Assembly (NCBI RefSeq): GCF_014904695.1
Contig: NZ_JACXXN010000011.1
Span: 1 to 64,000 of the forward strand
Source of the DNA: Nostoc sp. MG11
GTDB lineage: Bacteria; Cyanobacteriota; Cyanobacteriia; Cyanobacteriales; Nostocaceae
Direction: 5' to 3'
Length of the DNA stretch: 64,000 nucleotides
Below are positions 1 through 64,000 of the stretch, piece after piece. Below the pieces are notes generated by a model. That model was not told where the DNA came from. It made no database searches and saw only the letters and a program-made list of their open reading frames with translations. How positions within the stretch are numbered: the stretch's first letter is position 1; every line of letters begins with the position of its first letter. Made by a program: the position numbers and the translations under genes.

Positions 1-159
1 AAACCAACTGCACGCAGCATTGCTCTATTGGGCGATCGCTGCACTCCTTGCGTCACTACTTGGCTTCTCAAATTCTCCGACATCTTTATTTCCTTCCCTG
101 CCATCATCGCTTATGTTGCGATTGTATTACCTGATTTTCTCATGTATACGCGGCATTAG
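1..159 (+). pseudogene. possible 3' remnant of a small membrane-protein gene, cut by the window edge
   Basis: Frame 1 is open from the first base to a TAG at 157-159 and ends with a hydrophobic stretch ([19 protein letters not shown]). Frame 2 over bases 2-60 reads another hydrophobic run ([17 protein letters not shown]). The two runs lie in different frames, as would follow from a frameshift in a two-segment membrane protein, but chance cannot be excluded in so short a piece. No family is recognised. Confidence 0.2.
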
Positions 160-599
160 GAGACAGCAGATAAGTAGTCAAGGGTGAATGTCACTAAGAT
201 AAGGCAGGAGGCAGATCGCCCTTGGAAGAAGGCAGAAGGGAAAGAAAATCTCATAGCCGCAATCGCTTACATCATAAGGTTTTAAAATTCCTGCCTCACC
301 CCAACAAACAGCTAAACAAGAGTGCCATTCGGATATACGGAAAAATTCCATATAATTCTCCCGTGAAGGGTAGTTATACGGAAAAATGCTCTACAATATG
401 CCAAATACGGGTGTTATCAAGAAAATTTCTGTATATTCTGATAGAAAGAAGCTCTAATGCTCTATTTATCGTCATCAAGAAAAAGATTATATGGAAACTT
501 TCCATAGAATAAATAGTTAGGCTGGAAATTATCGTTAGTTCTCAATCAATCAGGGAAATTATGTATCATCGAATGTAGAGAAATATATCTTTTGCTGAA
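160..599. other. gene-free stretch upstream of the AcsF-like gene
   Basis: About 440 bases with no convincing gene. The short open frame at 222-512 is lysine/arginine-rich, has no good ribosome binding site and resembles no family. A TATACGGAAAAAT-type sequence occurs twice (about 332-346 and 376-388). The last 150 bases are AT-rich and should carry the promoter of the gene at 600, but no clear -35/-10 pair can be named. Confidence 0.4.
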
Positions 600-1700
600 A
601 TGAAAGACCTTTCAAAGAAAATAAATACGGTTAACTTTGAAGCTTCAGATCCTATCACTAAGGTTCTAGCGAAAGAAACTTCCATTTTCCCAAGATTTTA
701 TACAACTAATCTTAGGAAAATGTCCAAAATTGATACTTCAGTGTGTCAGGAAGCATTTAATACGGTTATTGGTGAATTAAAAAACGATCATAGCAAAAAG
801 AAATTTATACGTAATGAAGAATTTAATCAGTCTTGGGATCAAATTCCAGGCGAAGTCCGAAACCTCATAATTGAGCTTATAGAAAGATTTTGTGCTTCTG
901 AGTACTCTGGCTTCATATTATATAAAGAGCTATCCCATCAACTTAAGGAGACAAACAGCATCCTTTCAGACGGATTTTCCTTGATGTCTAGAGACGAAGC
1001 CCGTCATGCTGGTTTTCTGAATCAGGCTTTCCTCGATTTTCATATTAAACCTTGTTTAGACTTCCTGAAAAAAGGAAGAAGAAAGTATACTTTCCTACCA
1101 TTTTCGTGGTTTATTTATACTACTTATTTATCTGAGATAATTTCTAGTTGTTATTACATAACAGTTTTCGAGCATCTAGAAGCCTACCCTGAATACTCTA
1201 TCTATCCTCTTTTTAAATTTTACAAGGCATGGAGTGAAGATGAGAATAGGCATGGAGACTTTTTCGGGGCAATCATAAAATCACAATCACAGCTTTCTGA
1301 TGGTTTAAAGGCAACATTATCCTGCAAGTTCTTTTTGCTATTGAGCTTCAGCATGATGTACTTAAAGTATAAACATCATAGTGAGTTCTATATGTTGCTT
1401 GGTTTAGATGCTCGCGAATACAGTATTCTCGTAATAAAGAAACTTAATAAAACTATTAAAAAGGATTTGCCGACAACTCTTGATGTTGAAAATCCGTATT
1501 TTTTTCAAAAACTGGATAATTGCATTTTACATATTGCAGAGAATGAAAAGATAAATGTATCAAGTCAGCATAAATTATTTCACATAATTAGGAAAATTCC
1601 GCATTATTTTTCTCTTCTATTAATTTTTCTAAGTCTATTTTGCATGAAATCAAATAATACTACTGTAGAGAATGGTCTAGGATTAGAAGATGCGGATTAA
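600..1700 (+). CDS. acsF: AcsF/ChlA-type magnesium-protoporphyrin IX monomethyl ester (oxidative) cyclase, divergent paralogue
   Basis: 366 residues, close to the usual 350-360 of the family. AcsF is a membrane-associated diiron enzyme that forms the isocyclic ring of chlorophyll using oxygen. The ferritin-like metal motifs are present: E101 in ASEYSGFILYKEL, SRDEARHAGFLN at about 130-141 (E133, H136), and WSEDENRHGDFF at about 211-222 (E215, H218). The N-terminal KETSIFPRFYTT also matches. The C-terminal tail after residue 340 is short, hydrophobic and then acidic (NGLGLEDAD), unlike the usual ending. The gene is AT-rich, stands alone, and is not beside ho or hem genes. I infer a secondary copy, perhaps for low oxygen or another special condition; the main cyclase would be elsewhere. 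Family assignment is firm, physiological role is not. Confidence 0.88.
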   Translation: MKDLSKKINTVNFEASDPITKVLAKETSIFPRFYTTNLRKMSKIDTSVCQEAFNTVIGELKNDHSKKKFIRNEEFNQSWDQIPGEVRNLIIELIERFCASEYSGFILYKELSHQLKETNSILSDGFSLMSRDEARHAGFLNQAFLDFHIKPCLDFLKKGRRKYTFLPFSWFIYTTYLSEIISSCYYITVFEHLEAYPEYSIYPLFKFYKAWSEDENRHGDFFGAIIKSQSQLSDGLKATLSCKFFLLLSFSMMYLKYKHHSEFYMLLGLDAREYSILVIKKLNKTIKKDLPTTLDVENPYFFQKLDNCILHIAENEKINVSSQHKLFHIIRKIPHYFSLLLIFLSLFCMKSNNTTVENGLGLEDAD

Positions 1701-1740
1701 TAACCTACAGATTCTTGGGCACTGGTGTAGCCTCTGCCAA

Positions 1741-1831
1741 GCCTAACAAGCGCCTGCACTCGGAACGGAGATTTACACTATTGTTGTGATGCAAACATTT
1801 TTCCTATCCGGGGACGCGCAGGCCGTTATGC
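1741..1831 (+). other. integron attC-like imperfect palindrome
   Basis: The 91-base block starts with GCCTAAC (matches RYYYAAC) at 1741-1747 and ends with GTTATGC (one base off GTTRRRY) at 1825-1831. Inside these, GCCTGC (about 1752) can pair with GCAGGC (about 1818), and CGGA (about 1761) with TCCG (about 1807), giving the R-spacer-L arm layout of a folded attC. Length is within the usual range. Base composition rises sharply to GC-rich immediately after it. No integrase is visible in the window. This is a pattern match by eye, not a model score. Confidence 0.35.
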
Positions 1832-1902
1832 GGCGCAGACGACAGCTAGCGTCATCGGCTGCTTTCGATCCACAGTTGACAATCAAAGATTAAGAAAAAT
1901 CG

Positions 1903-2571
1903 ATGAGCATAACGTTTTATTACGTTCCCATGTCCACATCGAGTATCACCGAAGCCGTTCTTGCAGAGCTTGGCACGCCGTGTGAGCGCGTGAAGCTCGA
2001 CATCAGCGCGGGCGATACTAGAAAGCCAGACTTCCTCAAGGTTAACCCGAACGGAAGGGTTCCCGTGATTGTGCATGAGGGGACGCCGATTTGGGAGTCA
2101 TCCGCCATCACGATGTACCTCGGTGAGGTCTTCGGCGTGGAGTCTAAGCTTTACCCCGAGCCGGGACTAAAGCGCGGCGAAGCGATGAAGTGGATCGCCT
2201 GGAGCAACGTCACGCTCGCCGAAGCAGCCGGACGATTGTCCGCGTCGTTGCCGACTAGCACTGAAGGAGCAGTCCAGTCTAACTCGTTGGACTGGGTGCC
2301 CCCTGAGCAGCGCAGCGCGAGCGCAGTGGAGAAGGCAAAGGCAGACCTTGCCGTCTGTCTCAGAATTCTCGACAGCGGACTAGAGGGGAAATCGTTCTTG
2401 CTCGGCGACTACAGTCTTGTGGACACGCATCTACAAGGCTTCGTCGGCTGGATCGGGACGATGGAGGTCGATCTGACGCCGTTCCCCAACGTCACGGGAT
2501 GGCTACAGCGCTGTAGCGAGCGTCCAGCGATCGCGAAGCTGATGGAGGCTGAGGTCGAGAACGAAACCTAG
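1903..2571 (+). CDS. glutathione S-transferase family protein
   Basis: 222 residues, normal for a soluble two-domain glutathione transferase. The N-terminal thioredoxin-like half shows FYYVPMSTSSITEAVLAELG with candidate catalytic Ser/Thr at 12-14, the cis-proline motif NPNGRVPVI at about 48-56, and the glutathione-binding ESSAITMYL at about 65-73. The C-terminal half is helical and has the folding motif LVDTHL (about 167-172). Substrates cannot be predicted. The gene and about 100 bases before it are distinctly GC-rich and use C/G-ending codons, unlike every neighbour, so recent transfer from a high-GC donor is likely. It sits about 70 bases after an attC-like palindrome. The ATG at 1903 has only a weak ribosome binding site. 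Confidence 0.85.
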   Translation: MSITFYYVPMSTSSITEAVLAELGTPCERVKLDISAGDTRKPDFLKVNPNGRVPVIVHEGTPIWESSAITMYLGEVFGVESKLYPEPGLKRGEAMKWIAWSNVTLAEAAGRLSASLPTSTEGAVQSNSLDWVPPEQRSASAVEKAKADLAVCLRILDSGLEGKSFLLGDYSLVDTHLQGFVGWIGTMEVDLTPFPNVTGWLQRCSERPAIAKLMEAEVENET

Positions 2572-2622
2572 AACCGCCCAAATCTGACACTTGTCAAAAG
2601 TCAAGAGTTATTTTCTTCCTCA

Positions 2623-3246
2623 TCATGATTCTGCCCATGCAGCTTGGAAAAAGTCTCGCTCGCAAAACATAGCATAGCGATAAGTTGAATGGACTAAAGG
2701 TGTAACAGTAACGTAATTCTCAACCAAACTTTCTAATTGTTGCGCCAGTGGTTGAAAATCTGCACTGCTATAAGTACGAATCCAGTCTGCATATTGATGA
2801 TTGGGGATGCCACTACTAGCCAACTCTTGTCCCAAAAAGGCATACAGACGCATACAGGGAGACATGGCCGCAGCAGTTAAACCCACATCTCCACCCCAAG
2901 CAGTGGCTAACAAAAAATCAGTATAGCGACGGGTGGCGGCTCCAGGCTCCACTGAGTGCAAATTGACTTCCCACTGAGCAGCATAACCTTCATGCAGTCG
3001 CAGTTCTTCTAAGACTCCACCAGCTAAGTTATGAAATGTGGTGAAACCTTCCCAATCAGGTGCTTTTGCTGCGGCTATGCTGTACGCACGGGCAAAGGCT
3101 TCCAAAAAAAAAGCATCTTGTCCTACGTAATAAGCAAACTTCGCCTGTTCAAGAGTACCGTCGCCAATGCCTTGAACAAAAGGATGCTCTAGACATGCTT
3201 GGGCTAAATCTTGATTTGCTGTCCACAATTGGCTGGATAAACTCAT
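2623..3246 (-). CDS. tenA: TenA/THI-4 family protein (thiaminase II type)
   Basis: 207 residues, all-helical haem-oxygenase-like fold. TenA enzymes hydrolyse thiamin breakdown products (aminopyrimidines) so the pyrimidine can be salvaged for vitamin B1 synthesis. Visible family features: HPFVQGIGDGTL at about 21-32, YYVGQDAFFLEAFARAY at 39-55 with the pyrimidine-contacting Asp44, the active-site cysteine C131 in MSPCMRLYAFLG, and the late glutamate E196 in FCERDFF. Having C131 places it with the TenA_C branch rather than TenA_E. No thi genes adjoin it, so the salvage role rests on family knowledge. Some members of this fold do other jobs. Confidence 0.85.
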   Translation of the reverse strand: MSLSSQLWTANQDLAQACLEHPFVQGIGDGTLEQAKFAYYVGQDAFFLEAFARAYSIAAAKAPDWEGFTTFHNLAGGVLEELRLHEGYAAQWEVNLHSVEPGAATRRYTDFLLATAWGGDVGLTAAAMSPCMRLYAFLGQELASSGIPNHQYADWIRTYSSADFQPLAQQLESLVENYVTVTPLVHSTYRYAMFCERDFFQAAWAES

Positions 3247-3343
3247 AATTTAATATTCAAGGGTCAAGAGTCAAAAGTCAAAAATCAAGAGTCGTTGATC
3301 ATTAATTATTCTCTCCCCCTGCTCCCCCACTCTCTTCATCTTT

Positions 3344-4126
3344 CTAAAAGGGTAGAAACTGGAGCAAAACTGAGCCAAGACTTCCCAAAAAGTCGAAGAA
3401 ACTGGGTTTACCAGTACTTACCTTCTCTGTTGGGGGTGTTTGCAGTTCTTTCATAAAAGCCTGTGCTGTTTGCATTCCAGGCCCATTGTTTTGGGTTGTA
3501 AACATTTTTTCAGCAATTTGAGCATCTTGAAATGCACCTTGCCTGTCCAAAGCTTGGTAGCGGGCGACACCACGCGCTAAATAAGCACCCGCATATTCAG
3601 GTTTAATGGCGATCGCTTGATTGAAATAACTGATTGCTTGCTGTTGGTTGCCTTTTTCTGCTTCTGCTACGCCCCAAGCGTAGAATTCTTCTGGTGTGGC
3701 AATTTGTGATGGGATACCAACTGCACCTTGGAAGTTAACCCCATTCAGGTAAGCACCTTTAAATTCTGCATTCGTTAAATAGGTATTTCTTAAATCAGCA
3801 CCCGCCAGATTTGCACCACTGAGTTGAGCCTCGCTCAAGTTAACACCAAATAAACCAGCACCGCTCAAATTTGCACCCCTCAAATCAGCACCACTCAAGT
3901 TTGCACGGCTAAGATTAGCACCTGTGAGATTAGCACCGCTCAAATTGGCTCCAGATAATTCAGCCAATACTAAACCCGCGCTGGTTAGGTCACAGTTTTG
4001 ACATTGTTTGGTTGCTAATAACTGTCTAACATGCTCAGAATTCGCTGCTTGGGCGGTTGTTGTTAAGCTGATGGTAGCTACAAATGTGGCTGTGGCAAAA
4101 ATGTAGTTCTTCATATTCGGTGTCAC
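3344..4126 (-). CDS. exported pentapeptide-repeat protein with TPR-like C-terminus
   Basis: 260 residues if translation starts at the GTG at 4126 (preceded by AAGAGA), or 256 from the in-frame ATG at 4114. The N-terminus is a signal peptide ending near AQA/AN. Residues about 45-135 hold roughly 16 A(N/D)LSG-type pentapeptides, which fold as a right-handed quadrilateral beta-helix. Residues about 145-205 look like tetratricopeptide helices (EFYAWGVAEAEKGNQQQAIS, then AIAIKPEYAGAYLARGVARY). The tail is hydrophobic (LGSVLLQFLPF). Such proteins are common in cyanobacteria and probably act in periplasm or lumen as scaffolds; the partner is unknown. The cysteine pair CQNC at about 42-45 precedes the repeats. 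Confidence 0.85.
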   Translation of the reverse strand: MTPNMKNYIFATATFVATISLTTTAQAANSEHVRQLLATKQCQNCDLTSAGLVLAELSGANLSGANLTGANLSRANLSGADLRGANLSGAGLFGVNLSEAQLSGANLAGADLRNTYLTNAEFKGAYLNGVNFQGAVGIPSQIATPEEFYAWGVAEAEKGNQQQAISYFNQAIAIKPEYAGAYLARGVARYQALDRQGAFQDAQIAEKMFTTQNNGPGMQTAQAFMKELQTPPTEKVSTGKPSFFDFLGSLGSVLLQFLPF

Positions 4127-4382
4127 TATAATCTCTTAATACTCAACATTAGCTGAGACTAATTTATACTCCAGTTTATGATATGAGCAACATGAACAGT
4201 TTGCCCTCTGTAGTTGCCATCACCGAAATAGTACCTTAGTGAGTGCTGTCTCTTGACTCTTGACAAATTACCAATGACAGCATTCACGAAAAATCTTACA
4301 ACTCAAATAGGATTGCCATAGTATGATTCACTTGCTTATCTGGGAATAATAACTTTGTATATTACCGCTATCTAAAGAAACC

Positions 4383-4413
4383 AGTCCTTGGTTGATTACC
4401 GAGGGCTTTTTTT
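4383..4413 (+). terminator. Rho-independent terminator, no gene upstream
   Basis: AGTCCTTGGT (4383-4392) pairs with ACCGAGGGCT (4398-4407) over ten base pairs, two of them G-U, around loop TGATT, followed by seven T. On the opposite strand the stem is not followed by a T-run, so the orientation is plus. Confidence 0.7.
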
Positions 4414-4501
4414 ACTTGGCAAAATGGCAGCCCTTCAGATTAGAGAGTTGCTATGGTTTTGAAGTGGATATATTCCATGCGAAAAGTACTGACTTGCATT
4501 G

Positions 4502-4530
4502 CCCCTGGTTAGCTACCGGGGGTTTTTATT
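4502..4530 (+). terminator. second Rho-independent terminator, no gene upstream
   Basis: CCCCTGGT (4502-4509) pairs with ACCGGGGG (4515-4522), one G-U, around loop TAGCT, followed by TTTTTATT. It resembles the terminator about 120 bases upstream in stem, loop size and T-run. Confidence 0.7.
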
Positions 4531-4686
4531 AAAGTATGAGGCGATCGCACTGTTACACATACCTCTTCAGGCGTTAACTTTCGTGTGCCTTACAGTATTA
4601 CCGGAATTACCAAGAAGATGTCATTGCACAACGAGATGATTAGAGTTCTAAAGATTTGTGCGTAGTACTTCAGACCGATTGAGGTT

Positions 4687-5700
4687 TTAAATGTCCAAAC
4701 TGAGAACAGTTTGCTTGTGATAATTGTTCAAATCTACTGATTTTCCTGCACAGATGAAATTATAAATAGTTTGCATCTCCAAAGTAGTATTTTCTTTGGT
4801 TAGAAATCGGAACGCAGAAGCAGCAAGATATTCGGGCTGTTCTTCAAAAGCTAACCACAGACGATTTTCAGCTTGTGCAACCTGACCAGTAGTGTTAGAA
4901 CCAGCGAAAATATCTACTACTAAATCACCTGGATCTGTCAGGAAACGGATAAAGAATTCAGGAAGTTTGGCAGGAAACCTGGCGGGGTGCTGCTTAACCG
5001 AAACCGCCTTACAACCGTATAGATATTGACCGTTAGATTCGGTGTTGGAAATTTGCAACAGGTTAGATGGAATGGCTCCGCCGTTATCCTTGGCAAAGGC
5101 TTTACCAATGTCATGACCGGAAGGTCGTACTTTTGGTTTGTAAAACTTTTCTGGATCTTCCAGTAATTTCTTCATGCGATCGCTGTAGGGTGCAAGGACT
5201 TTTGTCACATCAGCCTTGGGAAACTCCGTCTTACTGAACCACCACACAGTATTCACCGAATCTTTAGCCCGCAGTTTGCGTTTATTAACCCACTCAATAG
5301 GGCTGGGCAGTTTAGACGGATTGTACCAATAAAAGTCTTCAGCTAAGAAAAAACCAATGTCATCACAAAAGCGTATAGGCACTCGATAGTTGTACAAGCT
5401 GCGGACAGGAACCCCTTTTTCATAAGCTCCACCCAAATCCACTACAAAACTGCCATCGTCACGTAGTTTTTTGTAAACGAGTGCGGCAAACTCGGTGAGC
5501 CAGTCCACATATTCGTGTTGTTCTTTGTTGCCGTATTCTTTCTTACGCTGAAGGGCAAAGGGTGGACTGGTTATAACTAGGTTAACACTACTATCTGGTA
5601 ATTTTTGCAAGAGTTCACGGGAGTCGCCACAGTAAGCAGCTCCTTTGCGAGTGAAATAAGCAGGTTTTATGTCTTGTAAGCGTACGTTTGGGTTGATCAC
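4687..5700 (-). CDS. PvuII-type DNA methyltransferase (N4-cytosine class, beta arrangement)
   Basis: 337 residues, near the length of M.PvuII. The catalytic motif TSPPF (44-48) comes first and is followed by ALQRKKEYGN, as in M.PvuII; the S-adenosylmethionine motif DIFAGSNTTG (263-272) lies near the C-terminus, the beta-class order. HPARFPAKLPEFF (238-250) is the usual lead into that motif. The start is a GTG at 5700. The gene is divergent from the controller and endonuclease genes with 81 bases between starts, exactly the PvuII layout. It should protect CAGCTG by N4-cytosine methylation. Specificity is inferred from the endonuclease next door, whose similarity to R.PvuII is very high. Confidence 0.93.
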   Translation of the reverse strand: MINPNVRLQDIKPAYFTRKGAAYCGDSRELLQKLPDSSVNLVITSPPFALQRKKEYGNKEQHEYVDWLTEFAALVYKKLRDDGSFVVDLGGAYEKGVPVRSLYNYRVPIRFCDDIGFFLAEDFYWYNPSKLPSPIEWVNKRKLRAKDSVNTVWWFSKTEFPKADVTKVLAPYSDRMKKLLEDPEKFYKPKVRPSGHDIGKAFAKDNGGAIPSNLLQISNTESNGQYLYGCKAVSVKQHPARFPAKLPEFFIRFLTDPGDLVVDIFAGSNTTGQVAQAENRLWLAFEEQPEYLAASAFRFLTKENTTLEMQTIYNFICAGKSVDLNNYHKQTVLSLDI

Positions 5701-5706
5701 AAATGA

Positions 5707-5732
5707 TACTTATAATCTGTAGACGTAAAGTA
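5707..5732. promoter_or_regulatory. C-box-like operator between methylase and controller genes
   Basis: TACTTATAATC (5707-5717), TGTA, GACGTAAAGTA (5722-5732) form an inverted repeat that resembles C-protein operators (consensus around GACTTATAGTC). It lies between the divergent starts, where C proteins activate their own gene and later repress it, delaying endonuclease until DNA is methylated. A TATATAAC stretch at 5751-5758 may be the -10 of the controller promoter. Only one clear half-site pair is seen. Confidence 0.6.
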
Positions 5733-5781
5733 GTCAATAAAGCAATTCCGGTATATAACCGAAGAAAAAACAATTACCAAA

Positions 5782-5994
5782 ATGAGGAAGTTATTTGCGG
5801 ATAATCTACGGAAGGCACGGCAGGCTGGTGGCATCTCACAGGAGAGGCTGACAGAACTGGCTGGGCTGCGCCGCACTTACATTGGCTCAGAAGATCGAGG
5901 TGAAAGGAACATATCGATAGATAACATTGAACGGATTGCTACAGCCTTAGGTTTGAAACCAGTGGATTTGCTAGGGGGGGACAAGGAGTGCTAA
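5782..5994 (+). CDS. C protein, Xre-type controller of the restriction-modification system
   Basis: 70 residues, a single helix-turn-helix. [20 protein letters not shown] and [20 protein letters not shown] are hallmark controller sequences; family members usually read GSVERGERNIS, so the ED pair is a small variation. It dimerises on the C-boxes just upstream and times endonuclease expression. Its last codons overlap the endonuclease GTG start by seven bases, so the two are translationally coupled. Confidence 0.93.
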
Positions 5995-6503
5995 AACCAC
6001 ATCCTGATCTAGAAACACTGGAGATACTGTTTCCTGCCATACAGCAGTACCAACAATTAGCATCGAAGCACGGTATTAACGACATTTTTCAGGATAATGG
6101 TGGCAAACTACTGCAAGTTCTGCTGATACTTGATTTGACTGTCCTTCCGGGGCGAGAGGGGAACGATGCCATCGATCTAGATGGAAATGAATACGAATTA
6201 AAATCAATCAATATTGAACTTACGAAAGGGTTCTCAACCCACCACCACATGAACCCTATTATCATTAACAAATATCGCCAGGTAGATTGGATTTTTGCCA
6301 TTTATAAAAATATTGAAATACAAGCAATTTATCGTCTCCAACCGGCAAACTTAGAACCGTTTTATACTCTTTGGGAAACCAAGTGGCACACCGATGGACA
6401 GAAGGACATTAACAACCCAAAAATTCCCTTAAAGTATGTGATCGAGAATGGCGAATTGCTATATGGCACTCCTCCTAGCATCTTGACCAAAAGAAGACGA
6501 TGA
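5988..6503 (+). CDS. PvuII-type restriction endonuclease
   Basis: 171 residues against 157 for R.PvuII. The similarity is visible throughout: [68 protein letters not shown]. The catalytic D and ELK of the PD-(D/E)XK core (about Asp61, Glu71, Lys73) and the DNA-reading HHH are intact, so an active enzyme cutting CAGCTG is expected. The start is GTG at 5988 inside the controller gene; a GGGGGGG run seven bases upstream may serve as ribosome binding site. The C-terminus is 14 residues longer and basic (KRRR). Codon use resembles neighbours. Confidence 0.95.
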
Positions 6504-6541
6504 TAACATCTAAAGCACTTAGTTTAACCACATTTTATTTT

Positions 6542-7066
6542 TTAGCTAGTGCCATACTTTTGTAAACTTGTTGTCCAATCTGTCAAAACTTTGGGAGAAA
6601 TGTGTTTACCCCGCTTCTTGATTAATGAATCAGCCATTGCCGTCACCTCTATCACTGTTTTGTGTCCTGTCTCTACCATCTCAGTCAATAATCGCAGTGT
6701 TCTGGTGTAGGTAACACTGTATGCCTTGCAGGTTTCAACAACTAGCCCATCATCACTAGCACAAATCAGCAATTGATGACGGGCAATGGCAATTGTAGAT
6801 CGATCCGCGACACTCAAAAGGGGCGCTCTAACCCTAAATTCTAGAAAACTGGCAAACATCTCTTCTGTGGAAAGAGCCAGAGGTGTTAAGTATTGGTTAG
6901 CAGCTTGGCGAGTTGGGGGTTCCAGTTGATCTGAGTCTAGAAGTTCCTGGGCAATGTACAACGGACTGTAGTGCTGTTGTAGCCACCCCCACTCGTTCAG
7001 CCAGCGAAAATCAATGAGTGCTGTTGCGTCAAGAATTGTTCCGTTAAGCGACTGCATAAACTTCAT
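6542..7066 (-). CDS. PIN-domain protein, putative toxin of an Xre-protease/PIN pair
   Basis: 174 residues from the ATG at 7066 (a further in-frame ATG lies at 7057; an upstream start at 7096 would overlap the previous gene by 53 bases). PIN-type features: ILDATALIDF near the start, a middle ELLDSD, the acidic VADRSTIAIAR and the CASDDGLV that precedes the last acidic position. PIN proteins are metal-dependent RNases and mostly act as toxins. It overlaps the end of the Xre-ImmA/IrrE gene, so the two form one operon. Target RNA and toxicity are unknown. Convergent to the restriction endonuclease gene, 38 bases away. Confidence 0.75.
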   Translation of the reverse strand: MKFMQSLNGTILDATALIDFRWLNEWGWLQQHYSPLYIAQELLDSDQLEPPTRQAANQYLTPLALSTEEMFASFLEFRVRAPLLSVADRSTIAIARHQLLICASDDGLVVETCKAYSVTYTRTLRLLTEMVETGHKTVIEVTAMADSLIKKRGKHISPKVLTDWTTSLQKYGTS

Positions 7067-8147
7067 TTTCTTGACGACGCACCCGCAGTTTTTCAACAGT
7101 TAAGTTGAGAAGTTCTGCTGCTTTCATCTCTGAAATCTTGCCCAATTTTAAGGACTGCCAAATTAGAAATTCATAACGTTCATTTTCTGGATAATCATCC
7201 GCTGGCAGTGCTGGTGGTAATTCCATTGAGTTTTGCAAAGATGCACCATCATGTTGCTTTTTATAAATTGCACATATTTTGGCTTTCTCTTTAGCAAAAT
7301 CAATGATTCCCATTTCTGCTAAACGATTTAAGATGGCTAGGTAACTCACCCGAAAATGGCGTTTAAGTTTGACAATATCTTGGGTAAGTGCGTACATCCG
7401 CTCAAATTCAGCTTGAGGTACAAGTAGATGACTAGCAAAGTAATTAGCTACTTTTTCTCGTGCTTTTTCTTCTTCTTTGGTTCCTTCTTCAATCAGGGTG
7501 TCCTGGTACTCTACACGGTGAAAGATTAGGTGTCCAATCTCATGTGCAAGGGTAAACAATTGACGTTCAATGGTGATGTTATGGGTATTTACCAAAACAA
7601 AAGCACCTTCAATATCACTACAAGCACTCAGACCAAAGAAACCTTTAATGGGAACGGAGGAGCGTAAAACTTTTAAGCCGATTTCTTCTACAGACTGAAA
7701 CAGGTTGGCAATGGGAGCATCTCCCAAGCCCAGGCGATGGCGAAACAAAGCAGCTATTGTCTGAATGTGCTTTTCGTTGCCTTCTACTTGATGGCAAGGT
7801 GTACTTTCTGGGGTGTAGGTCGGTAAGCCAACGGCTTGTTCTAGGGCGTTATAAGTTTGCAGCATTCGTAGCACTTGGGCGGCAAACTGAGCATTTTTAT
7901 TAAAAGAAACATGAGCGCGGAACCGGAAGTTGGGTAGTCCTTCACCTTGTGAGCGTAGCAAGTCATCGAGTGTAATGCCCAAAGCATTCGCCAGAGCAGA
8001 GAGGATTTTGCTGTCTGGTAAAGTTTTGGCGTTCTCGTAGTTATTGATGCTCTGGCGAGTTACCCCAGCTTGTTCTGCAAGTTGCTCTTGAGACAAGCCT
8101 AGACTTTTACGGTAGCGGATCAGGTTCGCAGCAATGATCTCTTTCAT
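7044..8147 (-). CDS. Xre HTH regulator fused to ImmA/IrrE-type zinc metallopeptidase
   Basis: 367 residues. Residues 7-62 are a canonical helix-turn-helix (LSQEQLAEQAGVTRQSINNY). Residues about 160-290 are the ImmA/IrrE (M78, DUF955) peptidase with HEIGH at 202-206. The C-terminal 60 residues add a helical segment (KISEMKAAELLNLTVEKLRV) like a second small DNA-binding helix pair. These proteins cleave repressors or antitoxins; when paired with a PIN gene they are thought to act as the regulator/antitoxin. The PIN gene follows with overlap. It lies within 1.6 kb of the restriction system, so a defence patch is plausible. Confidence 0.85.
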   Translation of the reverse strand: MKEIIAANLIRYRKSLGLSQEQLAEQAGVTRQSINNYENAKTLPDSKILSALANALGITLDDLLRSQGEGLPNFRFRAHVSFNKNAQFAAQVLRMLQTYNALEQAVGLPTYTPESTPCHQVEGNEKHIQTIAALFRHRLGLGDAPIANLFQSVEEIGLKVLRSSVPIKGFFGLSACSDIEGAFVLVNTHNITIERQLFTLAHEIGHLIFHRVEYQDTLIEEGTKEEEKAREKVANYFASHLLVPQAEFERMYALTQDIVKLKRHFRVSYLAILNRLAEMGIIDFAKEKAKICAIYKKQHDGASLQNSMELPPALPADDYPENERYEFLIWQSLKLGKISEMKAAELLNLTVEKLRVRRQENEVYAVA

Positions 8148-8287
8148 GGCTGATTCTTTCCTGCGTTAGTGTAGCGGCTCCGTTAGGAGCATCGCTATAA
8201 GTGTCAAAGTTGTTGATGCTATTTATTCTAATTATAATAGGAAATGTCAAAGTAGTTTTACATCAATCTTAAGGAAGTGATAAAGAT

Positions 8288-8455
8288 ATGGCAAAGAATA
8301 CAGGTAACGGTTATCGCCGTGGTGCTGTGGACAAACGCAGCCAAACTTACAACCCTGTAACCGAACAATGGGTAAAGCGTAATGCTGAAACCGGACGGTT
8401 TATGGACGTGAAGCAAAGCGGAGAACCTTTTAAAGGTATTCGTAAAGAAGACTAA
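8288..8455 (+). CDS. small conserved-looking basic protein (55 residues), function unknown
   Basis: Encodes 55 residues starting MAKNTGNGYRRGAVDKRSQ and ending FKGIRKED. It has a strong ribosome binding site (AAGGAAG at 8271-8277, ten bases before the ATG). The protein is hydrophilic and basic, with no membrane segment. The GNGYR..G.V..RSQ.YNP..W.KR...GRF layout resembles small hypothetical proteins I recall from diverse bacteria, but I know no function. The gene is divergent from the Xre-ImmA gene (140 bases between starts) and is followed by a strong inverted repeat. Confidence 0.75.
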   Translation: MAKNTGNGYRRGAVDKRSQTYNPVTEQWVKRNAETGRFMDVKQSGEPFKGIRKED

Positions 8456-8462
8456 TACCAAA

Positions 8463-8495
8463 TTGCGTTCAATCTCCACAATTAATTGAACGCAA
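8463..8495. repeat. perfect 11-bp inverted repeat after the small gene
   Basis: TTGCGTTCAAT (8463-8473) and ATTGAACGCAA (8485-8495) are exact reverse complements around 11 bases. There is no T-run, so it is either a weak terminator or a small dispersed palindrome. Confidence 0.6.
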
Positions 8496-8687
8496 CTCGG
8501 TATAGGTCTTAGGTTTAGTTTATTGAAGGGGTGGTATTACACTCATAGCCCACTCCTTCAGTTCTCTTCATTAGATCTACGAAATATCTACCAATAAATT
8601 TTTATAAAATATTTTGCAATCGCTAAATTGGTTGCTTTGTTTATTGCCAAGCTAATACTAAGTGCTCTAGTAGACAAAAATAGCAAA

Positions 8688-8730
8688 GGAGCAGACAATT
8701 CACAATTCAACATTGTAAATTATCTGCTCC
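8688..8730 (-). terminator. likely transcription terminator of chlP
   Basis: GGAGCAGACAATT (8688-8700) and AATTATCTGCTCC (8718-8730) pair with one mismatch, and the inner ACAAT/ATTGT can extend the stem. Read on the minus strand the stem is followed by TTTGCTATTTTT. It lies 55 bases past the chlP stop codon. Confidence 0.65.
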
Positions 8731-8784
8731 AATCTCACTACTCAGCACGGGCTAAACGCCTCGCTACCGCGCTTCAGCACTCAA

Positions 8785-10020
8785 CTAGGGAGCAAGAGCA
8801 TTACCCCGAATTAAGCTACCAATAGTTTTGGCAGTAATTTTCATTTGGGTGATGGGATTAGCTGGGACAACAGTCTTATATAGATAACTATCGAATGTTA
8901 ACCGCTGTACATCAAGATCACCGCACATTTCTACAAACGCTTCGCGGGTGGCGTCAGAACGATAGAACACGCTTTGCAGAATGTCCAACACTTTGTAAGT
9001 GAGTCCGTATTTTTTATCCCAACGCTTCAGATAAATCTTGAGATCCCCTTCTGTGGGAATACGGTTGCCACTGTTAGAAGCTTCTACAATGACTTCAGCA
9101 CACATCCGCCCAGACTTAGCGGCAAAGTAAATACCTTCACCAGATGACTTGGTAACGTAGCCAGCAGCATCTCCGACTAAAGCGATTCGACCGACAACGC
9201 GACGAGGACGGGGGTGTTCGGGAATGGGGTGCGCTTCTACTTTGATAATTTGACCGCCTGCGAGTTTTTCGGAAGCGCGGGCCCGGATACCTGCTTGCAA
9301 CTGTTTGATGCTGGCTTTATTAACGTGCATTGTGCCAGTACCAACAGCTACGTGGTCATATTTGGGGAAAACCCAAGCGTAGAAGTCAGTAGAAACATCA
9401 TCACCGACATACATTTCGGCGAGGTCGTTATAGTATGCCATTTTGTCTTGGGGTAAGCGAATGCGCTCTTGGAAAGCGATCGCATAATTGTAATCCCCAG
9501 CATCCATTTCTTTGGCAATACGGGAATTTGCCCCATCTGCCCCAATAATTAAATCCACTTTCAGGGTTTTGGCAATCCCTTGTGCGCCGCCTTCTGTATG
9601 GTCAACGTAATGGATGGTATAGGGGTCAGTATTATTAGTGGGTATATCGAGTTTATGAACAGTGGCATTAATTAAATTTGCGCCTAGTTTTGCCGCGCGA
9701 TCGCGCAGGAAGCCATCCAGCACCTCACGGCGGCACATTCCTATATATTCATCTTCTTTTATCAGATTGATATCAACCTCGCGATTCGAGGGCGAAATCA
9801 TCTTCATCTTTCGGACTCGACGGTCAATAATCTCTGGTGGTAAGTCAAATTCGCTCACCATACAGAGGGGAATTGCACCCCCACAAGGCTTAGCATTGTC
9901 TAGCTTCCGCTCAAACAGATAGGTTTCGATCCCTGATGCAGCCAGTGTTTCAGCGGCAGATGAACCAGCAGGGCCCGACCCAATAACAGCAACCCGTAGT
10001 GTCAAAGGTCTTTCTCCCAA
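8785..10020 (-). CDS. chlP: geranylgeranyl diphosphate/geranylgeranyl-chlorophyll reductase
   Basis: 411 residues, the normal length of cyanobacterial ChlP. This FAD- and NADPH-dependent enzyme reduces the geranylgeranyl chain to phytyl for chlorophyll a and tocopherol, at the thylakoid membrane. Signs: FAD dinucleotide motif VIGSGPAGSSAAE near residue 12, KPCGGAIPLCM (44-54), the middle LIIGADGANSRIAKEM, and RIALVGDAAGYVTKSSGEGIYFA for FAD ribityl binding. The start MGERPLTLRV follows from alignment with the family. The last codons overlap a short dispersed repeat (about 8758-8785) also found near 25093. Confidence 0.96.
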   Translation of the reverse strand: MGERPLTLRVAVIGSGPAGSSAAETLAASGIETYLFERKLDNAKPCGGAIPLCMVSEFDLPPEIIDRRVRKMKMISPSNREVDINLIKEDEYIGMCRREVLDGFLRDRAAKLGANLINATVHKLDIPTNNTDPYTIHYVDHTEGGAQGIAKTLKVDLIIGADGANSRIAKEMDAGDYNYAIAFQERIRLPQDKMAYYNDLAEMYVGDDVSTDFYAWVFPKYDHVAVGTGTMHVNKASIKQLQAGIRARASEKLAGGQIIKVEAHPIPEHPRPRRVVGRIALVGDAAGYVTKSSGEGIYFAAKSGRMCAEVIVEASNSGNRIPTEGDLKIYLKRWDKKYGLTYKVLDILQSVFYRSDATREAFVEMCGDLDVQRLTFDSYLYKTVVPANPITQMKITAKTIGSLIRGNALAP

Positions 10021-10451
10021 TCTTCACATTTACCGAAAGCATCGTATCACGGTCTTTTGGCTGATTTTGCGCTCTACCTCCAGGTTTCGACTGAAATGCA
10101 ATATACCTTAATATTTCGATACAAACAGTGCGATCGCGAATTGGGAATTGTAAATTTATCCCCTTTCTTGTTTCCATTGGGTCATTATCAAGTATGCAAA
10201 TTTGATTTTTCGCTTCTCTGACTAACAAGTTAGTGGTCTGCCAAGCCAAAAATGCTGGGTGAGGGCTGGGGAAAGGTTAAAGGGAATGTGAGTTAAAAAC
10301 ATGCACCTCTTTACCCCGCAAAGGGAACTTGGCGAACAGCTAGCATCGCTGCAATTACTAAATCTTGTTAATCTAAACGCAATTGTCTATGGTATATGTA
10401 AGACACGGTAAACCCAGCAAAAAACCGTAGATTGTTGCAGAGGTAGTAGCA
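10021..10451. other. intergenic region between divergent chlP and cysA-like genes
   Basis: About 430 bases that must hold both promoters. It is open in one minus-strand frame (9950-10249), but that frame runs over the chlP start and has no family features, so it is judged non-coding. One GCGATCG site occurs at about 10131. No clear operator or riboswitch was seen. Confidence 0.4.
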
Positions 10452-11468
10452 GTGGGCATAGTAGTTGAAAACGTATCCAAGCAATTTGGGAGTTTCAAGG
10501 CAGTTGATCAGGTCAGCCTAGAAATTAAGAGTGGTTCGCTGGTTGCCTTACTAGGGCCATCAGGCTCAGGTAAATCTACCCTGCTACGATTAATTGCGGG
10601 TTTAGAGATGCCAGATAGTGGCAAAATCTTGCTGACTGGGAAAGACGCTACTTATCAAAGTGTGCAAGAGCGGAATATTGGGTTTGTGTTTCAACACTAT
10701 GCCCTATTTAAGCATTTGACTGTACGGCAAAATATTGCTTTTGGCTTAGAAATTCGCAAGGCGCCAACAAAAAAGATTAAAGGGCGAGTAGAACAATTGC
10801 TGGAATTGGTGCAGTTGAGCGGACTAGGCGATCGCTACCCATCACAACTTTCTGGTGGTCAAAGACAACGGGTAGCCTTAGCAAGATCACTAGCTGTAGA
10901 ACCCGACGTTTTATTGCTAGATGAACCTTTTGGCGCACTCGATGCTAAAGTCCGTAAAGACTTGCGGGCATGGTTACGCCGCCTCCATGATGAAGTACAT
11001 GTTACCACTGTTTTCGTCACCCACGACCAAGAAGAAGCAATGGAAGTCTCTGACGAAGTTGTGGTTATGAATCAAGGGCGTGTAGAACAGGTAGGGACGC
11101 CAGCAGAAATTTACGATAATCCTGCCACAGCATTTGTGATGAGCTTCATTGGCCCGGTGAACGTGTTACCCAGCACCTCAAAGATTTTCCAAAGCAGTGG
11201 GTTTGATTCGCCACATCCAGAAGTATTTTTGCGTCCGCAAGATGTGATTGTGGAAAAGGTTGCCAACGGCGCTACTGCACCTGCTACAGTCAGCCGTTTG
11301 ATACATTTGGGTTGGGAAATTCAAGTGGAATTAACGTTAGATGATGGGCAAGTAGTGACAGCACATCTAACACGCGATCGCTTTAACCAATTGGAGTTAG
11401 AACCGCAACAACGGGTGTATGTGAAGCCGAAGGATGCGAAATCTTTTCCCCTGTATTATTCGATTTAG
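10452..11468 (+). CDS. cysA: sulfate/thiosulfate ABC transporter ATP-binding protein
   Basis: 338 residues, GTG start at 10452 with GAGGTAG upstream. Walker [10 protein letters not shown] (about 35-43), signature LSGGQRQR (about 135), Walker [13 protein letters not shown], and switch His in VFVTHDQ all intact. The [19 protein letters not shown] start, [15 protein letters not shown] and the C-terminal TOBE-like domain with FIGPVNVLP and EVFLRPQDV are typical of CysA. It powers sulfate uptake at the plasma membrane. The permease and binding-protein genes are not in the window, so this copy is detached from the usual cys operon. Confidence 0.88.
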
Positions 11469-11576
11469 CGATTCTAGATACTTTTGTCATAAGACAGGCG
11501 ATCGCGCCTCAGCCATGTTAATTGCTAATGCTAAAATTGCCTAAAATTGGAATAGGGTCAAACAAGAGAACTACAA

Positions 11577-11777
11577 ATGACGACAAAAGAACAAATCCAA
11601 GCTGAAATAGACAGCCTTAGTGACGAGTATCTTAATGAGTTATATCTTTTAATCAAAGATTTTGCTCAATCTAAACAACAGCCTAAAAAAACCAGCTTCA
11701 TGTCTAAATTAAAACAGATAAAAATAGAAGCGCCAGAAAACTTTGCTGCCCATCTCGATTTATATTTAGACGGTTAA
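11577..11777 (+). CDS. small antitoxin-like protein (VapB/DUF2281 type)
   Basis: 66 residues: an N-terminal helix pair (EQIQAEIDSLSDEYLNELYLLIKDFAQ), a linker, then KIEAPENFAAHLDLYLDG. This is the layout of DUF2281/VapB-like antitoxins commonly placed just before a PIN toxin gene. A truncated PIN frame follows four bases after its stop codon. Role is inferred from size and context. Confidence 0.65.
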   Translation: MTTKEQIQAEIDSLSDEYLNELYLLIKDFAQSKQQPKKTSFMSKLKQIKIEAPENFAAHLDLYLDG

Positions 11778-11781
11778 AAGT

Positions 11782-11889
11782 TTGTCTAATCAGCTATTTA
11801 CTGATACTTTATTTGTTGTAGCGCTGATTAATCAACGTGATCAATATCACCAACAAGCCTCAAAATTAGCAGATAAATTTGAAGTATAA
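11782..11889 (+). pseudogene. truncated VapC-like PIN toxin (35 residues left)
   Basis: From a TTG at 11782 the frame reads SNQLFTDTLFVVALINQRDQ and continues YHQQASKLADKFE before a stop at 11887-11889. This is the N-terminus of a PIN domain, including the first catalytic aspartate, but the other 90-100 residues are missing. The break is followed at once by short repeat sequence (about 11915-11955), so a repeat insertion or deletion probably removed the rest. The upstream antitoxin-like gene remains intact. Confidence 0.7.
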
Positions 11890-12001
11890 ATGCTATCGGG
11901 TTGATGCCAGAAAATGCGTAGGCGATCGCGCAGCGTCTCCTAGAGAAGCCCGTCGTAGACATTGCATCAATGCATCAATATAGATTGTCGATAATTCACC
12001 T

Positions 12002-12586
12002 TTAACTCAAAGCCACCATCGGTAACATCTCCAATACCGCAATCTGCAAATCAGGAAATTCTAACGGTGAAATAATCCTATCTTCACTCAAAATTACTTT
12101 ACTTTGATAGCCATCCTGAGTTGGTTTCCGAAATACATATAATTGACGGCTAACCACATCTAGCACCCAATAATCTTTAATTCCCGCCTTTGAGTAGGCT
12201 TTGGCTTTGGTTTCACAGTCCAATTTCAGGCTGCTATCTGCTACCTCAATAATTAGATAAACTTCAGGCGGGGTAGGATGGTGGTCTGCATAGTCCAGCG
12301 GATCTACTTTAACTACAGCAATATCCGGTTCTGGCTCAGACCTTTCATTTAACTTAATTGGATCTTGAATAGATACCCAAGCTCGATTTCCTAGTCTGTT
12401 TTTCAGTAAATAATCTGTTCTCCCTACTGCTGACCGATGGGCTGTCCCTTTTGCACTCATCCAGATTATGTTCCCTTCTAAGAGTTCCACTCGTTCATCT
12501 GCACCAAAAATCCCAGCCTCAGCCATCCGGTGGTATTCCTCAACTGTCCACAGGCGAAGTCTTAATGTCGTGTCTGTGTTTTGCAT
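12002..12586 (-). CDS. Uma2-family (DUF820) putative endonuclease
   Basis: 194 residues. The PD-(D/E)XK core is visible: ELLEGNIIWMS near 34-44, EPDIAVV at about 91-97, EVYLIIEVADSSLKLD at about 108-123 and Y-x-x-GIKDYWVLD. The family is hugely expanded in filamentous cyanobacteria and often linked with mobile DNA; biological role is unproven. A repeat-rich 110-base gap separates it from the broken VapC. Confidence 0.85.
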   Translation of the reverse strand: MQNTDTTLRLRLWTVEEYHRMAEAGIFGADERVELLEGNIIWMSAKGTAHRSAVGRTDYLLKNRLGNRAWVSIQDPIKLNERSEPEPDIAVVKVDPLDYADHHPTPPEVYLIIEVADSSLKLDCETKAKAYSKAGIKDYWVLDVVSRQLYVFRKPTQDGYQSKVILSEDRIISPLEFPDLQIAVLEMLPMVALS

Positions 12587-12694
12587 AGCTTATTTAACAA
12601 TTGTGAGAAGCGATTAATATCCTAGCATTTTTAACTTGACATATCCAAAATAGTATGATATGCAGACAAAACAAATAAAAACATTTTAAAGGTA

Positions 12695-13918
12695 ATGACT
12701 CAAGTTGTAATTGTTGGGGCTGGGCCCACTGGTGCAACACTGGCACTCCTGCTTGTGAAACGGGGTATTACAGTCAAACTAATCGAAGCATCCCGTAACT
12801 TCCGGCGAGTTTTTCGCGGTGAGGGGCTAATGCCCAGTGGATTAGATGCCCTAGAGCAAATGGGATTGTTGCCCGTGTTAGAACACGTTCCTCATCGCTC
12901 TCTTGATGCCTGGGAGTTCTTGATCAATAAGCGATCGCTATTTCGAGTTGAGGAACCAATGGAACCCAATGGTAAACCAGTCATGCTCGTTTCACAGCCA
13001 GCCCTCTTAGAAGCGCTGATAGAACAAGCAAGCACCTATCCCAATTTTGAGTTAGTGCAGAGTGAACCTGTACAAGATTTGCTGTGGAGCGATTCATCTT
13101 CGCCCACACTGGGTGAACGCCGGGTTACTGGCGTCAAGCTAGGGAACAATCGCACTATTTCTGCGGATTTAGTCATTGGGGCAGATGGACGTAATTCCAT
13201 TGTGCGGCAGCGAGCAAACTTAACTCTAGATCAGCAATCTCAAAGTTTTAATATTCTTTGGTTCAAGTTGGCAGATAGTCCGCGTTTTGAGTCGGAAAAT
13301 GTCTTTTACTCAGTTGTAAGCGGTCGTCACGCTTTTGGATTATTTCGCAGCTCGGAGGGTAATCTTCAGGTGGGCTGGTCACTCTATGAGGATTCTCCAA
13401 TAGACTGGAAGCAAGTCGATTGGGCTGAGATGTTGGCGTCTGTGTCACCTCCTTGGTTAGCCGAGCATTTCCGACAAAATGCCGAAACCATTGAGCGGCC
13501 AGTATTGCTATCGGTTGTAGTCGGTCGTTGTCCGCGCTGGTCTGTACCAGGGTTACTACTGTTGGGCGATGCGGCTCATCCAATGTCACCTATCCGCGCT
13601 CAGGGTATCAATATGGCATTGCGGGATGTGATTGTTGCAGCCAACCATCTAGTTCCTCTATTGCGTGAGGAAGCAGAACACGCAGATATTGATGCGACAT
13701 TACCACAGATTCAAGCTAAACGAGATCCAGAAATTGTGCGATCGCAACAACTTCAAAGTGAAGAAGCGGCTCAGGCTGAACGGCTGACTAAAAGCGCCCT
13801 GCTGCAATCGTTAGTAAGCAAGCTAGCTCCCGTCCTCCGCCAGCCCGTTCGCCAGTCTTGGCTGAAACGACAGCGCAAGCTACGCCAAGGAGTATTGCAG
13901 ATGAAGTTAACTGTTTAA
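12695..13918 (+). CDS. FAD-dependent monooxygenase (aromatic hydroxylase fold)
   Basis: 407 residues, single-component flavoprotein of the p-hydroxybenzoate hydroxylase group. FAD motif VVIVGAGPTGATLALLL at residues 4-20, the DG motif LVIGADGRNSIVRQRA in the middle, and the GD motif LLLLGDAAHPMSPIRAQGIN near 290. Such enzymes hydroxylate aromatic or polyketide-like substrates using NAD(P)H and oxygen. The substrate is not predictable. Its 3' end overlaps the convergent methyltransferase gene by 131 bases. Confidence 0.85.
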   Translation: MTQVVIVGAGPTGATLALLLVKRGITVKLIEASRNFRRVFRGEGLMPSGLDALEQMGLLPVLEHVPHRSLDAWEFLINKRSLFRVEEPMEPNGKPVMLVSQPALLEALIEQASTYPNFELVQSEPVQDLLWSDSSSPTLGERRVTGVKLGNNRTISADLVIGADGRNSIVRQRANLTLDQQSQSFNILWFKLADSPRFESENVFYSVVSGRHAFGLFRSSEGNLQVGWSLYEDSPIDWKQVDWAEMLASVSPPWLAEHFRQNAETIERPVLLSVVVGRCPRWSVPGLLLLGDAAHPMSPIRAQGINMALRDVIVAANHLVPLLREEAEHADIDATLPQIQAKRDPEIVRSQQLQSEEAAQAERLTKSALLQSLVSKLAPVLRQPVRQSWLKRQRKLRQGVLQMKLTV

Positions 13919-14612
13919 TACATAAATACTCAGTATAAGCAGGTGTAAAACTAGTTACTTCTAAAATTTTCAATCCAGCGCGTGTCAACATCTCTTCAAT
14001 AATCCAGACAAAAGTACTGTGTTCTTCACGCACATGCATTTCAAAGTCTTTAGCTGTCCAACCTTGACCTTGAGGTTTTGCCACCTGTTTGATCCATTCA
14101 TTGATTGAAGTTTCGTATTCTGTAGGTGGGAATGAAAAAACTGCATCCCGTAGATAGAAAATACCATTAGGCTTTAGCAGCGCAGCTATCCTCAAAAAAG
14201 CAATCATCTTCCAAAAATCTGGCAAGATGTGAAGCGCATTCTTGGTGACAACGAAATCAACAGGTTCATCTTGATGTTGATAAGTTAAGAAACCTGCTTG
14301 GTGAAATTTGATATTAGTAACACCAAATGTTTTAGCCTTTCGCTGAGCATAATTTAGCATGGCTTGTGAGATATCAATAGCGTGTACAGAAGCACCAACT
14401 AGTGAAGCCTGAATTGCGAAAGTACCTGTACCTGCTCCGAAATCGATAATAGTGTGCTTTGAAGAAATGTTTAGGCGAGTGACTAAAGCCTGTTCTTTCT
14501 CTGGCGTACTTGATGTCTGATTACGGTCATAAGCTTCAACTTGTGCTACATCCTCGAAGTCAACACCAGCCATTTTAGACTCATCGAAGTACCAAGCGGG
14601 AAAGCTGTTCAT
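13788..14612 (-). CDS. class I SAM-dependent methyltransferase with an accidental C-terminal extension
   Basis: 274 residues as written. Motif I IIDFGAGTGTFAIQA at about 55-69, then HAIDISQAML, VDFVVTKNALHILPD and LLKPNGIFYLRDAVF make a standard methyltransferase. The natural end is probably near EYLCIK (about residue 232), because everything after about 13919 is antisense to the monooxygenase gene and reads as low-similarity filler (AILLGVACAVVSA...). A lost stop codon, or a deletion joining the two genes, would explain this. Ribosome binding site AAAGAGAT sits before the ATG. Substrate unknown. Confidence 0.8.
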   Translation of the reverse strand: MNSFPAWYFDESKMAGVDFEDVAQVEAYDRNQTSSTPEKEQALVTRLNISSKHTIIDFGAGTGTFAIQASLVGASVHAIDISQAMLNYAQRKAKTFGVTNIKFHQAGFLTYQHQDEPVDFVVTKNALHILPDFWKMIAFLRIAALLKPNGIFYLRDAVFSFPPTEYETSINEWIKQVAKPQGQGWTAKDFEMHVREEHSTFVWIIEEMLTRAGLKILEVTSFTPAYTEYLCIKQLTSSAILLGVACAVVSAKTGERAGGGRELACLLTIAAGRF

Positions 14613-14710
14613 TTTGCTATCTCTTTGTGGACTTAGTTTTCAGCCTAACTCTTTGTGCGATCGCACTTAGTACTTTGTCAATTTAGTTTCGAGGGTTTGT
14701 AGTAGGTACT

Positions 14711-14918
14711 AGGACTTACGCACTGAAGCCTGAAACTTAGATCCCCCCTAGCCCACGCCAGTCGCTCCACTTGGGGAGACCCCATCGCATGATTGCGTCT
14801 CCCCAACTCTTGGAGACGCTACGCGAAGGGAGAAGACCGCGCTGGCTCCCCTTAAAAAGGGGGGAACTTCTAAAGCCCCCTTTTTAAGGGGGTTGGGGGA
14901 TCTGAGTGCGTAAGTCCT
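14711..14918. mobile_element. MITE-like element, family 1, copy with an inner insertion
   Basis: The 208-base element begins AGGACTTACGCACT (14711-14724) and ends with its reverse complement AGTGCGTAAGTCCT. Inside, CCCCCT and AAGGGGG blocks form a long hairpin. Compared with the 114-base copy at 24292-24405 it carries roughly 100 extra bases (about 14752-14855) rich in another dispersed repeat (GTCTCC, GACGCTACGCGAAG). No transposase frame is present. The rest of the 14613-15147 gap is AT-rich and shows nothing else clear. Confidence 0.75.
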
Positions 14919-15219
14919 GGGTACTTTATTTAGTACTTACTACAATCAGGACTAAAGCCCTTACTACGAATTTACTTATCCATCAATTTAAACTTGACGC
15001 ACTACTAGCAGCAAAGATAAAGCATAGATTAATCCGTCGTTTTTGACTAAATACTATAGAGAGTCTGGGTCTTTTTGACCTTTGAAAGAATTCTTGCATT
15101 AGTACGAATACACAAGAGCCAAAATCTGGTAGATTAACTCGGAACGCATGGGTTACATCTGGCTAATTTTGAGGATTTTAGGTATTTCTGCAACTACTAA
15201 ATTGGGGGAAATTAAAGCT

Positions 15220-15969
15220 ATGAAACCATTTCTTTTTGTAACCGACCTGGATCACACCCTCGTAGGCAATGACAACGCTTTAGCAGAACTAACCCAACTA
15301 CTCAGTGAACATCGCCAAGAATACGGCACTAAAATTGTTTATGCTACTGGGCGATCGCCTCTACTTTACAGAGAACTCCAAGTTGAAAAAAATCTTTTGC
15401 AACCTGATGCTCTTGTCCTTTCTGTAGGTACAGAAATTTACTTTGATAATAACGAGACTCCAGATTCAGACTGGTCAGAAATCCTTTCACCAGGCTGGGA
15501 ACGAGAAAAAGTATTATCTATTACTAGTAAATACACTGAGCTAGCTCTGCAACCAGACTCAGAACAGCGTCCCTTCAAAGTAAGTTTTTTCCTGCAACAA
15601 GATTCGGCTACAAATGTCTTACCACAACTTGAGTCAGAGTTGCAGAAATATAAATTAAATATAAAGTTAATCTATAGTAGCGGTATTGACCTTGACATTG
15701 TACCCCGTACCAGCGATAAAGGTCAGGCAATGCAGTTTCTCCGCCAAAAGTGGAAATTTGCAGCAGAACAAACAGTTGTCTGTGGTGATTCGGGTAATGA
15801 TATTGCTTTATTTGCTGTAGGCAACGAACGGGGAATCATTGTTGGGAATGCGCGTCCAGAGCTACTCCAATGGCACAACGAGTATCCCGCTGACTATCGC
15901 TACCTGGCAAATGGTTTTTGTGCAGGTGGAATTATCGAAGGTTTGAAATATTTTGGTTTATTGAAATGA
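15220..15969 (+). CDS. sucrose-6-phosphate phosphatase (HAD superfamily)
   Basis: 249 residues from the ATG at 15220; an in-frame ATG at 15148 would add an atypical hydrophobic leader, and GGGGGAAATTAAAG precedes the inner start. Hydrolyses sucrose-6-phosphate, last step of sucrose synthesis. HAD motif [12 protein letters not shown] (nucleophile D9, acid D11), motif II YATGRS, the sugar-cap region, then motif [14 protein letters not shown] and [12 protein letters not shown]. Length equals cyanobacterial SPP. A trehalose phosphatase or other sugar phosphatase of the same subclass is a less likely alternative. Its stop overlaps the ruvA start as ATGA. Confidence 0.85.
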
Positions 15970-16604
15970 TTAGTTATCTTAAAGGTCTTGTTGCTGGTAT
16001 CCAAACAATTGGTGCTAATCGCGTGATTCTGACTCTAGAAGTAAATGGCTTGGGGTATGACTTGCAAATTCCTCAACGGTTAGCGCAGCAATTACCCACA
16101 ACCGGAGACTTAGTACAAATCTTTACTCATTACCAAATTCGTGAAGAAGTACCGTTACTCTATGGCTTTGCTTCGCCAGCAGAACGCGATTTATTTCGTC
16201 ACTTACTGACTGTCAGCGGTATTGGTGCATCTTTAGCGATCGCCCTGTTGGACACTTTGGAACTACCAGATTTAGTCCAAGCAATTATCGCAGGCAATGT
16301 ACAAGTCTTAATTCAAGCTCCCGGTGTTGGCAAAAAAATCGCAGAACGCATCTGTCTGGAACTCAAAAGCAAGTTAGTCGAATGGCGCAAATCAGCCGGG
16401 TTCTTCGTCGCCACAGGTGGCCCAGCCCCCGGAATTCTCGAAGAGGTGCAAATGACCCTTTTCGCCTTGGGATATACTGCCCATGAAGTCAGTCACGCCT
16501 TACATGTGGTAAGTGAAGACATTGGACTACCGAAAGATGCTTATGTGGAAGATTGGATTAAACAAGCGATCGCCCATCTTAGCAGCAGTGAACAACTTCA
16601 ATAG
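15966..16604 (+). CDS. ruvA: Holliday junction branch migration protein RuvA
   Basis: 212 residues from the ATG at 15966 ([11 protein letters not shown]). RuvA tetramers hold four-way junctions for the RuvB motor. N-terminal OB fold with [12 protein letters not shown], middle helix-hairpin-helix pairs ([16 protein letters not shown] and [20 protein letters not shown]), and a C-terminal domain III ([15 protein letters not shown]) that contacts RuvB. Start overlaps the previous stop by four bases, so both genes are co-translated. Confidence 0.96.
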
Positions 16605-16801
16605 TCATTTTTCATTGGTCATTTGTTAAGAGTCAAGGGGAGCCACTGCGTTGGGCGGCTCTGCCGACTTGTACCCCTGCGGGGAAGCAAGCTACGCGCA
16701 GCGTCTCCGGGAGGAGAAGCAAGTGGCGTTCAAGAGTCAAGAGTCATTTGTATTTTATTATATTCTTCCCCTGCTCCTCTGCCCCTCCGCCCCTCCGCCC
16801 C
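16605..16801. repeat. dispersed short repeats between ruvA and bioF
   Basis: Contains a 33-base block at 16640-16672 (GAGCCACTGCGTTGGGCGGC...) that recurs inverted, one mismatch, at 43445-43477, followed by the common ACGCGCAGCGTCTCC repeat and two GAGTCAAGAGTCA tracts. The short open frame at 16623-16829 is made of these repeats and is not a gene. Confidence 0.6.
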
Positions 16802-17977
16802 ATGCCCACTAACCCTTACACTTGGCTAGAGGAATCTCTGGCAACTATTCATCGAGCCGACTGGTATCGCTCAGTACAGGCAATCCACGGGCTTCCTGGT
16901 GCAACCGTGGTTTTGTCGGGGCAACAGGTGATTAATTTTGCTAGTAATGACTATTTGGGACTGGCTGGGGATGAGCGCTTGATAGCGGCAGCAATTGCTG
17001 CTATCGAAGAATTTGGTACTGGTAGCACTGGTTCTAGATTACTGAGTGGGCATCGAGAATTACACAGGGAGTTAGAGGAGGCGATCGCATCTACCAAACA
17101 AACAGAAGATGCTCTGGTATTTAGTTCCGGGTATTTAGCAAATTTGGGTGCGATCGCTGCTTTAGTGGGTAAACGGGATTTAATTTTATCTGACCAGTAC
17201 AATCATTCCAGTCTGAAAAATGGGGCGATTCTCAGCGGTGCAGCGATTGTGGAATATCCCCATTGTGACATTGCAGAACTCAAAACCCAGTTGAGTCAGC
17301 AACGACAAAACTATCGACGCTGTTTGATTCTTACTGATAGTGTGTTCAGCATGGATGGCGATTTATGTCCTTTGCCAGAACTATTGGATCTAGCTGATGA
17401 GTTTAACTGTATGCTGCTAGTCGATGAAGCTCATGCTACTGGGGTACTGGGAAAAACAGGTGCGGGGTGTGTTGAACATTTTGGGTGTACAGGAAGGCAG
17501 TTAATTCAAATTGGTACTTTGAGTAAAGCCTTGGGTAGCTTAGGGGGATATGTGGCAGGAAGTAGCACCTTGATTGACTTTTTGCGGAATCGCGCACCGA
17601 GTTGGATTTACACCACTGGGCTTTCGCCTGCTGATACGGCAGCAGCGTTAGCTGCAATCAAAATAGTGCAACAAGAACCACAACGCCGTGTTCAATTATG
17701 GCGAAATATAAATTACTTGAAAAAGTTAATGCAACAGCATTTACCTAACCTAAAATTATTACCTTCAGAATCATCTATATTATGTTTTCAATTACACAGC
17801 ACCACAGATGCACTGAAAGCTGGAAAGCAATTAAGAGATGCTGGCATTTTTGCCCCAGCAATTCGTCCTCCCACAGTGCCAACAAGTCGAATTAGAATAT
17901 CTGTGATGGCAACCCATGAAGCAGCGCATCTTGAGAAATTGGTAGCAGTTTTGAACGGTAATAGACCTCTTGCATAA
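16802..17977 (+). CDS. bioF: 8-amino-7-oxononanoate synthase
   Basis: 391 residues from the ATG at 16802 ([13 protein letters not shown]); an upstream start at 16748 lies in repeat sequence. PLP-dependent condensation of alanine with pimeloyl thioester, first step of the biotin ring pathway. Signs: [12 protein letters not shown] (about 44-55), [44 protein letters not shown], and the PLP lysine in [16 protein letters not shown]. The last codons AGA CCT CTT GCA TAA coincide with the terminal repeat of a MITE-like element, so the original C-terminus may have been altered by a few residues. Confidence 0.92.
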
Positions 17978-18100
17978 ATATTTATTTGCCTCACGCAGAG
18001 GCGCAGCGGAAAGTCTGAGCGCCGGCTTCCGGCGAACAGAACTTTTCAAGACAGAGACACAGAGAAAGAGCCTAAAAACAGGACTTTTGCGAGAAGTCTA
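17962..18100 (+). mobile_element. MITE-like element, family 2, at the 3' end of bioF
   Basis: Ends TAGACCTCTTGCA (17962-17974) and TGCGAGAAGTCTA (18088-18100) are imperfect inverted repeats (10 of 13 positions). The core has the CTCACGCAGAGGCGCAGCGG block and a second GACAGAGACACAGAG block. The left end includes the bioF stop codon. Related copies lie at 50768-50905 and 55763-55853. Confidence 0.65.
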
Positions 18101-18175
18101 CTGTTGTGTTCCACATTTAAGTATCATGCAAGCTATTTACCTTAGTATTATAGATTCAATATAGGAGATGAAGAC

Positions 18176-18457
18176 ATGAGGGTTTGGCTTGCCTGCTTTT
18201 TGGTGTTGTTTGCCTTAGCAGAACTGTTTGACTGGTTGCAAGAATTTAATCTGCCATTACCCATCTATATTTTAGGTGGGGCTTTTTTAGCCGTTGCTTC
18301 TAACTACGATCAGATTATTGGCTCCTATTTCGTTGATACAAGTATCCAAGCATCACCTGAACAACCCCATTTAGTACCAACTCAATCCACCGATCCTATT
18401 TCCTTCGCAATTGCTAGTCCTGTTGAAGATGTTCAAGCATCGGAAACAAATGATTAA
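18176..18457 (+). CDS. small hypothetical membrane protein
   Basis: 93 residues with AGGAGATG ribosome binding site. Two hydrophobic segments (LACFLVLFALAELFDWL and LPIYILGGAFLAVASNY) are followed by a 45-residue polar, proline-rich tail. I do not recognise a family. It lies 90 bases before the CHASE2 kinase gene and may be co-transcribed. Confidence 0.7.
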   Translation: MRVWLACFLVLFALAELFDWLQEFNLPLPIYILGGAFLAVASNYDQIIGSYFVDTSIQASPEQPHLVPTQSTDPISFAIASPVEDVQASETND

Positions 18458-18546
18458 AGGCATTGACAAGCCAAGCCTCGAATCAACAAGTAAGTTGCTA
18501 AATTAAATTAGAGCATTTACCCAATTCAGGCTAGCGCCGCAACGCT

Positions 18547-20739
18547 GTGATTAGTGGACTATTAGAAAAACTCCGTACCGCGTTTATCAAAGATAAGGGT
18601 TCTCATGAAACGTCCCTTAGCAACAGTTGGCTGCAAATTATTCTGGTTACGAGTGTAGGAGTCACCGCCTTGATCTGGGGAGTTCGTGAACTCAGATGGT
18701 TGCAGCCTTGGGAGTTAAGAGCTTATGACGAGATGTTGCGATCGCGTCCCGCAAAAGCACACGACCAGCGGATTTTGCTGGTAAAAATTACTGAAGAGGA
18801 TCTAGAACGAGAAAAATGGACTATCTCAGACTATACAATCAATCAGCTATTAAAAAAACTAAAGTCGTATCAACCGCGTGTCATTGGTTTATATCTTTTC
18901 CGTCCAGATCAGAAAAATTTAGCGGCTAATCTTAAAAATAAAGTTAACATTATCAATACCTGTTTATTTAGTAGCAAAGGTAGATATGAAATTCCGCCAC
19001 CGCCCAATTTCCCTATAGATAATGTAGGCTTTAGTGATGTAATTACCGACAATGAGAACGATCAAATTCTCCGCCGTAGTTTATTATTTGCTAACTCTAC
19101 AGATCAAAAATGTACAACTTCATTTTCATTTGGTTCACTAATTGCTATTAATTATCTGGATAAACAAGGCATTAAATATAACTTCACTCAAGAAGGAAAT
19201 TTTCAGTTAGGTAAAACCATCTTTCCCCGCCTAGAAGCTAATTCTGGTAGCTATCAACATCTAGATGCAGCTGGCTATCAAATATTGTTAAATTACCGTC
19301 ATCCCGATCGCCTCGCCGACCAAGTAACCCTCACGCAAGTCCTAGACAATCAAGTAAACCCTAGTTTGGTCAAAGACCGTCTTGTAATTATCGGCACTAC
19401 GGTCGCTAGTCTTCCTCCAGCTGGTTTTTATACACCCTACAGCACTTTGCCAGACCAGCCAGCAAGAATGCCTGCTTTATTTATTCATGCACAGATAGCT
19501 AGTCAACTCATCAGTACAGTGCTGGATAAGCGACCTCTAATTTGGTACTGGCCCGACTGGGCCGAACTTCTTTGGGTGTGGGGTTGGTCATTGCTGGGTA
19601 GTGCTTTAGCATGGCGATGGCAACATCCTCTGTTACTGCTGATGGTGGGAGGTGCAACGTTAATTGTTTTGGTGGGAATCTGCGTTAGCTTGTTCTTCCA
19701 AGCCGGATGGATACCGATTATTCCGCCTGCGATCGCCTTGGCAATGAGTAGTATTAGTGTTATGGCTTATACTAACTACCGAACTCAGCAGCAAACTCAG
19801 GTGATTATTCTGCAAGTTGAAAAACAACAAGAAGCGATCGCCCAATTAAATCTTCTTTTAGAAGACAAAACAGCAATTCCCGACCCACTTGACTTGATTC
19901 CCCAACTTGATACACCAGAAAAAACCGCTGGTGATTTCCTTTTAAGCGGACGCTATAAAATTTCTAAAATTCTTGGTGCAGGTGGATTTGGTCGCGTTTA
20001 TTTAGCAAAAGATCATCAGCGTCCAGGTAATCCTACTTGTGTAATTAAAAAGTTAATGCCAGCTCGCCAGGATACAAAATTTTTGCAAGTCGCTCGCAGA
20101 TTATTTAATACTGAAGCTGAAATTTTAGAAGTTTTAGGCAGACATGATCAGATTCCAGAACTGCTTGCCTATTTTGAAGATAATCAAGAATTCTATTTAG
20201 TTGAAGAATATATTCAGGGACATACCCTGAGTGAAGAATTACCACCTGTACAGGACGTAAAGAATGAATTATTTGTTATTGATATGCTCATAGGAGTTTT
20301 AGAAATTCTAGCATTTATTCACCAGCATCGTGTGATTCATCGGGATATCAAGCCGACTAATATTATTAGACGCACTCAAGATAATCGGCTAGTACTAATT
20401 GATTTTGGTGCAGTTAAATTGATGCAACCGCCGAGTGAGCAAACAGAATTAGCAACAGTAGCCATCGGGACGCGGGGTTATACGCCACCAGAACAATTTG
20501 CCGGACATCCACGCTTGTGCAGTGATATTTACGCTTTAGGAATGATTGGCATTCAAGCAATTACTGGGATACCGCCGCAGGAACTCCAGCCAGATCCAGA
20601 AACAGGTAATGTGATGTGGAGACAAGCACAAATTAGCGAAGAATTAGCGGCAATTTTAGATAAGATGGTTTGCTACCATTTTAGCGATCGCTATCAATCA
20701 GCCACCGCAGTTCTACAAGATTTAAAACGTATTACATAA
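18547..20739 (+). CDS. CHASE2-sensor serine/threonine protein kinase
   Basis: 730 residues, GTG start at 18547. One membrane segment near 27-46, an extracytoplasmic CHASE2 sensor (about 50-335, with ELRAYDEMLRSRPA and the late RLVIIGTTVAS), three more membrane segments at about 338-408, a coiled-coil stretch (about 410-440), then a Hanks-type kinase at 468-730. Kinase residues: GAGGFGRVY (477-485), Lys501, HRDIKPTN catalytic loop, DFGAVK and the TRGYTPPEQ activation segment. All catalytic residues look intact. It should phosphorylate cytoplasmic proteins in response to an unknown signal. A 66-base piece of its 3' end is duplicated at 21171-21236. Confidence 0.92.
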   Translation: MISGLLEKLRTAFIKDKGSHETSLSNSWLQIILVTSVGVTALIWGVRELRWLQPWELRAYDEMLRSRPAKAHDQRILLVKITEEDLEREKWTISDYTINQLLKKLKSYQPRVIGLYLFRPDQKNLAANLKNKVNIINTCLFSSKGRYEIPPPPNFPIDNVGFSDVITDNENDQILRRSLLFANSTDQKCTTSFSFGSLIAINYLDKQGIKYNFTQEGNFQLGKTIFPRLEANSGSYQHLDAAGYQILLNYRHPDRLADQVTLTQVLDNQVNPSLVKDRLVIIGTTVASLPPAGFYTPYSTLPDQPARMPALFIHAQIASQLISTVLDKRPLIWYWPDWAELLWVWGWSLLGSALAWRWQHPLLLLMVGGATLIVLVGICVSLFFQAGWIPIIPPAIALAMSSISVMAYTNYRTQQQTQVIILQVEKQQEAIAQLNLLLEDKTAIPDPLDLIPQLDTPEKTAGDFLLSGRYKISKILGAGGFGRVYLAKDHQRPGNPTCVIKKLMPARQDTKFLQVARRLFNTEAEILEVLGRHDQIPELLAYFEDNQEFYLVEEYIQGHTLSEELPPVQDVKNELFVIDMLIGVLEILAFIHQHRVIHRDIKPTNIIRRTQDNRLVLIDFGAVKLMQPPSEQTELATVAIGTRGYTPPEQFAGHPRLCSDIYALGMIGIQAITGIPPQELQPDPETGNVMWRQAQISEELAAILDKMVCYHFSDRYQSATAVLQDLKRIT

Positions 20740-21107
20740 TGAGAATTCTCGGTCGAGGAGCAGTACAAAGACAGGCAATTGATGAATTAGAAGCGCTATC
20801 ATCAAATCACCCATTCCGCAGAGCAACGCTAGAATTGCTCTATAACTTGCGACAAAATTTGAGAGTAAATCAGAATTCTGAAGAGGATCATAGGGAGTTA
20901 ATTATGCGACTATAACCACTTTATCAACAAGATAAGCAACAAGCAAAACTAGAAGGAATCAAGCAAGGGGAACGTCTTGTTGTTGAAAACTTACTACAAG
21001 TTCGCTTTGGTTCATTAGACAACGAGCTTCAAGCAATTATTGAACCACTATTAGCTTTACCACCAGAAGAATTTACCCTATTACTTATGCAGTTATCACG
21101 GGAATAA
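20739..21107 (+). pseudogene. C-terminal remnant of an Rpn/DUF4351-type putative nuclease gene
   Basis: An in-frame reading from ATG 20739 gives ILGRGAVQRQAIDELEALSS, then LYNLRQNLRVN, an internal TAA at 20913-20915, and continues as KLEGIKQGERLVVENLLQVR, FGSLD and LALPPEEFTLLLMQLSRE to a stop at 21105-21107. This is the C-terminal region typical of Rpn (PD-(D/E)XK transposase-like) proteins of cyanobacteria, including the GERLVVENLLQVRFG segment. The N-terminal nuclease domain is missing. The ATG overlaps the kinase stop codon (TAATG). Dead gene. Confidence 0.7.
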
Positions 21108-21170
21108 TTAATTACTAGGTTTAGCAGATCTGCTTGATATTTAATTTATTTATTAGTGCAAATCAGTAAA

Positions 21171-21236
21171 GAATTAGTGCTGATTTTAGATAAGATGGTT
21201 TGCTACTATTTTAGCGATCACTATCAATCAGCCACC
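21171..21236 (+). repeat. duplicated fragment of the kinase gene 3' end
   Basis: Bases 21171-21236 match 20641-20706 of the kinase gene with six differences, four of them in the first 20 bases. The two copies bracket the broken Rpn-like gene. Confidence 0.85.
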
Positions 21237-21255
21237 TTTTACAATAGGATCAAAA

Positions 21256-21582
21256 ATGTCAGCAAGTAAAGTATTTTTATACGCCGAGTATCAAGTTTCC
21301 ATTCCTTTTAGTCAAATTGATTGGAAATCAATCAATGTAGAAATGAAAAAACTTCCAGGATTGAAATCCAAAACTTGGTTAAGTGCTTTGAATACTAATA
21401 CTGTTGGTGGTTTTTATGAATTTGATTCTGTAGAGAATGCACAAAATTATATTGATGGCATATTGATTCCATTTGCTAAACAAGTTAATGGAAATCTCAG
21501 TGTGAAGCTTTTTAATGGTGACATAACTGAAGAAGCTAGTAGAGGTATGGATTCTCCTTTTTACTCGGCAGATTCTAAATGA
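21256..21582 (+). CDS. YdhR-like putative monooxygenase (dimeric alpha/beta-barrel fold)
   Basis: 108 residues, AGGA ribosome binding site. KKLPGLKSKTWLSALNTNTVGGFYEFDSVENAQNYIDG is the signature layout of the YdhR/ABM-type barrel. Small homodimers of this fold include cofactor-free oxygenases, but no activity can be assigned. It immediately follows the duplicated kinase fragment. Confidence 0.7.
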   Translation: MSASKVFLYAEYQVSIPFSQIDWKSINVEMKKLPGLKSKTWLSALNTNTVGGFYEFDSVENAQNYIDGILIPFAKQVNGNLSVKLFNGDITEEASRGMDSPFYSADSK

Positions 21583-21672
21583 TTTTCCGTCCCATGCATT
21601 AATTTCAGAGAGTCAGGATGAACTATGGCTAAGTAGGTAGGCGTAATTAAATGTAAGCTAAAACTTTTGTTC

Positions 21673-21729
21673 GTAGTGAGCGATTTATCGCTCTATATAA
21701 GGTTATCAAAGGCTAGAGCCGCTTACTAC
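21673..21729. repeat. dispersed palindrome with inner hairpin
   Basis: GTAGTGAGC (21673-21681) pairs with GCTTACTAC (21721-21729), and inside GAGCGAT/ATCGCTC forms a tight second hairpin. Similar GTAGTGAGCG palindromes are common in Nostoc-type intergenic DNA. It lies between two convergent genes and could help end transcription. Confidence 0.5.
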
Positions 21730-21778
21730 TAACTCTGATTTAATTAAGTTCTTCTACTTGAAAGCTCCCCCATCAACT

Positions 21779-24097
21779 TTATCGCTCAGGCGATAGATTG
21801 AGTAGACTTTTAGCTTTGAGAGCCTTCAAGACTAATTCAGATGCTTTGGATCCCTGCCGATAAAATACAGCAGGTTGTCCGAGTGGAGCAGGCACTTTTT
21901 GCAGTATACCTGTTTTCAGATTGTAGGTCTTGCCACTCCACAAATGAACCCACTCGCCAGCTGGAAAATATACGTTTGTGCTGTTTTTACCTGGCTTTAG
22001 CACTGGTGCTACTAAAAATTCACTCCCCAGCAAAAACTGAGCTTCTAGTTTGTAAACATTAGGATCATTAGGGTAATGAAGAACAAGATGTCGAACAAGG
22101 GGATATCCTTTTGTAGCTGCTTCTACCATCAACTGCTGGCGATACTCAGCTAGTGCTGCATAGACTTTCGCCCAATAACTGAAAGTTGCCAGGGTGTCTT
22201 TGTCTGTATAAAATTGAACGTTCTTCTCTGGCTGATTGCCTTCGTGTGTGCGGAATACTGGCGTGAAAGCGTTCATTTCCATCCACCGATAGAGCAGTTC
22301 ACGCGATCGCCTAAATCCTATACCTAAAGCTTCTAGAATTGGGTTAGCAATACTTGTATACCCACCAATATCACTATGGTTGATACTGAACCCAGATATA
22401 CCACCACTAATTGCCCCTTTGAGCGCACTCGCTATCCCATCATTTAGACCCCAAGAAGTATTCTGATCTCCTAACCACATACCTGTACTGTGAGATGGAG
22501 TTTGCAAAAATCCGGCTCGATTAAAGAACCAAACATCACCTTCACGACCTGCTTCTTGAATAGCTTCCCGATTAACTGTTACCCAATCAACCGGATATTG
22601 GTTGTGATAAAGTAGTCCAGCTTCATGGGCATACACTCCATCAAACGGCGCTGCTTCCCCAAAGTCAGTCATCCAGAATTTAGCGCCTTTGCCTATCACT
22701 TCGTTCTTGAGAACACTTTTAAACCATTTACGCGCATCTGGGTTAGTCAGATCTAGCAAAGCTGCGGAGAAGTCAGTGCTTTTAATTAAATATGGTTGGG
22801 CGTCTTGAGTTTTGACTACAAAGCCTTGTTGTATGGCTTCTCTATAGAGATTACGCTGTGCTTGGTTTGGCTGGTGTGGGCGCTCAACCAGGAAAGGGTT
22901 GACATATACCCCAACCGAAATTTCTGCTTCTGCCAGGTCAGTTACCAACTGCTGCCAACCTGGATAAGTGCTTTCATCAAGTTGCCAATTCCACCACAAC
23001 TGTTTTCCCGCTATTGTGCGGCGTTGACCGACCCAATCCTGAAGCCAAAATCCCGCAATGGGGGTGTCGAGGTCGCGCAACTGCGACCATACTTGCCGGA
23101 CTAACTCCGTACCTCCTTGCATACCTACGATCGCCCCGCTATTTAGCCAATCGGGAAGTGCTGGCATCCGTCCCACATAGTTGGTATAAAGTTCAATAAT
23201 GTCTAGAGGTGTATCGCCGCAAAGCATTCGCCCCTGCATACAACTCGATGAAACCCGTATAGTTGCAATATATGGATCGCGTAAGTTGAAAATTGAGGGT
23301 TCAGTGTTAGTCAGAAATATTGATCGCCCCTTATTAGTTAAAAAGTAGGGCATGGGGGCATAACTTGAATATCTATTACCAGATACACCTAGGAGGTTGA
23401 GAGTTTTCGGGCCGCGATCGCCACGGCCAATACCTCCCTCTTCGCAGACAATCGGTATCCATTGTCCTTTGCAGTCGATGTCAGAAAATTGCTCTCCAAA
23501 ACCATAAAAGTGTTCGTCTGGAGAAGTTGTAAATTGCAACTGTGTCTGATTGACATTCCCATCGATAATTTGCACTTGAAAATCAAGTTCTTTTGACCCG
23601 ACAGTTCGCAACATTAAGACATATTTGGGTTTGTTACTGGCAGTTTTACGACCTTGGAGACGACCAGAAATTACCAGAGTATCGTCCTCTTGCTTAATGC
23701 TGTCAACAGTTTGATGGGTAAAGTCTGCATGTTTGTGTTCGTCAATTTCTATAGAACCTCGTTCTTCAACGATATTTAGGCGAACATCACCTCCACTGAC
23801 AAAGCTATAACCAGGAGATGTCTGCCATATTGTTTTTGCTTCGTTACTTTGATGGCTAATCCGCAGACTTGGCTGTTTTGTATCGCTACCTTGCCAATCA
23901 ATTATAAATTCTCCCAATTTAAAGCTTTGACTGGGTACAGAAGTTGAAATTTTACCAAGGGGAATCAACTTCCAACGGCTCAGCTTTTTAAGTGGTTCAG
24001 TTAGGATTCTCAAAAACCGTTTCAGCACCCAACCGCTACAAGCAACGGTGTACTGCGGGTACGTCACCGAGTACGAAGATTGCCAAGGAGTTTTCAT
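21779..24097 (-). CDS. glycoside hydrolase family 31, YihQ (sulfoquinovosidase)-related
   Basis: 772 residues: N-terminal beta-sandwich to about 300, (beta/alpha)8 barrel about 310-660, C-terminal beta domains. Catalytic nucleophile D478 in FWMTDFGEA and acid/base D544 in WLGDQNTSWGLNDG are present. Q353-D354-W355 with W369 and Y580 (SDIGGYTS) match the sulfoquinovose-binding set of YihQ, but the position I align with the sulfonate-binding arginine (GKR) is Gln366 (GKQ). So it may hydrolyse sulfoquinovosyl glycerol from the thylakoid sulfolipid, or a related alpha-glycoside such as alpha-glucoside. Starts at the ATG at 24097; no signal peptide is clear. Confidence 0.85.
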   Translation of the reverse strand: MKTPWQSSYSVTYPQYTVACSGWVLKRFLRILTEPLKKLSRWKLIPLGKISTSVPSQSFKLGEFIIDWQGSDTKQPSLRISHQSNEAKTIWQTSPGYSFVSGGDVRLNIVEERGSIEIDEHKHADFTHQTVDSIKQEDDTLVISGRLQGRKTASNKPKYVLMLRTVGSKELDFQVQIIDGNVNQTQLQFTTSPDEHFYGFGEQFSDIDCKGQWIPIVCEEGGIGRGDRGPKTLNLLGVSGNRYSSYAPMPYFLTNKGRSIFLTNTEPSIFNLRDPYIATIRVSSSCMQGRMLCGDTPLDIIELYTNYVGRMPALPDWLNSGAIVGMQGGTELVRQVWSQLRDLDTPIAGFWLQDWVGQRRTIAGKQLWWNWQLDESTYPGWQQLVTDLAEAEISVGVYVNPFLVERPHQPNQAQRNLYREAIQQGFVVKTQDAQPYLIKSTDFSAALLDLTNPDARKWFKSVLKNEVIGKGAKFWMTDFGEAAPFDGVYAHEAGLLYHNQYPVDWVTVNREAIQEAGREGDVWFFNRAGFLQTPSHSTGMWLGDQNTSWGLNDGIASALKGAISGGISGFSINHSDIGGYTSIANPILEALGIGFRRSRELLYRWMEMNAFTPVFRTHEGNQPEKNVQFYTDKDTLATFSYWAKVYAALAEYRQQLMVEAATKGYPLVRHLVLHYPNDPNVYKLEAQFLLGSEFLVAPVLKPGKNSTNVYFPAGEWVHLWSGKTYNLKTGILQKVPAPLGQPAVFYRQGSKASELVLKALKAKSLLNLSPER

Positions 24098-24291
24098 GAA
24101 TTTTGGAAATTAAAACTAAATTTTATTTGATATTACCAAGCTGTGCCAACAATTGAATGCAGATTTAACTGGACTGTCAAAAGTACCAAAATACTTTGAA
24201 AGACTGGAAGTAAAAAACAGCGATCGCACTCTTGACCAGGTACGCGATCGCTTCAGTAATTTTTCCTCATGCCCCACAGGGACATAATTAT
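24098..24291. other. intergenic, with HIP1 sites
   Basis: Holds two GCGATCGC octamers (about 24220 and 24244) and the start region of the GH31 gene. A minus-strand open frame (24116-24304) shows no family features and is rejected. Confidence 0.4.
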
Positions 24292-24405
24292 AGGACTTAC
24301 GCACTGGAGCCTGAAACCCTGATCCCCCCTAACCCCCCTTTTTAAGGGGGGAACGTGTAAAGCCCCCTTTCTAAGGGGGTTGGGGGATCTGAGTGCGTAA
24401 GTTCT
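24292..24405. mobile_element. MITE-like element, family 1, short copy
   Basis: 114 bases beginning AGGACTTACGCACT and ending AGTGCGTAAGTTCT. The two inner hairpins (CCCCCC...GGGGGG, CCCCCTTT...AAGGGGG) match the ends of the copy at 14711-14918. No coding capacity. Confidence 0.75.
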
Positions 24406-24680
24406 GAATTACTTGCGATTCTGAATGTGTCAAAAATGCTTAAAATTCCTTACTCCTCATATCTTTGGATGGATTTTGTCTAAAACAATCCTGAATATCA
24501 TGGATGGAAGCTTTTACATCCTTAAGATAGTCTCATTTGGGAAGATGCATATCCAGAACCTTGAAAGCTAGAAACAAAGAGCATTTTGAGAGCCAAAGCT
24601 ACTCATCGCATTTAGGCGATCGCAGCTCTGAAAATTCCTTAGCAGACAAAAAACCTTTTTTGGCACAGTGAAACCCTTTT

Positions 24681-25079
24681 ATGCCTAAATATTGTCGTGA
24701 CCAAGCCAGAGATGAACTTTGGTTAATGATGGGAGGTGGAGCAACAGCAGGATTTATTGGTGGGGTTCCTGCGATCGGCGCGTTAACCTTTCATACTAGT
24801 TTAGCTGGTGTACAGGCAGCTGTAGTAACTCGAATTGCTCAAGTTTACGATCTGAATTCAATACCTGCTGGTGGTGCAGGAGCAATAGCCGCAGCAATCA
24901 CAGCAATGGGCGGAGGACAATTACTTTTCAGGATAGGGGGTACCATAGCAGGATTTTTTCCTGGCATTGGCCAAGTTGTTCAACCTGCAATTGGAGCTGT
25001 TGCGGTTAAGGCATTAGGCGAAGTTGCTATTGCCTACTTTGAAAATATGTATCCTAACAAAATTTACAGTCAAGACTAG
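24681..25079 (+). CDS. DUF697-like small glycine-rich membrane protein
   Basis: 132 residues. Two long Gly/Ala-rich hydrophobic stretches (GGGATAGFIGGVPAIGALTF and GAGAIAAAITAMGGGQLLF) and a third FFPGIGQVVQPAIGAVAVKALGEVA. The order VQAAVVTRIAQVY...FPGIGQVV...A.KALGEVAIAYFE fits the DUF697 (YcjF-like) C-terminal region. Glycine-zipper spacing suggests helix packing in a membrane. Function unknown. It could belong with the following group (26087-33215), separated by about 1 kb of AT-rich DNA. Confidence 0.65.
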   Translation: MPKYCRDQARDELWLMMGGGATAGFIGGVPAIGALTFHTSLAGVQAAVVTRIAQVYDLNSIPAGGAGAIAAAITAMGGGQLLFRIGGTIAGFFPGIGQVVQPAIGAVAVKALGEVAIAYFENMYPNKIYSQD

Positions 25080-25350
25080 GATTAACCATACTTCAGTGCT
25101 CAAGCGCGGTAGCGGGGCCTAGCTAGTCCTGAGTTAGGAAAAGGTACTCAGTACTGGTGTATTTGGTACATACCCAGTCTAAAATTGCTCACAAAAGCTG
25201 AAAACAGAAGGGTCAAAAACTGTCAAAATATTTGTTGCAAAAGGATCTTAGCAGTTCTAAGTCCCATTAGGAGTAAATTCTAGCTTAACTGTAAAGAAGT
25301 TACAGTTAGTAATTATTATTTATTAACTGCTTTAAATATTTTAATTATTT

Positions 25351-25476
25351 GCTTAAGTGTCTTAAGTGTCTTAACTATTTACTTAATTGTTTGCTTAAGT
25401 GTCTTAAGTGTCTTAACTGTCTAACTAACTATTTGCTTAAATGTCTTAAATGTCTTAACTGTCACCTGATTATTTA
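25351..25476 (+). repeat. 42-bp tandem repeat, three copies
   Basis: The phrase GCTTAAGTGTCTTAAGTGTC restarts at 25351, 25393 and 25435, an exact 42-base period, with an inner CTTAAGTGT subrepeat. The third copy has drifted (CTTAAATGT). A plus-strand frame through it reads a Leu/Cys/Asn 14-residue repeat (LKCLKCLNCL), with only a TTG start and no ribosome binding site, so coding is doubtful. Confidence 0.75.
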
Positions 25477-25479
25477 CTT

Positions 25480-26086
25480 ATATTGTCTCACCTGCTATTG
25501 CATTTTCTTGATAAAGCTGAGATTATTTGGAAGCTTAGGTTAAGCATGTTACTCTAAACAAGTAAGTTTATTTAATCAGATAGTTCATCTTTTACTTCAA
25601 TGGATCTATTTTCATCATAATTTGCTAAAAGTTATCTTGAAATAGATTTATAGGCTATAAAATGACTATTTATAAATCAATTAATATTGAATATAAAAAG
25701 TATAATTAAGTTTTGGATTCAATTAAAACTTTATTCTCTGCACCAGGTCAAATAAAATTGTCAATTTAATAATGATTGGGTATTCAATAAACTTAAGCTA
25801 TGAAATCAATCTATTAATTAATGATAATTGTTATGAAAAAATGTTGATTGTATTAAGGATAAAAGCTTCGTATTGCTGCTAAGATTTGATTGAAAATTAT
25901 AATGAAAACTTAATCCAGGGATATTTAATATAGTTTATAAATTGCAATAATAGGATTTACATAAATTTTATTCTCAGTAGATATTGAAGTAGGACAAACG
26001 AGTCATGTAACTATTAAAACTTCTCAAACATCTTTAAATTTATTAATTACGAACTACAAATTATCTTATTTGGAGAATAAAATGTT
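25480..26086. other. AT-rich gene-free region upstream of the patatin gene
   Basis: About 600 bases of strongly AT-rich DNA with stop codons in all frames. GGAG at 26072-26075 serves the GTG start at 26087. The region is long enough for complex regulation, but no operator is recognised. Confidence 0.4.
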
Positions 26087-28192
26087 GTGACAGAGGTATA
26101 TAGCCAATCAGTTCTGACATTTGATGGTCAGGATGATTACATAGATTTTGGCAGGAATGATTTTGGTGGTGTTTTTGCTGAGGGGAGTTCAGCCTTTACG
26201 ATTTCAGGATGGATTAATCCTCGTGAGCTAACAAATAAAGCCAGTAGTTATGGGACGCGCAATGTTTTTTTTGCCCGTTCTTCAGAACGATACAGTGATA
26301 ATTTTGAGTTTGGCATCAGTGAAGAAGGAAATTTAGATGTATACATCGATGACAAGGTTAACAAGGTTATTAAAACCTTTGGCAATGGAGAATTAACTGT
26401 TGGACAATGGCACTTCTTTGCGATCGTTTTTAATCGAGGTCAACTGACTATATATCTTGACGAGCATGAGTATGCTGGCTCTTTTACAGGTGACTCCTTA
26501 AACAAAGCAACTAGTCCTGTAACTCTTGGCGCAACTTTACACAACAACATATATTTCACAGGACAATTAGCCAGTATCAGTGTTTGGAATTTACCCTGTT
26601 CCCAAGCGGAAATCCAAATGCATGGCGCTCAGCCTCTAATCGGGAATGAACAAGGACTAGTAGCTTACTGGACATTAAGCGACGGACAAGGAGCAACTGT
26701 CCAAGACCAAACTATCCAAGCCCATAATGGAACCTTGCATGGCAATCCTAGTTGGGATTTGGCGCAGCTTCCATTTACGATACGCCAAGCGCCAAGCCTC
26801 CAGCTGATCGCCCAATCATCCAATGAGGGCGACAGACAAGACCAGATAACAAGCAGTTCCGGGGAGATACCTCCGCAAGAAACTGCGGTGCTGGCGGAGG
26901 ATTTACCGACTCAGGCGACCACTGCTTTGACGTTAGTGACAGAAGAACGTCAGCCAAAAGGAAAGAAAGGGACAAGGATAAACAGCGAAAAAGCTGCCAA
27001 CATCCAAACTCCTCAGCCAACCCAGGTAGGGAAAGCTAAAACAGCCCAAACTAAGCAACGCGAAGTTCCAGCCAATAGCCAACAACAACAATCAGAAACA
27101 TTCACTCAGGAGCGATCAAAAAAAACTATGAATACCACAGCCAATCCCAAATATAAAATACTTTCCATTGATGGAGGCGGTATTCGGGGCATTATCCCGG
27201 CACTGATACTAGCAGAAATTGAAAAGCGCACACAAAAGCCGATTTCTAGTTTGTTCGATTTAATTGCTGGCACATCAACCGGAGGAATTCTGGCACTTGG
27301 ACTAACTAAACCCCATTTAGATTTAAATGTATCTGATGGCTCACCGATCGCTGAATATAGTGCTGAGCAACTCGCCGAGCTATATGTTGAATATGGGGCT
27401 GAGATCTTTTACGAGCCATTTTTAGAACACATGCTAGGGCCCCTAGAAGATATGTTTGCCCAGCCAAAATATGCTTCTGACGGCAGAGAGGAAATTATGA
27501 GGAAATATTTTGGTAATGCTCCTCTGGAAAAGAATCTTAAAGAAGTTTTCGTGACTAGCTACGATATTGAGCAGAGAATTCCCATATTCTTTACAAACAA
27601 AATTGAAAAACAGCAGACAGAATCTAAAAAGTTTCGCAAGTTAAGTGTAGGCTTTACGCTCACAGATGCGGCAATGGCAACTAGTGCCACTCCGACTTAT
27701 TTTCCTCCCTATCGCGTTGCTACTTCCCATAACCCCAACGGCTTCTATACTTTAGTCGATGGAGGATTGATCGCTAATAATCCAGCTAATTTGGCGATTA
27801 TGGAAGCGAAAATTAGTAAACAGGAAAAAAGACCAGTCCTACATACAGATGATATGTTGGTCGTTTCCTTGGGTACGGGTTCCCTCACGAGTGTCTATAC
27901 TTATAACGAAGTCAAAAATTGGGGACTGTTGCAATGGGGAAGACCGCTTTTAAATATTGTGATGGACGGTGGTAGTGAAGTAGTAGCCGGAGAATTAGAA
28001 CGATTATTTGAGCCTGGTGATAAAGAAATTAAAGGTTCTTATTATCGGTTTCAAACATTTCTAACGGGTGATTTGGAAGCAATAGATAATGTCAAGTCGG
28101 AAAATATTCGTCATTTAAAAGCCCTAGCTCATCGACTGATTACAGAAAGAAGTCAACAAATCGATGAGTTGTGTAGTATTTTGTCCAACTAA
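26087..28192 (+). CDS. LamG (concanavalin-like) domain fused to a patatin-like phospholipase
   Basis: 701 residues, GTG start. Residues about 8-225 form a LamG jelly-roll (LTFDGQDDYIDFG, FTISGWINP, GQWHFFAIVFNRGQLTIYLD, ISVWN, GLVAYWTLSDGQG). A polar Pro/Gln/Lys linker spans about 235-347. Residues 355-700 are a patatin lipase: oxyanion loop DGGGIRG (362-368), nucleophile S397 in GTSTG, catalytic D558 in VDGGLIANNPA. An in-frame ATG at 27128 marks where a free-standing patatin would begin, so a fusion of two genes is plausible. Patatins of this bacterial type cut membrane phospholipids and several act as defence effectors. No signal peptide. First gene of a plus-strand group. Confidence 0.88.
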   Translation: MTEVYSQSVLTFDGQDDYIDFGRNDFGGVFAEGSSAFTISGWINPRELTNKASSYGTRNVFFARSSERYSDNFEFGISEEGNLDVYIDDKVNKVIKTFGNGELTVGQWHFFAIVFNRGQLTIYLDEHEYAGSFTGDSLNKATSPVTLGATLHNNIYFTGQLASISVWNLPCSQAEIQMHGAQPLIGNEQGLVAYWTLSDGQGATVQDQTIQAHNGTLHGNPSWDLAQLPFTIRQAPSLQLIAQSSNEGDRQDQITSSSGEIPPQETAVLAEDLPTQATTALTLVTEERQPKGKKGTRINSEKAANIQTPQPTQVGKAKTAQTKQREVPANSQQQQSETFTQERSKKTMNTTANPKYKILSIDGGGIRGIIPALILAEIEKRTQKPISSLFDLIAGTSTGGILALGLTKPHLDLNVSDGSPIAEYSAEQLAELYVEYGAEIFYEPFLEHMLGPLEDMFAQPKYASDGREEIMRKYFGNAPLEKNLKEVFVTSYDIEQRIPIFFTNKIEKQQTESKKFRKLSVGFTLTDAAMATSATPTYFPPYRVATSHNPNGFYTLVDGGLIANNPANLAIMEAKISKQEKRPVLHTDDMLVVSLGTGSLTSVYTYNEVKNWGLLQWGRPLLNIVMDGGSEVVAGELERLFEPGDKEIKGSYYRFQTFLTGDLEAIDNVKSENIRHLKALAHRLITERSQQIDELCSILSN

Positions 28193-28224
28193 ATTTTACA
28201 ACAGGACGCAGTTGTGATCTAACG

Positions 28225-28242
28225 GGCCAAAACTATTTGGCC
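28225..28242 (+). terminator. short hairpin after the patatin gene
   Basis: GGCCAAA (28225-28231), loop ACTA, TTTGGCC (28236-28242): a perfect 7-bp stem 33 bases past the stop codon. No clear T-run follows, so it may be a processing or pausing site. Confidence 0.35.
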
Positions 28243-28388
28243 TCTCCAAGAACGGTGGCTATCTTAGATGTAAAAGGAAAAATTAGTCACTATCTCGATT
28301 AAGCACTAAGCTATCAAATAAGGGTGAATAGATACTAGTACCCTTAATAAAGATTTAACCAAAATTACAAAGATTGTAGGTAATTACC

Positions 28389-28784
28389 ATGGATGAAGTC
28401 GTCAAAAAAATCGCTGCTCTGGGTCTTCCTGGCATACTTCTTGTGATTGCAATCTCTGCATCAGGGATGGTAGGTGGCTCCGCCGTTATAGCTGCTCTGG
28501 CGGGATTGGGAGGCCCATTTGGCATCATCGGAGGTTTGGGCGTGCTTGGTCTGACAACGCTTGTAGGGGAAGCTTTAGCGGGATATGGAATTGAAGCCGT
28601 TCTTAAGAACATCTATACAGAACGTCGTAAAACCGAATCTGTGAGATACCTTCTCAAAGAAATTAAAGATTTACCCATCACAGAGGATCTAAAACTCAAG
28701 CTGAAAAATGAACTTAACCCAACAATCACTAATAATTTTGAAGAAGTTCAGCCCCCAAAAACAATTGAAATCACCGAAGAATAA
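28389..28784 (+). CDS. glycine-zipper membrane protein with acidic helical tail
   Basis: 131 residues. Residues 8-75 are almost pure Gly/Ala/Val/Leu with G-x3-G spacing (ASGMVGGSAVIAALAGLGGP, then FGIIGGLGVLGLTTLVGEAL), suggesting two or three packed membrane helices. The second half is charged (RRKTESVRYLLKEIKDLPIT, LKLKLKNELNP) and ends in an acidic tail. AGGT lies eight bases before the ATG. Similar modules are known to me as membrane-targeting parts of cyanobacterial effector proteins, but no function is established. Located between the patatin and ABC transporter genes. Confidence 0.65.
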   Translation: MDEVVKKIAALGLPGILLVIAISASGMVGGSAVIAALAGLGGPFGIIGGLGVLGLTTLVGEALAGYGIEAVLKNIYTERRKTESVRYLLKEIKDLPITEDLKLKLKNELNPTITNNFEEVQPPKTIEITEE

Positions 28785-28915
28785 TTTCACTGTTACATTC
28801 GTTAAAATTCCAGTTTTAATGGCATCAAGTTAAGCGATTCCTTATCCTGTTGAAAGCGCATAGCTTGCTTCCCCGGAAGGGTACGCTAACGCGCCAAATT
28901 GCGGTAAAACGAGAA

Positions 28916-28962
28916 AATGGCCTCTGAGTCCGATTTCACCGGATTAAACCTCAAAGGCCATT
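28916..28962 (+). other. long hairpin upstream of the ABC transporter gene
   Basis: AATGGCCTCTGAG (28916-28928) and CTCAAAGGCCATT (28950-28962) pair with one mismatch, with inner TCCG/CGGA. It is followed by TATTTAAAT rather than a T-run. It lies 80 bases before the next start and could terminate the previous transcript or control read-through. A dispersed repeat piece occurs at about 28858-28893. Confidence 0.5.
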
Positions 28963-29041
28963 ATTTAAATATCATGTCTGCTTAAAACTGGCGGGATACT
29001 CTTCAAGTTTTGCTGTTACTTTTAAAGTTTATTTCTAGAAT

Positions 29042-31057
29042 ATGCCAACCCAAGTTTCTTTCATTCAACCCTTAATGAATGCTTCTTCAGATTTTAATAA
29101 ATTTTGGGAGAATGTCAAAGCGATCGCAGGGCCTTACTGGTATCCAACAGAGCCAGGAGAAAGAGCATTTTCAGATGTGATTCGCGCCTGGGGGATGCTT
29201 GTTCTTCTGATTTTATTAATAATCGCCCTTGTGGGCGTAACTGCCTCCAATACTTTCATTAGTAACCGTTTGGTCAATGTCATCATTGAAGAGAAAGATT
29301 ATACTAAGTTTCTTGAAACGTTAGGGCTTTACAGCGTTGGTCTGATCAGCGTAACGTTCTTAGTAGGATTTTCTAAATTTGTTAGAAAAAAAATCGCTCT
29401 TGATTGGTACAAATGGCTCAATAGCCACATCTTATCAAAATATTTAAGTAATCGTGCTTATTATAGAATCAACTTTAAATCCGATGTTGATAATCCAGAT
29501 CAACGTCTATCCCAAGAGATTGAACCTGTTACCAGTAATGCTCTGAGTTTTTCAGCTACTTTCTTAGAAAAAGTACTGGAAATGACGACATTTTTAATAA
29601 TTGTCTGGTCAATTTCCCAACAGATCGCTGTTGTTATGCTTGTTTATACGATCATAGGCAATTTAATTGCTATTTACTTAACTCAAGAATTAAATAAGAT
29701 TAATCAAGAAGAACTTGAACTTAAAGCTGAGTACAATTATTCTCTAACTCATGTTCGGAATCACGCTGAATCGATAGCTTTTTTTCAGGGAGAAGACCAA
29801 GAATCAAATATAATTCAGCGAAGATTTAGTAATGTCCTGAAAAGTGCTGAACGCAAGATTAATTGGGAGAGAGGTAAGGAAATTTTTAACAGAGGATATC
29901 AGGCTGTTATCCAAATATTTCCGTTTTTAGTACTTGGGCCTTTATATATTAATGGTGAAATTGATTTCGGACAAGTTGGTCAAGCCAGTTTAGCTACAGG
30001 TCTGTTTGCTAATGCTATGGCTGATTTAATCAATGAATTTGGAACTTCAGGGCGATTTTCCAGTTACGTTGAGCGTTTAGCTGAGTTTTCAGATGCCTTA
30101 GAAGCTGTTACTAAACAACCCGAAAATGTAAGTATCATTAAAACTATAGAAGAAAACCGTCTTGCTTTTGAGGATGTCACCTTACAAACGCCAGACTATG
30201 AGCAGGTAATCGTTGAAGATTTGTCACTATCTGTTCAACCGGGAGAAGGTTTATTAATTGTTGGGCCTAGTGGTCGAGGTAAAAGTTCTCTGCTGAGAGC
30301 GATCGCTGGTTTGTGGAATGCGGGTACTGGTCGTCTGGTGCGACCTCCTCTAGAAGAAGTCTTATTCTTACCCCAACGTCCTTATATAATTTTGGGAACT
30401 TTACGCGAACAATTACTCTATCCTCAGACAAATCGTCAAATGAGCGACGCAGAACTTGAAGAAATTTTGCGACAAGTTAACTTGCAAAACTTGCTAAGTC
30501 GAGTTGATGGCTTTGATACAGAAGTTCCTTGGGAGAATATATTATCGTTAGGAGAACAACAACGTCTTGCTTTTGCAAGACAGTTAGTGACTCGTCCGAG
30601 CTTTACTATCTTAGATGAAGCAACGAGTGCTTTAGATTTGAAAAATGAAGGCAATTTATATCAACAATTGCAAGAAACGAAAACAACCTTTCTTAGTGTT
30701 GGACATCGAGAGAGTCTATTTAATTATCATCAATGGGTTCTAGAGCTTTCACAAGATTCTAGTTGGCAACTTGTGAGTGTGGAGGATTATCGGTTGCAAA
30801 AAGCAAAAGAAATTATTGCTAATACTCCCGAAAATGCTCAAACTACAATCGATATTTTACCCCAGAATGAACCTCAAACTCGACCAGAAATAGACACAAT
30901 CTCAGGTCTTTCACATAAGGAAATGCAGACGTTAACAGACTCTCCTATTAACACCATCAGAAGTAAGGCTAGTCAAGGCAAATTTATCACTACTAACGAT
31001 GGCTTGACTTACCGCTACGAAAAAGACCCCAAGGTGTTGAAATGGGTGAGAGTTTAG
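29042..31057 (+). CDS. SbmA/YddA-type ABC transporter (fused permease-ATPase) with extra C-terminal domain
   Basis: 671 residues. N-terminal ABC_membrane_2 permease (membrane helices at about 48-70, 95-115, 180-215, 285-305), then ATPase: Walker A GPSGRGKSS (408-416), signature LSLGEQQR, Walker B FTILDEATSALD, His switch SVGHRES. This half-transporter family includes proteins handling peptides, cobalamin or fatty acyl-CoA. After the ATPase come about 90 linker residues and a C-terminal segment (LSHKEMQTLTDSPINTIRSK...GLTYRYEKDPKVLKWVRV) not part of the family core. It sits between a glycine-zipper gene and a GUN4-domain gene, with 30 bases to the latter, so an operon is likely. Substrate unknown. 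Confidence 0.87.
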   Translation: MPTQVSFIQPLMNASSDFNKFWENVKAIAGPYWYPTEPGERAFSDVIRAWGMLVLLILLIIALVGVTASNTFISNRLVNVIIEEKDYTKFLETLGLYSVGLISVTFLVGFSKFVRKKIALDWYKWLNSHILSKYLSNRAYYRINFKSDVDNPDQRLSQEIEPVTSNALSFSATFLEKVLEMTTFLIIVWSISQQIAVVMLVYTIIGNLIAIYLTQELNKINQEELELKAEYNYSLTHVRNHAESIAFFQGEDQESNIIQRRFSNVLKSAERKINWERGKEIFNRGYQAVIQIFPFLVLGPLYINGEIDFGQVGQASLATGLFANAMADLINEFGTSGRFSSYVERLAEFSDALEAVTKQPENVSIIKTIEENRLAFEDVTLQTPDYEQVIVEDLSLSVQPGEGLLIVGPSGRGKSSLLRAIAGLWNAGTGRLVRPPLEEVLFLPQRPYIILGTLREQLLYPQTNRQMSDAELEEILRQVNLQNLLSRVDGFDTEVPWENILSLGEQQRLAFARQLVTRPSFTILDEATSALDLKNEGNLYQQLQETKTTFLSVGHRESLFNYHQWVLELSQDSSWQLVSVEDYRLQKAKEIIANTPENAQTTIDILPQNEPQTRPEIDTISGLSHKEMQTLTDSPINTIRSKASQGKFITTNDGLTYRYEKDPKVLKWVRV

Positions 31058-31087
31058 CGGCTACTCATACTTTTGAGAACCAGTGTC

Positions 31088-32779
31088 ATGCTAACTAAAC
31101 AGCAAAGACAACTCATTACTTACAAAAAGATTAGGATTTATGAACGAATCTATAAGTTACCTATTTTAAAGAATAATCGGTTAAAAAATCTTCAAAATAA
31201 AATTAAAGAGCGTAGAAAATTAATCAAGGAAGGTGTTCGGTATCATCATTATTTGGGAGGAATAATTAAGCGCAAGCTAGAAATTAGTCAAGGAGAAATT
31301 TTTAAAGAAATCCAATTATTAATTAGTGACTATGTTTATCTTGTTAATTTCCTAGAAAATTATAAGGATAGTTATCAAAGTTTTTTATTGAAGCTTACGG
31401 ATGACTTAAAAAAGCTGTTTGTACAGAAATATATTGAAATAAATAGTTTGGATGAAGAGAGGAAAAATCTAGAGATAAAAAATCAAAACAATCCGAAAAT
31501 TATTGATGAACTAAAACGTGAAAAGCAAGAGAATCTGAAAGCGGTTTTACTGTTGAGCAATGCCTCTTTTTTGATGTTAGAAAAAATAAAACTGCTTAGT
31601 GAGGGACTTAAATCACTTACAGAAGATACCAAGACTCAAAAGCAAATTGTTCAGCAAGTAGTTCAAGAGTTACAAATCTATCAAGAAATTTACGAATATC
31701 AAAAAAAAGCTTATAGGGTTCGTCAAGAAATAGTAGAAATAGCCCAGACTGCAATCAATTTTGAAAACTATTTACAAGATTACTTTAGTCCCTTTCAATC
31801 TTTAATAGATGAGGTAGTAAAAGTAGATGAGAATTTTTACGCAACTGTTGGAGATATTAAAAATTTAGCGGATAATATTTTGAATTCTCAGTCAAATTTA
31901 TTAATTCCTAAAGAAACTGAAGCAATTTCTGAAACTTTTCTCGATTTTATGGTAGCAAGTTATGAGAAGAAAGAAAGGTTAAAAGATGCTTTTATTAAAT
32001 CTCAATTATTAGATTGGCAAATCGATAATTTTGATTTGACAGATAATTGTGTATCTTTAGATAAAGATATTGGCTCAATATCCAGTTATATATCTAAGCA
32101 ACTCACCAATCAAAAAAAAGAATTAGAGTTAGCAGAAGTAAATTTAGTTTCTATAAGTCCTCTCTCTTCTGTTGAAGAAACTGGATTGATGAGCGTAACT
32201 AATGACGCTACGTTTACAAAAGAATTTCAGACAAATAAAAATATTAATTATACCCAACTGCGAGATCTACTCGCACAGTACAAGTGGAAAGAAGCTGACA
32301 TTGAAACCACTAAATTAATGCTGCAAATCATCGGCAAAAGTTATTGGAATGAAGTTTATCAGGAAGATATTAATAACTTTTCTTGTGAAGCTCTTTACAC
32401 TATTGATCAACTTTGGAGAGAATACAGTCATGGTTATTTCGGCTTTAGTATGCAGCAAAATATTTGGAGCGAAATAGGTGGTCAAGTAGACTACGAAACA
32501 GAAAAGAGACTTGGCGATCGCCTTGGTTGGCGAAAAGAGGGAAACTGGTTAGACTACGATCAACTAACTTTTCAATTGTCCCCCACTACACCGATGGGAC
32601 ACCTACCGGCTCAATGGTTGCACTATGACCAAGATACCGCGGAACACCTTTCAATGGGAGCGTGGCGAGTTGGGTCTTGGTTAGTTTGGCAGATGCACTT
32701 ATTCTTTTCTCGTACCAAAATTTGTCAAGAAACTTTCTCAGACGCTAATAGCACATTTATTAATAATAAGAACAATTAG
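31088..32779 (+). CDS. long helical protein with C-terminal GUN4 domain
   Basis: 563 residues from the ATG at 31088 (an upstream TTG at 31073 is less likely). Residues 1-385 are charged, mostly helical, with coiled-coil stretches (IIDELKREKQENLKAVLLLS, KQIVQQVVQELQIYQEIYEY) and no signal peptide. Residues about 391-525 are a GUN4 domain: LRDLLAQYKWKEADIETTKLM, LYTIDQLWREYSHGYFGFSMQ, IWSEIGGQ, RLGWRKEGNWLDYDQL, PTTPMGHLPAQWL. GUN4 binds porphyrins and stimulates Mg-chelatase in chlorophyll synthesis, but cyanobacteria also attach it to kinases and other signalling or effector proteins. Here the partner is an unclassified helical module. It is AT-rich like its neighbours. Confidence 0.82.
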   Translation: MLTKQQRQLITYKKIRIYERIYKLPILKNNRLKNLQNKIKERRKLIKEGVRYHHYLGGIIKRKLEISQGEIFKEIQLLISDYVYLVNFLENYKDSYQSFLLKLTDDLKKLFVQKYIEINSLDEERKNLEIKNQNNPKIIDELKREKQENLKAVLLLSNASFLMLEKIKLLSEGLKSLTEDTKTQKQIVQQVVQELQIYQEIYEYQKKAYRVRQEIVEIAQTAINFENYLQDYFSPFQSLIDEVVKVDENFYATVGDIKNLADNILNSQSNLLIPKETEAISETFLDFMVASYEKKERLKDAFIKSQLLDWQIDNFDLTDNCVSLDKDIGSISSYISKQLTNQKKELELAEVNLVSISPLSSVEETGLMSVTNDATFTKEFQTNKNINYTQLRDLLAQYKWKEADIETTKLMLQIIGKSYWNEVYQEDINNFSCEALYTIDQLWREYSHGYFGFSMQQNIWSEIGGQVDYETEKRLGDRLGWRKEGNWLDYDQLTFQLSPTTPMGHLPAQWLHYDQDTAEHLSMGAWRVGSWLVWQMHLFFSRTKICQETFSDANSTFINNKNN

Positions 32780-32804
32780 AACCAAAGCTAATTTGAAGAT
32801 AAAC

Positions 32805-33215
32805 ATGAATAATAGTAAGCATTCTGATATAGAAATAGAAATTTTACTTTTTGGAAAATGGCGTTTTGATAAGCCTGGAGAAAAAATTACTATTCAATTT
32901 AAAGATGATATGACCTATGAACAAACCACAATTCAAACATTGATTTTCTCGAAACCTAAAGAACTTCTAATAGGTAATAAATTTACGGGAGTATGGTATG
33001 TAAACCAAAAAAAATTGTATTTAAATGTAAAAAGTACTCCAAAATCAGTTTTTAATTTGGAGATTTCGCTAGTTTTTAAAGCCCCTATTGCAGATATGGT
33101 AGCTAGTTTAGCTTCTGTGTTTATGCCAGAAAAATATGAAGTTATGAGAATTAATAGTTCTAAATTCCTACTAATGGATCAAGATGAATCCATTATTGGG
33201 ACAAAAATAAAATAA
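32805..33215 (+). CDS. small beta-rich protein, lipocalin-like pattern, function unknown
   Basis: 136 residues from the ATG at 32805. LLFGKWRFDKPGEKITIQFKD, then GVWYVNQKKLYLNVKS and a late SSKFLLMD give the G-x-W start and alternating strands of lipocalin-like/DUF beta-barrels. No signal peptide or lipobox. Follows the GUN4 protein gene by 25 bases, so it probably belongs to the same transcript. Assignment is a pattern impression only. Confidence 0.6.
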   Translation: MNNSKHSDIEIEILLFGKWRFDKPGEKITIQFKDDMTYEQTTIQTLIFSKPKELLIGNKFTGVWYVNQKKLYLNVKSTPKSVFNLEISLVFKAPIADMVASLASVFMPEKYEVMRINSSKFLLMDQDESIIGTKIK

Positions 33216-33247
33216 TCATAGACAATTATGATTATGCAACGCTAAAT

Positions 33248-34648
33248 TTAGGATATCAAAGGAACTGCGTCATTATTGCTAGAAGATGTATCAGTAGCGA
33301 TGTCTGGGTTGGGTATAGCCAACACAACTCCATCAACAACATCGGGTAGTTCATCTTCCACAAGTCGTAAACGGGGAAAAAAGTAAGCAATACAGGTTAC
33401 TGAAATAGCAAATATTCCCATGATTATAAATAGGAGTCCCATACCGCGACCTTTACCAACACCAATTATTTGTCCGATGCTTCCAGCTAAAAAACCATCA
33501 GTAGCCATTAAGGGTTCAAAAACTTCTGCCAAGGGCGCGATCGCAATATAGCCTAGAGGTAGACCTGCGGCTTCGATCGCTCCTTTTATAGAAAAAACTC
33601 TACCCTGCACTAATGGTTCTACTTTAGACTGAAAAATAGCTTGCGTTGAACTAGCAATTATTGGTCTTATCAAGAAGAATAAAAAGACGCCAACAATAAA
33701 GACAGCAACAGAAGGTTGCAAACCGGCGAGAAGAAGAGACACACCCGTGAGGAGCATACAGCCATATATCATATTCATATTACGCTGTAGACCTCCCCAG
33801 ATACCAATCAGCAAGCCCCCTACCAAAACAGCAACGCCAAAGAGCGAAAGAATAGTCCCCAAAACTGTTACGGGAGCGAAAGATAACACTAAGGGTATGG
33901 TGATCACCTGAACACCTCCTACAAGGAAAATGCTAAAAGCTGAGATGATTAACACTCCTAACAGTCCTGGTCGAGCAACTAAATAGGTCAATCCATAAGT
34001 TGTTTCTTTTAGAAAAGAACTTCCCTCTGCAACAACGGGATTGCTGGTTTTAGGGAACCGAAGCAGGAAGAGGATAGCAATACCTAAAAATACGGTGGTT
34101 AAGTGAAGCACGATAATTCCTTGGAGAGAAATTATGCCTAGTAGGACACCTCCTAAAGGTGGTGCTACGAGCCGCGCAGTGCCGTTCATAAAACTCAGCA
34201 TTCCATTCGCCCGCCCAAGGTGCTGTTTTGGTACTAATAAGGTTATGGAAGCGATGAAAGCGGGTATCTGAAAAGCCACGAAGATAGCGCTGAAAGTATT
34301 GGCTAAGTAAATATGCCACACTTCCAACCGACCGATGATAAATAAAATACCGATCGCCACTGTTGCCAAAGTTGCAAATAAATCGCTGAGAATCATTGTC
34401 CATCTACGATCCCACCGATCCACTAATAAACCAGCTATGGGTGCAAGTAAGATGAGCGGTAAAGTATTTGCAAGGGTAATAAAAGCAAATTGGGTGACAG
34501 AACCAGTATGTTCATAAACCCAAACATCTAAAGCAAATGCGGTGATGCTGCTACCAATAGATGCAATGAGCTGTCCTACCCAAACAATAATAAACAGTTT
34601 CATCTCACGAAAAATAGTCAGTGGCGTTTTTTCTGTACTTGCCAACAT
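33248..34648 (-). CDS. major facilitator superfamily transporter
   Basis: 466 residues with twelve hydrophobic segments. The RWDRRWTMILSD loop between segments 2 and 3 and LDVWVYEHTGS point to the MFS_3/enterobactin-exporter-like group. Such proteins export siderophores, macrolides and other secondary metabolites. AGGAG lies six bases before the ATG. It is 23 bases after the glycosyltransferase gene and thus co-transcribed. It may export the product of the locus to its right. Confidence 0.85.
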   Translation of the reverse strand: MLASTEKTPLTIFREMKLFIIVWVGQLIASIGSSITAFALDVWVYEHTGSVTQFAFITLANTLPLILLAPIAGLLVDRWDRRWTMILSDLFATLATVAIGILFIIGRLEVWHIYLANTFSAIFVAFQIPAFIASITLLVPKQHLGRANGMLSFMNGTARLVAPPLGGVLLGIISLQGIIVLHLTTVFLGIAILFLLRFPKTSNPVVAEGSSFLKETTYGLTYLVARPGLLGVLIISAFSIFLVGGVQVITIPLVLSFAPVTVLGTILSLFGVAVLVGGLLIGIWGGLQRNMNMIYGCMLLTGVSLLLAGLQPSVAVFIVGVFLFFLIRPIIASSTQAIFQSKVEPLVQGRVFSIKGAIEAAGLPLGYIAIAPLAEVFEPLMATDGFLAGSIGQIIGVGKGRGMGLLFIIMGIFAISVTCIAYFFPRLRLVEDELPDVVDGVVLAIPNPDIATDTSSSNNDAVPLIS

Positions 34649-34671
34649 GATTAACTCCTAAATAAAGCTTT

Positions 34672-35919
34672 TTATAATTGCTGATAGTGGTGTAACAGCT
34701 TTTGGGCCTGATAATCCCAAGCAAACTTTTCAACGGCTCGCTGCTGTCCAGCTTCTCTCATTGCAATTCTGAGATTGTCATCTCCAAGCAGCCGCAGAAT
34801 AGCTTCGGCTAAGGCATCTGCATCCCCGCGTTCTACCAATAACCCTGTTTTCTCATCCTCCACCAGTTCGGGAAAAGCACCCCCACGCGTGGCAATAACA
34901 GGTAATCCCATTGACATTGCTTCGACAATCGGCATCCCAAATGCCTCATTCCAGACAGATGGAAAAATAAATATATCTGCTTGCTGATAGTACTCAAATA
35001 GCTCGAAGTGCGGAATTTTTCCGAGAAAAAAAACTGAACTAGCTGCGGTAGAAGTAAGTCGATTTTGCAAATGCGATCGATAGCTACCTTGGTAATAAGG
35101 ACGAAGATTCTGAATTTGAGGGTCTTCTCTATCTAATGTGTACCACGGCACTAGGGCGGTTTCTGAACCAACGAGTTTCAACTGTACTTGGGGATAACGA
35201 AACACTACTTTGTTAAAGGCATCAATTAAAACGTGTACGCCTTTTTCCGGTGAAATTCTGCCCACAAAAAGGATTTGTTTAATATCTTTTTTATTAGTTT
35301 TTTTATTGTCGTGTTCATTAGAAATAGTAAAGTGATGAATATCTGCGCCGTTGTAGATGGTTTGGCTTTTAACGTGAGGCAAGTATTTACGAACCTGATT
35401 TGTCAGGTAATCGCTGCATCCAATTACTAAATCGACTGACTTAAGACACTGTTCAACCATTGCTGGATCGAATAATGGCAGAAAATCGCTATGTATATGT
35501 AAGACTATTTTGGCTTGAGGATTATAAGCACGCATGAGCGGAACAAATTGAAAAACAATGTTTATATGAATCACATCACATTGCTGCACTTGAATATCCT
35601 GGGCGACTTTTCGGTAAAAGTCGCAGAAAAATAATTTGGATGCATAGAAGGGACGTTTAGGATTTGAGAGGTTCCAGCTATCAAGAAAGTTTAAGGGTTC
35701 TAATACTTTATCGAGCCATGAGTCTGGAATTCGGCGATAAGTTATGCCGTCTTCGTAGTATTCCAATTCTTGATGGGAGCCTTTTGAGCCATAAAATAAA
35801 ACTTCGTGACCAGCACGAGCTAAACGCAGCGCTAAAGCGTATGATACTAGGCGTATTCCTCCAGTTTTGGGTGGCTCGGCTAGGGTGACGGGGTAATCAA
35901 AGAAGGCGATTTTCATCAT
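34672..35919 (-). CDS. GT4-family glycosyltransferase
   Basis: 415 residues, GT-B fold. N-terminal ETGG-like PPKTGGIRLVSYALALRLARAGHEV; C-terminal nucleotide-sugar half with FVGRISPEKGVHVLIDAF, then EAFGMPIVEAMSMGLPVIAT and the E-x7-E retaining motif, and ELVEDEKTGLLVERGD. Soluble or peripheral at the membrane. Donor and acceptor cannot be told. The position next to an MFS exporter and in line with the peptide locus suggests glycosylation of a metabolite; polysaccharide synthesis is the alternative. Confidence 0.88.
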   Translation of the reverse strand: MMKIAFFDYPVTLAEPPKTGGIRLVSYALALRLARAGHEVLFYGSKGSHQELEYYEDGITYRRIPDSWLDKVLEPLNFLDSWNLSNPKRPFYASKLFFCDFYRKVAQDIQVQQCDVIHINIVFQFVPLMRAYNPQAKIVLHIHSDFLPLFDPAMVEQCLKSVDLVIGCSDYLTNQVRKYLPHVKSQTIYNGADIHHFTISNEHDNKKTNKKDIKQILFVGRISPEKGVHVLIDAFNKVVFRYPQVQLKLVGSETALVPWYTLDREDPQIQNLRPYYQGSYRSHLQNRLTSTAASSVFFLGKIPHFELFEYYQQADIFIFPSVWNEAFGMPIVEAMSMGLPVIATRGGAFPELVEDEKTGLLVERGDADALAEAILRLLGDDNLRIAMREAGQQRAVEKFAWDYQAQKLLHHYQQL

Positions 35920-35990
35920 TAATTAGATATACTTTTGGATAAAAGATAAATATAATAGGTTGTTGATTTGGTGTTTGAAAATAAGATTTT

Positions 35991-36065
35991 TCTCACGCAG
36001 AGGAGCCAGTGCGTTGCGCGGGTTCCCCGCGTTGTAGCAACTGGCGTCGCGCAGAGGCGCGGAGA
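35991..36065. repeat. CACGCAGAGG-type dispersed repeat
   Basis: Contains TCTCACGCAGAGGAGCCAGTG, the palindrome GCGGGTTCCCCGC and GCAGAGGCGCGGAG. The GAGCCAGTGCGTTG piece is shared with the repeat at 43445-43477. The rest of the 35920-36255 gap is AT-rich and should carry divergent promoters for the glycosyltransferase and aldo/keto reductase. Confidence 0.55.
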
Positions 36066-36255
36066 ATAACGCAAGAGTTTGTTTACATAATCTGGGTGGA
36101 GAGGATATTGATAAAACAAGATTTTTCCCTAGTTAATATACAGGTAAAATATTGGACATTTTATTAGAAAATGATTTATTAGCTGTGTTTGATTGCTCAA
36201 AAATATTTGACAATAATTGGAGCTAGGTTGTAAGTTTTAAGTTGAAAAATGGCTT

Positions 36256-37089
36256 ATGAAAAACATTTGTTTACCATCCGGTCAATTGATGCCAGTATTG
36301 GGAATGGGGACTGCGGGACTGGGTGAAGCGATCGCTCAGCGTGAAAATGAGATTGCTGCTTTGTGTCGTGGGTTAGATTTGGGAATGACGTTGATTGATA
36401 CCGCAGAAATTTACGGTGATGGTGGGGCGGAAACGTTAATTGGCGAAGCGATCGCTAATTGTCGTTCATCAGTCTTTCTTGTGAGTAAGGTTGCTCCTCG
36501 CAATGCAACTGGGCAAGGGGCGATCGCAGCTTGTGAGAATAGTTTACGACGGTTGCAGACGGATTATCTCGACCTTTATTTGCTGCATTGGCGGGGGCCT
36601 GTATTGTTATCAGAAACTTTGGCAGCATTTGAGACGCTGAAACAATCTGGCAAGATTCGAGATTATGGCGTTGGCAATTTTGATGTTGAGGATATGGAAG
36701 AGGCCACTGCTTTACCCGGAGGTGAAGCCATTGCGACAAATCAAGTCCCTTACAATTTGCAACATCGTAATAGTGAGTGGAAGTTGTTATCCTGGTGTCG
36801 GCAAAGAGGAATCCCTCTGATGGCGCATTCGCCTTTGCTACAAGGCGAACTACTCAAACATCCGAAATTGCAGTCAATTGCTCAACAGCGCGGGATAACA
36901 GTTGCACAGGTGGCGATCGCTTGGTTGTTACATCAAGAGGTGATAGTTTTTCCCAAAGCTAGCAGTATCGCCCACGTTGAACAGAATCGAGCTGCTCTAG
37001 ATTTTAAGTTCACTACAGAAGAACTGAATGCTTTGGATGTTGCTTTCCCCCCACCATCTGCATCGATTGCCCTGCTTGAGAATTGGTAA
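36256..37089 (+). CDS. aldo/keto reductase
   Basis: 277 residues, (beta/alpha)8 barrel. Catalytic tetrad visible: D in LIDTAEIYGDG (Asp and Tyr), Lys in FLVSKVAP and His in LYLLHWRG. NADPH contacts in the C-terminal VIVFPKASSIAHVEQN. The GMTLIDTAEIYGDGGAETLIG start is like YeaE/DkgA-type enzymes reducing dicarbonyls and aldehydes. The only plus-strand gene in the 33-64 kb region; its link to the metabolite locus is uncertain. Confidence 0.87.
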   Translation: MKNICLPSGQLMPVLGMGTAGLGEAIAQRENEIAALCRGLDLGMTLIDTAEIYGDGGAETLIGEAIANCRSSVFLVSKVAPRNATGQGAIAACENSLRRLQTDYLDLYLLHWRGPVLLSETLAAFETLKQSGKIRDYGVGNFDVEDMEEATALPGGEAIATNQVPYNLQHRNSEWKLLSWCRQRGIPLMAHSPLLQGELLKHPKLQSIAQQRGITVAQVAIAWLLHQEVIVFPKASSIAHVEQNRAALDFKFTTEELNALDVAFPPPSASIALLENW

Positions 37090-37094
37090 CAGAT

Positions 37095-37136
37095 TAATTC
37101 GTAATTCGTAATTCGTAATTCGTAATTCGTAATTCG
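37095..37136. repeat. heptamer tandem repeat (TAATTCG, six copies)
   Basis: Six exact TAATTCG units followed by a degenerate seventh. Filamentous cyanobacteria carry many such short tandem heptamers. Shorter GAATTAC runs on the same theme occur near 42240 and 43557. Confidence 0.9.
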
Positions 37137-37195
37137 TAATTAAGAAGTTTTTGGGGAGAGCAGGCGACCTACTTTTTCCTTTTCTCTGTTCCCTT

Positions 37196-38146
37196 TCATT
37201 TAGAACCGTTAAATCTTTTTGCTAAATCTTCAGTTTTTTGCTTGTAAAATTCCTTGGTTAGCATTGGCGGGTATTTAGGAGATTCGCCAGCATCTAAGCA
37301 AGTCTCAATACAGGCAATTTCTGTATCATCGCCAGGAGAGAGAAAGAAAGCTAAGGAGTATCTTTCTGGAATACGGGCATTGGCTGGCATAAGTACTCGA
37401 TGTTTGGTAGCACGGAGTTTATCGTTTGTCCATCGCTGCATGACATCTGCGATAAAGACTATGGGTGTGTTCGGGAGTGGGGGCGCAGCAATCCATTCTC
37501 CGGCATTAGTGCAGACCTCTAGCCCACCATTGTCATCCTGAAAGAGTAAGGAGAGACTGCCCCAGTCTGTATGTTCCTCAAAGCGTGCTTCTCCAGGTTG
37601 TGGAGGTTCAGATACTTCATAGTAGCGATGTAAAAGCCCATAGTCTGCTTGCTGAGGATGGCGATCGCTAAAGTAAGATTCTGGTAAGTTTAGGGCAATG
37701 GCGATCGCTTTGAGAATGCGATCGCCTGCATCATGACAAGCTGTGAATAATTGCTGCACAGCATCACGAAAAGTAGGATGGTCTGCAAGGTGTTGATGAA
37801 CCTGCTGCGCCACAGTGGAATCTGTATCTATCTGTTCTGTTAAAACGGCTTCACCGAATACGAAGGCCTCCCGAAAGTCACCATTATATTTAGTGTAAAA
37901 GTATCCGAGAGCCGCGCCGTCCTTCCAGGCGAGTTGTCTTTTTTCTGCTTCTGGTAGCGCAAAGAAGCCATTAGCATTAGTAAAGGCTTGGTCAATTGCA
38001 TTTTGGGGAACACAATTTTTTAGGTAAAAGCAGCCAACCTCTTGAATTGCACGTAATAGTTGGTCAGCAGTAAACTGATGGAAATCAAGGATAGGAATCT
38101 GCGTCGAAATTGCAGGCTGTTTTTCAAGTTCTTGAATGGAGTTCAT
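37196..38146 (-). CDS. 2-oxoglutarate/Fe(II) oxygenase, isopenicillin N synthase-like (paralogue 1)
   Basis: 316 residues. DIOX_N-type start ISTQIPILDFHQF, then the Fe(II) facial triad H192-x-D194 (EEHTDWGSLS) and H249 (ATKHRV), with R262 (RYS) for 2-oxoglutarate. Paralogues in this window at 38252, 50903 and 51988 share the layout and the QRWTNDK...A-x-x-HRV segment. This copy lacks the VGD-x-xAK insert after DFH, and its YFYTKYNGDFREAF replaces the RGY-type region, so it is the most divergent. Such enzymes hydroxylate, desaturate or cyclise small molecules. Substrate unknown. Confidence 0.87.
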   Translation of the reverse strand: MNSIQELEKQPAISTQIPILDFHQFTADQLLRAIQEVGCFYLKNCVPQNAIDQAFTNANGFFALPEAEKRQLAWKDGAALGYFYTKYNGDFREAFVFGEAVLTEQIDTDSTVAQQVHQHLADHPTFRDAVQQLFTACHDAGDRILKAIAIALNLPESYFSDRHPQQADYGLLHRYYEVSEPPQPGEARFEEHTDWGSLSLLFQDDNGGLEVCTNAGEWIAAPPLPNTPIVFIADVMQRWTNDKLRATKHRVLMPANARIPERYSLAFFLSPGDDTEIACIETCLDAGESPKYPPMLTKEFYKQKTEDLAKRFNGSK

Positions 38147-38190
38147 AAGTTGAAAGTCGGTAATATTGATTGCACTTCTATGGTTCTTTT

Positions 38191-38235
38191 AAACGCAGAG
38201 GAACGCAAAGTAAACGCAAAGGTACGCAGAGTAAT
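38191..38235. repeat. ACGCAGAG/ACGCAAAG repeat block
   Basis: Four imperfect ACGCA(G/A)AG units (AAACGCAGAGGAACGCAAAG...) lie between two oxygenase paralogue genes. Same sequence theme as the family 2 elements. Confidence 0.5.
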
Positions 38236-38251
38236 TGCGATTTGCTTAGGT

Positions 38252-39259
38252 TTAACTACGTCCGTATTTTGTGGCTCGGTCATTGGTTCTATTCAGAAGA
38301 TGATCGCCGACATAAGTTGGGGCATATTTGTGAGATTTATCTGCTTTTAAACAACTTTCCAGACAAGTGACTTCCACATCGTAATCAGGAATCACAAAAA
38401 AGCTAAATGAGTACCTTTCTTTCACTGCTTGAAAATTAGTCGGTACTGAAACTCGATGAGGTGCGGCGCAAAATTTATCGTTTGTCCATCGTGACATCAT
38501 ATCTGCCGGCATTACCAAAACACTATCAGGAACCGAAGTGGTGGTGATCCATTCTCCTTTTGGTGTGTATACCTCTAGCCCTCCTCCTTGATCCTGAAAT
38601 AGTAAGGTGATACTGCCTAAATCAGTGTGTTCATAGAAGCGAGTTTGTCCTGTTTTTGGAGCCTGAGAGATGTTGGGGTAGTAATTGAAAACCCCGGCGT
38701 GGTTTTGCTGAGAATGTAAATTAGTAAAATATGAACTTGGTAGTTGTAAGGCGATCGCTAATGCTTCCAACACACTCAAAGCACATTCCTGGCTAGCCAA
38801 GAAAAATTGCTTCATGATTTGACGAAATTCCGGCGGATTTTGCGGCCATTGATTAGGAACATCCAACGCCTCTGCATAACTATCAACCCCAACTTTGTTT
38901 GGATCAAGTTCATTAGCAAAACTAAAGGACTCGTGTAACTGTCCTGGTTGATTACCAATGAACATCTTCTCAAATGGTATGTACCCCCGACTACGCCCGG
39001 TTACTGCTGAAGCGACTTTCTGTTTTTCCTCTAATGGGAGTGCAAAAAACCTCTCGGCTTGAGCAAAGGCTTGGTCAATTGAAGTTTGGCGAACACCATT
39101 TTTTAAGTAAAAACAGCCCACCTCTTGAATAGCACGAGAGATTTGGTTAGCAACTGCTGCTTTGGCATTGGTGTCACCCACAATAAATGGATGAAAGTCA
39201 ATAATTGGTATCTGTGTTGAAACAGTTGTTTGCTTTGCAAGTTCGTTGATTGAAGTCAT
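38252..39259 (-). CDS. 2-oxoglutarate/Fe(II) oxygenase, isopenicillin N synthase-like (paralogue 2)
   Basis: 335 residues from the ATG at 39259 (MTSINELAKQ, AGGA upstream), aligned with the starts of the paralogues; a start 63 bases upstream is less likely. Iron ligands H211, D213 and H268; 2-oxoglutarate arginine R282. STQIPIIDFHPFIVGDTNAK at the N-terminus and SRGYIPFEKMF for the substrate region. FYEHTDLGSITLLFQDQGGGLEV is textbook for the family. In line with paralogue 1, about 100 bases apart. Confidence 0.88.
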   Translation of the reverse strand: MTSINELAKQTTVSTQIPIIDFHPFIVGDTNAKAAVANQISRAIQEVGCFYLKNGVRQTSIDQAFAQAERFFALPLEEKQKVASAVTGRSRGYIPFEKMFIGNQPGQLHESFSFANELDPNKVGVDSYAEALDVPNQWPQNPPEFRQIMKQFFLASQECALSVLEALAIALQLPSSYFTNLHSQQNHAGVFNYYPNISQAPKTGQTRFYEHTDLGSITLLFQDQGGGLEVYTPKGEWITTTSVPDSVLVMPADMMSRWTNDKFCAAPHRVSVPTNFQAVKERYSFSFFVIPDYDVEVTCLESCLKADKSHKYAPTYVGDHLLNRTNDRATKYGRS

Positions 39260-39348
39260 CGTTAAAAAATTCCTAAAAATTTGATGATTTTCTCTTGGGT
39301 AATGGTTAGCGTTTCTGTACAAATAGAAAAGCTTTTATAGAAAATGAA

Positions 39349-40032
39349 CTATTCATCACGCATTAAGTCGCAAGTCTGACATAGTGGAATTGCATGAAAT
39401 TCATACTCATTGGTTCTACCAAGGTAATCTTTAACAGAACCAACAATACCTGTTCCGTTCACATCTATACAACAGGTATTGATACTTCCATCCCATAAGA
39501 CTACAACTCGCTTTTTAGTCTCAAAAATGCACGGCTTATACTGTTCTAGAGTACTAGTTAAAGTTCGACTCGATGTAGTTTTAGAAGCAACTTGTCCAGC
39601 CCAGTCATGCTTTTCCTGTTTATGAGGATTATAGGTATACACGATTGATAAAGGAATAGAATTTTCCTGAAACATTGCTTGAATACGCTCTTTCTGTCCT
39701 GCAAGATGTTCTGAGAGATAAATATCACGCACTCCTAACTCAGACAAGCGCCATGCCATTGCCTCATCAAGTAGTATACCGTTGGTTATAAAATTGCACT
39801 CAATTCCCTTCGTTTTAGCATAGGAGATAAACTCAAATATTTCTGGGTGAAGTAGGGGTTCTCCAAAATTATTAAGAAATAAATCTTTTTGTCCACATTG
39901 AATTGCCAATTCAACAACATCTACAAATGTAGAAAATGACATATTTCCTTTCGGTCTACTTTGAGTAGGGTGAGGACAATAAGAGCAAGTTAGATTACAA
40001 AAATTGGAAATTTCAACTTGATAGATATGCAT
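39349..40032 (-). CDS. radical SAM protein with SPASM-like C-terminal cysteines
   Basis: 227 residues from the ATG at 40032, which has AGGAG nine bases upstream. The 4Fe-4S/SAM motif is C-x3-C-x2-C (NFCNLTCSYC) near residue 12, with GEPLLHPEI as the SAM-binding GGEP-like motif. The C-terminus has INTCCIDVNGTGIVGS and CQTCDLMRD, candidate ligands of an auxiliary cluster as in SPASM proteins. These often modify peptides (sactipeptide, PqqE type) or sugars. It is next to two propeller genes with similar N-termini, 160 bases away, which is the only clue to a substrate. Confidence 0.83.
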   Translation of the reverse strand: MHIYQVEISNFCNLTCSYCPHPTQSRPKGNMSFSTFVDVVELAIQCGQKDLFLNNFGEPLLHPEIFEFISYAKTKGIECNFITNGILLDEAMAWRLSELGVRDIYLSEHLAGQKERIQAMFQENSIPLSIVYTYNPHKQEKHDWAGQVASKTTSSRTLTSTLEQYKPCIFETKKRVVVLWDGSINTCCIDVNGTGIVGSVKDYLGRTNEYEFHAIPLCQTCDLMRDE

Positions 40033-40191
40033 GAGGTTCAACTCCTAATAAATCCATAAATGTATTTAGAATAACCACTGATTTTTGTACAATTCTCTTT
40101 ACTAAATAACTCTCAAAAGTGATGTTATTGAAAAGGCAATTTTGCTACTTAAAGGAACTCGGCTTTTTTGTTCTAACTCTGAATCGATGTT

Positions 40192-41100
40192 CTAATACCA
40201 CTTGTGATACACAGCGCGATCGCCACCCGCAACAAAGGTATCAATCCGGTTCAGGCTCCGAGAAACCGCAGCCGGTGCAGAAGTACAGTAACCACCGAGA
40301 TGCTGCCAATCACCCCAGATGGAACCATCCCATGTCTTGCGATACATTGCACCATCACAGCCAACAGTAAAAATATCTAGCCGATTTTCAGCATTAGAAG
40401 TTGCGGCAATACCGTACTGGCAATACCCTCCCAGGTTTTCCCAACTACTCCAAGTTGAGCCATCCCACCCCTTGTGGTATATCGCGCCATCCCCCCCCAA
40501 AACAAAGGTATCAATGCAGTCCGTCCCGCGAGAAACCGCAGCCGGTGCAGCAAAACAGTAACCTCCGAGATTATCCCACTCACTCCACGCTGAACCATTC
40601 CAACGTTTGTGGTACATTGCGCCATCAATGCCAACAGTAAAAATATCTAGCCGATTCTCACCACCAGAAGCGGCGGCGACACCATAGTGAGAGTATCCTC
40701 CAAGGTTTTCCCAACGGCTCCACCTTGAACCATCCCACCATGTGCGGTATGTGGCGCGATCGCTACCCAAAACGAAGGTGTCAATGCGGTTTAGCCCCCA
40801 AGAAACCGCCGCTGGCGAGGAAATACAGTATCCTCCGAGTCTTTGCCAATCGCTCCAAGTTGAGCCATCCCACCACTTATGCCACAGAGGGCCAATACTA
40901 GCGGTGATCAAAACATCTAGCCGATTTTCTGACCAAGAAGCGGCTGTTACACCATACTGACAGTATCCATCTAAATATTCCCCATCCGTGGAAAATATTG
41001 GCATATCCGCTGTTGCGGCCGGACTCATTACCGGAAATGGCATACCTCCAGTGGATTGATCATGAGAAATTGCTGCGGTAGTTGAATAACTTGTTGTCAT
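40192..41100 (-). CDS. six-repeat beta-propeller lectin-like protein (PLL/DUF346 type), copy 1
   Basis: 302 residues. After a 40-residue Ser/Thr/Pro-rich leader (MTTSYSTTAA...), six repeats of about 45 residues follow, each with LGGY...N-R-x-D-x-F...D-x-A-x-Y-x-K-x-W-x-G-S-x-W-x-x-W. Repeats alternate between a (S/C)QYGVAAxSxxENRLD type and a CxxxPAAVSxGxNxIDTF type. This is the seven/six-bladed fucose-lectin-like propeller family that binds sugars. No signal peptide is evident. GAAGAGAAG lies before the ATG. Close relative of the next gene. Confidence 0.85.
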   Translation of the reverse strand: MTTSYSTTAAISHDQSTGGMPFPVMSPAATADMPIFSTDGEYLDGYCQYGVTAASWSENRLDVLITASIGPLWHKWWDGSTWSDWQRLGGYCISSPAAVSWGLNRIDTFVLGSDRATYRTWWDGSRWSRWENLGGYSHYGVAAASGGENRLDIFTVGIDGAMYHKRWNGSAWSEWDNLGGYCFAAPAAVSRGTDCIDTFVLGGDGAIYHKGWDGSTWSSWENLGGYCQYGIAATSNAENRLDIFTVGCDGAMYRKTWDGSIWGDWQHLGGYCTSAPAAVSRSLNRIDTFVAGGDRAVYHKWY

Positions 41101-41226
41101 TGGCTTCTTCTCTTCCTTCTCTTCCTTTGCGTTCTTCTCTACGAGACGCTACGCGAATGCGTCCTTGGCGGTTCGTTAAAAAACTGACTTTGACAAAGAG
41201 TTAAGCCTTAGCTGAACTTTATTGGA

Positions 41227-42198
41227 TTAGGCTTTGCCAGCTACGCCATACCACTTGTAGTAAACTGCGCGATCGCTACCCAGAACGAAACTATCAACAC
41301 GGTTTGCTTGTGAAGAAACCGCAGCCGATGCAGCAATAGAGTAGCCACCAAGATTGTCCCAACCAACCCAGTTTGAGCCGTCCCAGTACTTGTGATACAC
41401 TGCACCATTACGAGCAATGATATAAATATCTAGCCGATTCTCCGTTCCAGAAGTAGCAGCGACACCGTACTGAGAGTAGCCACCGAGTTTTTCCCAACCA
41501 ACCCAGTTTGAGCCATCCCAGCACTTGTGGTAGACGGCGCGATCGCTTCCCAAGGCAAAGGTATCAATCCGGTTTAATCCCCAAGAAACCGCAGCTGGTG
41601 TAGAAATACAGTAACCACCCAGCTTTTCCCAATCACTCCAAATTGAGCCATCCCAATACTTGTGGTACATCGCACCATCCCAGTTGACGATAAACAAATC
41701 CAGCCGATTTTCTCCCCAAGAAGCAGCCGCGACACCAAACTGAGAGTAACCCCCAAGATTTAGCCAATCACTCCAGATTGAGCCATTCCAGTACTTGTAG
41801 TAGACGGAGCGATCGCCTCCAATCACAAAGGTATCAATCAGGTTCTCGCCTCTAGAAACCGCTGCTGGTGCAGCAATACAGTACCCCCCCAGCCTTTCCC
41901 AATCACTCCAGGTTGAGCCATCCCACTTTTTGTGGTACATAGCGCTATCCTTACCAATGGTAAAGACATCTAGCCGATTTTCTGCCCCAGAAGTAGCAGC
42001 AACACCGTACTGAGAGTAGCCCCCAAGATTCTGGCCATCCATCGCAAAAGATGGCATCTCTTCTGTTGAAGCAGCACCCATCATCGGATATGGGGTTGGT
42101 GGAGGATAGGGAATACGTCGAGAAGCGTCTTGGGGTTCCATTTCAACCGTCGGCATCTCGTTAGATATTTCCTCTGTAGTTGTTTGGCTTGTTGTCAT
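41227..42198 (-). CDS. six-repeat beta-propeller lectin-like protein (PLL/DUF346 type), copy 2
   Basis: 323 residues: a longer leader with RRIPYPPPTPYPMMG, then six 45-residue blades of the same alternating two types as copy 1 (odd blades SQ(Y/F)GVAA, even blades (C/S)I-x-x-x-AAVS). The last blade ends DRAVYYKWYGVAGKA, closing the ring. Tryptophans WDGS-x-W repeat in every blade and would line sugar sites. The two genes arose by duplication, and internal 90-residue dyads by earlier duplications. Confidence 0.85.
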   Translation of the reverse strand: MTTSQTTTEEISNEMPTVEMEPQDASRRIPYPPPTPYPMMGAASTEEMPSFAMDGQNLGGYSQYGVAATSGAENRLDVFTIGKDSAMYHKKWDGSTWSDWERLGGYCIAAPAAVSRGENLIDTFVIGGDRSVYYKYWNGSIWSDWLNLGGYSQFGVAAASWGENRLDLFIVNWDGAMYHKYWDGSIWSDWEKLGGYCISTPAAVSWGLNRIDTFALGSDRAVYHKCWDGSNWVGWEKLGGYSQYGVAATSGTENRLDIYIIARNGAVYHKYWDGSNWVGWDNLGGYSIAASAAVSSQANRVDSFVLGSDRAVYYKWYGVAGKA

Positions 42199-42250
42199 TT
42201 GCTTTTGATTTTTTTATAACTAAGTTAAGAACTTGGAACCGAATTACGAA

Positions 42251-43327
42251 TTACGAATTATTTAGAGTATTTAAAATTACCTTAGCGGCTAATTGATGTC
42301 CCGCAAAATTCCAATGACCATCGATATCAAAATAAAGCTTTTCTTGGTTACTATTTTTCCTAAAATTATCAGTTAAATTTACACAAGTTACCTCTTCTGA
42401 TGTAGCGATAGCACATAACCGTTGATACCCAACTTCTTCATTTTTTAGCAAGGCTATATCATCAGGGAACAATTCAATATAATCATTGATATATGATGAT
42501 TCTTTTGAAGGTACAAGAAAAACAAACAGCTTAACTTGATTTTCTTTGGATAATTTAATGATTCGTGATAATGCCGCTTCTACTTTTACAACACCATCAG
42601 ATGTCAAATAATCGCTATCTACACCAATACCTGATTCAGGTTGCGCCAGCGATAAATTAAACAGAGTTAAACCATTTTTTGCTTCTTTAGAGATAGGTAC
42701 CTGCAAGCTTGTTTTGTTATTTTTCAATACAAACTGATATAAAAACGTTTTTTCATACCAGGGTGAAAAACTTCTTTCTTTAAGAGTATTGTATATCTTT
42801 TTACCAATATCTGCTGAATAATTAGTTAAATCATTAGCAACTATAGATAAGATTACTGTATTAGGTTTATATTTAGCTATAAATTCATTAAATAATGTTT
42901 CATATTGGGCAAAAGAATAACCCGGAACGCCTAAATTAATTACTGGTTGTTTAAGTTCTGATTCGACAAGTCTGGGAAATGTTTTTTCTTCACTGACCCA
43001 TTGACCCCATGTAAAGGAATCTCCAATAAAATACAAGTTAGATTTTGTGTAATCTCTGCCCACATTACGAAATCCATAACTATCTGTATTAGCAACCTCT
43101 GCAACTTTTGCTTCTTTCCAAACAGTATTAAAGTCCCGAAGATTTGATTTGGGTTTGTAGCCTAATTGAGCGTCAGGTTCAATAAAATCATAGAAAATTT
43201 GCGCCTTAGACTTCTGCGGGGCAGCAACTCCGGTAGTAATGGCAAAAGTTTCAACGATTAACAGCCCAACTATAATTCCAGCCAGCATGAGCAATAAATT
43301 TTGTAGCCAAGGCTTTATTTTTTGCAT
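42251..43327 (-). CDS. membrane-anchored SGNH hydrolase-like protein
   Basis: 358 residues. N-terminal membrane anchor (LLLMLAGIIVGLLIVETFAI), then SGNH blocks: GDSFTWGQWV (block I serine), NLGVPGYSFAQYE (block II glycine), ANDLT (block III asparagine) and DGHWNFAGHQLA (Asp-x-x-His-like, block V). Related to AlgX/AlgJ-type acyl-transfer or esterase proteins acting outside the membrane. Paired in order with the next SGNH gene; likely acts on an acylated sugar or the cluster product. Confidence 0.82.
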   Translation of the reverse strand: MQKIKPWLQNLLLMLAGIIVGLLIVETFAITTGVAAPQKSKAQIFYDFIEPDAQLGYKPKSNLRDFNTVWKEAKVAEVANTDSYGFRNVGRDYTKSNLYFIGDSFTWGQWVSEEKTFPRLVESELKQPVINLGVPGYSFAQYETLFNEFIAKYKPNTVILSIVANDLTNYSADIGKKIYNTLKERSFSPWYEKTFLYQFVLKNNKTSLQVPISKEAKNGLTLFNLSLAQPESGIGVDSDYLTSDGVVKVEAALSRIIKLSKENQVKLFVFLVPSKESSYINDYIELFPDDIALLKNEEVGYQRLCAIATSEEVTCVNLTDNFRKNSNQEKLYFDIDGHWNFAGHQLAAKVILNTLNNS

Positions 43328-43444
43328 GAATTTAGATCCGTAATACCAATTCTCTGTAAACTTACACTTAATGATTATGATTGCTCCTTTTACCTTGGCG
43401 TACTTGGCACGCCAGTTGCTACCCTACGGGAACGCTAAGAGCGA

Positions 43445-43477
43445 ACAAGTCGGCAGAGCCGCCCAACGCACTGGCTC
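43445..43477. repeat. 33-base dispersed repeat, inverted copy of 16640-16672
   Basis: ACAAGTCGGCAGAGCCGCCC and the following CAACGCACTGGCTC are the reverse complement of 16640-16672 with one mismatch. The flanks (TTGGCACGCCAGTTGC..., TTGGCAGTTCG) suggest a larger composite element of about 100 bases in the 43328-43562 gap. Confidence 0.75.
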
Positions 43478-43562
43478 GTCTTGGCAGTTCGTTTAATAAA
43501 TATTAAATACATCATCATAGCGAATTGATATAAGGCTGCATGAGACTTGAATTAATTACGAA

Positions 43563-44849
43563 TTACGAATTATTCAATCCCTGTTTACAGAGTGTTTTAG
43601 CTACTATTTCTCCTGCTAACTGATGTCCTGAAGCATTCCAATGTCCGTTGCAGCGAAAAGTATTATCAAACCCGTGCAAACAAACGTTATTCTGTTCGGC
43701 ATAAGCCTGAAAAGATTGTCCTAGATTGATAGTAGTAAAACCTTCCCGTTCTCCTAACGCTGTGATCCGCTTTTCTGGGTAAAACCAATCTGTCACCCCT
43801 GATACTTCCTGATGATGACGCACGGTAGGATCGGGATTAACTTGCAGTGGAGTTGTTAGCGTCACCACAGCAAAATTTGCTTTCTTGGTAATTGCCTCAT
43901 GATGAATTGAGCGAATTAGTCCTTCTGTTAGTTGCCATGCTTGTTGCCATTCAGGATCAGTTGCGGTGTTATAGGCAAGCCATTCTGTTTGCTTCAAGAA
44001 ATTTTGCCATTCAGGGTCAGTGAACGGAGACAGTGTTGCAGGCTTAGTTGCAATTTGGGAGTCTGGTTTTTTGTGATCTTGATGAGGAAGTGGCAAAGCG
44101 TATTTTGCTTGTTTTAAAACCTGTAAAATCCGCAAGTGGTCTTGAACTTTGAGATAGGCTTGATGCCACCATGACTTTTGTGAACGATAGATATCCATAT
44201 TCACAAACGTGTCATCAACCACCCAATCACCATCTTTCTCAACAAAATAGGGTTTCATGAGAGCGCTATCATCCATAGCAGTCATACTCACCATTTTTTG
44301 GGTGAGAGTGCGGGAGTTGTTGATGACATCGTTGCCAGGATAGAAATTCAAAAGTACGAGATCTGGTGAATAATTCCAGACTTTCTCTCGCAGGGTGAGC
44401 AATTCTTGATCGGTTCCATAACCGTTCACTCCGAAGTTCATCACTTCTACGTCACGACCTGCTAAGGTAGAACAATTTTTAAGTTCGCGTTCGATGACTG
44501 CTGCAATTCCTTGTGCTTGTGGCACTTGTACTGCTTCTGTAAAAGAATCTCCTAGCAAAGCAATGCGAAAGGTATTCTCTGGCTTAACCTGCGGATGTTC
44601 TTGATCGTGAAAACCCTCACTGTTGTATTGGATATAGGCTTCCCCTTCGTCACGCACCCACCCAGCCGTGTATGGTCGTCCTGCCCATCCTCTCTGTTCT
44701 TCAACGGTATAAAATGTCCTGTATTCAATTCCGGCAAGGCGTAAGCCGATTTCAACGACAGCCAACCCCAAGACAATTCCGCCGAGTAATAAACTGAGGG
44801 TCAATGTTACCGTTACCCAACGTTTTAATGATAATGATGATGTTGTCAC
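43563..44849 (-). CDS. SGNH/GDSL hydrolase-like protein, SxtL-like position
   Basis: 428 residues, GTG start at 44849 preceded by TGAGGA, which overlaps the end of the DUF5989 gene region (ten bases between genes). N-terminal membrane segment (LTLSLLLGGIVLGLAVVEIG). SGNH blocks: LLGDSFTEAVQV, NFGVNGYGTDQ, YPGNDVINN and CNGHWNASGHQLAGE. It follows SxtJ and DUF5989 genes, the position and length of sxtL (GDSL lipase) in saxitoxin clusters. Probably extracytoplasmic esterase or acyltransferase. Activity is not proven. Confidence 0.83.
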   Translation of the reverse strand: MTTSSLSLKRWVTVTLTLSLLLGGIVLGLAVVEIGLRLAGIEYRTFYTVEEQRGWAGRPYTAGWVRDEGEAYIQYNSEGFHDQEHPQVKPENTFRIALLGDSFTEAVQVPQAQGIAAVIERELKNCSTLAGRDVEVMNFGVNGYGTDQELLTLREKVWNYSPDLVLLNFYPGNDVINNSRTLTQKMVSMTAMDDSALMKPYFVEKDGDWVVDDTFVNMDIYRSQKSWWHQAYLKVQDHLRILQVLKQAKYALPLPHQDHKKPDSQIATKPATLSPFTDPEWQNFLKQTEWLAYNTATDPEWQQAWQLTEGLIRSIHHEAITKKANFAVVTLTTPLQVNPDPTVRHHQEVSGVTDWFYPEKRITALGEREGFTTINLGQSFQAYAEQNNVCLHGFDNTFRCNGHWNASGHQLAGEIVAKTLCKQGLNNS

Positions 44850-44859
44850 CTCACATTCC

Positions 44860-45024
44860 TCAAAAGAGTGTGTAAATAAAGGGCGCTAGCACAGATGATT
44901 GTGCGAAGACAATCAAGATACCTAAAAGCAATAGTGTGACGATGAGTGGAAGCAGAAAGAATTTTTGGCGTTCTTTTAGAAAACCCCATAAATCTTTGAG
45001 GAAGTCTTGTGTTGTTTCAAACAT
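44860..45024 (-). CDS. DUF5989-type small membrane protein (SxtK-like)
   Basis: Encodes 54 residues: an amphipathic start (FLKDLWGFLKERQKFF), one membrane helix (LLPLIVTLLLLGILIVFAQS) and the ending LAPFIYTLF, the signature of DUF5989 proteins. Its ATG overlaps the stop codon of the SxtJ-like gene by one base (TAATG). Same length and place as sxtK. Function unknown, but regularly found with carbamoyltransferase and SGNH genes. Confidence 0.88.
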   Translation of the reverse strand: MFETTQDFLKDLWGFLKERQKFFLLPLIVTLLLLGILIVFAQSSVLAPFIYTLF

Positions 45025-45431
45025 TAGAAAGGTTTCTCCATTTTTTCTCTAGGTTTTACTTGACTGATAACGCGATAAGTTGCTAAATCAGCATCTAACT
45101 TTCTTTTCATTGGATCTTGACGGAACACACCCCGCATCACTAGACCCATTGGCATCAATAAAGCATAGAAAACAATGCTCAAAATGATGCGTGTATTAAT
45201 CCAGCCTAAAACTAGACCAATCCTCATCCAAATTTGGTAGATACTATTGAGGGTGGTGGGGGCTATAAGGGCCCAAACCCAAAGGATGGCGGCGATCAGC
45301 CACGGTAAAATGGGTAAAGACTCATGGTGTATTAGAGGTAGTAGACTACCGAATAAACCAGCCGCGATCGCACCGCCAATTAGTCCAAAATCCCGTAGTC
45401 CTTTACGATCAAGTTGTTGTATTTCGTTCAT
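45024..45431 (-). CDS. SxtJ-family membrane protein
   Basis: 135 residues with three or four hydrophobic segments (LIGGAIAAGLFGSLLPLI, LPWLIAAILWVWALIAP, IILSIVFYALLMPMGLVM). The DFGLIGGAI start and MGLVMRGVFRQDPM(K/...)RK ending are typical of SxtJ-like proteins. Five bases separate it from the carbamoyltransferase gene. Known members accompany carbamoyltransferases, but no biochemical role is established. Confidence 0.87.
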   Translation of the reverse strand: MNEIQQLDRKGLRDFGLIGGAIAAGLFGSLLPLIHHESLPILPWLIAAILWVWALIAPTTLNSIYQIWMRIGLVLGWINTRIILSIVFYALLMPMGLVMRGVFRQDPMKRKLDADLATYRVISQVKPREKMEKPF

Positions 45432-45436
45432 CGGCG

Positions 45437-47275
45437 TTAATCTAATTCAAATTCTGTTTTCCAAGATTCATCTTTGTGTATCTGGGGTTGATCAGATTTG
45501 GCGAGGAGAAAGTTTTCCAGTACCAAATAATCCATCTCCGTTCTCATAAAACAGCGATAGGCGTCTTCTGGGGTACACACAATCGGTTCACCCCGAACAT
45601 TAAATGATGTGTTCACCAAAACTGCACAGCCTGTTTTGGCCTGAAAATGACGCAGCAAATCATAGTATCGAGGATTGGTTTGTTGATGAACGGTTTGAAT
45701 TCGAGCCGAGTAATCTACATGGGTAACGGCGGGAATTTGCGATCGCTTCACGTTTAACTTATCAATGCCAAACAACTCCTCCTGCTGTGTTGTCATGGGA
45801 ATCCGCAACTCGGCTTTGATGGGTGCAACCAGAAGCATATAAGGGCTGGAATGGTCAATTTCAAAGTAGTTGGAAACCTGTTCTGCTAAGACGGAAGGGG
45901 CAAAGGGACGGAAAGATTCACGGTATTTGATTTTCAGGTTCATCACCGACTGCATCTTGGGACTGCGAGGATCACCGACGATTGAACGACCACCCAAAGC
46001 TCGTGGCCCAAACTCCATCCTTCCAGAAAACCAACCCACAACATTTTCTTGCTCTAGAATTTCGGCAAGTTCAGGCATGAGTTTGTCATCTTCCAGATAT
46101 TGATAGGGCGCATTCACAGACTGGAGATAGTTTTTAATCTCTCCTGTTCCAAAGCAGGGGCCTAGATAGCCCCCCCGCATGGCATCCCCGTCCCTGAGAC
46201 TGCGAGGCTTATCATTATATTGATGCCAAATAGCTAATGCTGCTCCAACTGCACCCCCGGCGTCTCCGGCGGCGGGTTGAATCCAAATATCCCGAAAACC
46301 TGTTTCTCGCAAAATACGTCCATTAGCGACGCAATTCAGGGCAACTCCGCCGGCTAAACAAAGGTAATCTGTGTCCAGTTCCTTCTTAACCGTTCTTGCC
46401 AAACGCAAAACGACTTCCTCGGTAACGTGTTGGATAGAACGAGCTAAATCCATCTCTCGCTGGGTCAGTTTACCTTCACTTTCACGCGGTGGACTGCCAA
46501 ACAGTGCATGGAATTTCGGGGTGGTCATGGTCAACCCCGTGGTGTAGTTGAAGTAGTCCATATTCAACCGAAAAGTGCCATCTTCCTTGAGATCCAAGAG
46601 ATGGTTAAGGATATGGTCTACATATTTGGGTTCACCGTATGGTGCTAAACCCATGAGTTTGTATTCCCCAGAGTTGACCTTGAAACCTGTGTAGTAGGTG
46701 AAGGCAGAATAGAGCAGCCCTAAAGAGTGGGGAAAATCGATTTCCCATTGGGGAGTTAGTTGATGTCCTTCTCCTAACCAAACTGAGGTAGTTGCCCATT
46801 CTCCTACGCCATCAAGGCACAGTACCGCCGCCCGTTCAAAGGGGCTGGGAAAAAAGGCAGAAGCGGCGTGAGCCTGGTGATGTTCAGTAAATAAAAGTTG
46901 GGGCAATTGCGCTGTTTTGCAATCTCCGAGGGTCGCCAGTTCTTTTTTTAAGAGCGTTTTGAGATAAAGCTTTTCCTTGAGCCAAACTGGCATCGCGGCA
47001 ATAAAGGAACGCAAACCCTTGGGCGCGTAGGCGAGATAGGTTTCTAGTAGCCGCTCAAATTTAACTAATGGCTTGTCATAAAAAACGATTTGGTCTACTT
47101 GTTGCAATCGAATTCCTGCTTGTTTGAGACAGTAGGCGATCGCACCTTTGGGAAATCTCGCATCATGTTTTTTGCGAGAAAAACGCTCCTCTTGAGCAGC
47201 AGCAACAATGTTACCATCAGTAACTAAGGCGGCGGCACTATCGTGGTAATAAGCTGAAATTCCCAGAATATGCAT
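45437..47275 (-). CDS. NodU/CmcH/SxtI-type O-carbamoyltransferase
   Basis: 612 residues, the same length as SxtI. The N-terminal Kae1-like domain begins ILGISAYYHDSAAAL and carries the metal-binding HHQAHAASAFFPSPF; FSGRMEFGPRALGGRSI and VNTSFNVRGEPIVCTPEDA mark the YrdC/Kae1 junction and C-terminal part. The enzyme uses carbamoyl phosphate and ATP to make carbamoyl-adenylate and transfers the carbamoyl group to a hydroxyl. Acceptor unknown: a sugar, a peptide-linked alcohol or a polysaccharide are all possible. First gene of an I-J-K-L-like operon. Confidence 0.93.
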   Translation of the reverse strand: MHILGISAYYHDSAAALVTDGNIVAAAQEERFSRKKHDARFPKGAIAYCLKQAGIRLQQVDQIVFYDKPLVKFERLLETYLAYAPKGLRSFIAAMPVWLKEKLYLKTLLKKELATLGDCKTAQLPQLLFTEHHQAHAASAFFPSPFERAAVLCLDGVGEWATTSVWLGEGHQLTPQWEIDFPHSLGLLYSAFTYYTGFKVNSGEYKLMGLAPYGEPKYVDHILNHLLDLKEDGTFRLNMDYFNYTTGLTMTTPKFHALFGSPPRESEGKLTQREMDLARSIQHVTEEVVLRLARTVKKELDTDYLCLAGGVALNCVANGRILRETGFRDIWIQPAAGDAGGAVGAALAIWHQYNDKPRSLRDGDAMRGGYLGPCFGTGEIKNYLQSVNAPYQYLEDDKLMPELAEILEQENVVGWFSGRMEFGPRALGGRSIVGDPRSPKMQSVMNLKIKYRESFRPFAPSVLAEQVSNYFEIDHSSPYMLLVAPIKAELRIPMTTQQEELFGIDKLNVKRSQIPAVTHVDYSARIQTVHQQTNPRYYDLLRHFQAKTGCAVLVNTSFNVRGEPIVCTPEDAYRCFMRTEMDYLVLENFLLAKSDQPQIHKDESWKTEFELD

Positions 47276-47301
47276 TTTTCTTATAGATATAATGGCTTAA
47301 T

Positions 47302-48012
47302 TTATAACTCTATATCGCTCAATTTCCATAGACCCAAACTCTTTTGTTTGTAGTCTTTTCTTTCAGTCGTTTCTTCATCAATGATTTCGAGCATATCGGG
47401 AAAGTTGTACGGAGGTAATTGTAAATCGATTGCTCGCCAATCACCCGTAACAATATCTTTATTTTCAAGTATTCCCGGATAAGTTGTAGTTAACAAATAT
47501 TGAGACTTGCTTTTTTTAAAGTTTTTAATTACAGCAAGAGCATCTTTAAATGAGAGATGTACTAGACAATCTCTACAGAAAATCAAATCAACTTGAGGGA
47601 GTGCATCTGTTGCTAGGTCGAGATTGATAAATTCTCTAGTTTCGTTGCCGTAACGACGTTGATTTTCGGTAACTAATTCGGCAACAATATCACATCCAAT
47701 GTATCTATCTAGATTTAATTGTGCTTCTTTTAGCCAATAAAAATCTCCACAAGGAGCATCGAGCATTGTTTTGACATCAAGCTTTTCTAGCAAAACTGGT
47801 ATCTTTTTGATGATAACTAAAGTTTGTTGAAGATTAGAACCTCTGCCAGACACAGATTCGCGATCGCCCCACCTATTACGATAATATATATCATCAAAAA
47901 CTTCTTTTCTATTTTTACCTCGAAAAGATAAAAGCATCAATTCATATTGCAAATTAAATGACACATAGTCAAGGAAAGATTTGATTGGTTGCAAAATAGT
48001 ATTCTTGCTCAT
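47302..48012 (-). CDS. class I SAM-dependent methyltransferase
   Basis: 236 residues from the ATG at 48012 (MSKNTILQ); a longer frame to 48144 would run into the MBOAT gene. Motif I TMLDAPCGDFYWLKEA, then IGCDIVAELV, LIFCRDCLVHLSF and TTTYPG. DAPCGD(F/...)-x-W is typical of methyltransferases found in glycan and natural-product loci. Substrate unknown. Lies between the MBOAT and carbamoyltransferase genes. Confidence 0.82.
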   Translation of the reverse strand: MSKNTILQPIKSFLDYVSFNLQYELMLLSFRGKNRKEVFDDIYYRNRWGDRESVSGRGSNLQQTLVIIKKIPVLLEKLDVKTMLDAPCGDFYWLKEAQLNLDRYIGCDIVAELVTENQRRYGNETREFINLDLATDALPQVDLIFCRDCLVHLSFKDALAVIKNFKKSKSQYLLTTTYPGILENKDIVTGDWRAIDLQLPPYNFPDMLEIIDEETTERKDYKQKSLGLWKLSDIEL

Positions 48013-48050
48013 AGCTTTTAATTTTAAAAAAGGTTTATTGCTAACGGTCA

Positions 48051-49565
48051 CTAAAACTGAAAGTAGACAAAGGGTTGAGGACTGATTGCTGCAAACCGAA
48101 GTATTGTTGAAACTAACACCCCATAGAAAACGGCAAAACTCCATTTAGGAATTTTCTGCCACCAGTCCGCAAACCAACCTTTATAGGCTGCCCAATGCAT
48201 GATTATTAAAGGTATGAAAATCCATCCAATTTGAATGTCTAGGTTTTGAGAGCCAGGAGAATTCAGGAATACAAAAGATTTCTCGATTTGCATAGCGCTG
48301 CCCAGATCGTTACTCCGAAAGAAGATTGCAGAGGCACAAAACCAGTAAAACGTGAGGGGAGTGCCTAACATATTTCTCAGCGGCAAAAGTCGCTTGTAGG
48401 GAGCAATCCAAGATAACCATTGCTTGTGAACTACTAAAGCAATGCCATTCAACCCTCCCCAAGCGACAAAATGCCAAGCAGCACCATGCCATAGTCCAGA
48501 GGTAAGCATCAGAATGAGAATATTTCTAGACCTAAAGAGTTCTGTACGTTGCTCCTTTGGTCGCATTTTCATCAAAGGGCTATAAATATAGTCTCGCAGC
48601 CAGGTGAAGAGGGTTATATGCCAACGTTGCCACAACTGAGTAACATTGCTGGAAAGGTAGGGGAAATTAAAGTTGAGAGGTAGCTTGTATCCAAGTAAAC
48701 CTGCACAGGCAATCGCCATATCTGAATAGCCAGAAAAGTCGCAGTATATTTGTATAGCGAAAGCAATCACGGCAATCCAACAACTTAAGACGGTATAAAT
48801 TTCTGGATTCGTGAAATACTGGTCTACCAATGGAGAGAGATTATCTGAAATACAAGCTTTCTTAAAATATCCCACCAAAAAAAGCGTTAAACATCCCCGA
48901 AAATCAATATTATTTAAATTTTTCGGGGTTAAGAGTTGAGGCAAAAAAGTAGATGCGCGGACAATAGGGCCTGCAACTAGTTGAGGGAAAAAAGTTACAA
49001 ATAAAGCGAAATCCCAAAAACTTCTAATAGGTTTGAGTTTACCCAGATACGCATCAATTGAATAGCTCAGAGTTTGAAATGTGTAAAAGCTAATGCCTGC
49101 TGGAAGAATGACTTCAAGGGTTTTAATACTAATAGGTAGCCCCAAAAAAATTAATAAGTTTGAGGCAGAGTCAGCAAAGAAATTATAGTACTTAAAAAAT
49201 CCTAATAATCCTAGATTGACAACTAAACTGAGTGCCAACCATGCTTGGCGCTGTTGCTGATTTATTGGTTTAGTCAGCAGTGCATCCCAAGAAAATAGGT
49301 TTATCCATCTGTTTGTAGTTTCTCCGTGTTGTAGTGCCTCGCTTGTTTGAATTTCTTGTTGTGGTCTAGCTAGCATCAAACCGACAAAGTAATCAACGAC
49401 TGTCGAGAGTAAAAGCAGAGAAAGAAAGCGCCAATCCCAAGCTCCATAGAAGATGTAACTACAAATTAGCAACCAGGTTTTACGATGATTGTGTTTCTGT
49501 AAAGCCCAGTAGATGCAGAAAATAATAATAAAGAAAAAGACAAAACGAAATTCTGTAAAAACCAT
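48051..49565 (-). CDS. MBOAT-family membrane O-acyltransferase
   Basis: 504 residues from the ATG at 49565 (MVFTEFRFVFFF); an upstream TTG at 49604 is less likely. About eleven membrane segments. MBOAT landmarks: SYSIDAYLGK, FVTFFPQLVAGPIVR, CDFSGYSDMAIACAGLLG and the catalytic histidine region TSGLWHGAAWHFVAWGGLNG. It carries acyl groups across the membrane for O-acylation of polysaccharide, teichoic acid or metabolite (AlgI, DltB type). The SGNH-like gene directly upstream in the transcript is its expected partner. Confidence 0.92.
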   Translation of the reverse strand: MVFTEFRFVFFFIIIFCIYWALQKHNHRKTWLLICSYIFYGAWDWRFLSLLLLSTVVDYFVGLMLARPQQEIQTSEALQHGETTNRWINLFSWDALLTKPINQQQRQAWLALSLVVNLGLLGFFKYYNFFADSASNLLIFLGLPISIKTLEVILPAGISFYTFQTLSYSIDAYLGKLKPIRSFWDFALFVTFFPQLVAGPIVRASTFLPQLLTPKNLNNIDFRGCLTLFLVGYFKKACISDNLSPLVDQYFTNPEIYTVLSCWIAVIAFAIQIYCDFSGYSDMAIACAGLLGYKLPLNFNFPYLSSNVTQLWQRWHITLFTWLRDYIYSPLMKMRPKEQRTELFRSRNILILMLTSGLWHGAAWHFVAWGGLNGIALVVHKQWLSWIAPYKRLLPLRNMLGTPLTFYWFCASAIFFRSNDLGSAMQIEKSFVFLNSPGSQNLDIQIGWIFIPLIIMHWAAYKGWFADWWQKIPKWSFAVFYGVLVSTILRFAAISPQPFVYFQF

Positions 49566-49605
49566 ATTTATATTTATTCTAATGGGTAAATTAACTCCTA
49601 CCAAA

Positions 49606-50760
49606 TCAATTTGAACTTATAGATATAGGCAATTGATGGTATATGTCCTCTTGAGATAACTTAAGATGCTGAGAAAACTTTGCTGCCAAGGCGCGTGTGA
49701 ATTCTTGAGCGCCTTGGTGATTTAAATGCCTTCCATCAGAGCGGCGATCAACTTCATATAACGTGGTGAAAGTATTAGGATTATTAAAAGCAAATAGGGT
49801 CGGGATATATCCTATATTGTAAGATTTTGTAATAGCAGAATTGTCAAAATCAGTATTGAGTACTGGAGGAATAAAGAAAATTGGTTCAACTTTGATTTGA
49901 CTGATTTTTTCTTGGTGATCAATTCGATAAGCTATATTTTTAAGAATTTTAATTGCATAGGAGTTAAGTGGATATGTAGATATATTTCCTCGAACAAAAA
50001 CTCCTGATTTTGATTGCTTTAGTTGCTGTTGATAACTCTCCAAAGAATTTGATAGAAAAATTTCTCTCCGTTTTACACTATTTTCCAGCCAATCCATTGC
50101 ATAATATCCAGCTTCCTGTATTAATTTTTCACCAGATATTCCCTTTGGTAATACTTCAGGTTGTTGTTGCCAAAAATTAGAAAAATAGCCAATTCCTAAC
50201 CACCGATAGATAAAACTTATTGAATTTGCATAAAAACCGTTAATCTTTTCTTTTAAATTAGATGTTGATTCAATGATTAATCGAAAATTTTCTATCGTTT
50301 TTAGAGGAGTATGCCAGTAAACATTTTTAATCGAAGTTGGTGAATCCTCCATGAAAAAGTCAACTAAGCAGTCTAAAAATACCCATTTTAAGTTTGCTGG
50401 TTTTAAAGCTAAAATCTTTTGTAAATAGAAATCCATTTCAGCTACATTTGCCGCCATGATTCCAAAGTTGAAAGACCTGATACTCTTACCATTTGCTGCC
50501 ATTGTTTCATCAAATATTTTGGGGATAACTCCTTGATATGTGGTACTTGGCCCTAAAAAAATAACATCATAATCATCTTTGTATTTAGCAAAATATTTAA
50601 ATTTAGTGCTGATATCACCAAGACTTTGAGGAGTATCATAAGAGGGTGAAACCGTGTTGATTAATCCAGCAGTCGAAATCAAAGCCAGTATAAAAATTAA
50701 GCTATAAATAAACATAACTAGTGGTCTTGGCACTATTTTTTTTAAAATATCTACATTCAT
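49606..50760 (-). CDS. membrane-anchored SGNH-like protein, MBOAT partner
   Basis: 384 residues. One membrane segment at 16-37, then VIFLGPSTTYQGVIP (serine block), SFNFGIMAANVAEMD, and late DGRHLNHQGAQEFTRALA (Asp-x-x-His). The middle is divergent and rich in aromatic residues. Weakly like DltD/AlgX accessory proteins that take the acyl group from the MBOAT. Ends 40 bases before the MBOAT start. The serine block is G-P-S rather than G-D-S, so activity is uncertain. Confidence 0.72.
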   Translation of the reverse strand: MNVDILKKIVPRPLVMFIYSLIFILALISTAGLINTVSPSYDTPQSLGDISTKFKYFAKYKDDYDVIFLGPSTTYQGVIPKIFDETMAANGKSIRSFNFGIMAANVAEMDFYLQKILALKPANLKWVFLDCLVDFFMEDSPTSIKNVYWHTPLKTIENFRLIIESTSNLKEKINGFYANSISFIYRWLGIGYFSNFWQQQPEVLPKGISGEKLIQEAGYYAMDWLENSVKRREIFLSNSLESYQQQLKQSKSGVFVRGNISTYPLNSYAIKILKNIAYRIDHQEKISQIKVEPIFFIPPVLNTDFDNSAITKSYNIGYIPTLFAFNNPNTFTTLYEVDRRSDGRHLNHQGAQEFTRALAAKFSQHLKLSQEDIYHQLPISISSN

Positions 50761-50767
50761 TGTTAGG

Positions 50768-50905
50768 TAGCCTTGATAATAAATAATTTATTTTTGTCTC
50801 ACGCAGAGGCGCAGCGAAAAGTTCTGTAGGCGGGTTTCCCGCCGTAGGAAACTTTTCAAGACAGAGGCGCAGAGAGATGAAATTAGCAATTTTGCCTGAA
50901 GTTTA
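50768..50905 (-). mobile_element. MITE-like element, family 2, at the 3' end of an oxygenase gene
   Basis: 138 bases: left end TAGCCTTGATAA, core CTCACGCAGAGGCGCAGCG, palindrome GGCGGGTTTCCCGCC, second block ACAGAGGCGCAGAGAG, right end TTTTGCCTGAAGTTTA. The right end supplies the TAA stop codon of the gene at 50903-51892. Same arrangement as at bioF and the NRPS gene. Confidence 0.6.
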
Positions 50906-51892
50906 ATTTTTAGAGGTAATTAAAATCGATGTATTATTATTATTTCTTTGTGTGTAAAATTCGCTTGTCAAAATAGGTGGATACTTTGCAGTTTTATTTG
51001 CCTCTAAACAACTCTTAGGACAGGTAATTTCGGCAGCATTATTAGGAGACGCAAAAAATGCAAATGAATATCTTGGCTGGATAAGTTGGGATGCATACGG
51101 TATTGCAACTTGGTGCTTTGTGGCATAGACTTTATCGTTTGTCCATCGTTGCAAAATTTCTCCTGCCATGACGACAACCGTATCAGGAATTAAGGGAACT
51201 GGAATTCGTTCTCCAGTTTTGCTACAAATTTCTAACCCTTCTACCTCATGCTGAAACACATAAGTGATAGTATTCCCATCTGTATGTTCTCCCAGGCGAA
51301 TATTTTGGATTTTGGCAGGTTCAGATGCAGCAGGATAGTGATGCAAACCCATAGCATGATTTTGCTCAGAATGTAACTCGGCAAAATAGAACTCTGGCAG
51401 TTTCAAAGCAATGGCCAAGGCTTCAAGGACTTTTAGGGTACTTGCGTGACAAGCTGTGAAAAATTGCAACATCGCTTCACGAAACTCTGGTTGATTTTGC
51501 AGCCATTGGTTAGGTTGGTGAAAAGGATGATTTAGCTTATCCAATTCCTCTGGATTCATTTCTCTACCAAAGTAAAATTGTTCGCTAAGTATGCTTGACA
51601 TCCCCATAGGGATATATCCTCGGTGACACTTTTCTGTTAAGGCTATCTGTTTTTTCTCTTCTAACGGCAGTGCAAAAAAATGCTTGGCTTGAGCAAAGGT
51701 TTGAGCAATTAGAGTTGCACTTATATCATGATTTTTCAGGTAGAAACATCCCATCTCCTGTAAAGCACTGGCGATTTGATTGGCAATTAATTCTTTAGCA
51801 ACCGTGTCACCTACCAAAAATAGATGGAAGTCAATGACGGGAATCGCCGTTGAAACAATAGATTCTTTTGAAAGTTCGTTTATTGAGATCAT
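50903..51892 (-). CDS. 2-oxoglutarate/Fe(II) oxygenase, isopenicillin N synthase-like (paralogue 3)
   Basis: 329 residues starting MISINELSKE. Iron ligands H203, D205 (GEHTDGNTIT) and H260 (ATKHQV); R274 (PRYSFAFF). VSTAIPVIDFHLFLVGDTVAK start, as in paralogues 2 and 4. The residue after HTD is glycine rather than an aromatic or leucine. The C-terminal NNNNTSILITSKN is low complexity and ends in a MITE terminal repeat. Confidence 0.87.
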   Translation of the reverse strand: MISINELSKESIVSTAIPVIDFHLFLVGDTVAKELIANQIASALQEMGCFYLKNHDISATLIAQTFAQAKHFFALPLEEKKQIALTEKCHRGYIPMGMSSILSEQFYFGREMNPEELDKLNHPFHQPNQWLQNQPEFREAMLQFFTACHASTLKVLEALAIALKLPEFYFAELHSEQNHAMGLHHYPAASEPAKIQNIRLGEHTDGNTITYVFQHEVEGLEICSKTGERIPVPLIPDTVVVMAGEILQRWTNDKVYATKHQVAIPYASQLIQPRYSFAFFASPNNAAEITCPKSCLEANKTAKYPPILTSEFYTQRNNNNTSILITSKN

Positions 51893-51987
51893 CGTTAAAA
51901 TTTTTAGAAATGATAATTGATGTATGAATCAGGATGTGGAGTGGAGACGTAGCACTGCTACGTCTCTACATTTTTTGTGGGAGATGT

Positions 51988-52962
51988 CTATTTTTTTTCA
52001 GATGTATAGCCTCCTGTTGCGACTTGATTGATATATTCATGGGTACGAATTGGTGAATAGTTAGGAGTTGCGTTTTCCTCTAAGCAATTTTCTAAGCAAG
52101 TAATTTCAGCATCGTAATCAGGGGACTCAAAATAGATAATCGAGTACCTGGGATTGGTGGGGAATTTGGAGGGTAGGGGAACTCGATGTTTTGTGGCGGG
52201 AAACTTGTCGTTTGTCCAGCGCTGCATTAAATCTGCGAGGATAACCAGAACTTTACCAGGGAGGTAGGGCGCTGCAATCCATTCCCCTGCATTGGTGCAA
52301 ACTTCTAGTCCAGCTGTCTCATCTTGAAATATTAAGGTAATACTGCCGTAATCTGTGTGTTCAGCAAACCGAGTCTCTGCGGGAGAAAGAGGTCGGCTCA
52401 CAGATGGATAGTGATTTATGGAGGTGTTGAAATTCCGCTCAATATGGAAATCCGTGAAATAGGACTCTGGTAGTTTTAAGGCGATCGCCAGCGCTTGTAA
52501 AATACTGAAAGACGTATCACGACAAGTTGTAAAAAATTCCAATAGCACTTGGCGAAACTCTCTTTGGTCTTCAGTCCATCGATTTGGTTCACCAAACCTC
52601 TGGTGAGTTACACCCGCTTCATCGGTTGCAATATCTAAACCAAAATTGAATGCTTCTAGCAATACTCGCTCTTTACCACGAGCAACATAGCCTCGACTAG
52701 TTCCTGGAGCAAGTTTTACTCGGTTTTTCTCCTCATCTGGTAATGCGAAAAAACTCTGAGCTTGAGCAAACACTTGCTCAACTAAAGTCTGAGGTACAGA
52801 ATTGCTGAGGTAAAAACATCCAACTTCTTGAATAGCAGACGAAATGCGATCGGCAACTGCTTGCTTGGCAACAATATCACCGACCATAAACGTATGGAAA
52901 TCGATGACGGGAATCGGCGTAGTAACAATTATCTGGGGTTCACGTTCTTTGATTGGGTTCAT
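51988..52962 (-). CDS. 2-oxoglutarate/Fe(II) oxygenase, isopenicillin N synthase-like (paralogue 4)
   Basis: 324 residues. Iron ligands H202, D204 (AEHTDYGSIT) and H259; R272 (PRYSIIYFES). VTTPIPVIDFHTFMVGDIVAK start; SRGYVARGKERVLLEAFNFG substrate region. Downstream of the peptide-binding lipoprotein gene in the same orientation. As one of four family members in a single locus it probably catalyses one of several oxidations of a shared scaffold, or recent duplicates have diverged in substrate. Confidence 0.88.
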   Translation of the reverse strand: MNPIKEREPQIIVTTPIPVIDFHTFMVGDIVAKQAVADRISSAIQEVGCFYLSNSVPQTLVEQVFAQAQSFFALPDEEKNRVKLAPGTSRGYVARGKERVLLEAFNFGLDIATDEAGVTHQRFGEPNRWTEDQREFRQVLLEFFTTCRDTSFSILQALAIALKLPESYFTDFHIERNFNTSINHYPSVSRPLSPAETRFAEHTDYGSITLIFQDETAGLEVCTNAGEWIAAPYLPGKVLVILADLMQRWTNDKFPATKHRVPLPSKFPTNPRYSIIYFESPDYDAEITCLENCLEENATPNYSPIRTHEYINQVATGGYTSEKK

Positions 52963-53015
52963 CAGTAAAAAATTCCTCTTCGTAATTCTGCGCGGTGTTC
53001 AGATCCCCGACTTCT

Positions 53016-54809
53016 TTAAGAAGTCCGGGATCTAGTATTAGTTTTCAGTTCATAAACATTCCAAAATGTTCCTTGTAAAGCAGAGTGTTTTACGCCTTGA
53101 ATGCGATTTCGCACAGATACCATTGATAAGGAGTTGACTAGATAAATAAACGGTAGATATTCCTGACTAAGCTGTTGAGTTTCTGCATAAATCTGTTGGC
53201 GCTTTGCTTCATTTGATGCTGCACCTTGAATGTAGAGATCGGCAATTTTTTGCTCCCAATCTGCTATCTGCTGCCCAGTAATTGGCTTTTGTCCGGCTTG
53301 GGGTTGGCGATTAAAAAAATGCCAGTTACCGACTGTAGACCAAATATTTACTGCTTCGTTGGGTTCTATTGTCATTGGGAAACCATCAAGAATTTGGCAA
53401 TCCCAATCCAGACGATTTGTTAATTTGTCTACAACCAATCCCACTGCAATCAAATTTAAATCTACCTGAATTCCTATCTGATTCAAATCGTCTTGAATCA
53501 GTGGAGCCATGTTTTGCAACACCTTATTAGCGACATTGGCAGTAAGCGTAAACCGGACTCGATTACCATTGACATCGAGTAATTGACCTTGATTATTGTA
53601 GCGAAAACCTGCTTTGACCAGTAACGCTTTTGCCTTCTGAGGGTTATGGTCGTAGATTGGTAAACCTGCTTTTGGAGAGAGATAGTAAGGACTTTGCACT
53701 GCGATCGGTGAATTTTGCAGTTCTCCTACTCCTCCAAAGAGATTGGTGAGCATACGCGGGCGATTGATGCTATGAGCAACGGCTTGACGAAATTCCACTG
53801 TATTGAACCAGCGAGATTTAATGGGATCAATTAGAGGCTGACCATTTCTGCGTCCTGTATTCAAATTAAACATCATAGCTGTGGTTCCTGTTTGAGAACC
53901 GCCATTATAAATTGTGAATTCTCCCTGTTTTTCTTCTCGTTTCAATAATGAAAAATAATTAGGATTTACATCAATAAAATCAAGACTTCCAGAACGAAAT
54001 TGGATTAACGCCGTATCATTATTACTGACTGTACTTTGAACAATGCGATCAATATAAGGCTGAGTATGACTTTGAGCATCTTGACGCCAGTAATAGGGAT
54101 TTTTGCGAAAGGTGATCCGCTCACCTGGAGCATAAGATTCTAATTTATAAGCACCATTACTAACAATTTGATTGGGTGGAGTATCTGTACCCCAAATTGA
54201 GAGAAATAGCGGTCTACCTGCGGAGTCTTTTGTAGTGATGGACGATCGCAGGATATGAGCGGGTAAAATTTCTAGTTTTGTTGTGCGAAGAAAGGGGGCA
54301 AAAGGTTCTGGAAGGGTAAACTCAACCCGCCAATTATCTAGTTTTCTCACTGTAGGAAAACTGCGAGTTTTGCCTATTTGCAAAAAATCCTTGGCATAAG
54401 AAGGAATAGTGGGATTTGTATAAATATCTTTATAAGTAAACACTACATCATCGGCAGTCAGCGGTTCGCCATCTGACCATTTAAGTCCTTTTCTAAGTGT
54501 AAAAATAATTTGCTTTTGGTCTTCAGAAATATTCCACGATCGCGCTAAAGCTGGTTCAATTTTCCCTCGACCATTTTCACGAATCAAACCTTCATAAAGG
54601 TAAGTTAAAATCCCTACTCCCTGCTCCATCAATTGAGGATTAAAGGTGTTGGGTTCAATAGAACTACTAACGATGATTTGAGATCCGGCTACTGTTTTGT
54701 AGAGCAAGTTAGTTTGGACGCAACTAACTAGAACGATCGCCAGGATAAATCCGATAATAGCTGGCGATCGCCGACGGCGGATAGCAGTAAATGTAATCAA
54801 TCTTCGCAT
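53016..54809 (-). CDS. ABC transporter peptide/nickel-type substrate-binding lipoprotein
   Basis: 597 residues from the ATG at 54809, with GGAG about eleven bases upstream; the longer frame would overlap the dehydrogenase gene. Basic start, then IIGFILAIVLVSC with a lipobox cysteine. SBP_bac_5 signature LARSWNISEDQKQIIFTLRKGLKWSDGEPLTADDVVFTY, later VEFRQAVAHSINRPRML and YDHNPQKAKALL. It binds oligopeptides outside the membrane. No permease or ATPase gene for it is nearby, unusual for this family. It may bring in a precursor, sense the product, or help export. Confidence 0.88.
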   Translation of the reverse strand: MRRLITFTAIRRRRSPAIIGFILAIVLVSCVQTNLLYKTVAGSQIIVSSSIEPNTFNPQLMEQGVGILTYLYEGLIRENGRGKIEPALARSWNISEDQKQIIFTLRKGLKWSDGEPLTADDVVFTYKDIYTNPTIPSYAKDFLQIGKTRSFPTVRKLDNWRVEFTLPEPFAPFLRTTKLEILPAHILRSSITTKDSAGRPLFLSIWGTDTPPNQIVSNGAYKLESYAPGERITFRKNPYYWRQDAQSHTQPYIDRIVQSTVSNNDTALIQFRSGSLDFIDVNPNYFSLLKREEKQGEFTIYNGGSQTGTTAMMFNLNTGRRNGQPLIDPIKSRWFNTVEFRQAVAHSINRPRMLTNLFGGVGELQNSPIAVQSPYYLSPKAGLPIYDHNPQKAKALLVKAGFRYNNQGQLLDVNGNRVRFTLTANVANKVLQNMAPLIQDDLNQIGIQVDLNLIAVGLVVDKLTNRLDWDCQILDGFPMTIEPNEAVNIWSTVGNWHFFNRQPQAGQKPITGQQIADWEQKIADLYIQGAASNEAKRQQIYAETQQLSQEYLPFIYLVNSLSMVSVRNRIQGVKHSALQGTFWNVYELKTNTRSRTS

Positions 54810-54841
54810 AGTTGTACTCCAGGAAACTTCTTTTACCTGCC

Positions 54842-55618
54842 TTACATCGCGCTGTATCCCCCATCCACCATCAAAACTGCCCCCGTCACATAAGAGGCTG
54901 CTTCTGAGGCGAGAAATATCACTGGGCCGACGAGTTCCTCTGGTTTCCCGCGTCGCTGCATGGGAATCACGGCGCTCAGATGTTGCTGATCCTCGTCTGG
55001 CGATCGCCGAAATGTTTCGGTACCTTCCATGATGTTGTCGATATAGCCAGGAGCAAAAGCATTGACTCGAATCTGATGATCTGCCCATTCTAGAGCTAGC
55101 GATCGCACTAGTAAATTTACCCCTCCTTTGGCTGCTGTATAAGCCGCTGAGCCATTGATTCCCACTACGCCGCCGATCGAAGAGTTCATGATAATCGAGC
55201 CGCCTGTCCCTTGTTTGATCATTTGTCGAGCCGCTAGTTGAGCGCAGTGGAAGTATCCTTTAAGATTGACGTTGATGATGTCATCCCACTCTAATTCTTC
55301 TAAAGAAGCCGCCGATTTGATGATGTCAATGCCTGCATTACATACCATGATGTCAAGCTTGTGGTAGTGGGCTACGGTTTGCTCAATTAGGCGTAAACAA
55401 TCTTGGCGGTTTCTAACATCGGTGGGAATTGCGATCGCTTCGCCTCCAGCTGCTTGAATCATTTGTGCAGTTTTTTCTGATTCCGCTACTTTGATATCAG
55501 CAACTACAACTTTTGTGCCTACAGATGCTAATCCTTGAGCTATTGCTCTGCCGATGCCTCGTGCGGAGCCTGTGATAATGGCAACTTTATCTGTTAGGTC
55601 AAAGAGGGAGGATTTCAC
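54842..55618 (-). CDS. short-chain dehydrogenase/reductase (FabG-like)
   Basis: 258 residues, classical SDR. NAD(P) motif ITGSARGIGRAIA (about 14-26), NAG motif CNAGIDI (about 92), catalytic S in MNSSIGGVVG, Y-x3-K in AAYTAAKGGVN, and PG motif NAFAPGYIDN. D39-like VVADIK suggests NAD(H) preference. 33 bases before the lipoprotein gene and downstream of the NRPS; probably a tailoring or precursor enzyme of the locus. Confidence 0.9.
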   Translation of the reverse strand: MKSSLFDLTDKVAIITGSARGIGRAIAQGLASVGTKVVVADIKVAESEKTAQMIQAAGGEAIAIPTDVRNRQDCLRLIEQTVAHYHKLDIMVCNAGIDIIKSAASLEELEWDDIINVNLKGYFHCAQLAARQMIKQGTGGSIIMNSSIGGVVGINGSAAYTAAKGGVNLLVRSLALEWADHQIRVNAFAPGYIDNIMEGTETFRRSPDEDQQHLSAVIPMQRRGKPEELVGPVIFLASEAASYVTGAVLMVDGGYSAM

Positions 55619-55762
55619 AATTTTTTCTAGTTTGAGTGGGAGTGGTTTTAAAAGGAATTTGTATCACGCAGAGGCGCAGAGTCGCAGAGAGCAAGAGTTT
55701 GAGAGAGTTTTTGTGTATTGTGTAAGTGAGCATTTAATATTGATATTTTGTGGTTTATAAAC

Positions 55763-55853
55763 TAAACTCCTTGCAAAAGTCCCGATTATATACTCTTTCT
55801 CTGAGCCTCTGCGCCTCTGCGTGAGATAAATAAATACTTATGTAGGAGGTCTA
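55763..55853 (-). mobile_element. MITE-like element, family 2, at the 3' end of the NRPS gene
   Basis: Ends TAAACTCCTTGCA (55763-55775) and TGTAGGAGGTCTA (55841-55853) with CTCTGCGCCTCTGCGTGAG inside; in minus orientation it matches the copy after bioF, including GGACTTTTGC. The NRPS stop codon (TAA, 55838-55840) lies within it. A further CACGCAGAGGCGCAGAG block at 55664-55690 is inverted relative to it, so the whole 55660-55835 stretch can fold back. Confidence 0.6.
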
Positions 55854-58800
55854 CTGTTTAGTAAATTGCGGATAGCTTCTGCTTGCTGAACTATAGTAGG
55901 TTTTTCAAATAGGAAAACTAAGGGTAATTCTATTTGCAAAGCTTTTTGTAATTTGTATGTGAGTTGCAGAACAAGAGCGGAATGTCCTCCAAGGTCGAAG
56001 AAGTTATCTTGAGTACTAATATGTTCTAATCCTAAAACCTCTTTCCAAGTAGCTAATATAACTTCCTCCATAGGGTTGGCAGGTTCAATAAAATTGTTTT
56101 GAGGAGTTTTCGTAGCTATAGGTAATTTGGAATTTTGAATTGGTAAACTTTTTTCTTCTGATAAAAAGGGAAGTTCACTAATACGTTGGTCAGGATTAGA
56201 AACAATATATTCAAGCAATCTTTGAAATATCGTCACCATTCTGGTAATAGTAGTAGCTTCAAACAAATCGGTTTTGTAGACTAAAGCGCCTTCAATTTCC
56301 TCTGATGTTTCTTGGAGTGTAAGATTTAAATCAAACTCTGCTGTATCTTTGGTATCGGTTGCAATAAATTCCTCTTTTAAAGTCAAATTTGCCAGTTTTA
56401 AATCATCTTCTGGAGTGTTTTGAAAAACAAACATTACCTGAGCTAGCAGTGTGTAACTATCTCTAACTGGTTGCAGTTCTTCTACTAGTTTGATAAAGGG
56501 CATTTCCTGATGTGTATACACTCCTAAAGCCACTTCCCGCACTCGCCGCAGTAGTTCTCGGAAGGTGGGATTGCCTTCTAAGTTGGTGCAAAATGGTAGT
56601 AAATGGACAAAGAAACCAATCAATCCTTCTGTTTCTGGGCGGTTACGATTGGCAACGGTGCTGCTAACAATGATGTCTGGTTGCCCTGTGTAGCAGAAAA
56701 GTAATGTCTTGAGTGCTGCTAACAAGGTCATAAATAGGGTTACGCCTTCCTGCTGACTTAATGCTTTGAGTGCTTTGGTTAAGTCTTTGGAAATTACCAA
56801 AGGTTGACGCGCACCTGCGAAGGTTCGCACTGCTGGACGTGGATGGTCAGTTGGTAGTTTCAAGACTGGAGGGGTAACACCTAAGTGTTGTTTCCAGAAT
56901 TGCATCTGTGATTCTAAAACTTGCCCTTGTAACCATTGCCGTTGCCAATTAGCAAAGTCTGCATATTGGATAGGTAACTCGGTTAGCGGGGAGGGTTTGC
57001 CTTGAGAAAAAGCTTCGTAAAGGGTTGCCAGTTCTTGAGTCAAGACGCTAAAAGACCAACCGTCGGCGACAATATGGTGTGTAGTGACAACCAGCAAATA
57101 CTCGGTTTCACTCAAACGCCAAAGTTTACTCCGCAATAACGGCCCTCGCGCCAAATCGAAAGGCTGTTTAATCTCCTTCTCAGCTTGTCGTTTCGCTTCA
57201 GTTTCCGGGATGTCTTGTGAGTCTATTACGGCGAAGTCAAAGACAGGCTCAGAGGAAATTGTATAAACCACTTGTCCGTTCTCAACCTTAAAGGTAGTTC
57301 GCAAGGTTTCGTGTCGTCGCACAATTTCTTTTAAACTCTGCTCTAACGCCTTAACATCTAGTGAACCCGTCACGCGATAGATTAGCGGCAAGTTGTAAAC
57401 AGGATTGCCAGGATAGAATTGCTCAAAAAACCAAAACTCTAATTGAGTTAAGGAAATTGGCCGTACTCCGTCACGCCAGACGGCTTTTAATGGTATGATT
57501 TCTGCTGAAAGTTCTTGCTGACTAGCCGCCTCAACTGTTCTAGCTAAAGTTGCGATCGCAGGTGATTCAAATAAACTTCGTAGAGGTAATTCTATCTTAA
57601 ATGCTTTGCGTGTCAGAGAAATTACCTGGGTAGCAAGTAAAGAATGTCCTCCCAAATTAAAGAAGTTGTCGTAAATCCCAACTTGTTCTAACCCCAAAAC
57701 ATCCCTCCAAATACCTGCCAAAATTTCTTCGGTGGGAGTCCGGGGTGCAACAAAAGTTTGAGCTAATTCCGGTCGGCTGGTCGTCGGTTCGCTTAAAGCG
57801 CGACGGTTAACTTTACCGTTGGGTGTCAGAGGGAATGACTCCATCTGTACAAAAGCCGATGGAATCATGTAATCTGGCAACTGGTCTTGAAGAAAATTAC
57901 GCAACTGTTCGACGGTGATTGTCTGTCCTTGAATTGGTACGAAGTAAGCGACTAAATATTTTTCTCTGGCACTTTCCCCAAACACCTTAGCGATTGCCTG
58001 GTTAATTTGGGGATGTTTGCTCAAGACTGCTTCAACTTCACCAAGTTCAACCCGAAAACCCCGGACTTTTACTAAATCGTCTATCCGTCCCAAAAATTCA
58101 ATATTGCCATCTGGTAAATATTTAGCTAAGTCGCCAGTTTTGTATAGCCTTCTGCCTTCTGTCTCCGCAAAGGGATTTGGAACAAATTTTTGCTCTGTCA
58201 AATCTGGACGGTTGAGGTAGCCATGAGCTAAACCATCACCACTAACGTAGAGTTCACCAGGAACCCCAATCGGCACAGGCTGGAGATTGCGCTCTAATAG
58301 ATAAACTTGCACATTAACAGCAGGCTTACCAATTGGTGGATAAATTGGCCACTCTTCTGGTTTGTCGCTAAAAGTATAAGCTGTGACTAAATCTGCTTCT
58401 GTGGGGCCGTAGAAATTATAGAGTCTACAATTCTCCAAACGCTGAAACAGCTTAATCATTGGTTGCGTAATCTGGAGTTGTTCGCCACAGGCGATCGCTT
58501 CTCTAATGTTCTTAAATAGATGTTCTTCTTCTCCGTATATTTCTGCTAATTGTTGCCATAAGGTGACGGGAAGAAAAACTTTGGCAATTGGTTCAAATGC
58601 AAGTAACTGAATTAATTTATCTAAATCTTTGCGATCGCTTTCGGGAATCATATACAGCGTTCCACCCAAACCCCACGCCGCAAACATTTCGTGATAGCTG
58701 ACATCAAAGCTGAGGGAAGCAAACTGAAGAACACCCACGCCTGTTAACATCTTTGCCTGATGGTGTTCGATTAAATTGGTGAGCGATCGATGGGGGACAA

Positions 58801-60706
58801 GAGTACCTTTAGGAGTTCCTGTAGACCCAGAAGTATATATTATGTAAGCTAAATTATCAGCTTTTACTTCAACTTGTGGATTAAATTCAGCTTCTTCGCC
58901 GATTTCCTCCCAATCATCATCTAACACAATGAGATGATGAGCAAAGTTGCCATTCAGCAACGATTTACAACGTGTTTGAGTTAAGACGACCGCTGCTTGA
59001 GAATCGCTGAGCATAAATGCTAAACGCTCTGGGGGATAAGTAGGGTCAAGCGGAACACAAGCGCCCCCAGCTTTGAGGATTCCTAATATGGCAACTGCCG
59101 CCTCTAGAGAGCGTTCTAGACAAATCCCCACGGGTACATTTGGTTTGACGCCCAAACGTTGTAGATGGTGCGCTAATTTATTGGCACGTTGATTTAACTC
59201 TAAATAGGTCAATTGTTGGTTGTCATACACCACCGCCACAGATTCGGGTGTTTTTTCAACTTGCTGCTCAAATAATTGATGGATGCAATAATTTATGGGA
59301 TGGACTGCTTGGGTAGCATTCCACTCTACTAAGAGTAAATCTTGTTCTGCTGGTGTGAGTAGCGGTAGTTCGCCTGCACTGCGATGAGGTAACGCAACAA
59401 TCCCCTGTAACAGCGTGAGCAAATGACCAATCATGCGGTCAATGGTATCTGCGTCAAAGCGATTGCGATCGTAGTTGATTTTGATTACCAGTTCTTCACC
59501 GGGAATTGCCACCACCGTTAAGGGATAATTTGTTTCTCCCAGCGCTTGGCGATCGCTTATTCTCAAATTTCCTGGAAGTGCTTGTAGTGTGGCGTTTACA
59601 GGATAGTTCTCAAACACGACAATGCTTTCAAACAAAGGTTGATTCCGAGGAATTTCACTCACGCCTTGAATATCTACCAGTGAGATGTATGAATACTGCT
59701 CTCGTTCTATATGCTCTTGTTGCAATTGCGCCAGCCAAGGCAACAAATCGGTTGTTTCAGGGATTTTTATCCGTACAGGTAGGGTATTAATAAACAACCC
59801 CACCATCGACTCTACACCAGATAAGTTATGAGGACGACCAGACACCGTTGCCCCAAACACCACATCAGACTCACCACTGTAGCGACTCAGTAACAATGCC
59901 CAAGCTGCCTGCACCAATGTAGAAACGGTAAGATGATGCTGTTGGGCAAAAGATTTTAAGTTAGCAGTTGCCTCAGCTGATAGATGTTGGTGTCGAATAT
60001 AACTGGTTTGCTTTTGGTGAGTAGTCTGCCCTACTGCTTGTTCCACAACCAAAGGTGTAGGAGCAGTAAAAGCCTCAAGAGTTCGCCGCCAAAATCCCTC
60101 TGCACTAGATTTGTCTTGCTGCTGTAACCAATTAATGTAGTCTCGGTAAGGGCGAGATGGAGCTAAATATAATTGTTGATTGTTGTTTATAGAATCGTAA
60201 AAAGCAAAGATTTCTTTGAAGAGAATCGGCCAACTCCAACCATCAAGTAATATATGATGAAAGCTCCAGACAAAATGATAAGTTTCGTCTGCTAACCGAA
60301 ATAAAACAAACCGCATCAAGGGAGATTTGTCAAGTTCAAAACTTTGCTCTTTATCTGTATTCAAGAAAGAATTAATTTGCGATTGCTGTTCCTCAGTTGA
60401 GAGCAAATGCAAGTCTCTGTTAACCCAAGGTAAATTAACTTGTTTACGCACTACTTGCACTGGCTGTTTGCGGTTATTCCAAACAAAAAGAGTCCGTAAA
60501 GCCGAGTGTCTCTGCACCACCTGTTGCCAAGCTTGCTCAAACGCGCTCTTGTTTAATTCGCCATGAATAGTGAAGCGAAACTGCTCAAAGTATATTCTTG
60601 ATTCAGGCTGATAGAGAGTATGAAATAGCATCCCCTGCTGCATTGGCGAAAAGGGATAAATGGCTTCAATTTCTTTAGTTTTATTTTGATTTTGTAGAAC
60701 TACCAT
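55838..60706 (-). CDS. non-ribosomal peptide synthetase, C-A-T-C-T
   Basis: 1622 residues. Condensation 1 about 12-450 (HHILLDG 150-156). Adenylation about 475-975: LKAGGACVPLDPTYP, YTSGSTGTPKG (624-634), NFYGPTE, YKTGDLAKYLPDG, GRIDDLVKVRG, NGKVNRR. Carrier 1 with phosphopantetheine Ser1022 (LGGHSLL). Condensation 2 about 1080-1530 (HHIVADG 1210-1216). Carrier 2 near 1560-1610 (LGGHSAL). No epimerase, thioesterase or reductase. The specificity code extracted by eye is D668 V669 H672 A708 I738 C740 F765 L773 V774 K964; I cannot match it to a known amino acid. The starting and ending domains imply partner synthetases elsewhere. The second C-T pair without an A domain suggests loading in trans or release by condensation. 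The final residues RPPT come from a MITE end. Confidence 0.95.
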   Translation of the reverse strand: MVVLQNQNKTKEIEAIYPFSPMQQGMLFHTLYQPESRIYFEQFRFTIHGELNKSAFEQAWQQVVQRHSALRTLFVWNNRKQPVQVVRKQVNLPWVNRDLHLLSTEEQQSQINSFLNTDKEQSFELDKSPLMRFVLFRLADETYHFVWSFHHILLDGWSWPILFKEIFAFYDSINNNQQLYLAPSRPYRDYINWLQQQDKSSAEGFWRRTLEAFTAPTPLVVEQAVGQTTHQKQTSYIRHQHLSAEATANLKSFAQQHHLTVSTLVQAAWALLLSRYSGESDVVFGATVSGRPHNLSGVESMVGLFINTLPVRIKIPETTDLLPWLAQLQQEHIEREQYSYISLVDIQGVSEIPRNQPLFESIVVFENYPVNATLQALPGNLRISDRQALGETNYPLTVVAIPGEELVIKINYDRNRFDADTIDRMIGHLLTLLQGIVALPHRSAGELPLLTPAEQDLLLVEWNATQAVHPINYCIHQLFEQQVEKTPESVAVVYDNQQLTYLELNQRANKLAHHLQRLGVKPNVPVGICLERSLEAAVAILGILKAGGACVPLDPTYPPERLAFMLSDSQAAVVLTQTRCKSLLNGNFAHHLIVLDDDWEEIGEEAEFNPQVEVKADNLAYIIYTSGSTGTPKGTLVPHRSLTNLIEHHQAKMLTGVGVLQFASLSFDVSYHEMFAAWGLGGTLYMIPESDRKDLDKLIQLLAFEPIAKVFLPVTLWQQLAEIYGEEEHLFKNIREAIACGEQLQITQPMIKLFQRLENCRLYNFYGPTEADLVTAYTFSDKPEEWPIYPPIGKPAVNVQVYLLERNLQPVPIGVPGELYVSGDGLAHGYLNRPDLTEQKFVPNPFAETEGRRLYKTGDLAKYLPDGNIEFLGRIDDLVKVRGFRVELGEVEAVLSKHPQINQAIAKVFGESAREKYLVAYFVPIQGQTITVEQLRNFLQDQLPDYMIPSAFVQMESFPLTPNGKVNRRALSEPTTSRPELAQTFVAPRTPTEEILAGIWRDVLGLEQVGIYDNFFNLGGHSLLATQVISLTRKAFKIELPLRSLFESPAIATLARTVEAASQQELSAEIIPLKAVWRDGVRPISLTQLEFWFFEQFYPGNPVYNLPLIYRVTGSLDVKALEQSLKEIVRRHETLRTTFKVENGQVVYTISSEPVFDFAVIDSQDIPETEAKRQAEKEIKQPFDLARGPLLRSKLWRLSETEYLLVVTTHHIVADGWSFSVLTQELATLYEAFSQGKPSPLTELPIQYADFANWQRQWLQGQVLESQMQFWKQHLGVTPPVLKLPTDHPRPAVRTFAGARQPLVISKDLTKALKALSQQEGVTLFMTLLAALKTLLFCYTGQPDIIVSSTVANRNRPETEGLIGFFVHLLPFCTNLEGNPTFRELLRRVREVALGVYTHQEMPFIKLVEELQPVRDSYTLLAQVMFVFQNTPEDDLKLANLTLKEEFIATDTKDTAEFDLNLTLQETSEEIEGALVYKTDLFEATTITRMVTIFQRLLEYIVSNPDQRISELPFLSEEKSLPIQNSKLPIATKTPQNNFIEPANPMEEVILATWKEVLGLEHISTQDNFFDLGGHSALVLQLTYKLQKALQIELPLVFLFEKPTIVQQAEAIRNLLNSRPPT

Positions 60707-60852
60707 TGCTGTGTTTTTTATAATATATATTTTTAATTAACCGCCAAGACGCAGAGAGCGTAGAGAAAGAAAATACAATTTACAGCAGTTTTATTCCTTT
60801 GCGCCTTTGCGTGAGATAAAAAAGATCTGGTAAGAAATGCTTAGATTTATTA
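60707..60852. repeat. short dispersed repeats between NRPS and dehydrogenase genes
   Basis: Carries CCGCCAAGACGCAGAGAGCG and, about 40 bases on, GCGCCTTTGCGTGAGATAAA in inverted sense, a repeat pair on the same CGCAGAG theme as family 2 elements. It also holds the NRPS leader; no clear ribosome binding site is seen. Confidence 0.5.
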
Positions 60853-61647
60853 TTAAAAAGCTGCTGTAGATAATCCGCCATCAACTGGAATAGTTACACC
60901 AGTGATATAACTAGCGCATTCTGAACTGAGAAAAGCAACTAAATTGGCAACCTCATCAGAAAGACCCCGACGACCGATAGGAATGGTATTATCTATACCT
61001 GCTGCGATCGCATCAATATTTCGGTCTTCCTTTTGGGCAAATACCTTTAGATATTCTCTATGTCTTGGTGTATCAATAATACCAGGATTAACAGAGTTAA
61101 CTAACACATTCCACTTGGCAACTTGTGTAGCTACAGATTTGGTAAAGTTGATTAATGCTGCATTCGCTACTCCTGATTTAATTAAACGAGGGGAAGGTTC
61201 TTTCCCGGATGTGCCAATAATATTTACAATTCTCCCCCATTGCTGATTTTTCATAATAGGTAAAACCAGATTGGTCATGCGGATGTAGCCCATTAATTTT
61301 CCTTCAAACACAGTTCCCCAATCTTCATCAGATAGGTTTTCTACTGCGACGCTGGAAAATTTAGCTCCATCAGAATTATTTACCAAAATGTCAATTTTCC
61401 CAAATTGATTGAGAGCTAACTGCACTAATTTTTCAGAGTCAATTGCCTTTTGAACATCAGCCAAGGAGGTAATAATTTTAGCTGGAGAATTAACTAAACT
61501 TTGATAGGCTTGTTCTAATCGGTCTGCATTTCTCCCACAAATTATTAAATGACAACCTTCTGCTGCCAGTTTTTGAGCGATAGCATAACCAATGCCAGCA
61601 CTTCCTCCTGTCACTAAAGCTACTTTACCTGTTAGTCCTAAATCCAT
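60853..61647 (-). CDS. short-chain dehydrogenase-like protein lacking the Tyr/Lys catalytic pair
   Basis: 264 residues, FabG-like fold with an intact nucleotide motif VTGGSAGIGYAIAQ (12-25) and CGRNADRL. At the Y-x3-K position the sequence is S158-GVA-N162 (IKSGVANAALINF), and NNAG is NNSD. Catalysis by the classical mechanism is therefore unlikely, although some related SDRs share this SGVANAAL motif. It directly follows the bicupin gene (12 bases), the place of the reductase in bacilysin- and aeruginosin-type precursor modules, so a role in that pathway is inferred. The ending GVTIPVDGGLSTAAF is typical. Confidence 0.85.
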   Translation of the reverse strand: MDLGLTGKVALVTGGSAGIGYAIAQKLAAEGCHLIICGRNADRLEQAYQSLVNSPAKIITSLADVQKAIDSEKLVQLALNQFGKIDILVNNSDGAKFSSVAVENLSDEDWGTVFEGKLMGYIRMTNLVLPIMKNQQWGRIVNIIGTSGKEPSPRLIKSGVANAALINFTKSVATQVAKWNVLVNSVNPGIIDTPRHREYLKVFAQKEDRNIDAIAAGIDNTIPIGRRGLSDEVANLVAFLSSECASYITGVTIPVDGGLSTAAF

Positions 61648-61659
61648 GTTAATAGTCCT

Positions 61660-62361
61660 CTAGGTTGCAGTTAGCGATCGCGCAGTTATTTTACTAAAAG
61701 AAGCATCTTGATCAGAGAAATAAGAACAAGGTGGAATCAAAATTTTTACCAAAGATACTACTTCATCAGAGGAATTATATCCTCCACAAAACACATCAGA
61801 TGGTGCATAATAAATATTACCATAAGCTAGCTGTTGCTGTTCTTCTCCCACAGACATGAGCAATTGACCATTGAGGATTATTCCCATTTGTTCGCTAGCA
61901 GATTGGTGCATTGGAATTATACCTCCTGGCGGAATTTCAGTAATTGCAATTTCAAACCAAGAAGCAACAATAGACTGGCATAAAAAACCCGTAATATCAT
62001 CTTTTGTAGGCGATACCTTCAGAAACACTTCGTCAGCTTTTTCTGAAGAATTTATGATGCGTTTTACATCGAATACTAGCGTTGTTTCTGGAAAAACATT
62101 TACAGAACCGTGCGGAACATAAGCATTTGCAATATAGGCTTGTTGCAGCGGCTCAATAATTTCTTTAATTCCGTTGACGTTCATTTGTAAACGACCAGAA
62201 ATTATCATCCCCATCTGACTTTCTAAATGTTCATGTAGTGCAAAGTTAGCTCCAGGAGCAAGATATACTAATTGAACAAGCGTGTCTTGACATTCATAAG
62301 CTATTAACTCTACATCGGAATTAATTTTTGTGTTTTTGGGAGTTGGAAAAAATTTAGACAT
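61660..62361 (-). CDS. bicupin, BacB/AerE-type isomerase of the prephenate-derived amino acid pathway
   Basis: 233 residues, two cupin barrels, as in BacB (235). Metal site 1 is H43-x-H45-x3-Q49 and H84 (LHEHLESQMG, VPHGSVN), exactly the BacB pattern. Barrel 2 keeps H152 and E157 (MHQSASEQMG), but the last ligand position is SDVFCGG without histidine. BacB moves the double bond of dihydro-hydroxyphenylpyruvate after the BacA reaction. The gene overlaps the BacA-like gene by eight bases, strong support for that role. AerE of aeruginosin clusters is the cyanobacterial counterpart. Confidence 0.87.
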   Translation of the reverse strand: MSKFFPTPKNTKINSDVELIAYECQDTLVQLVYLAPGANFALHEHLESQMGMIISGRLQMNVNGIKEIIEPLQQAYIANAYVPHGSVNVFPETTLVFDVKRIINSSEKADEVFLKVSPTKDDITGFLCQSIVASWFEIAITEIPPGGIIPMHQSASEQMGIILNGQLLMSVGEEQQQLAYGNIYYAPSDVFCGGYNSSDEVVSLVKILIPPCSYFSDQDASFSKITARSLTAT

Positions 62362-62962
62362 GATTTTCTGCTATTTTTTTATAAAAAATCGACCAACTCA
62401 TAGGAATTTTTCCATAAATGGAAATAAACTCCAAATCATAAGCGTCAACAGCGTTTGCATTAGTAATAGCTAGAGTAGCTAAACCCTGCTGTACTTGAAT
62501 TGCTGCATCACTAGTAGAAAGAGACAAATCAACCTGAATTTCTGATTGGTCTTGGGAGTCTGGTAAGAGTCTTGACAACAAAGGTAAGGGCGCAGGATGG
62601 GTAACAAGTCTAGCTCCTTTAAAAATTACCTCTGTATTTTTCTTTTTAGCCAATCCATAAACTGGAGTCGGATAGATAAAAATGAAACCTAAATCAAAAC
62701 TTGGCTCCATATAAAACTCATTAATCAATTGATAAGCATGAGGAACTAGAGCCAAATCTACTTTGTCTTGCAGCAAAGCTTTTTTAACATCTGGAAAGCT
62801 ATCAAATAACTGAATTTCTCCAGTCAATTGTTCTGACTCTAATTGTTTGACTATATAGCTTGAAGCATAGTCACTACTAGTACCACTAGGCCCCAATGTC
62901 CCTATAGTCAAAGTTTTTGCAGGAGGAATAGGAGGTCGAAATTCAATCGAAAACTTCAGCAT
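62354..62962 (-). CDS. prephenate decarboxylase, BacA/AerD type
   Basis: 202 residues from the ATG at 62962 (BacA is 204). Clear BacA features: TLGPSGTSSDYAS (22-34, compare LGPEGTSSEYAA), LVPHAYQLINEFYMEP (72-87), PTPVYGLA, the LVTHPAPLPLLSRLL region, LAITNANA and the ending SIYGKIPMSWSIFYK. The enzyme decarboxylates prephenate without aromatisation, giving the dihydro-hydroxyphenylpyruvate used for anticapsin, tetrahydrotyrosine and the Choi residue of aeruginosins. Overlap with the cupin gene confirms a two-step module. It is the best single clue to the product of the locus. Confidence 0.9.
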   Translation of the reverse strand: MLKFSIEFRPPIPPAKTLTIGTLGPSGTSSDYASSYIVKQLESEQLTGEIQLFDSFPDVKKALLQDKVDLALVPHAYQLINEFYMEPSFDLGFIFIYPTPVYGLAKKKNTEVIFKGARLVTHPAPLPLLSRLLPDSQDQSEIQVDLSLSTSDAAIQVQQGLATLAITNANAVDAYDLEFISIYGKIPMSWSIFYKKIAENHV

Positions 62963-63014
62963 AGTTTGAACCAAGGTCGTATAGGAGAAAAAAGAAAGTT
63001 AAAATTACTAATTT

Positions 63015-63920
63015 TTAAATATCTTCTGCGCCAAATATTAATTTTCGGTCTATATATTGAGATTTACTCTGACTTAAAATCAATGCAGTTAGTACTAAAA
63101 CCGTGCCAATCAAACCGCGTACTCCAAACTTCTCGCCGAGTAGCCAAAAGGAAAAAACGGACGTGAGTACCGGATCGAGGGTACACAATAGCGCCGCCTC
63201 GGAAGCTGAAATCCATTGCTGGCCTATTGTTTCTAACCAGATAGTGCCAGCAGTTCCTACCAGACTGAGGTAGAGGATAATGCCATAGTTATTGCTCAGA
63301 GCCTCAAATTGCCCGACCATCTCCGGTGCTGCCCAGACGGCGCTTAACACTGCTACAATCCACAGTTGGATGGCCGTCAGGGATAGAGTTGAGTGGCGTT
63401 GTGCCGTTCCCTGGAGTACCAGCATATAAACCCCGTAAATGAACGTTTCGCCAAATAACAACAAGTCACCTATACCTAGAGAGCCGTTTTCCCAGCACAT
63501 AATGCCGATACCTATGAGGGAAACTATGGCGGCGAGTACAGTTTTAAGCAGCAAGGGTTGACCGAATAACGCTGCTAACAGGGGTACAATGATCACATTT
63601 AGGCTAAAAATGAATCCTCCTCGGTTGGCATTGGCGGTTTCTAGCCCGATTGCCTGGAAGGCAAAGCAAGCGAAAAGTAGAAGTCCTAAAACTGTGCCAT
63701 CGCGTAATATTTGAGCGTTTAAGGAGCGTAAATATGGGGTAAAGATCGCTGCTGCAATGGTGAAACGGCTGGCGGTAAGTACAGCTGGCGAAAAGCTAGT
63801 GACTGCATCTTTAGTAAGTGGGAAGGTCGTCGCCCATATTAAACTGACGAGCGCGATCGCAATTATGCCCTGAATATGGAGGGCGTTTTGCGTGGATTGA
63901 TTGCGGTCATCTAGTTTCAT
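63015..63920 (-). CDS. EamA/DMT-superfamily transporter
   Basis: 301 residues with ten membrane segments in two EamA repeats (ALVSLIWATTFPLTKDAV start of repeat 1; LSLVGTAGTIWLETIGQQWI and EAALLCTLDPVLTSVFSFWLLGE in repeat 2). Members export amino acids or metabolites. First gene of the minus-strand run within the window, 52 bases before the BacA-like gene, so it may export the product or a precursor. The window ends 80 bases upstream; the locus may continue beyond. Confidence 0.85.
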   Translation of the reverse strand: MKLDDRNQSTQNALHIQGIIAIALVSLIWATTFPLTKDAVTSFSPAVLTASRFTIAAAIFTPYLRSLNAQILRDGTVLGLLLFACFAFQAIGLETANANRGGFIFSLNVIIVPLLAALFGQPLLLKTVLAAIVSLIGIGIMCWENGSLGIGDLLLFGETFIYGVYMLVLQGTAQRHSTLSLTAIQLWIVAVLSAVWAAPEMVGQFEALSNNYGIILYLSLVGTAGTIWLETIGQQWISASEAALLCTLDPVLTSVFSFWLLGEKFGVRGLIGTVLVLTALILSQSKSQYIDRKLIFGAEDI

Positions 63921-64000
63921 GTTATAAGTACCTAAGAAGAGGCAAGGGAGCAGGGAGCAAGGGGGAAGATAAGTGAATTCCTATACCTTCAGTCATAATG

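Follow-up and report, generated by a model that had tools for sequence, protein, structure and literature searches.

Gene content and extent of the locus

The analysed window, i.e., the whole stretch of 64,000 nucleotides from Nostoc sp. MG11, contains a block of biosynthetic genes that an earlier note had delimited to 33248-63920. By Pfam and PDB matching, the genes listed there were found at their positions, with weak assignments for a methyltransferase and for the SGNH-like proteins at 43563-44849 and 49606-50760, but the range turned out too narrow. The cluster is about 43 kb in size (contig 33248-76611) and runs past the window edge, while an ABC transporter gene (29042..31057, +; Pfam ABC_membrane_2 and ABC_tran; AerN-like, a name taken from the aer clusters) borders it on the left. 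Extension beyond 64000, which the earlier note had proposed as a search for further NRPS modules, uncovers genes for a Rieske oxygenase, an APS kinase and a loading NRPS, plus a gene at the Aer3 position. Within the block, a single gene is divergent, as had been described, namely an aldo-keto reductase (36256..37089, +; Pfam).

The prephenate decarboxylase gene of BacA/AerD type (SuoD; 62354..62974, -) and the bicupin gene of BacB/AerE type (SuoE; 61660..62361, -) overlap by 8 bases, in agreement with the earlier note. The bicupin matches the cupin protein 5zbe (E=3.9e-57) and BacB itself (3h7j, E=2.7e-29) in the PDB, which speaks against a grouping with unrelated cupins. Since the BacA-like gene matches Pfam's prephenate dehydratase below the curated cut-off and matched no PDB chain, its assignment follows from its position next to the BacB-type gene. 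Two SDR genes follow, i.e., SDR 1 at the AerF/SuoF position (60853..61647, -) and SDR 2 (54842..55618, -; Pfam). The AerC-type Rieske oxygenase enters the window with its 3' end (63993..64000, -; running to contig 66245), followed by the APS kinase (contig 66388-66966) and the Aer3-position gene (contig 67111-67980), which lacks any Pfam match and owes its assignment to its location. BacA, BacB and SDR 1 would make Choi, and, following published suo/bsl work, the Aer3- and AerC-type enzymes would make Aeap from agmatine.

The NRPS of SuoG type (55838..60706, -) has the domain order C-A-T-C-T and the code DVHFICFLVK; its sequence indicates the addition of a proline-like (Choi-type) residue, with the terminal C-T for release on an amine. 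The loading NRPS (contig 68026-76611) consists of FkbM methyltransferase, FkbH (above its curated cut-off), carrier and sulfotransferase parts, which as predicted from their sequence fit 2-O-methyl-3-sulfoglycerate (Mgs), followed by a module with an Ile code. This code, DAFFLGVTFK, equals the published suomilide Ile code, i.e., Ile (suomilide) and not Leu (banyaside) is encoded for position 2.

A glycosyltransferase, MBOAT and SGNH proteins, a carbamoyltransferase and a methyltransferase would dress a hexose, as judged from the published suo/bsl work. The GT4 glycosyltransferase (SuoI/BslX type; 34672..35919, -; Pfam), also represented by homologues in clusters of the Choi type, is probably the enzyme that attaches the hexose to the ring oxygen, and the SGNH/GDSL-ALGX-type protein (42251..43327, -) is a probable O-acyl transfer enzyme. 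Next to it lie a GDSL-like protein in SxtL position (43563..44849, -; below Pfam cut-offs), a 54-aa DUF5989 membrane protein in SxtK position (44860..45024, -), an SxtJ family protein (45024..45431, -; PF19588) and the carbamoyltransferase (45437..47275, -; Pfam). The putative methyltransferase (47302..48144, -; below the Pfam cut-off) is a candidate for the hexose 6-O-methyl group and has no match in the 60 kb covered of G292, a genome from the genus Nodularia. The MBOAT O-acyltransferase (48051..49604, -; Pfam) is accompanied by its SGNH-like partner (49606..50760, -), which lacks a Pfam match and is labelled from the earlier note and its place; the two genes adjoin in 10/10 Abn clusters.

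Among the transport genes are an MFS exporter (33248..34648, -; Pfam; collinear), an EamA exporter (63015..63920, -) and an ABC substrate-binding protein of family 5 (53016..55088, -; true start probably near 54800). In 8/9 other Abn clusters, no more than about 4 kb separates the left-border ABC transporter from the MFS gene, the contig of the ninth (Roholtiella) stopping too early; the same proximity is found in G111, G035 and G383.

Relation to suomilide and aeruginosin clusters

Suomilides are glycosylated peptides that inhibit trypsin and other digestive enzymes; by mass spectrometry they yield fragments at m/z 188.128, 155.129 and 109.029 together with sulfate loss. Homologues of AerB, AerG, AerD (by its place), AerE and AerF, i.e., the markers of aeruginosin family clusters (PMC8609519), are all present in MG11, and so are further genes typical of Abn clusters: a carbamoyltransferase with SxtJ/K-like partners, an MBOAT and a glycosyltransferase. 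The published suomilide cluster (suo, Nodularia sphaerocarpa UHCC 0038, suomilide A; PMC8609519) comprises SuoD/E/F, the four oxygenases suoH1-4, a carbamoyltransferase, an MBOAT, a GT, two bimodular NRPSs and FkbH loading.

Our suo/bsl comparison rests on a draft contig of Nostoc sp. KVJ20, which we take as the bsl locus (products: suomilides B-E, G and H; PMC10157211, PMC13122637), and on G292 as Nodularia-genus stand-in for suo. Expression of bsl is reported to have risen under nitrogen limitation. With 79-94% protein identity, 19/19 cluster genes on the KVJ20 contig share order and strand pattern with MG11 up to the contig end; the contig ends before the NRPS genes, such that the comparison covers the non-NRPS half there. 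G292 carries 23 of the 28 compared genes in collinear order and is without the radical SAM protein, the methyltransferase, the SxtL-position GDSL protein, EamA and the APS kinase. Over six other genomes, 28/28 compared genes are collinear, and given this the gene arrangement is far beyond chance. That is, the genes stay together in the related genomes examined, where the earlier note had named scattering as the outcome that would speak against a common locus.

We thus assign the MG11 locus to the suomilide/banyaside-type (suo/bsl) biosynthetic gene clusters with a probability of about 0.9. Gene content and KVJ20 collinearity support the earlier idea of a glycopeptide of aeruginosin type, resembling banyaside and suomilide, with genes for its acylation and carbamoylation. 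Because KVJ20, a suomilide producer, carries the same DNA, the product is most likely a suomilide congener and not a new scaffold. From the genes alone, we predict Mgs-D-allo-Ile-Abn-Aeap bearing an acylated, carbamoylated, 6-O-methyl hexose.

The earlier note had regarded the oxygenases as foreign to aeruginosin-type clusters, which is contradicted by suoH1-4 and the carbamoyltransferase described for suomilide (PMC8609519); the four oxygenases are already published as suoH1-4 and hence no mark of a new cluster type. It had further taken the propeller and radical SAM content as a possible sign of something new. In favour of such a new scaffold, these genes have no close orthologues among the 14 further BacA loci covered. 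The words 'radical SAM', 'lectin' and 'propeller' are absent from the main texts of two of the three suomilide papers (PMC8609519, PMC10157211). KVJ20, whose products are suomilides (PMC10157211), nevertheless carries both propellers, the radical SAM gene and the oxygenases in the same order, and two Abn clusters do without the radical SAM gene, which makes a new scaffold very improbable. Newly described here are the Abn-linked gene set, the SuoG sequence comparison, the Choi-to-Abn atom map and the candidate role of the BtrN-like radical SAM protein.

More distant relatives differ in defined parts. Two varlaxin-like clusters (G111 and G035, labelled by gene content) have NRPSs, Choi and Aeap genes, GT, MBOAT and ABC transporter 73-90% like those of MG11, whereas both the AKR-to-methyltransferase and the H1-H2 block are missing and an additional reading frame for an A domain (32% identical) is found. 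In the aeruginosin-865-like clusters (G383, L051, L052, L054-L058, likewise labelled by gene content), the Choi NRPS is 72-76% like that of MG11 and MBOAT plus partner occur in 7/8, while the locus offers one H-type oxygenase place versus four in MG11.

Abn-linked genes and the timing of Abn formation

The four Fe(II)/2OG oxygenases, H1 (51988..52962, -), H2 (50903..51892, -), H3 (38252..39322, -) and H4 (37196..38146, -; a clade of its own), carry DIOX_N/2OG-FeII_Oxy domains (Pfam), and the metal-ligand motif HTD..H..RYS is intact in H4 as in all 40/40 copies of the 10 Abn clusters. Together with the aldo-keto reductase and two PLL-type lectins they form a set present in 10/10 Abn clusters, for which no close orthologues were found in the 14 other BacA loci. 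The aldo-keto reductase, which is DkgB-like (below the NCBIfam cut-off), is detected at E<=1e-60 in 10/10 Abn genomes and 0/15 others; at an identity of at least 87%, only the 3 Abn genomes among 388 genomes carry it. The carbamoyltransferase is not Abn-specific, since G273 holds it together with SxtJ but without the oxygenases. Separately, a reading of the HxG-type oxygenase homologues of G126 and G231 as new halogenases was dropped, AerH being already called a halogenase in an excerpt of PMC10744761.

With regard to the NRPS, the SuoG code DVHFICFLVK occurs in 6/9 Abn clusters and also in four clusters without Abn genes, while the remaining 3/9 Abn clusters show DVHFICLLVK, i.e., one changed code position. 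Fixed differences between the Abn clusters and the sister clusters G035 and G111, which are labelled Choi producers by gene content only, affect 2/1622 SuoG positions, and none separates the Abn clusters from a group of four non-Abn clusters. The Abn NRPSs do not form one clade (AU p 1.1e-6). As a control, we compared Abn-invariant columns with G035 and G111, which yields 0-0.2% fixed differences in both NRPSs, the Choi genes and the Aeap genes and 2.9-7.5% in ABC, MFS, GT, MBOAT and the MBOAT partner. These fixed-difference, clade and control results are mutually dependent, i.e., recombination of the cluster's right half would give all three; even so, the right half would work both with and without Abn genes. 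At another place, the G035 genome encodes a remote oxygenase homologue (42%).

Given the 2/1622 fixed SuoG differences and the absence of a single Abn clade, we lean towards Choi being loaded by the NRPS and Abn being formed later. Formation of Abn as a free amino acid, selected as such by the first SuoG module, would agree with the statement that the proline-like module takes Abn (PMC13122637, PMC10157211; likewise in a review), and a free amino acid is a possible substrate of the four oxygenases. We consider this order of events rather unlikely: PMC8609519 speaks of 'a Choi-like compound', the code, the C domains and the carrier domains differ from those of clusters lacking oxygenases by 0-2 fixed changes, and non-Abn NRPSs nest among those of Abn clusters. 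Alternatively, a promiscuous A domain may accept both Choi and free Abn.

For late formation from loaded Choi, the four oxygenases and the aldo-keto reductase would carry out the conversion. Atom mapping on published NMR connectivity relates Abn to Choi by one 1,2-carbon shift (edit cost 2). Here, 3a-hydroxylation and 4-oxidation would give 3a-hydroxy-4-keto Choi, C3 would move from C3a to C4 in an alpha-ketol type shift, and the new ketone would be reduced; the carbamoyltransferase would supply the cyclic carbamate, closed by amination at the beta carbon. This exact shift is a topological proposal that we put forward tentatively, at somewhat less than even odds. A route in which the side-chain carbon stays, the nitrogen joins the meta position and the para oxygen is lost also costs one bond broken and one formed; it would have to remove the Choi 6-oxygen and add an oxygen at the sugar-bearing carbon (edit cost 3 vs. 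2) and is improbable. Among the literature matches listed for azabicyclononane/Choi biosynthesis, the known aeruginosin review alone is relevant to Abn.

Propeller lectin-like proteins, radical SAM protein and hexose configuration

Two beta-propeller lectin-like proteins lie beside the radical SAM gene. Protein 1 (PLL/PHL type; 41227..42198, -) matches nine PDB sequences at E<=0.01, eight of them of Photorhabdus PLL/PHL type (best 2.5e-37), which places it among the PLL-type seven-bladed propeller lectins with predicted sugar binding. Protein 2 (40192..41100, -; NCBIfam CV39L lectin family, below cut-off) occurs in 10/10 Abn clusters.

The BtrN-like radical SAM protein (39349..40041, -) combines CxxxCxxC with an invariant Cys set near the C-terminus: C15/C19/C22 and C171/C190/C221/C224 are invariant in 8/8 copies, the C-terminal ones being presumably twitch-domain-like. 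It is present in 8/10 Abn clusters and, at E<=1e-30, in 1/340 genomes of an order sample. Its top PDB match is BtrN (1.9e-6), and its predicted structure (mean pLDDT 48) is too poor for use. The protein may set the sugar configuration; that is, after glycosylation it would invert C4 of the attached glucose to yield galactose. At nearly the same odds as a coin toss, the galactose/glucose mixture of the KVJ20 suomilides instead stems from a glycosyltransferase using both UDP-sugars, with another role for the radical SAM protein, whose part in sugar configuration is a candidate one given that the BtrN match spans only residues 4-122, i.e., the N-terminal half. Printed 'glucose' labels are also unsure, PMC10157211 giving glucose for KVJ20 compounds that were later identified as galactosides in PMC13122637. 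Against a dual-substrate enzyme stand a GT 87% identical in G292, a genome without the radical SAM protein, and the description of suomilide A of Nodularia with glucose. The full combination, i.e., Choi loading, a removable oxygenase/reductase/carbamoyltransferase set making Abn and a radical SAM protein turning the attached glucose into galactose by inversion at C4, is doubtful as a whole.

The comparison narrows the question of the caged ring (Abn) to a short gene list and makes selection of Abn by the assembly line itself improbable. The atom map from Choi to Abn is testable by labelling. If true, the Choi-to-Abn set could serve for study as a transferable late-stage skeletal edit, and the radical SAM protein would act in a peptide pathway as an epimerase of the sugar after glycosylation.

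Extent and identity of the locus

A peptide locus at 33248..63920 had been described in an earlier note from the sequence alone. Profile and domain searches confirm its gene list at these coordinates, so the cluster is real; it extends, however, past the window edge and is larger than described. The window is bases 1-64000 of contig C22 of the 8.41 Mb genome; the contig continues to 200,721, and beyond 64000 a further NRPS is present on the cluster's strand (68026-76611; 2861 aa), i.e., the loading NRPS. It combines FkbM methyltransferase, FkbH, carrier and sulfotransferase domains with a C-A-T module and a second condensation-like domain. The latter is also matched by TIGR01720, and we take it, in line with the published scheme, to be an epimerisation domain. 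Three genes on the same strand precede it beyond the window edge: one for a Rieske oxygenase (63993-66245), one for an APS kinase (66388-66966) and the Aer3-position gene (67111-67980; without Pfam match).

Outer limits were judged from other Abn clusters, i.e., loci with the oxygenases H1-H4, named after the azabicyclononane residue (Abn) of suomilides and banyasides. The gene at 77659 is on the opposite strand and adjoins the cluster in just 3/9 of them. On the left side, an ABC transporter (29042-31057) is near the cluster in 8/9. Between this transporter and the cluster lies 31073-32779, whose long product carries a GUN4 domain at its C-terminus; some Abn genomes have such a gene close to the cluster, and none was found there in LEGE 12450, KVJ20 and FACHB-152. 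Outside the cluster, the product of 26087-28192 joins a patatin-like phospholipase domain to a concanavalin/laminin-G-like one.

With regard to gene content and order, the locus is a well-conserved member of the known suo/bsl cluster type, and most likely not the source of a new scaffold; the earlier note held that it may make something new. The published suo cluster (PMC8609519) has a pair of bimodular NRPSs and FkbH loading, together with SuoD/E/F, the oxygenases suoH1-4 and genes for a GT, an MBOAT and a carbamoyltransferase; bsl of Nostoc KVJ20 is the second published case (PMC10157211, PMC13122637). The names bslA and bslJ denote opposite NRPSs (Ile vs. proline-like/Abn module) in section 3.4 of PMC10157211 and the Biosynthetic Proposal of PMC13122637, which calls for caution with these names.

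A scan of genome contigs with oxygenase H1 yielded 29 loci, 8 of which, each from a different genome, are 84-95% identical over nearly the whole query: Komarekiella delphini-convector, Nostoc sp. B(2019), Komarekiella atlantica, Scytonema NIES-4073, Aff. Roholtiella LEGE 12411, Nostoc LEGE 12450, Nostoc KVJ20 and Nostoc FACHB-152. Searching 388 genomes of the order for BacA gave 31 carriers, including G347 (the same Roholtiella) and G292, which we take to be a Nodularia. The Abn sample (n=10) consists of the window, the eight H1-scan genomes and G292. All 28 compared cluster genes (28/28) are in the same order in six other genomes, with the aldo-keto reductase as sole reversal. KVJ20 is collinear for 19/19 genes up to its contig end, and the same holds for 24 of the 28 genes in Roholtiella and 23 in G292.

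Genes that accompany Abn

We compared the gene content of the 10 Abn clusters with that of 14 other BacA-positive loci (24 in all). H1-H4, the aldo-keto reductase (on a separate contig in Roholtiella) and both propellers are found in 10/10 Abn clusters and are without close orthologue in the 14 other loci. Distant oxygenase homologues occur in 5/14 of the latter, i.e., at 34-50% identity in G231, G383, G126 and G084 and as an edge-cut copy in G266, which has two homologues at 36-39%. All ten clusters likewise carry the carbamoyltransferase, SxtJ and one SGNH gene, which recur in one non-Abn locus, G273. This BacA locus (L110-L111), which is without Abn oxygenases, carries them at 83%, 57% and 55% identity, respectively; judged from its genes, it possibly makes a carbamoylated Choi peptide (Choi being the proline-like residue of aeruginosins).

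At whole-genome level, the aldo-keto reductase (E<=1e-60) is found in 10/10 Abn genomes and 0/15 others. Within the order sample, 41/388 genomes match at this threshold, with at least 87% identity only in the three Abn genomes of that sample and 69% for the next match. For H4 (E<=1e-25; 64/388 genomes), at least 90% is reached only in the same three; their own paralogues stay at or below 48%, and other matches at or below 46% over most of the protein, with short ones at 53%. Propeller 1 is matched in 12/25 genomes at E<=1e-10, the ten Abn genomes showing at least 83% and G383 and G084 weaker similarity.

H1, H2, H3 and H4 each form a clean group of ten in the tree built from 52 oxygenases, which is why all four were probably in the common ancestor of the Abn clusters. 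The motif HTD..H..RYS is kept in 40/40 of these copies. Two AerH-type Fe/2OG homologues from Choi-type clusters (G126:C1:4008471-4009322, G231:C222:29983-30831) show HYG/HRG instead of the HxD that the Abn copies retain, which we take to be the Fe/2OG halogenase ligand pattern. This fits the naming of AerH as halogenase (PMC10744761). Five single oxygenases beside H2 in the tree (L051, L054-L056, G383) stem from Choi-type clusters with MBOAT that, by gene content, look like aeruginosin-865 makers; the Choi of aeruginosin-865 is 5,6-substituted (PMC10143770). An ancestral role of the Abn oxygenases as Choi-ring hydroxylases would fit these single copies.

The radical SAM gene is present in 8/10 Abn clusters and was not found in G292 and Roholtiella. 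Including weak matches, 12/27 compared handles have it; in the order sample, E<=1e-30 is reached in 1/340 genomes. Its best solved relatives, aligned over the N-terminal half, are BtrN (1.9e-6), whose substrate is a cyclitol alcohol, and cytosylglucuronate decarboxylase (3e-4). The gene is present in KVJ20, whose products are alpha-galactosides (PMC13122637). Suomilide A and likewise the banyasides are described with glucose, and G292 is without the gene. By our reading of Table 1 in PMC10157211, the H-35 coupling of suomilides B, C and E (3.4-3.9 Hz) fits galactose and the large one of suomilide D (11.2, 8.4 Hz) glucose; the stereochemistry of D was drawn by analogy (PMC13122637). The radical SAM protein is a possible C4' epimerase acting after glycosylation, but the correlation is small. 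A GT accepting two substrates is a fair rival explanation of the sugar mixture, and the glucose labels are possibly not firm, given that PMC10157211 wrote glucose for KVJ20 compounds too. The propellers resemble Photorhabdus PLL/PHL lectins in a PDB sequence comparison. Such lectins bind fucose and O-methylated sugars (PMC6943638), and an O-methyl hexose is present in KVJ20 products (PMC10157211); our guess is that the propellers may hold the glycosylated product.

The assembly line and the timing of Abn formation

The Ile position of the window's loading NRPS has the code DAFFLGVTFK, known as suomilide-type Ile code (PMC13122637). Nine Abn clusters were compared here (KVJ20 was left out since its contig ends before the NRPS), and 6/9 show this code. 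Roholtiella has DAWFLGNVVK, presumably a Leu code, as a banyaside maker would have. The Scytonema and FACHB-152 clusters show DALWMGGVFK, i.e., the varlaxin allo-Ile code (PMC13122637). In these three clusters (L091-L093, L074-L076 and L088-L090, respectively), the Ile/allo-Ile/Leu A domain is just 58-61% identical to that of the window, while the remaining cluster is collinear and mostly 80-94% identical, which suggests that A domains were exchanged singly.

Concerning the proline-like position, the residue recruited by module 1 of the second NRPS is given as Abn (PMC13122637, in line with the hypothesis in PMC10157211) or as 'a Choi-like compound' (PMC8609519). The code of this NRPS, SuoG (C-A-T-C-T; 55838..60706), is DVHFICFLVK in 6/9 Abn clusters as well as in four clusters without Abn genes, i.e., the varlaxin-like G035 and G111 plus G342 and G383; the remaining 3/9 have DVHFICLLVK. 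Over its 1622 aa, fixed differences between the nine Abn sequences and G035 plus G111 number 2 (A domain residue 484; a linker), and there are 0 to all four non-Abn sequences. As a control, we counted the same for other proteins that the Abn clusters share with G035 and G111, relative to columns invariant among the Abn rows. The loading NRPS (0.1%, 2/1821) resembles SuoG (0.2%, 2/1140), and BacA, BacB, both SDRs, the Rieske protein, APS kinase and the Aer3-position protein show none. Values are 1.2% for the substrate-binding protein, 2.9% for MFS, 3.6% for GT4, 6.0% for the MBOAT partner, 7.0% for ABC and 7.5% for MBOAT. That is, the peptide-making half is not distinguishable between the Abn clusters and G035/G111, while the sugar/acyl/export half is.

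The NRPS tree places G035 closest to the FACHB-152 Abn NRPS (100/100), with G111 joining at weaker support (88/84). Forcing the Abn NRPSs, defined by gene content before the tree, into one group is rejected (AU p 1.1e-6). Compared to the window cluster, G111 and G035 are without two blocks (AKR-to-methyltransferase; H1-H2), while the flanking genes are kept. Right-half recombination could be behind the fixed-difference, control and tree patterns; it would itself imply, however, that this half can function either way, alongside Abn genes or in their absence. A permissive A domain in SuoG is also possible. The simplest reading of these sequence comparisons has the assembly line working on Choi whether or not the Abn set is present, and this set would act post-loading.

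A possible route from Choi to Abn

NMR data describe the Abn ring as C16-C17(OH)-C18(N)-C19H2-C20(O-sugar)-C21H2 with C16-C13 and C13-C12 bonds, where carbonyl C15 bridges N14 (on C13) and an oxygen on C16 (PMC10157211); the 17-OH is free (PMC13122637). We read the tricyclic structure as including an N11-C18 bond. Enumerating maps of the Choi skeleton atoms onto Abn with N and alpha carbon fixed gives two of lowest cost (1 bond broken, 1 formed, Choi oxygen kept). One is a neighbouring-atom shift that moves C3 from C3a to C4 and turns Choi C6-O into C20-O, the sugar site; the other is a cross-ring move by which the Choi oxygen ends on C16.

On topological grounds, the steps may be as follows. 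If a 3a-hydroxy-4-keto Choi underwent an alpha-ketol shift, a C16 hydroxyl next to a C17 ketone would result, and reduction of this ketone would yield the C17 alcohol observed in Abn. The best NCBIfam match of the aldo-keto reductase is diketogluconate reductase, below cut-off. Among solved structures, H1 is nearest to thymine dioxygenase, followed at lower similarity by TropC, which works via a 1,2-shift, and by SpoC, whose entry bears the title ring expansion oxygenase. The shift of C3 proposed here for Choi may already be drawn in previous schemes (PMC10157211 Figure 5; Pluotno and Carmeli 2005). Carbamoylation of the C16-OH together with amination at C13 would form the cyclic carbamate. 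The 35- and 36-hydroxyls of suomilide A are free (PMC10157211) although its cluster keeps a carbamoyltransferase (PMC8609519), which supports a role of this enzyme in the Abn carbamate. The value of the locus is the comparative evidence it provides on the unsolved Abn step.
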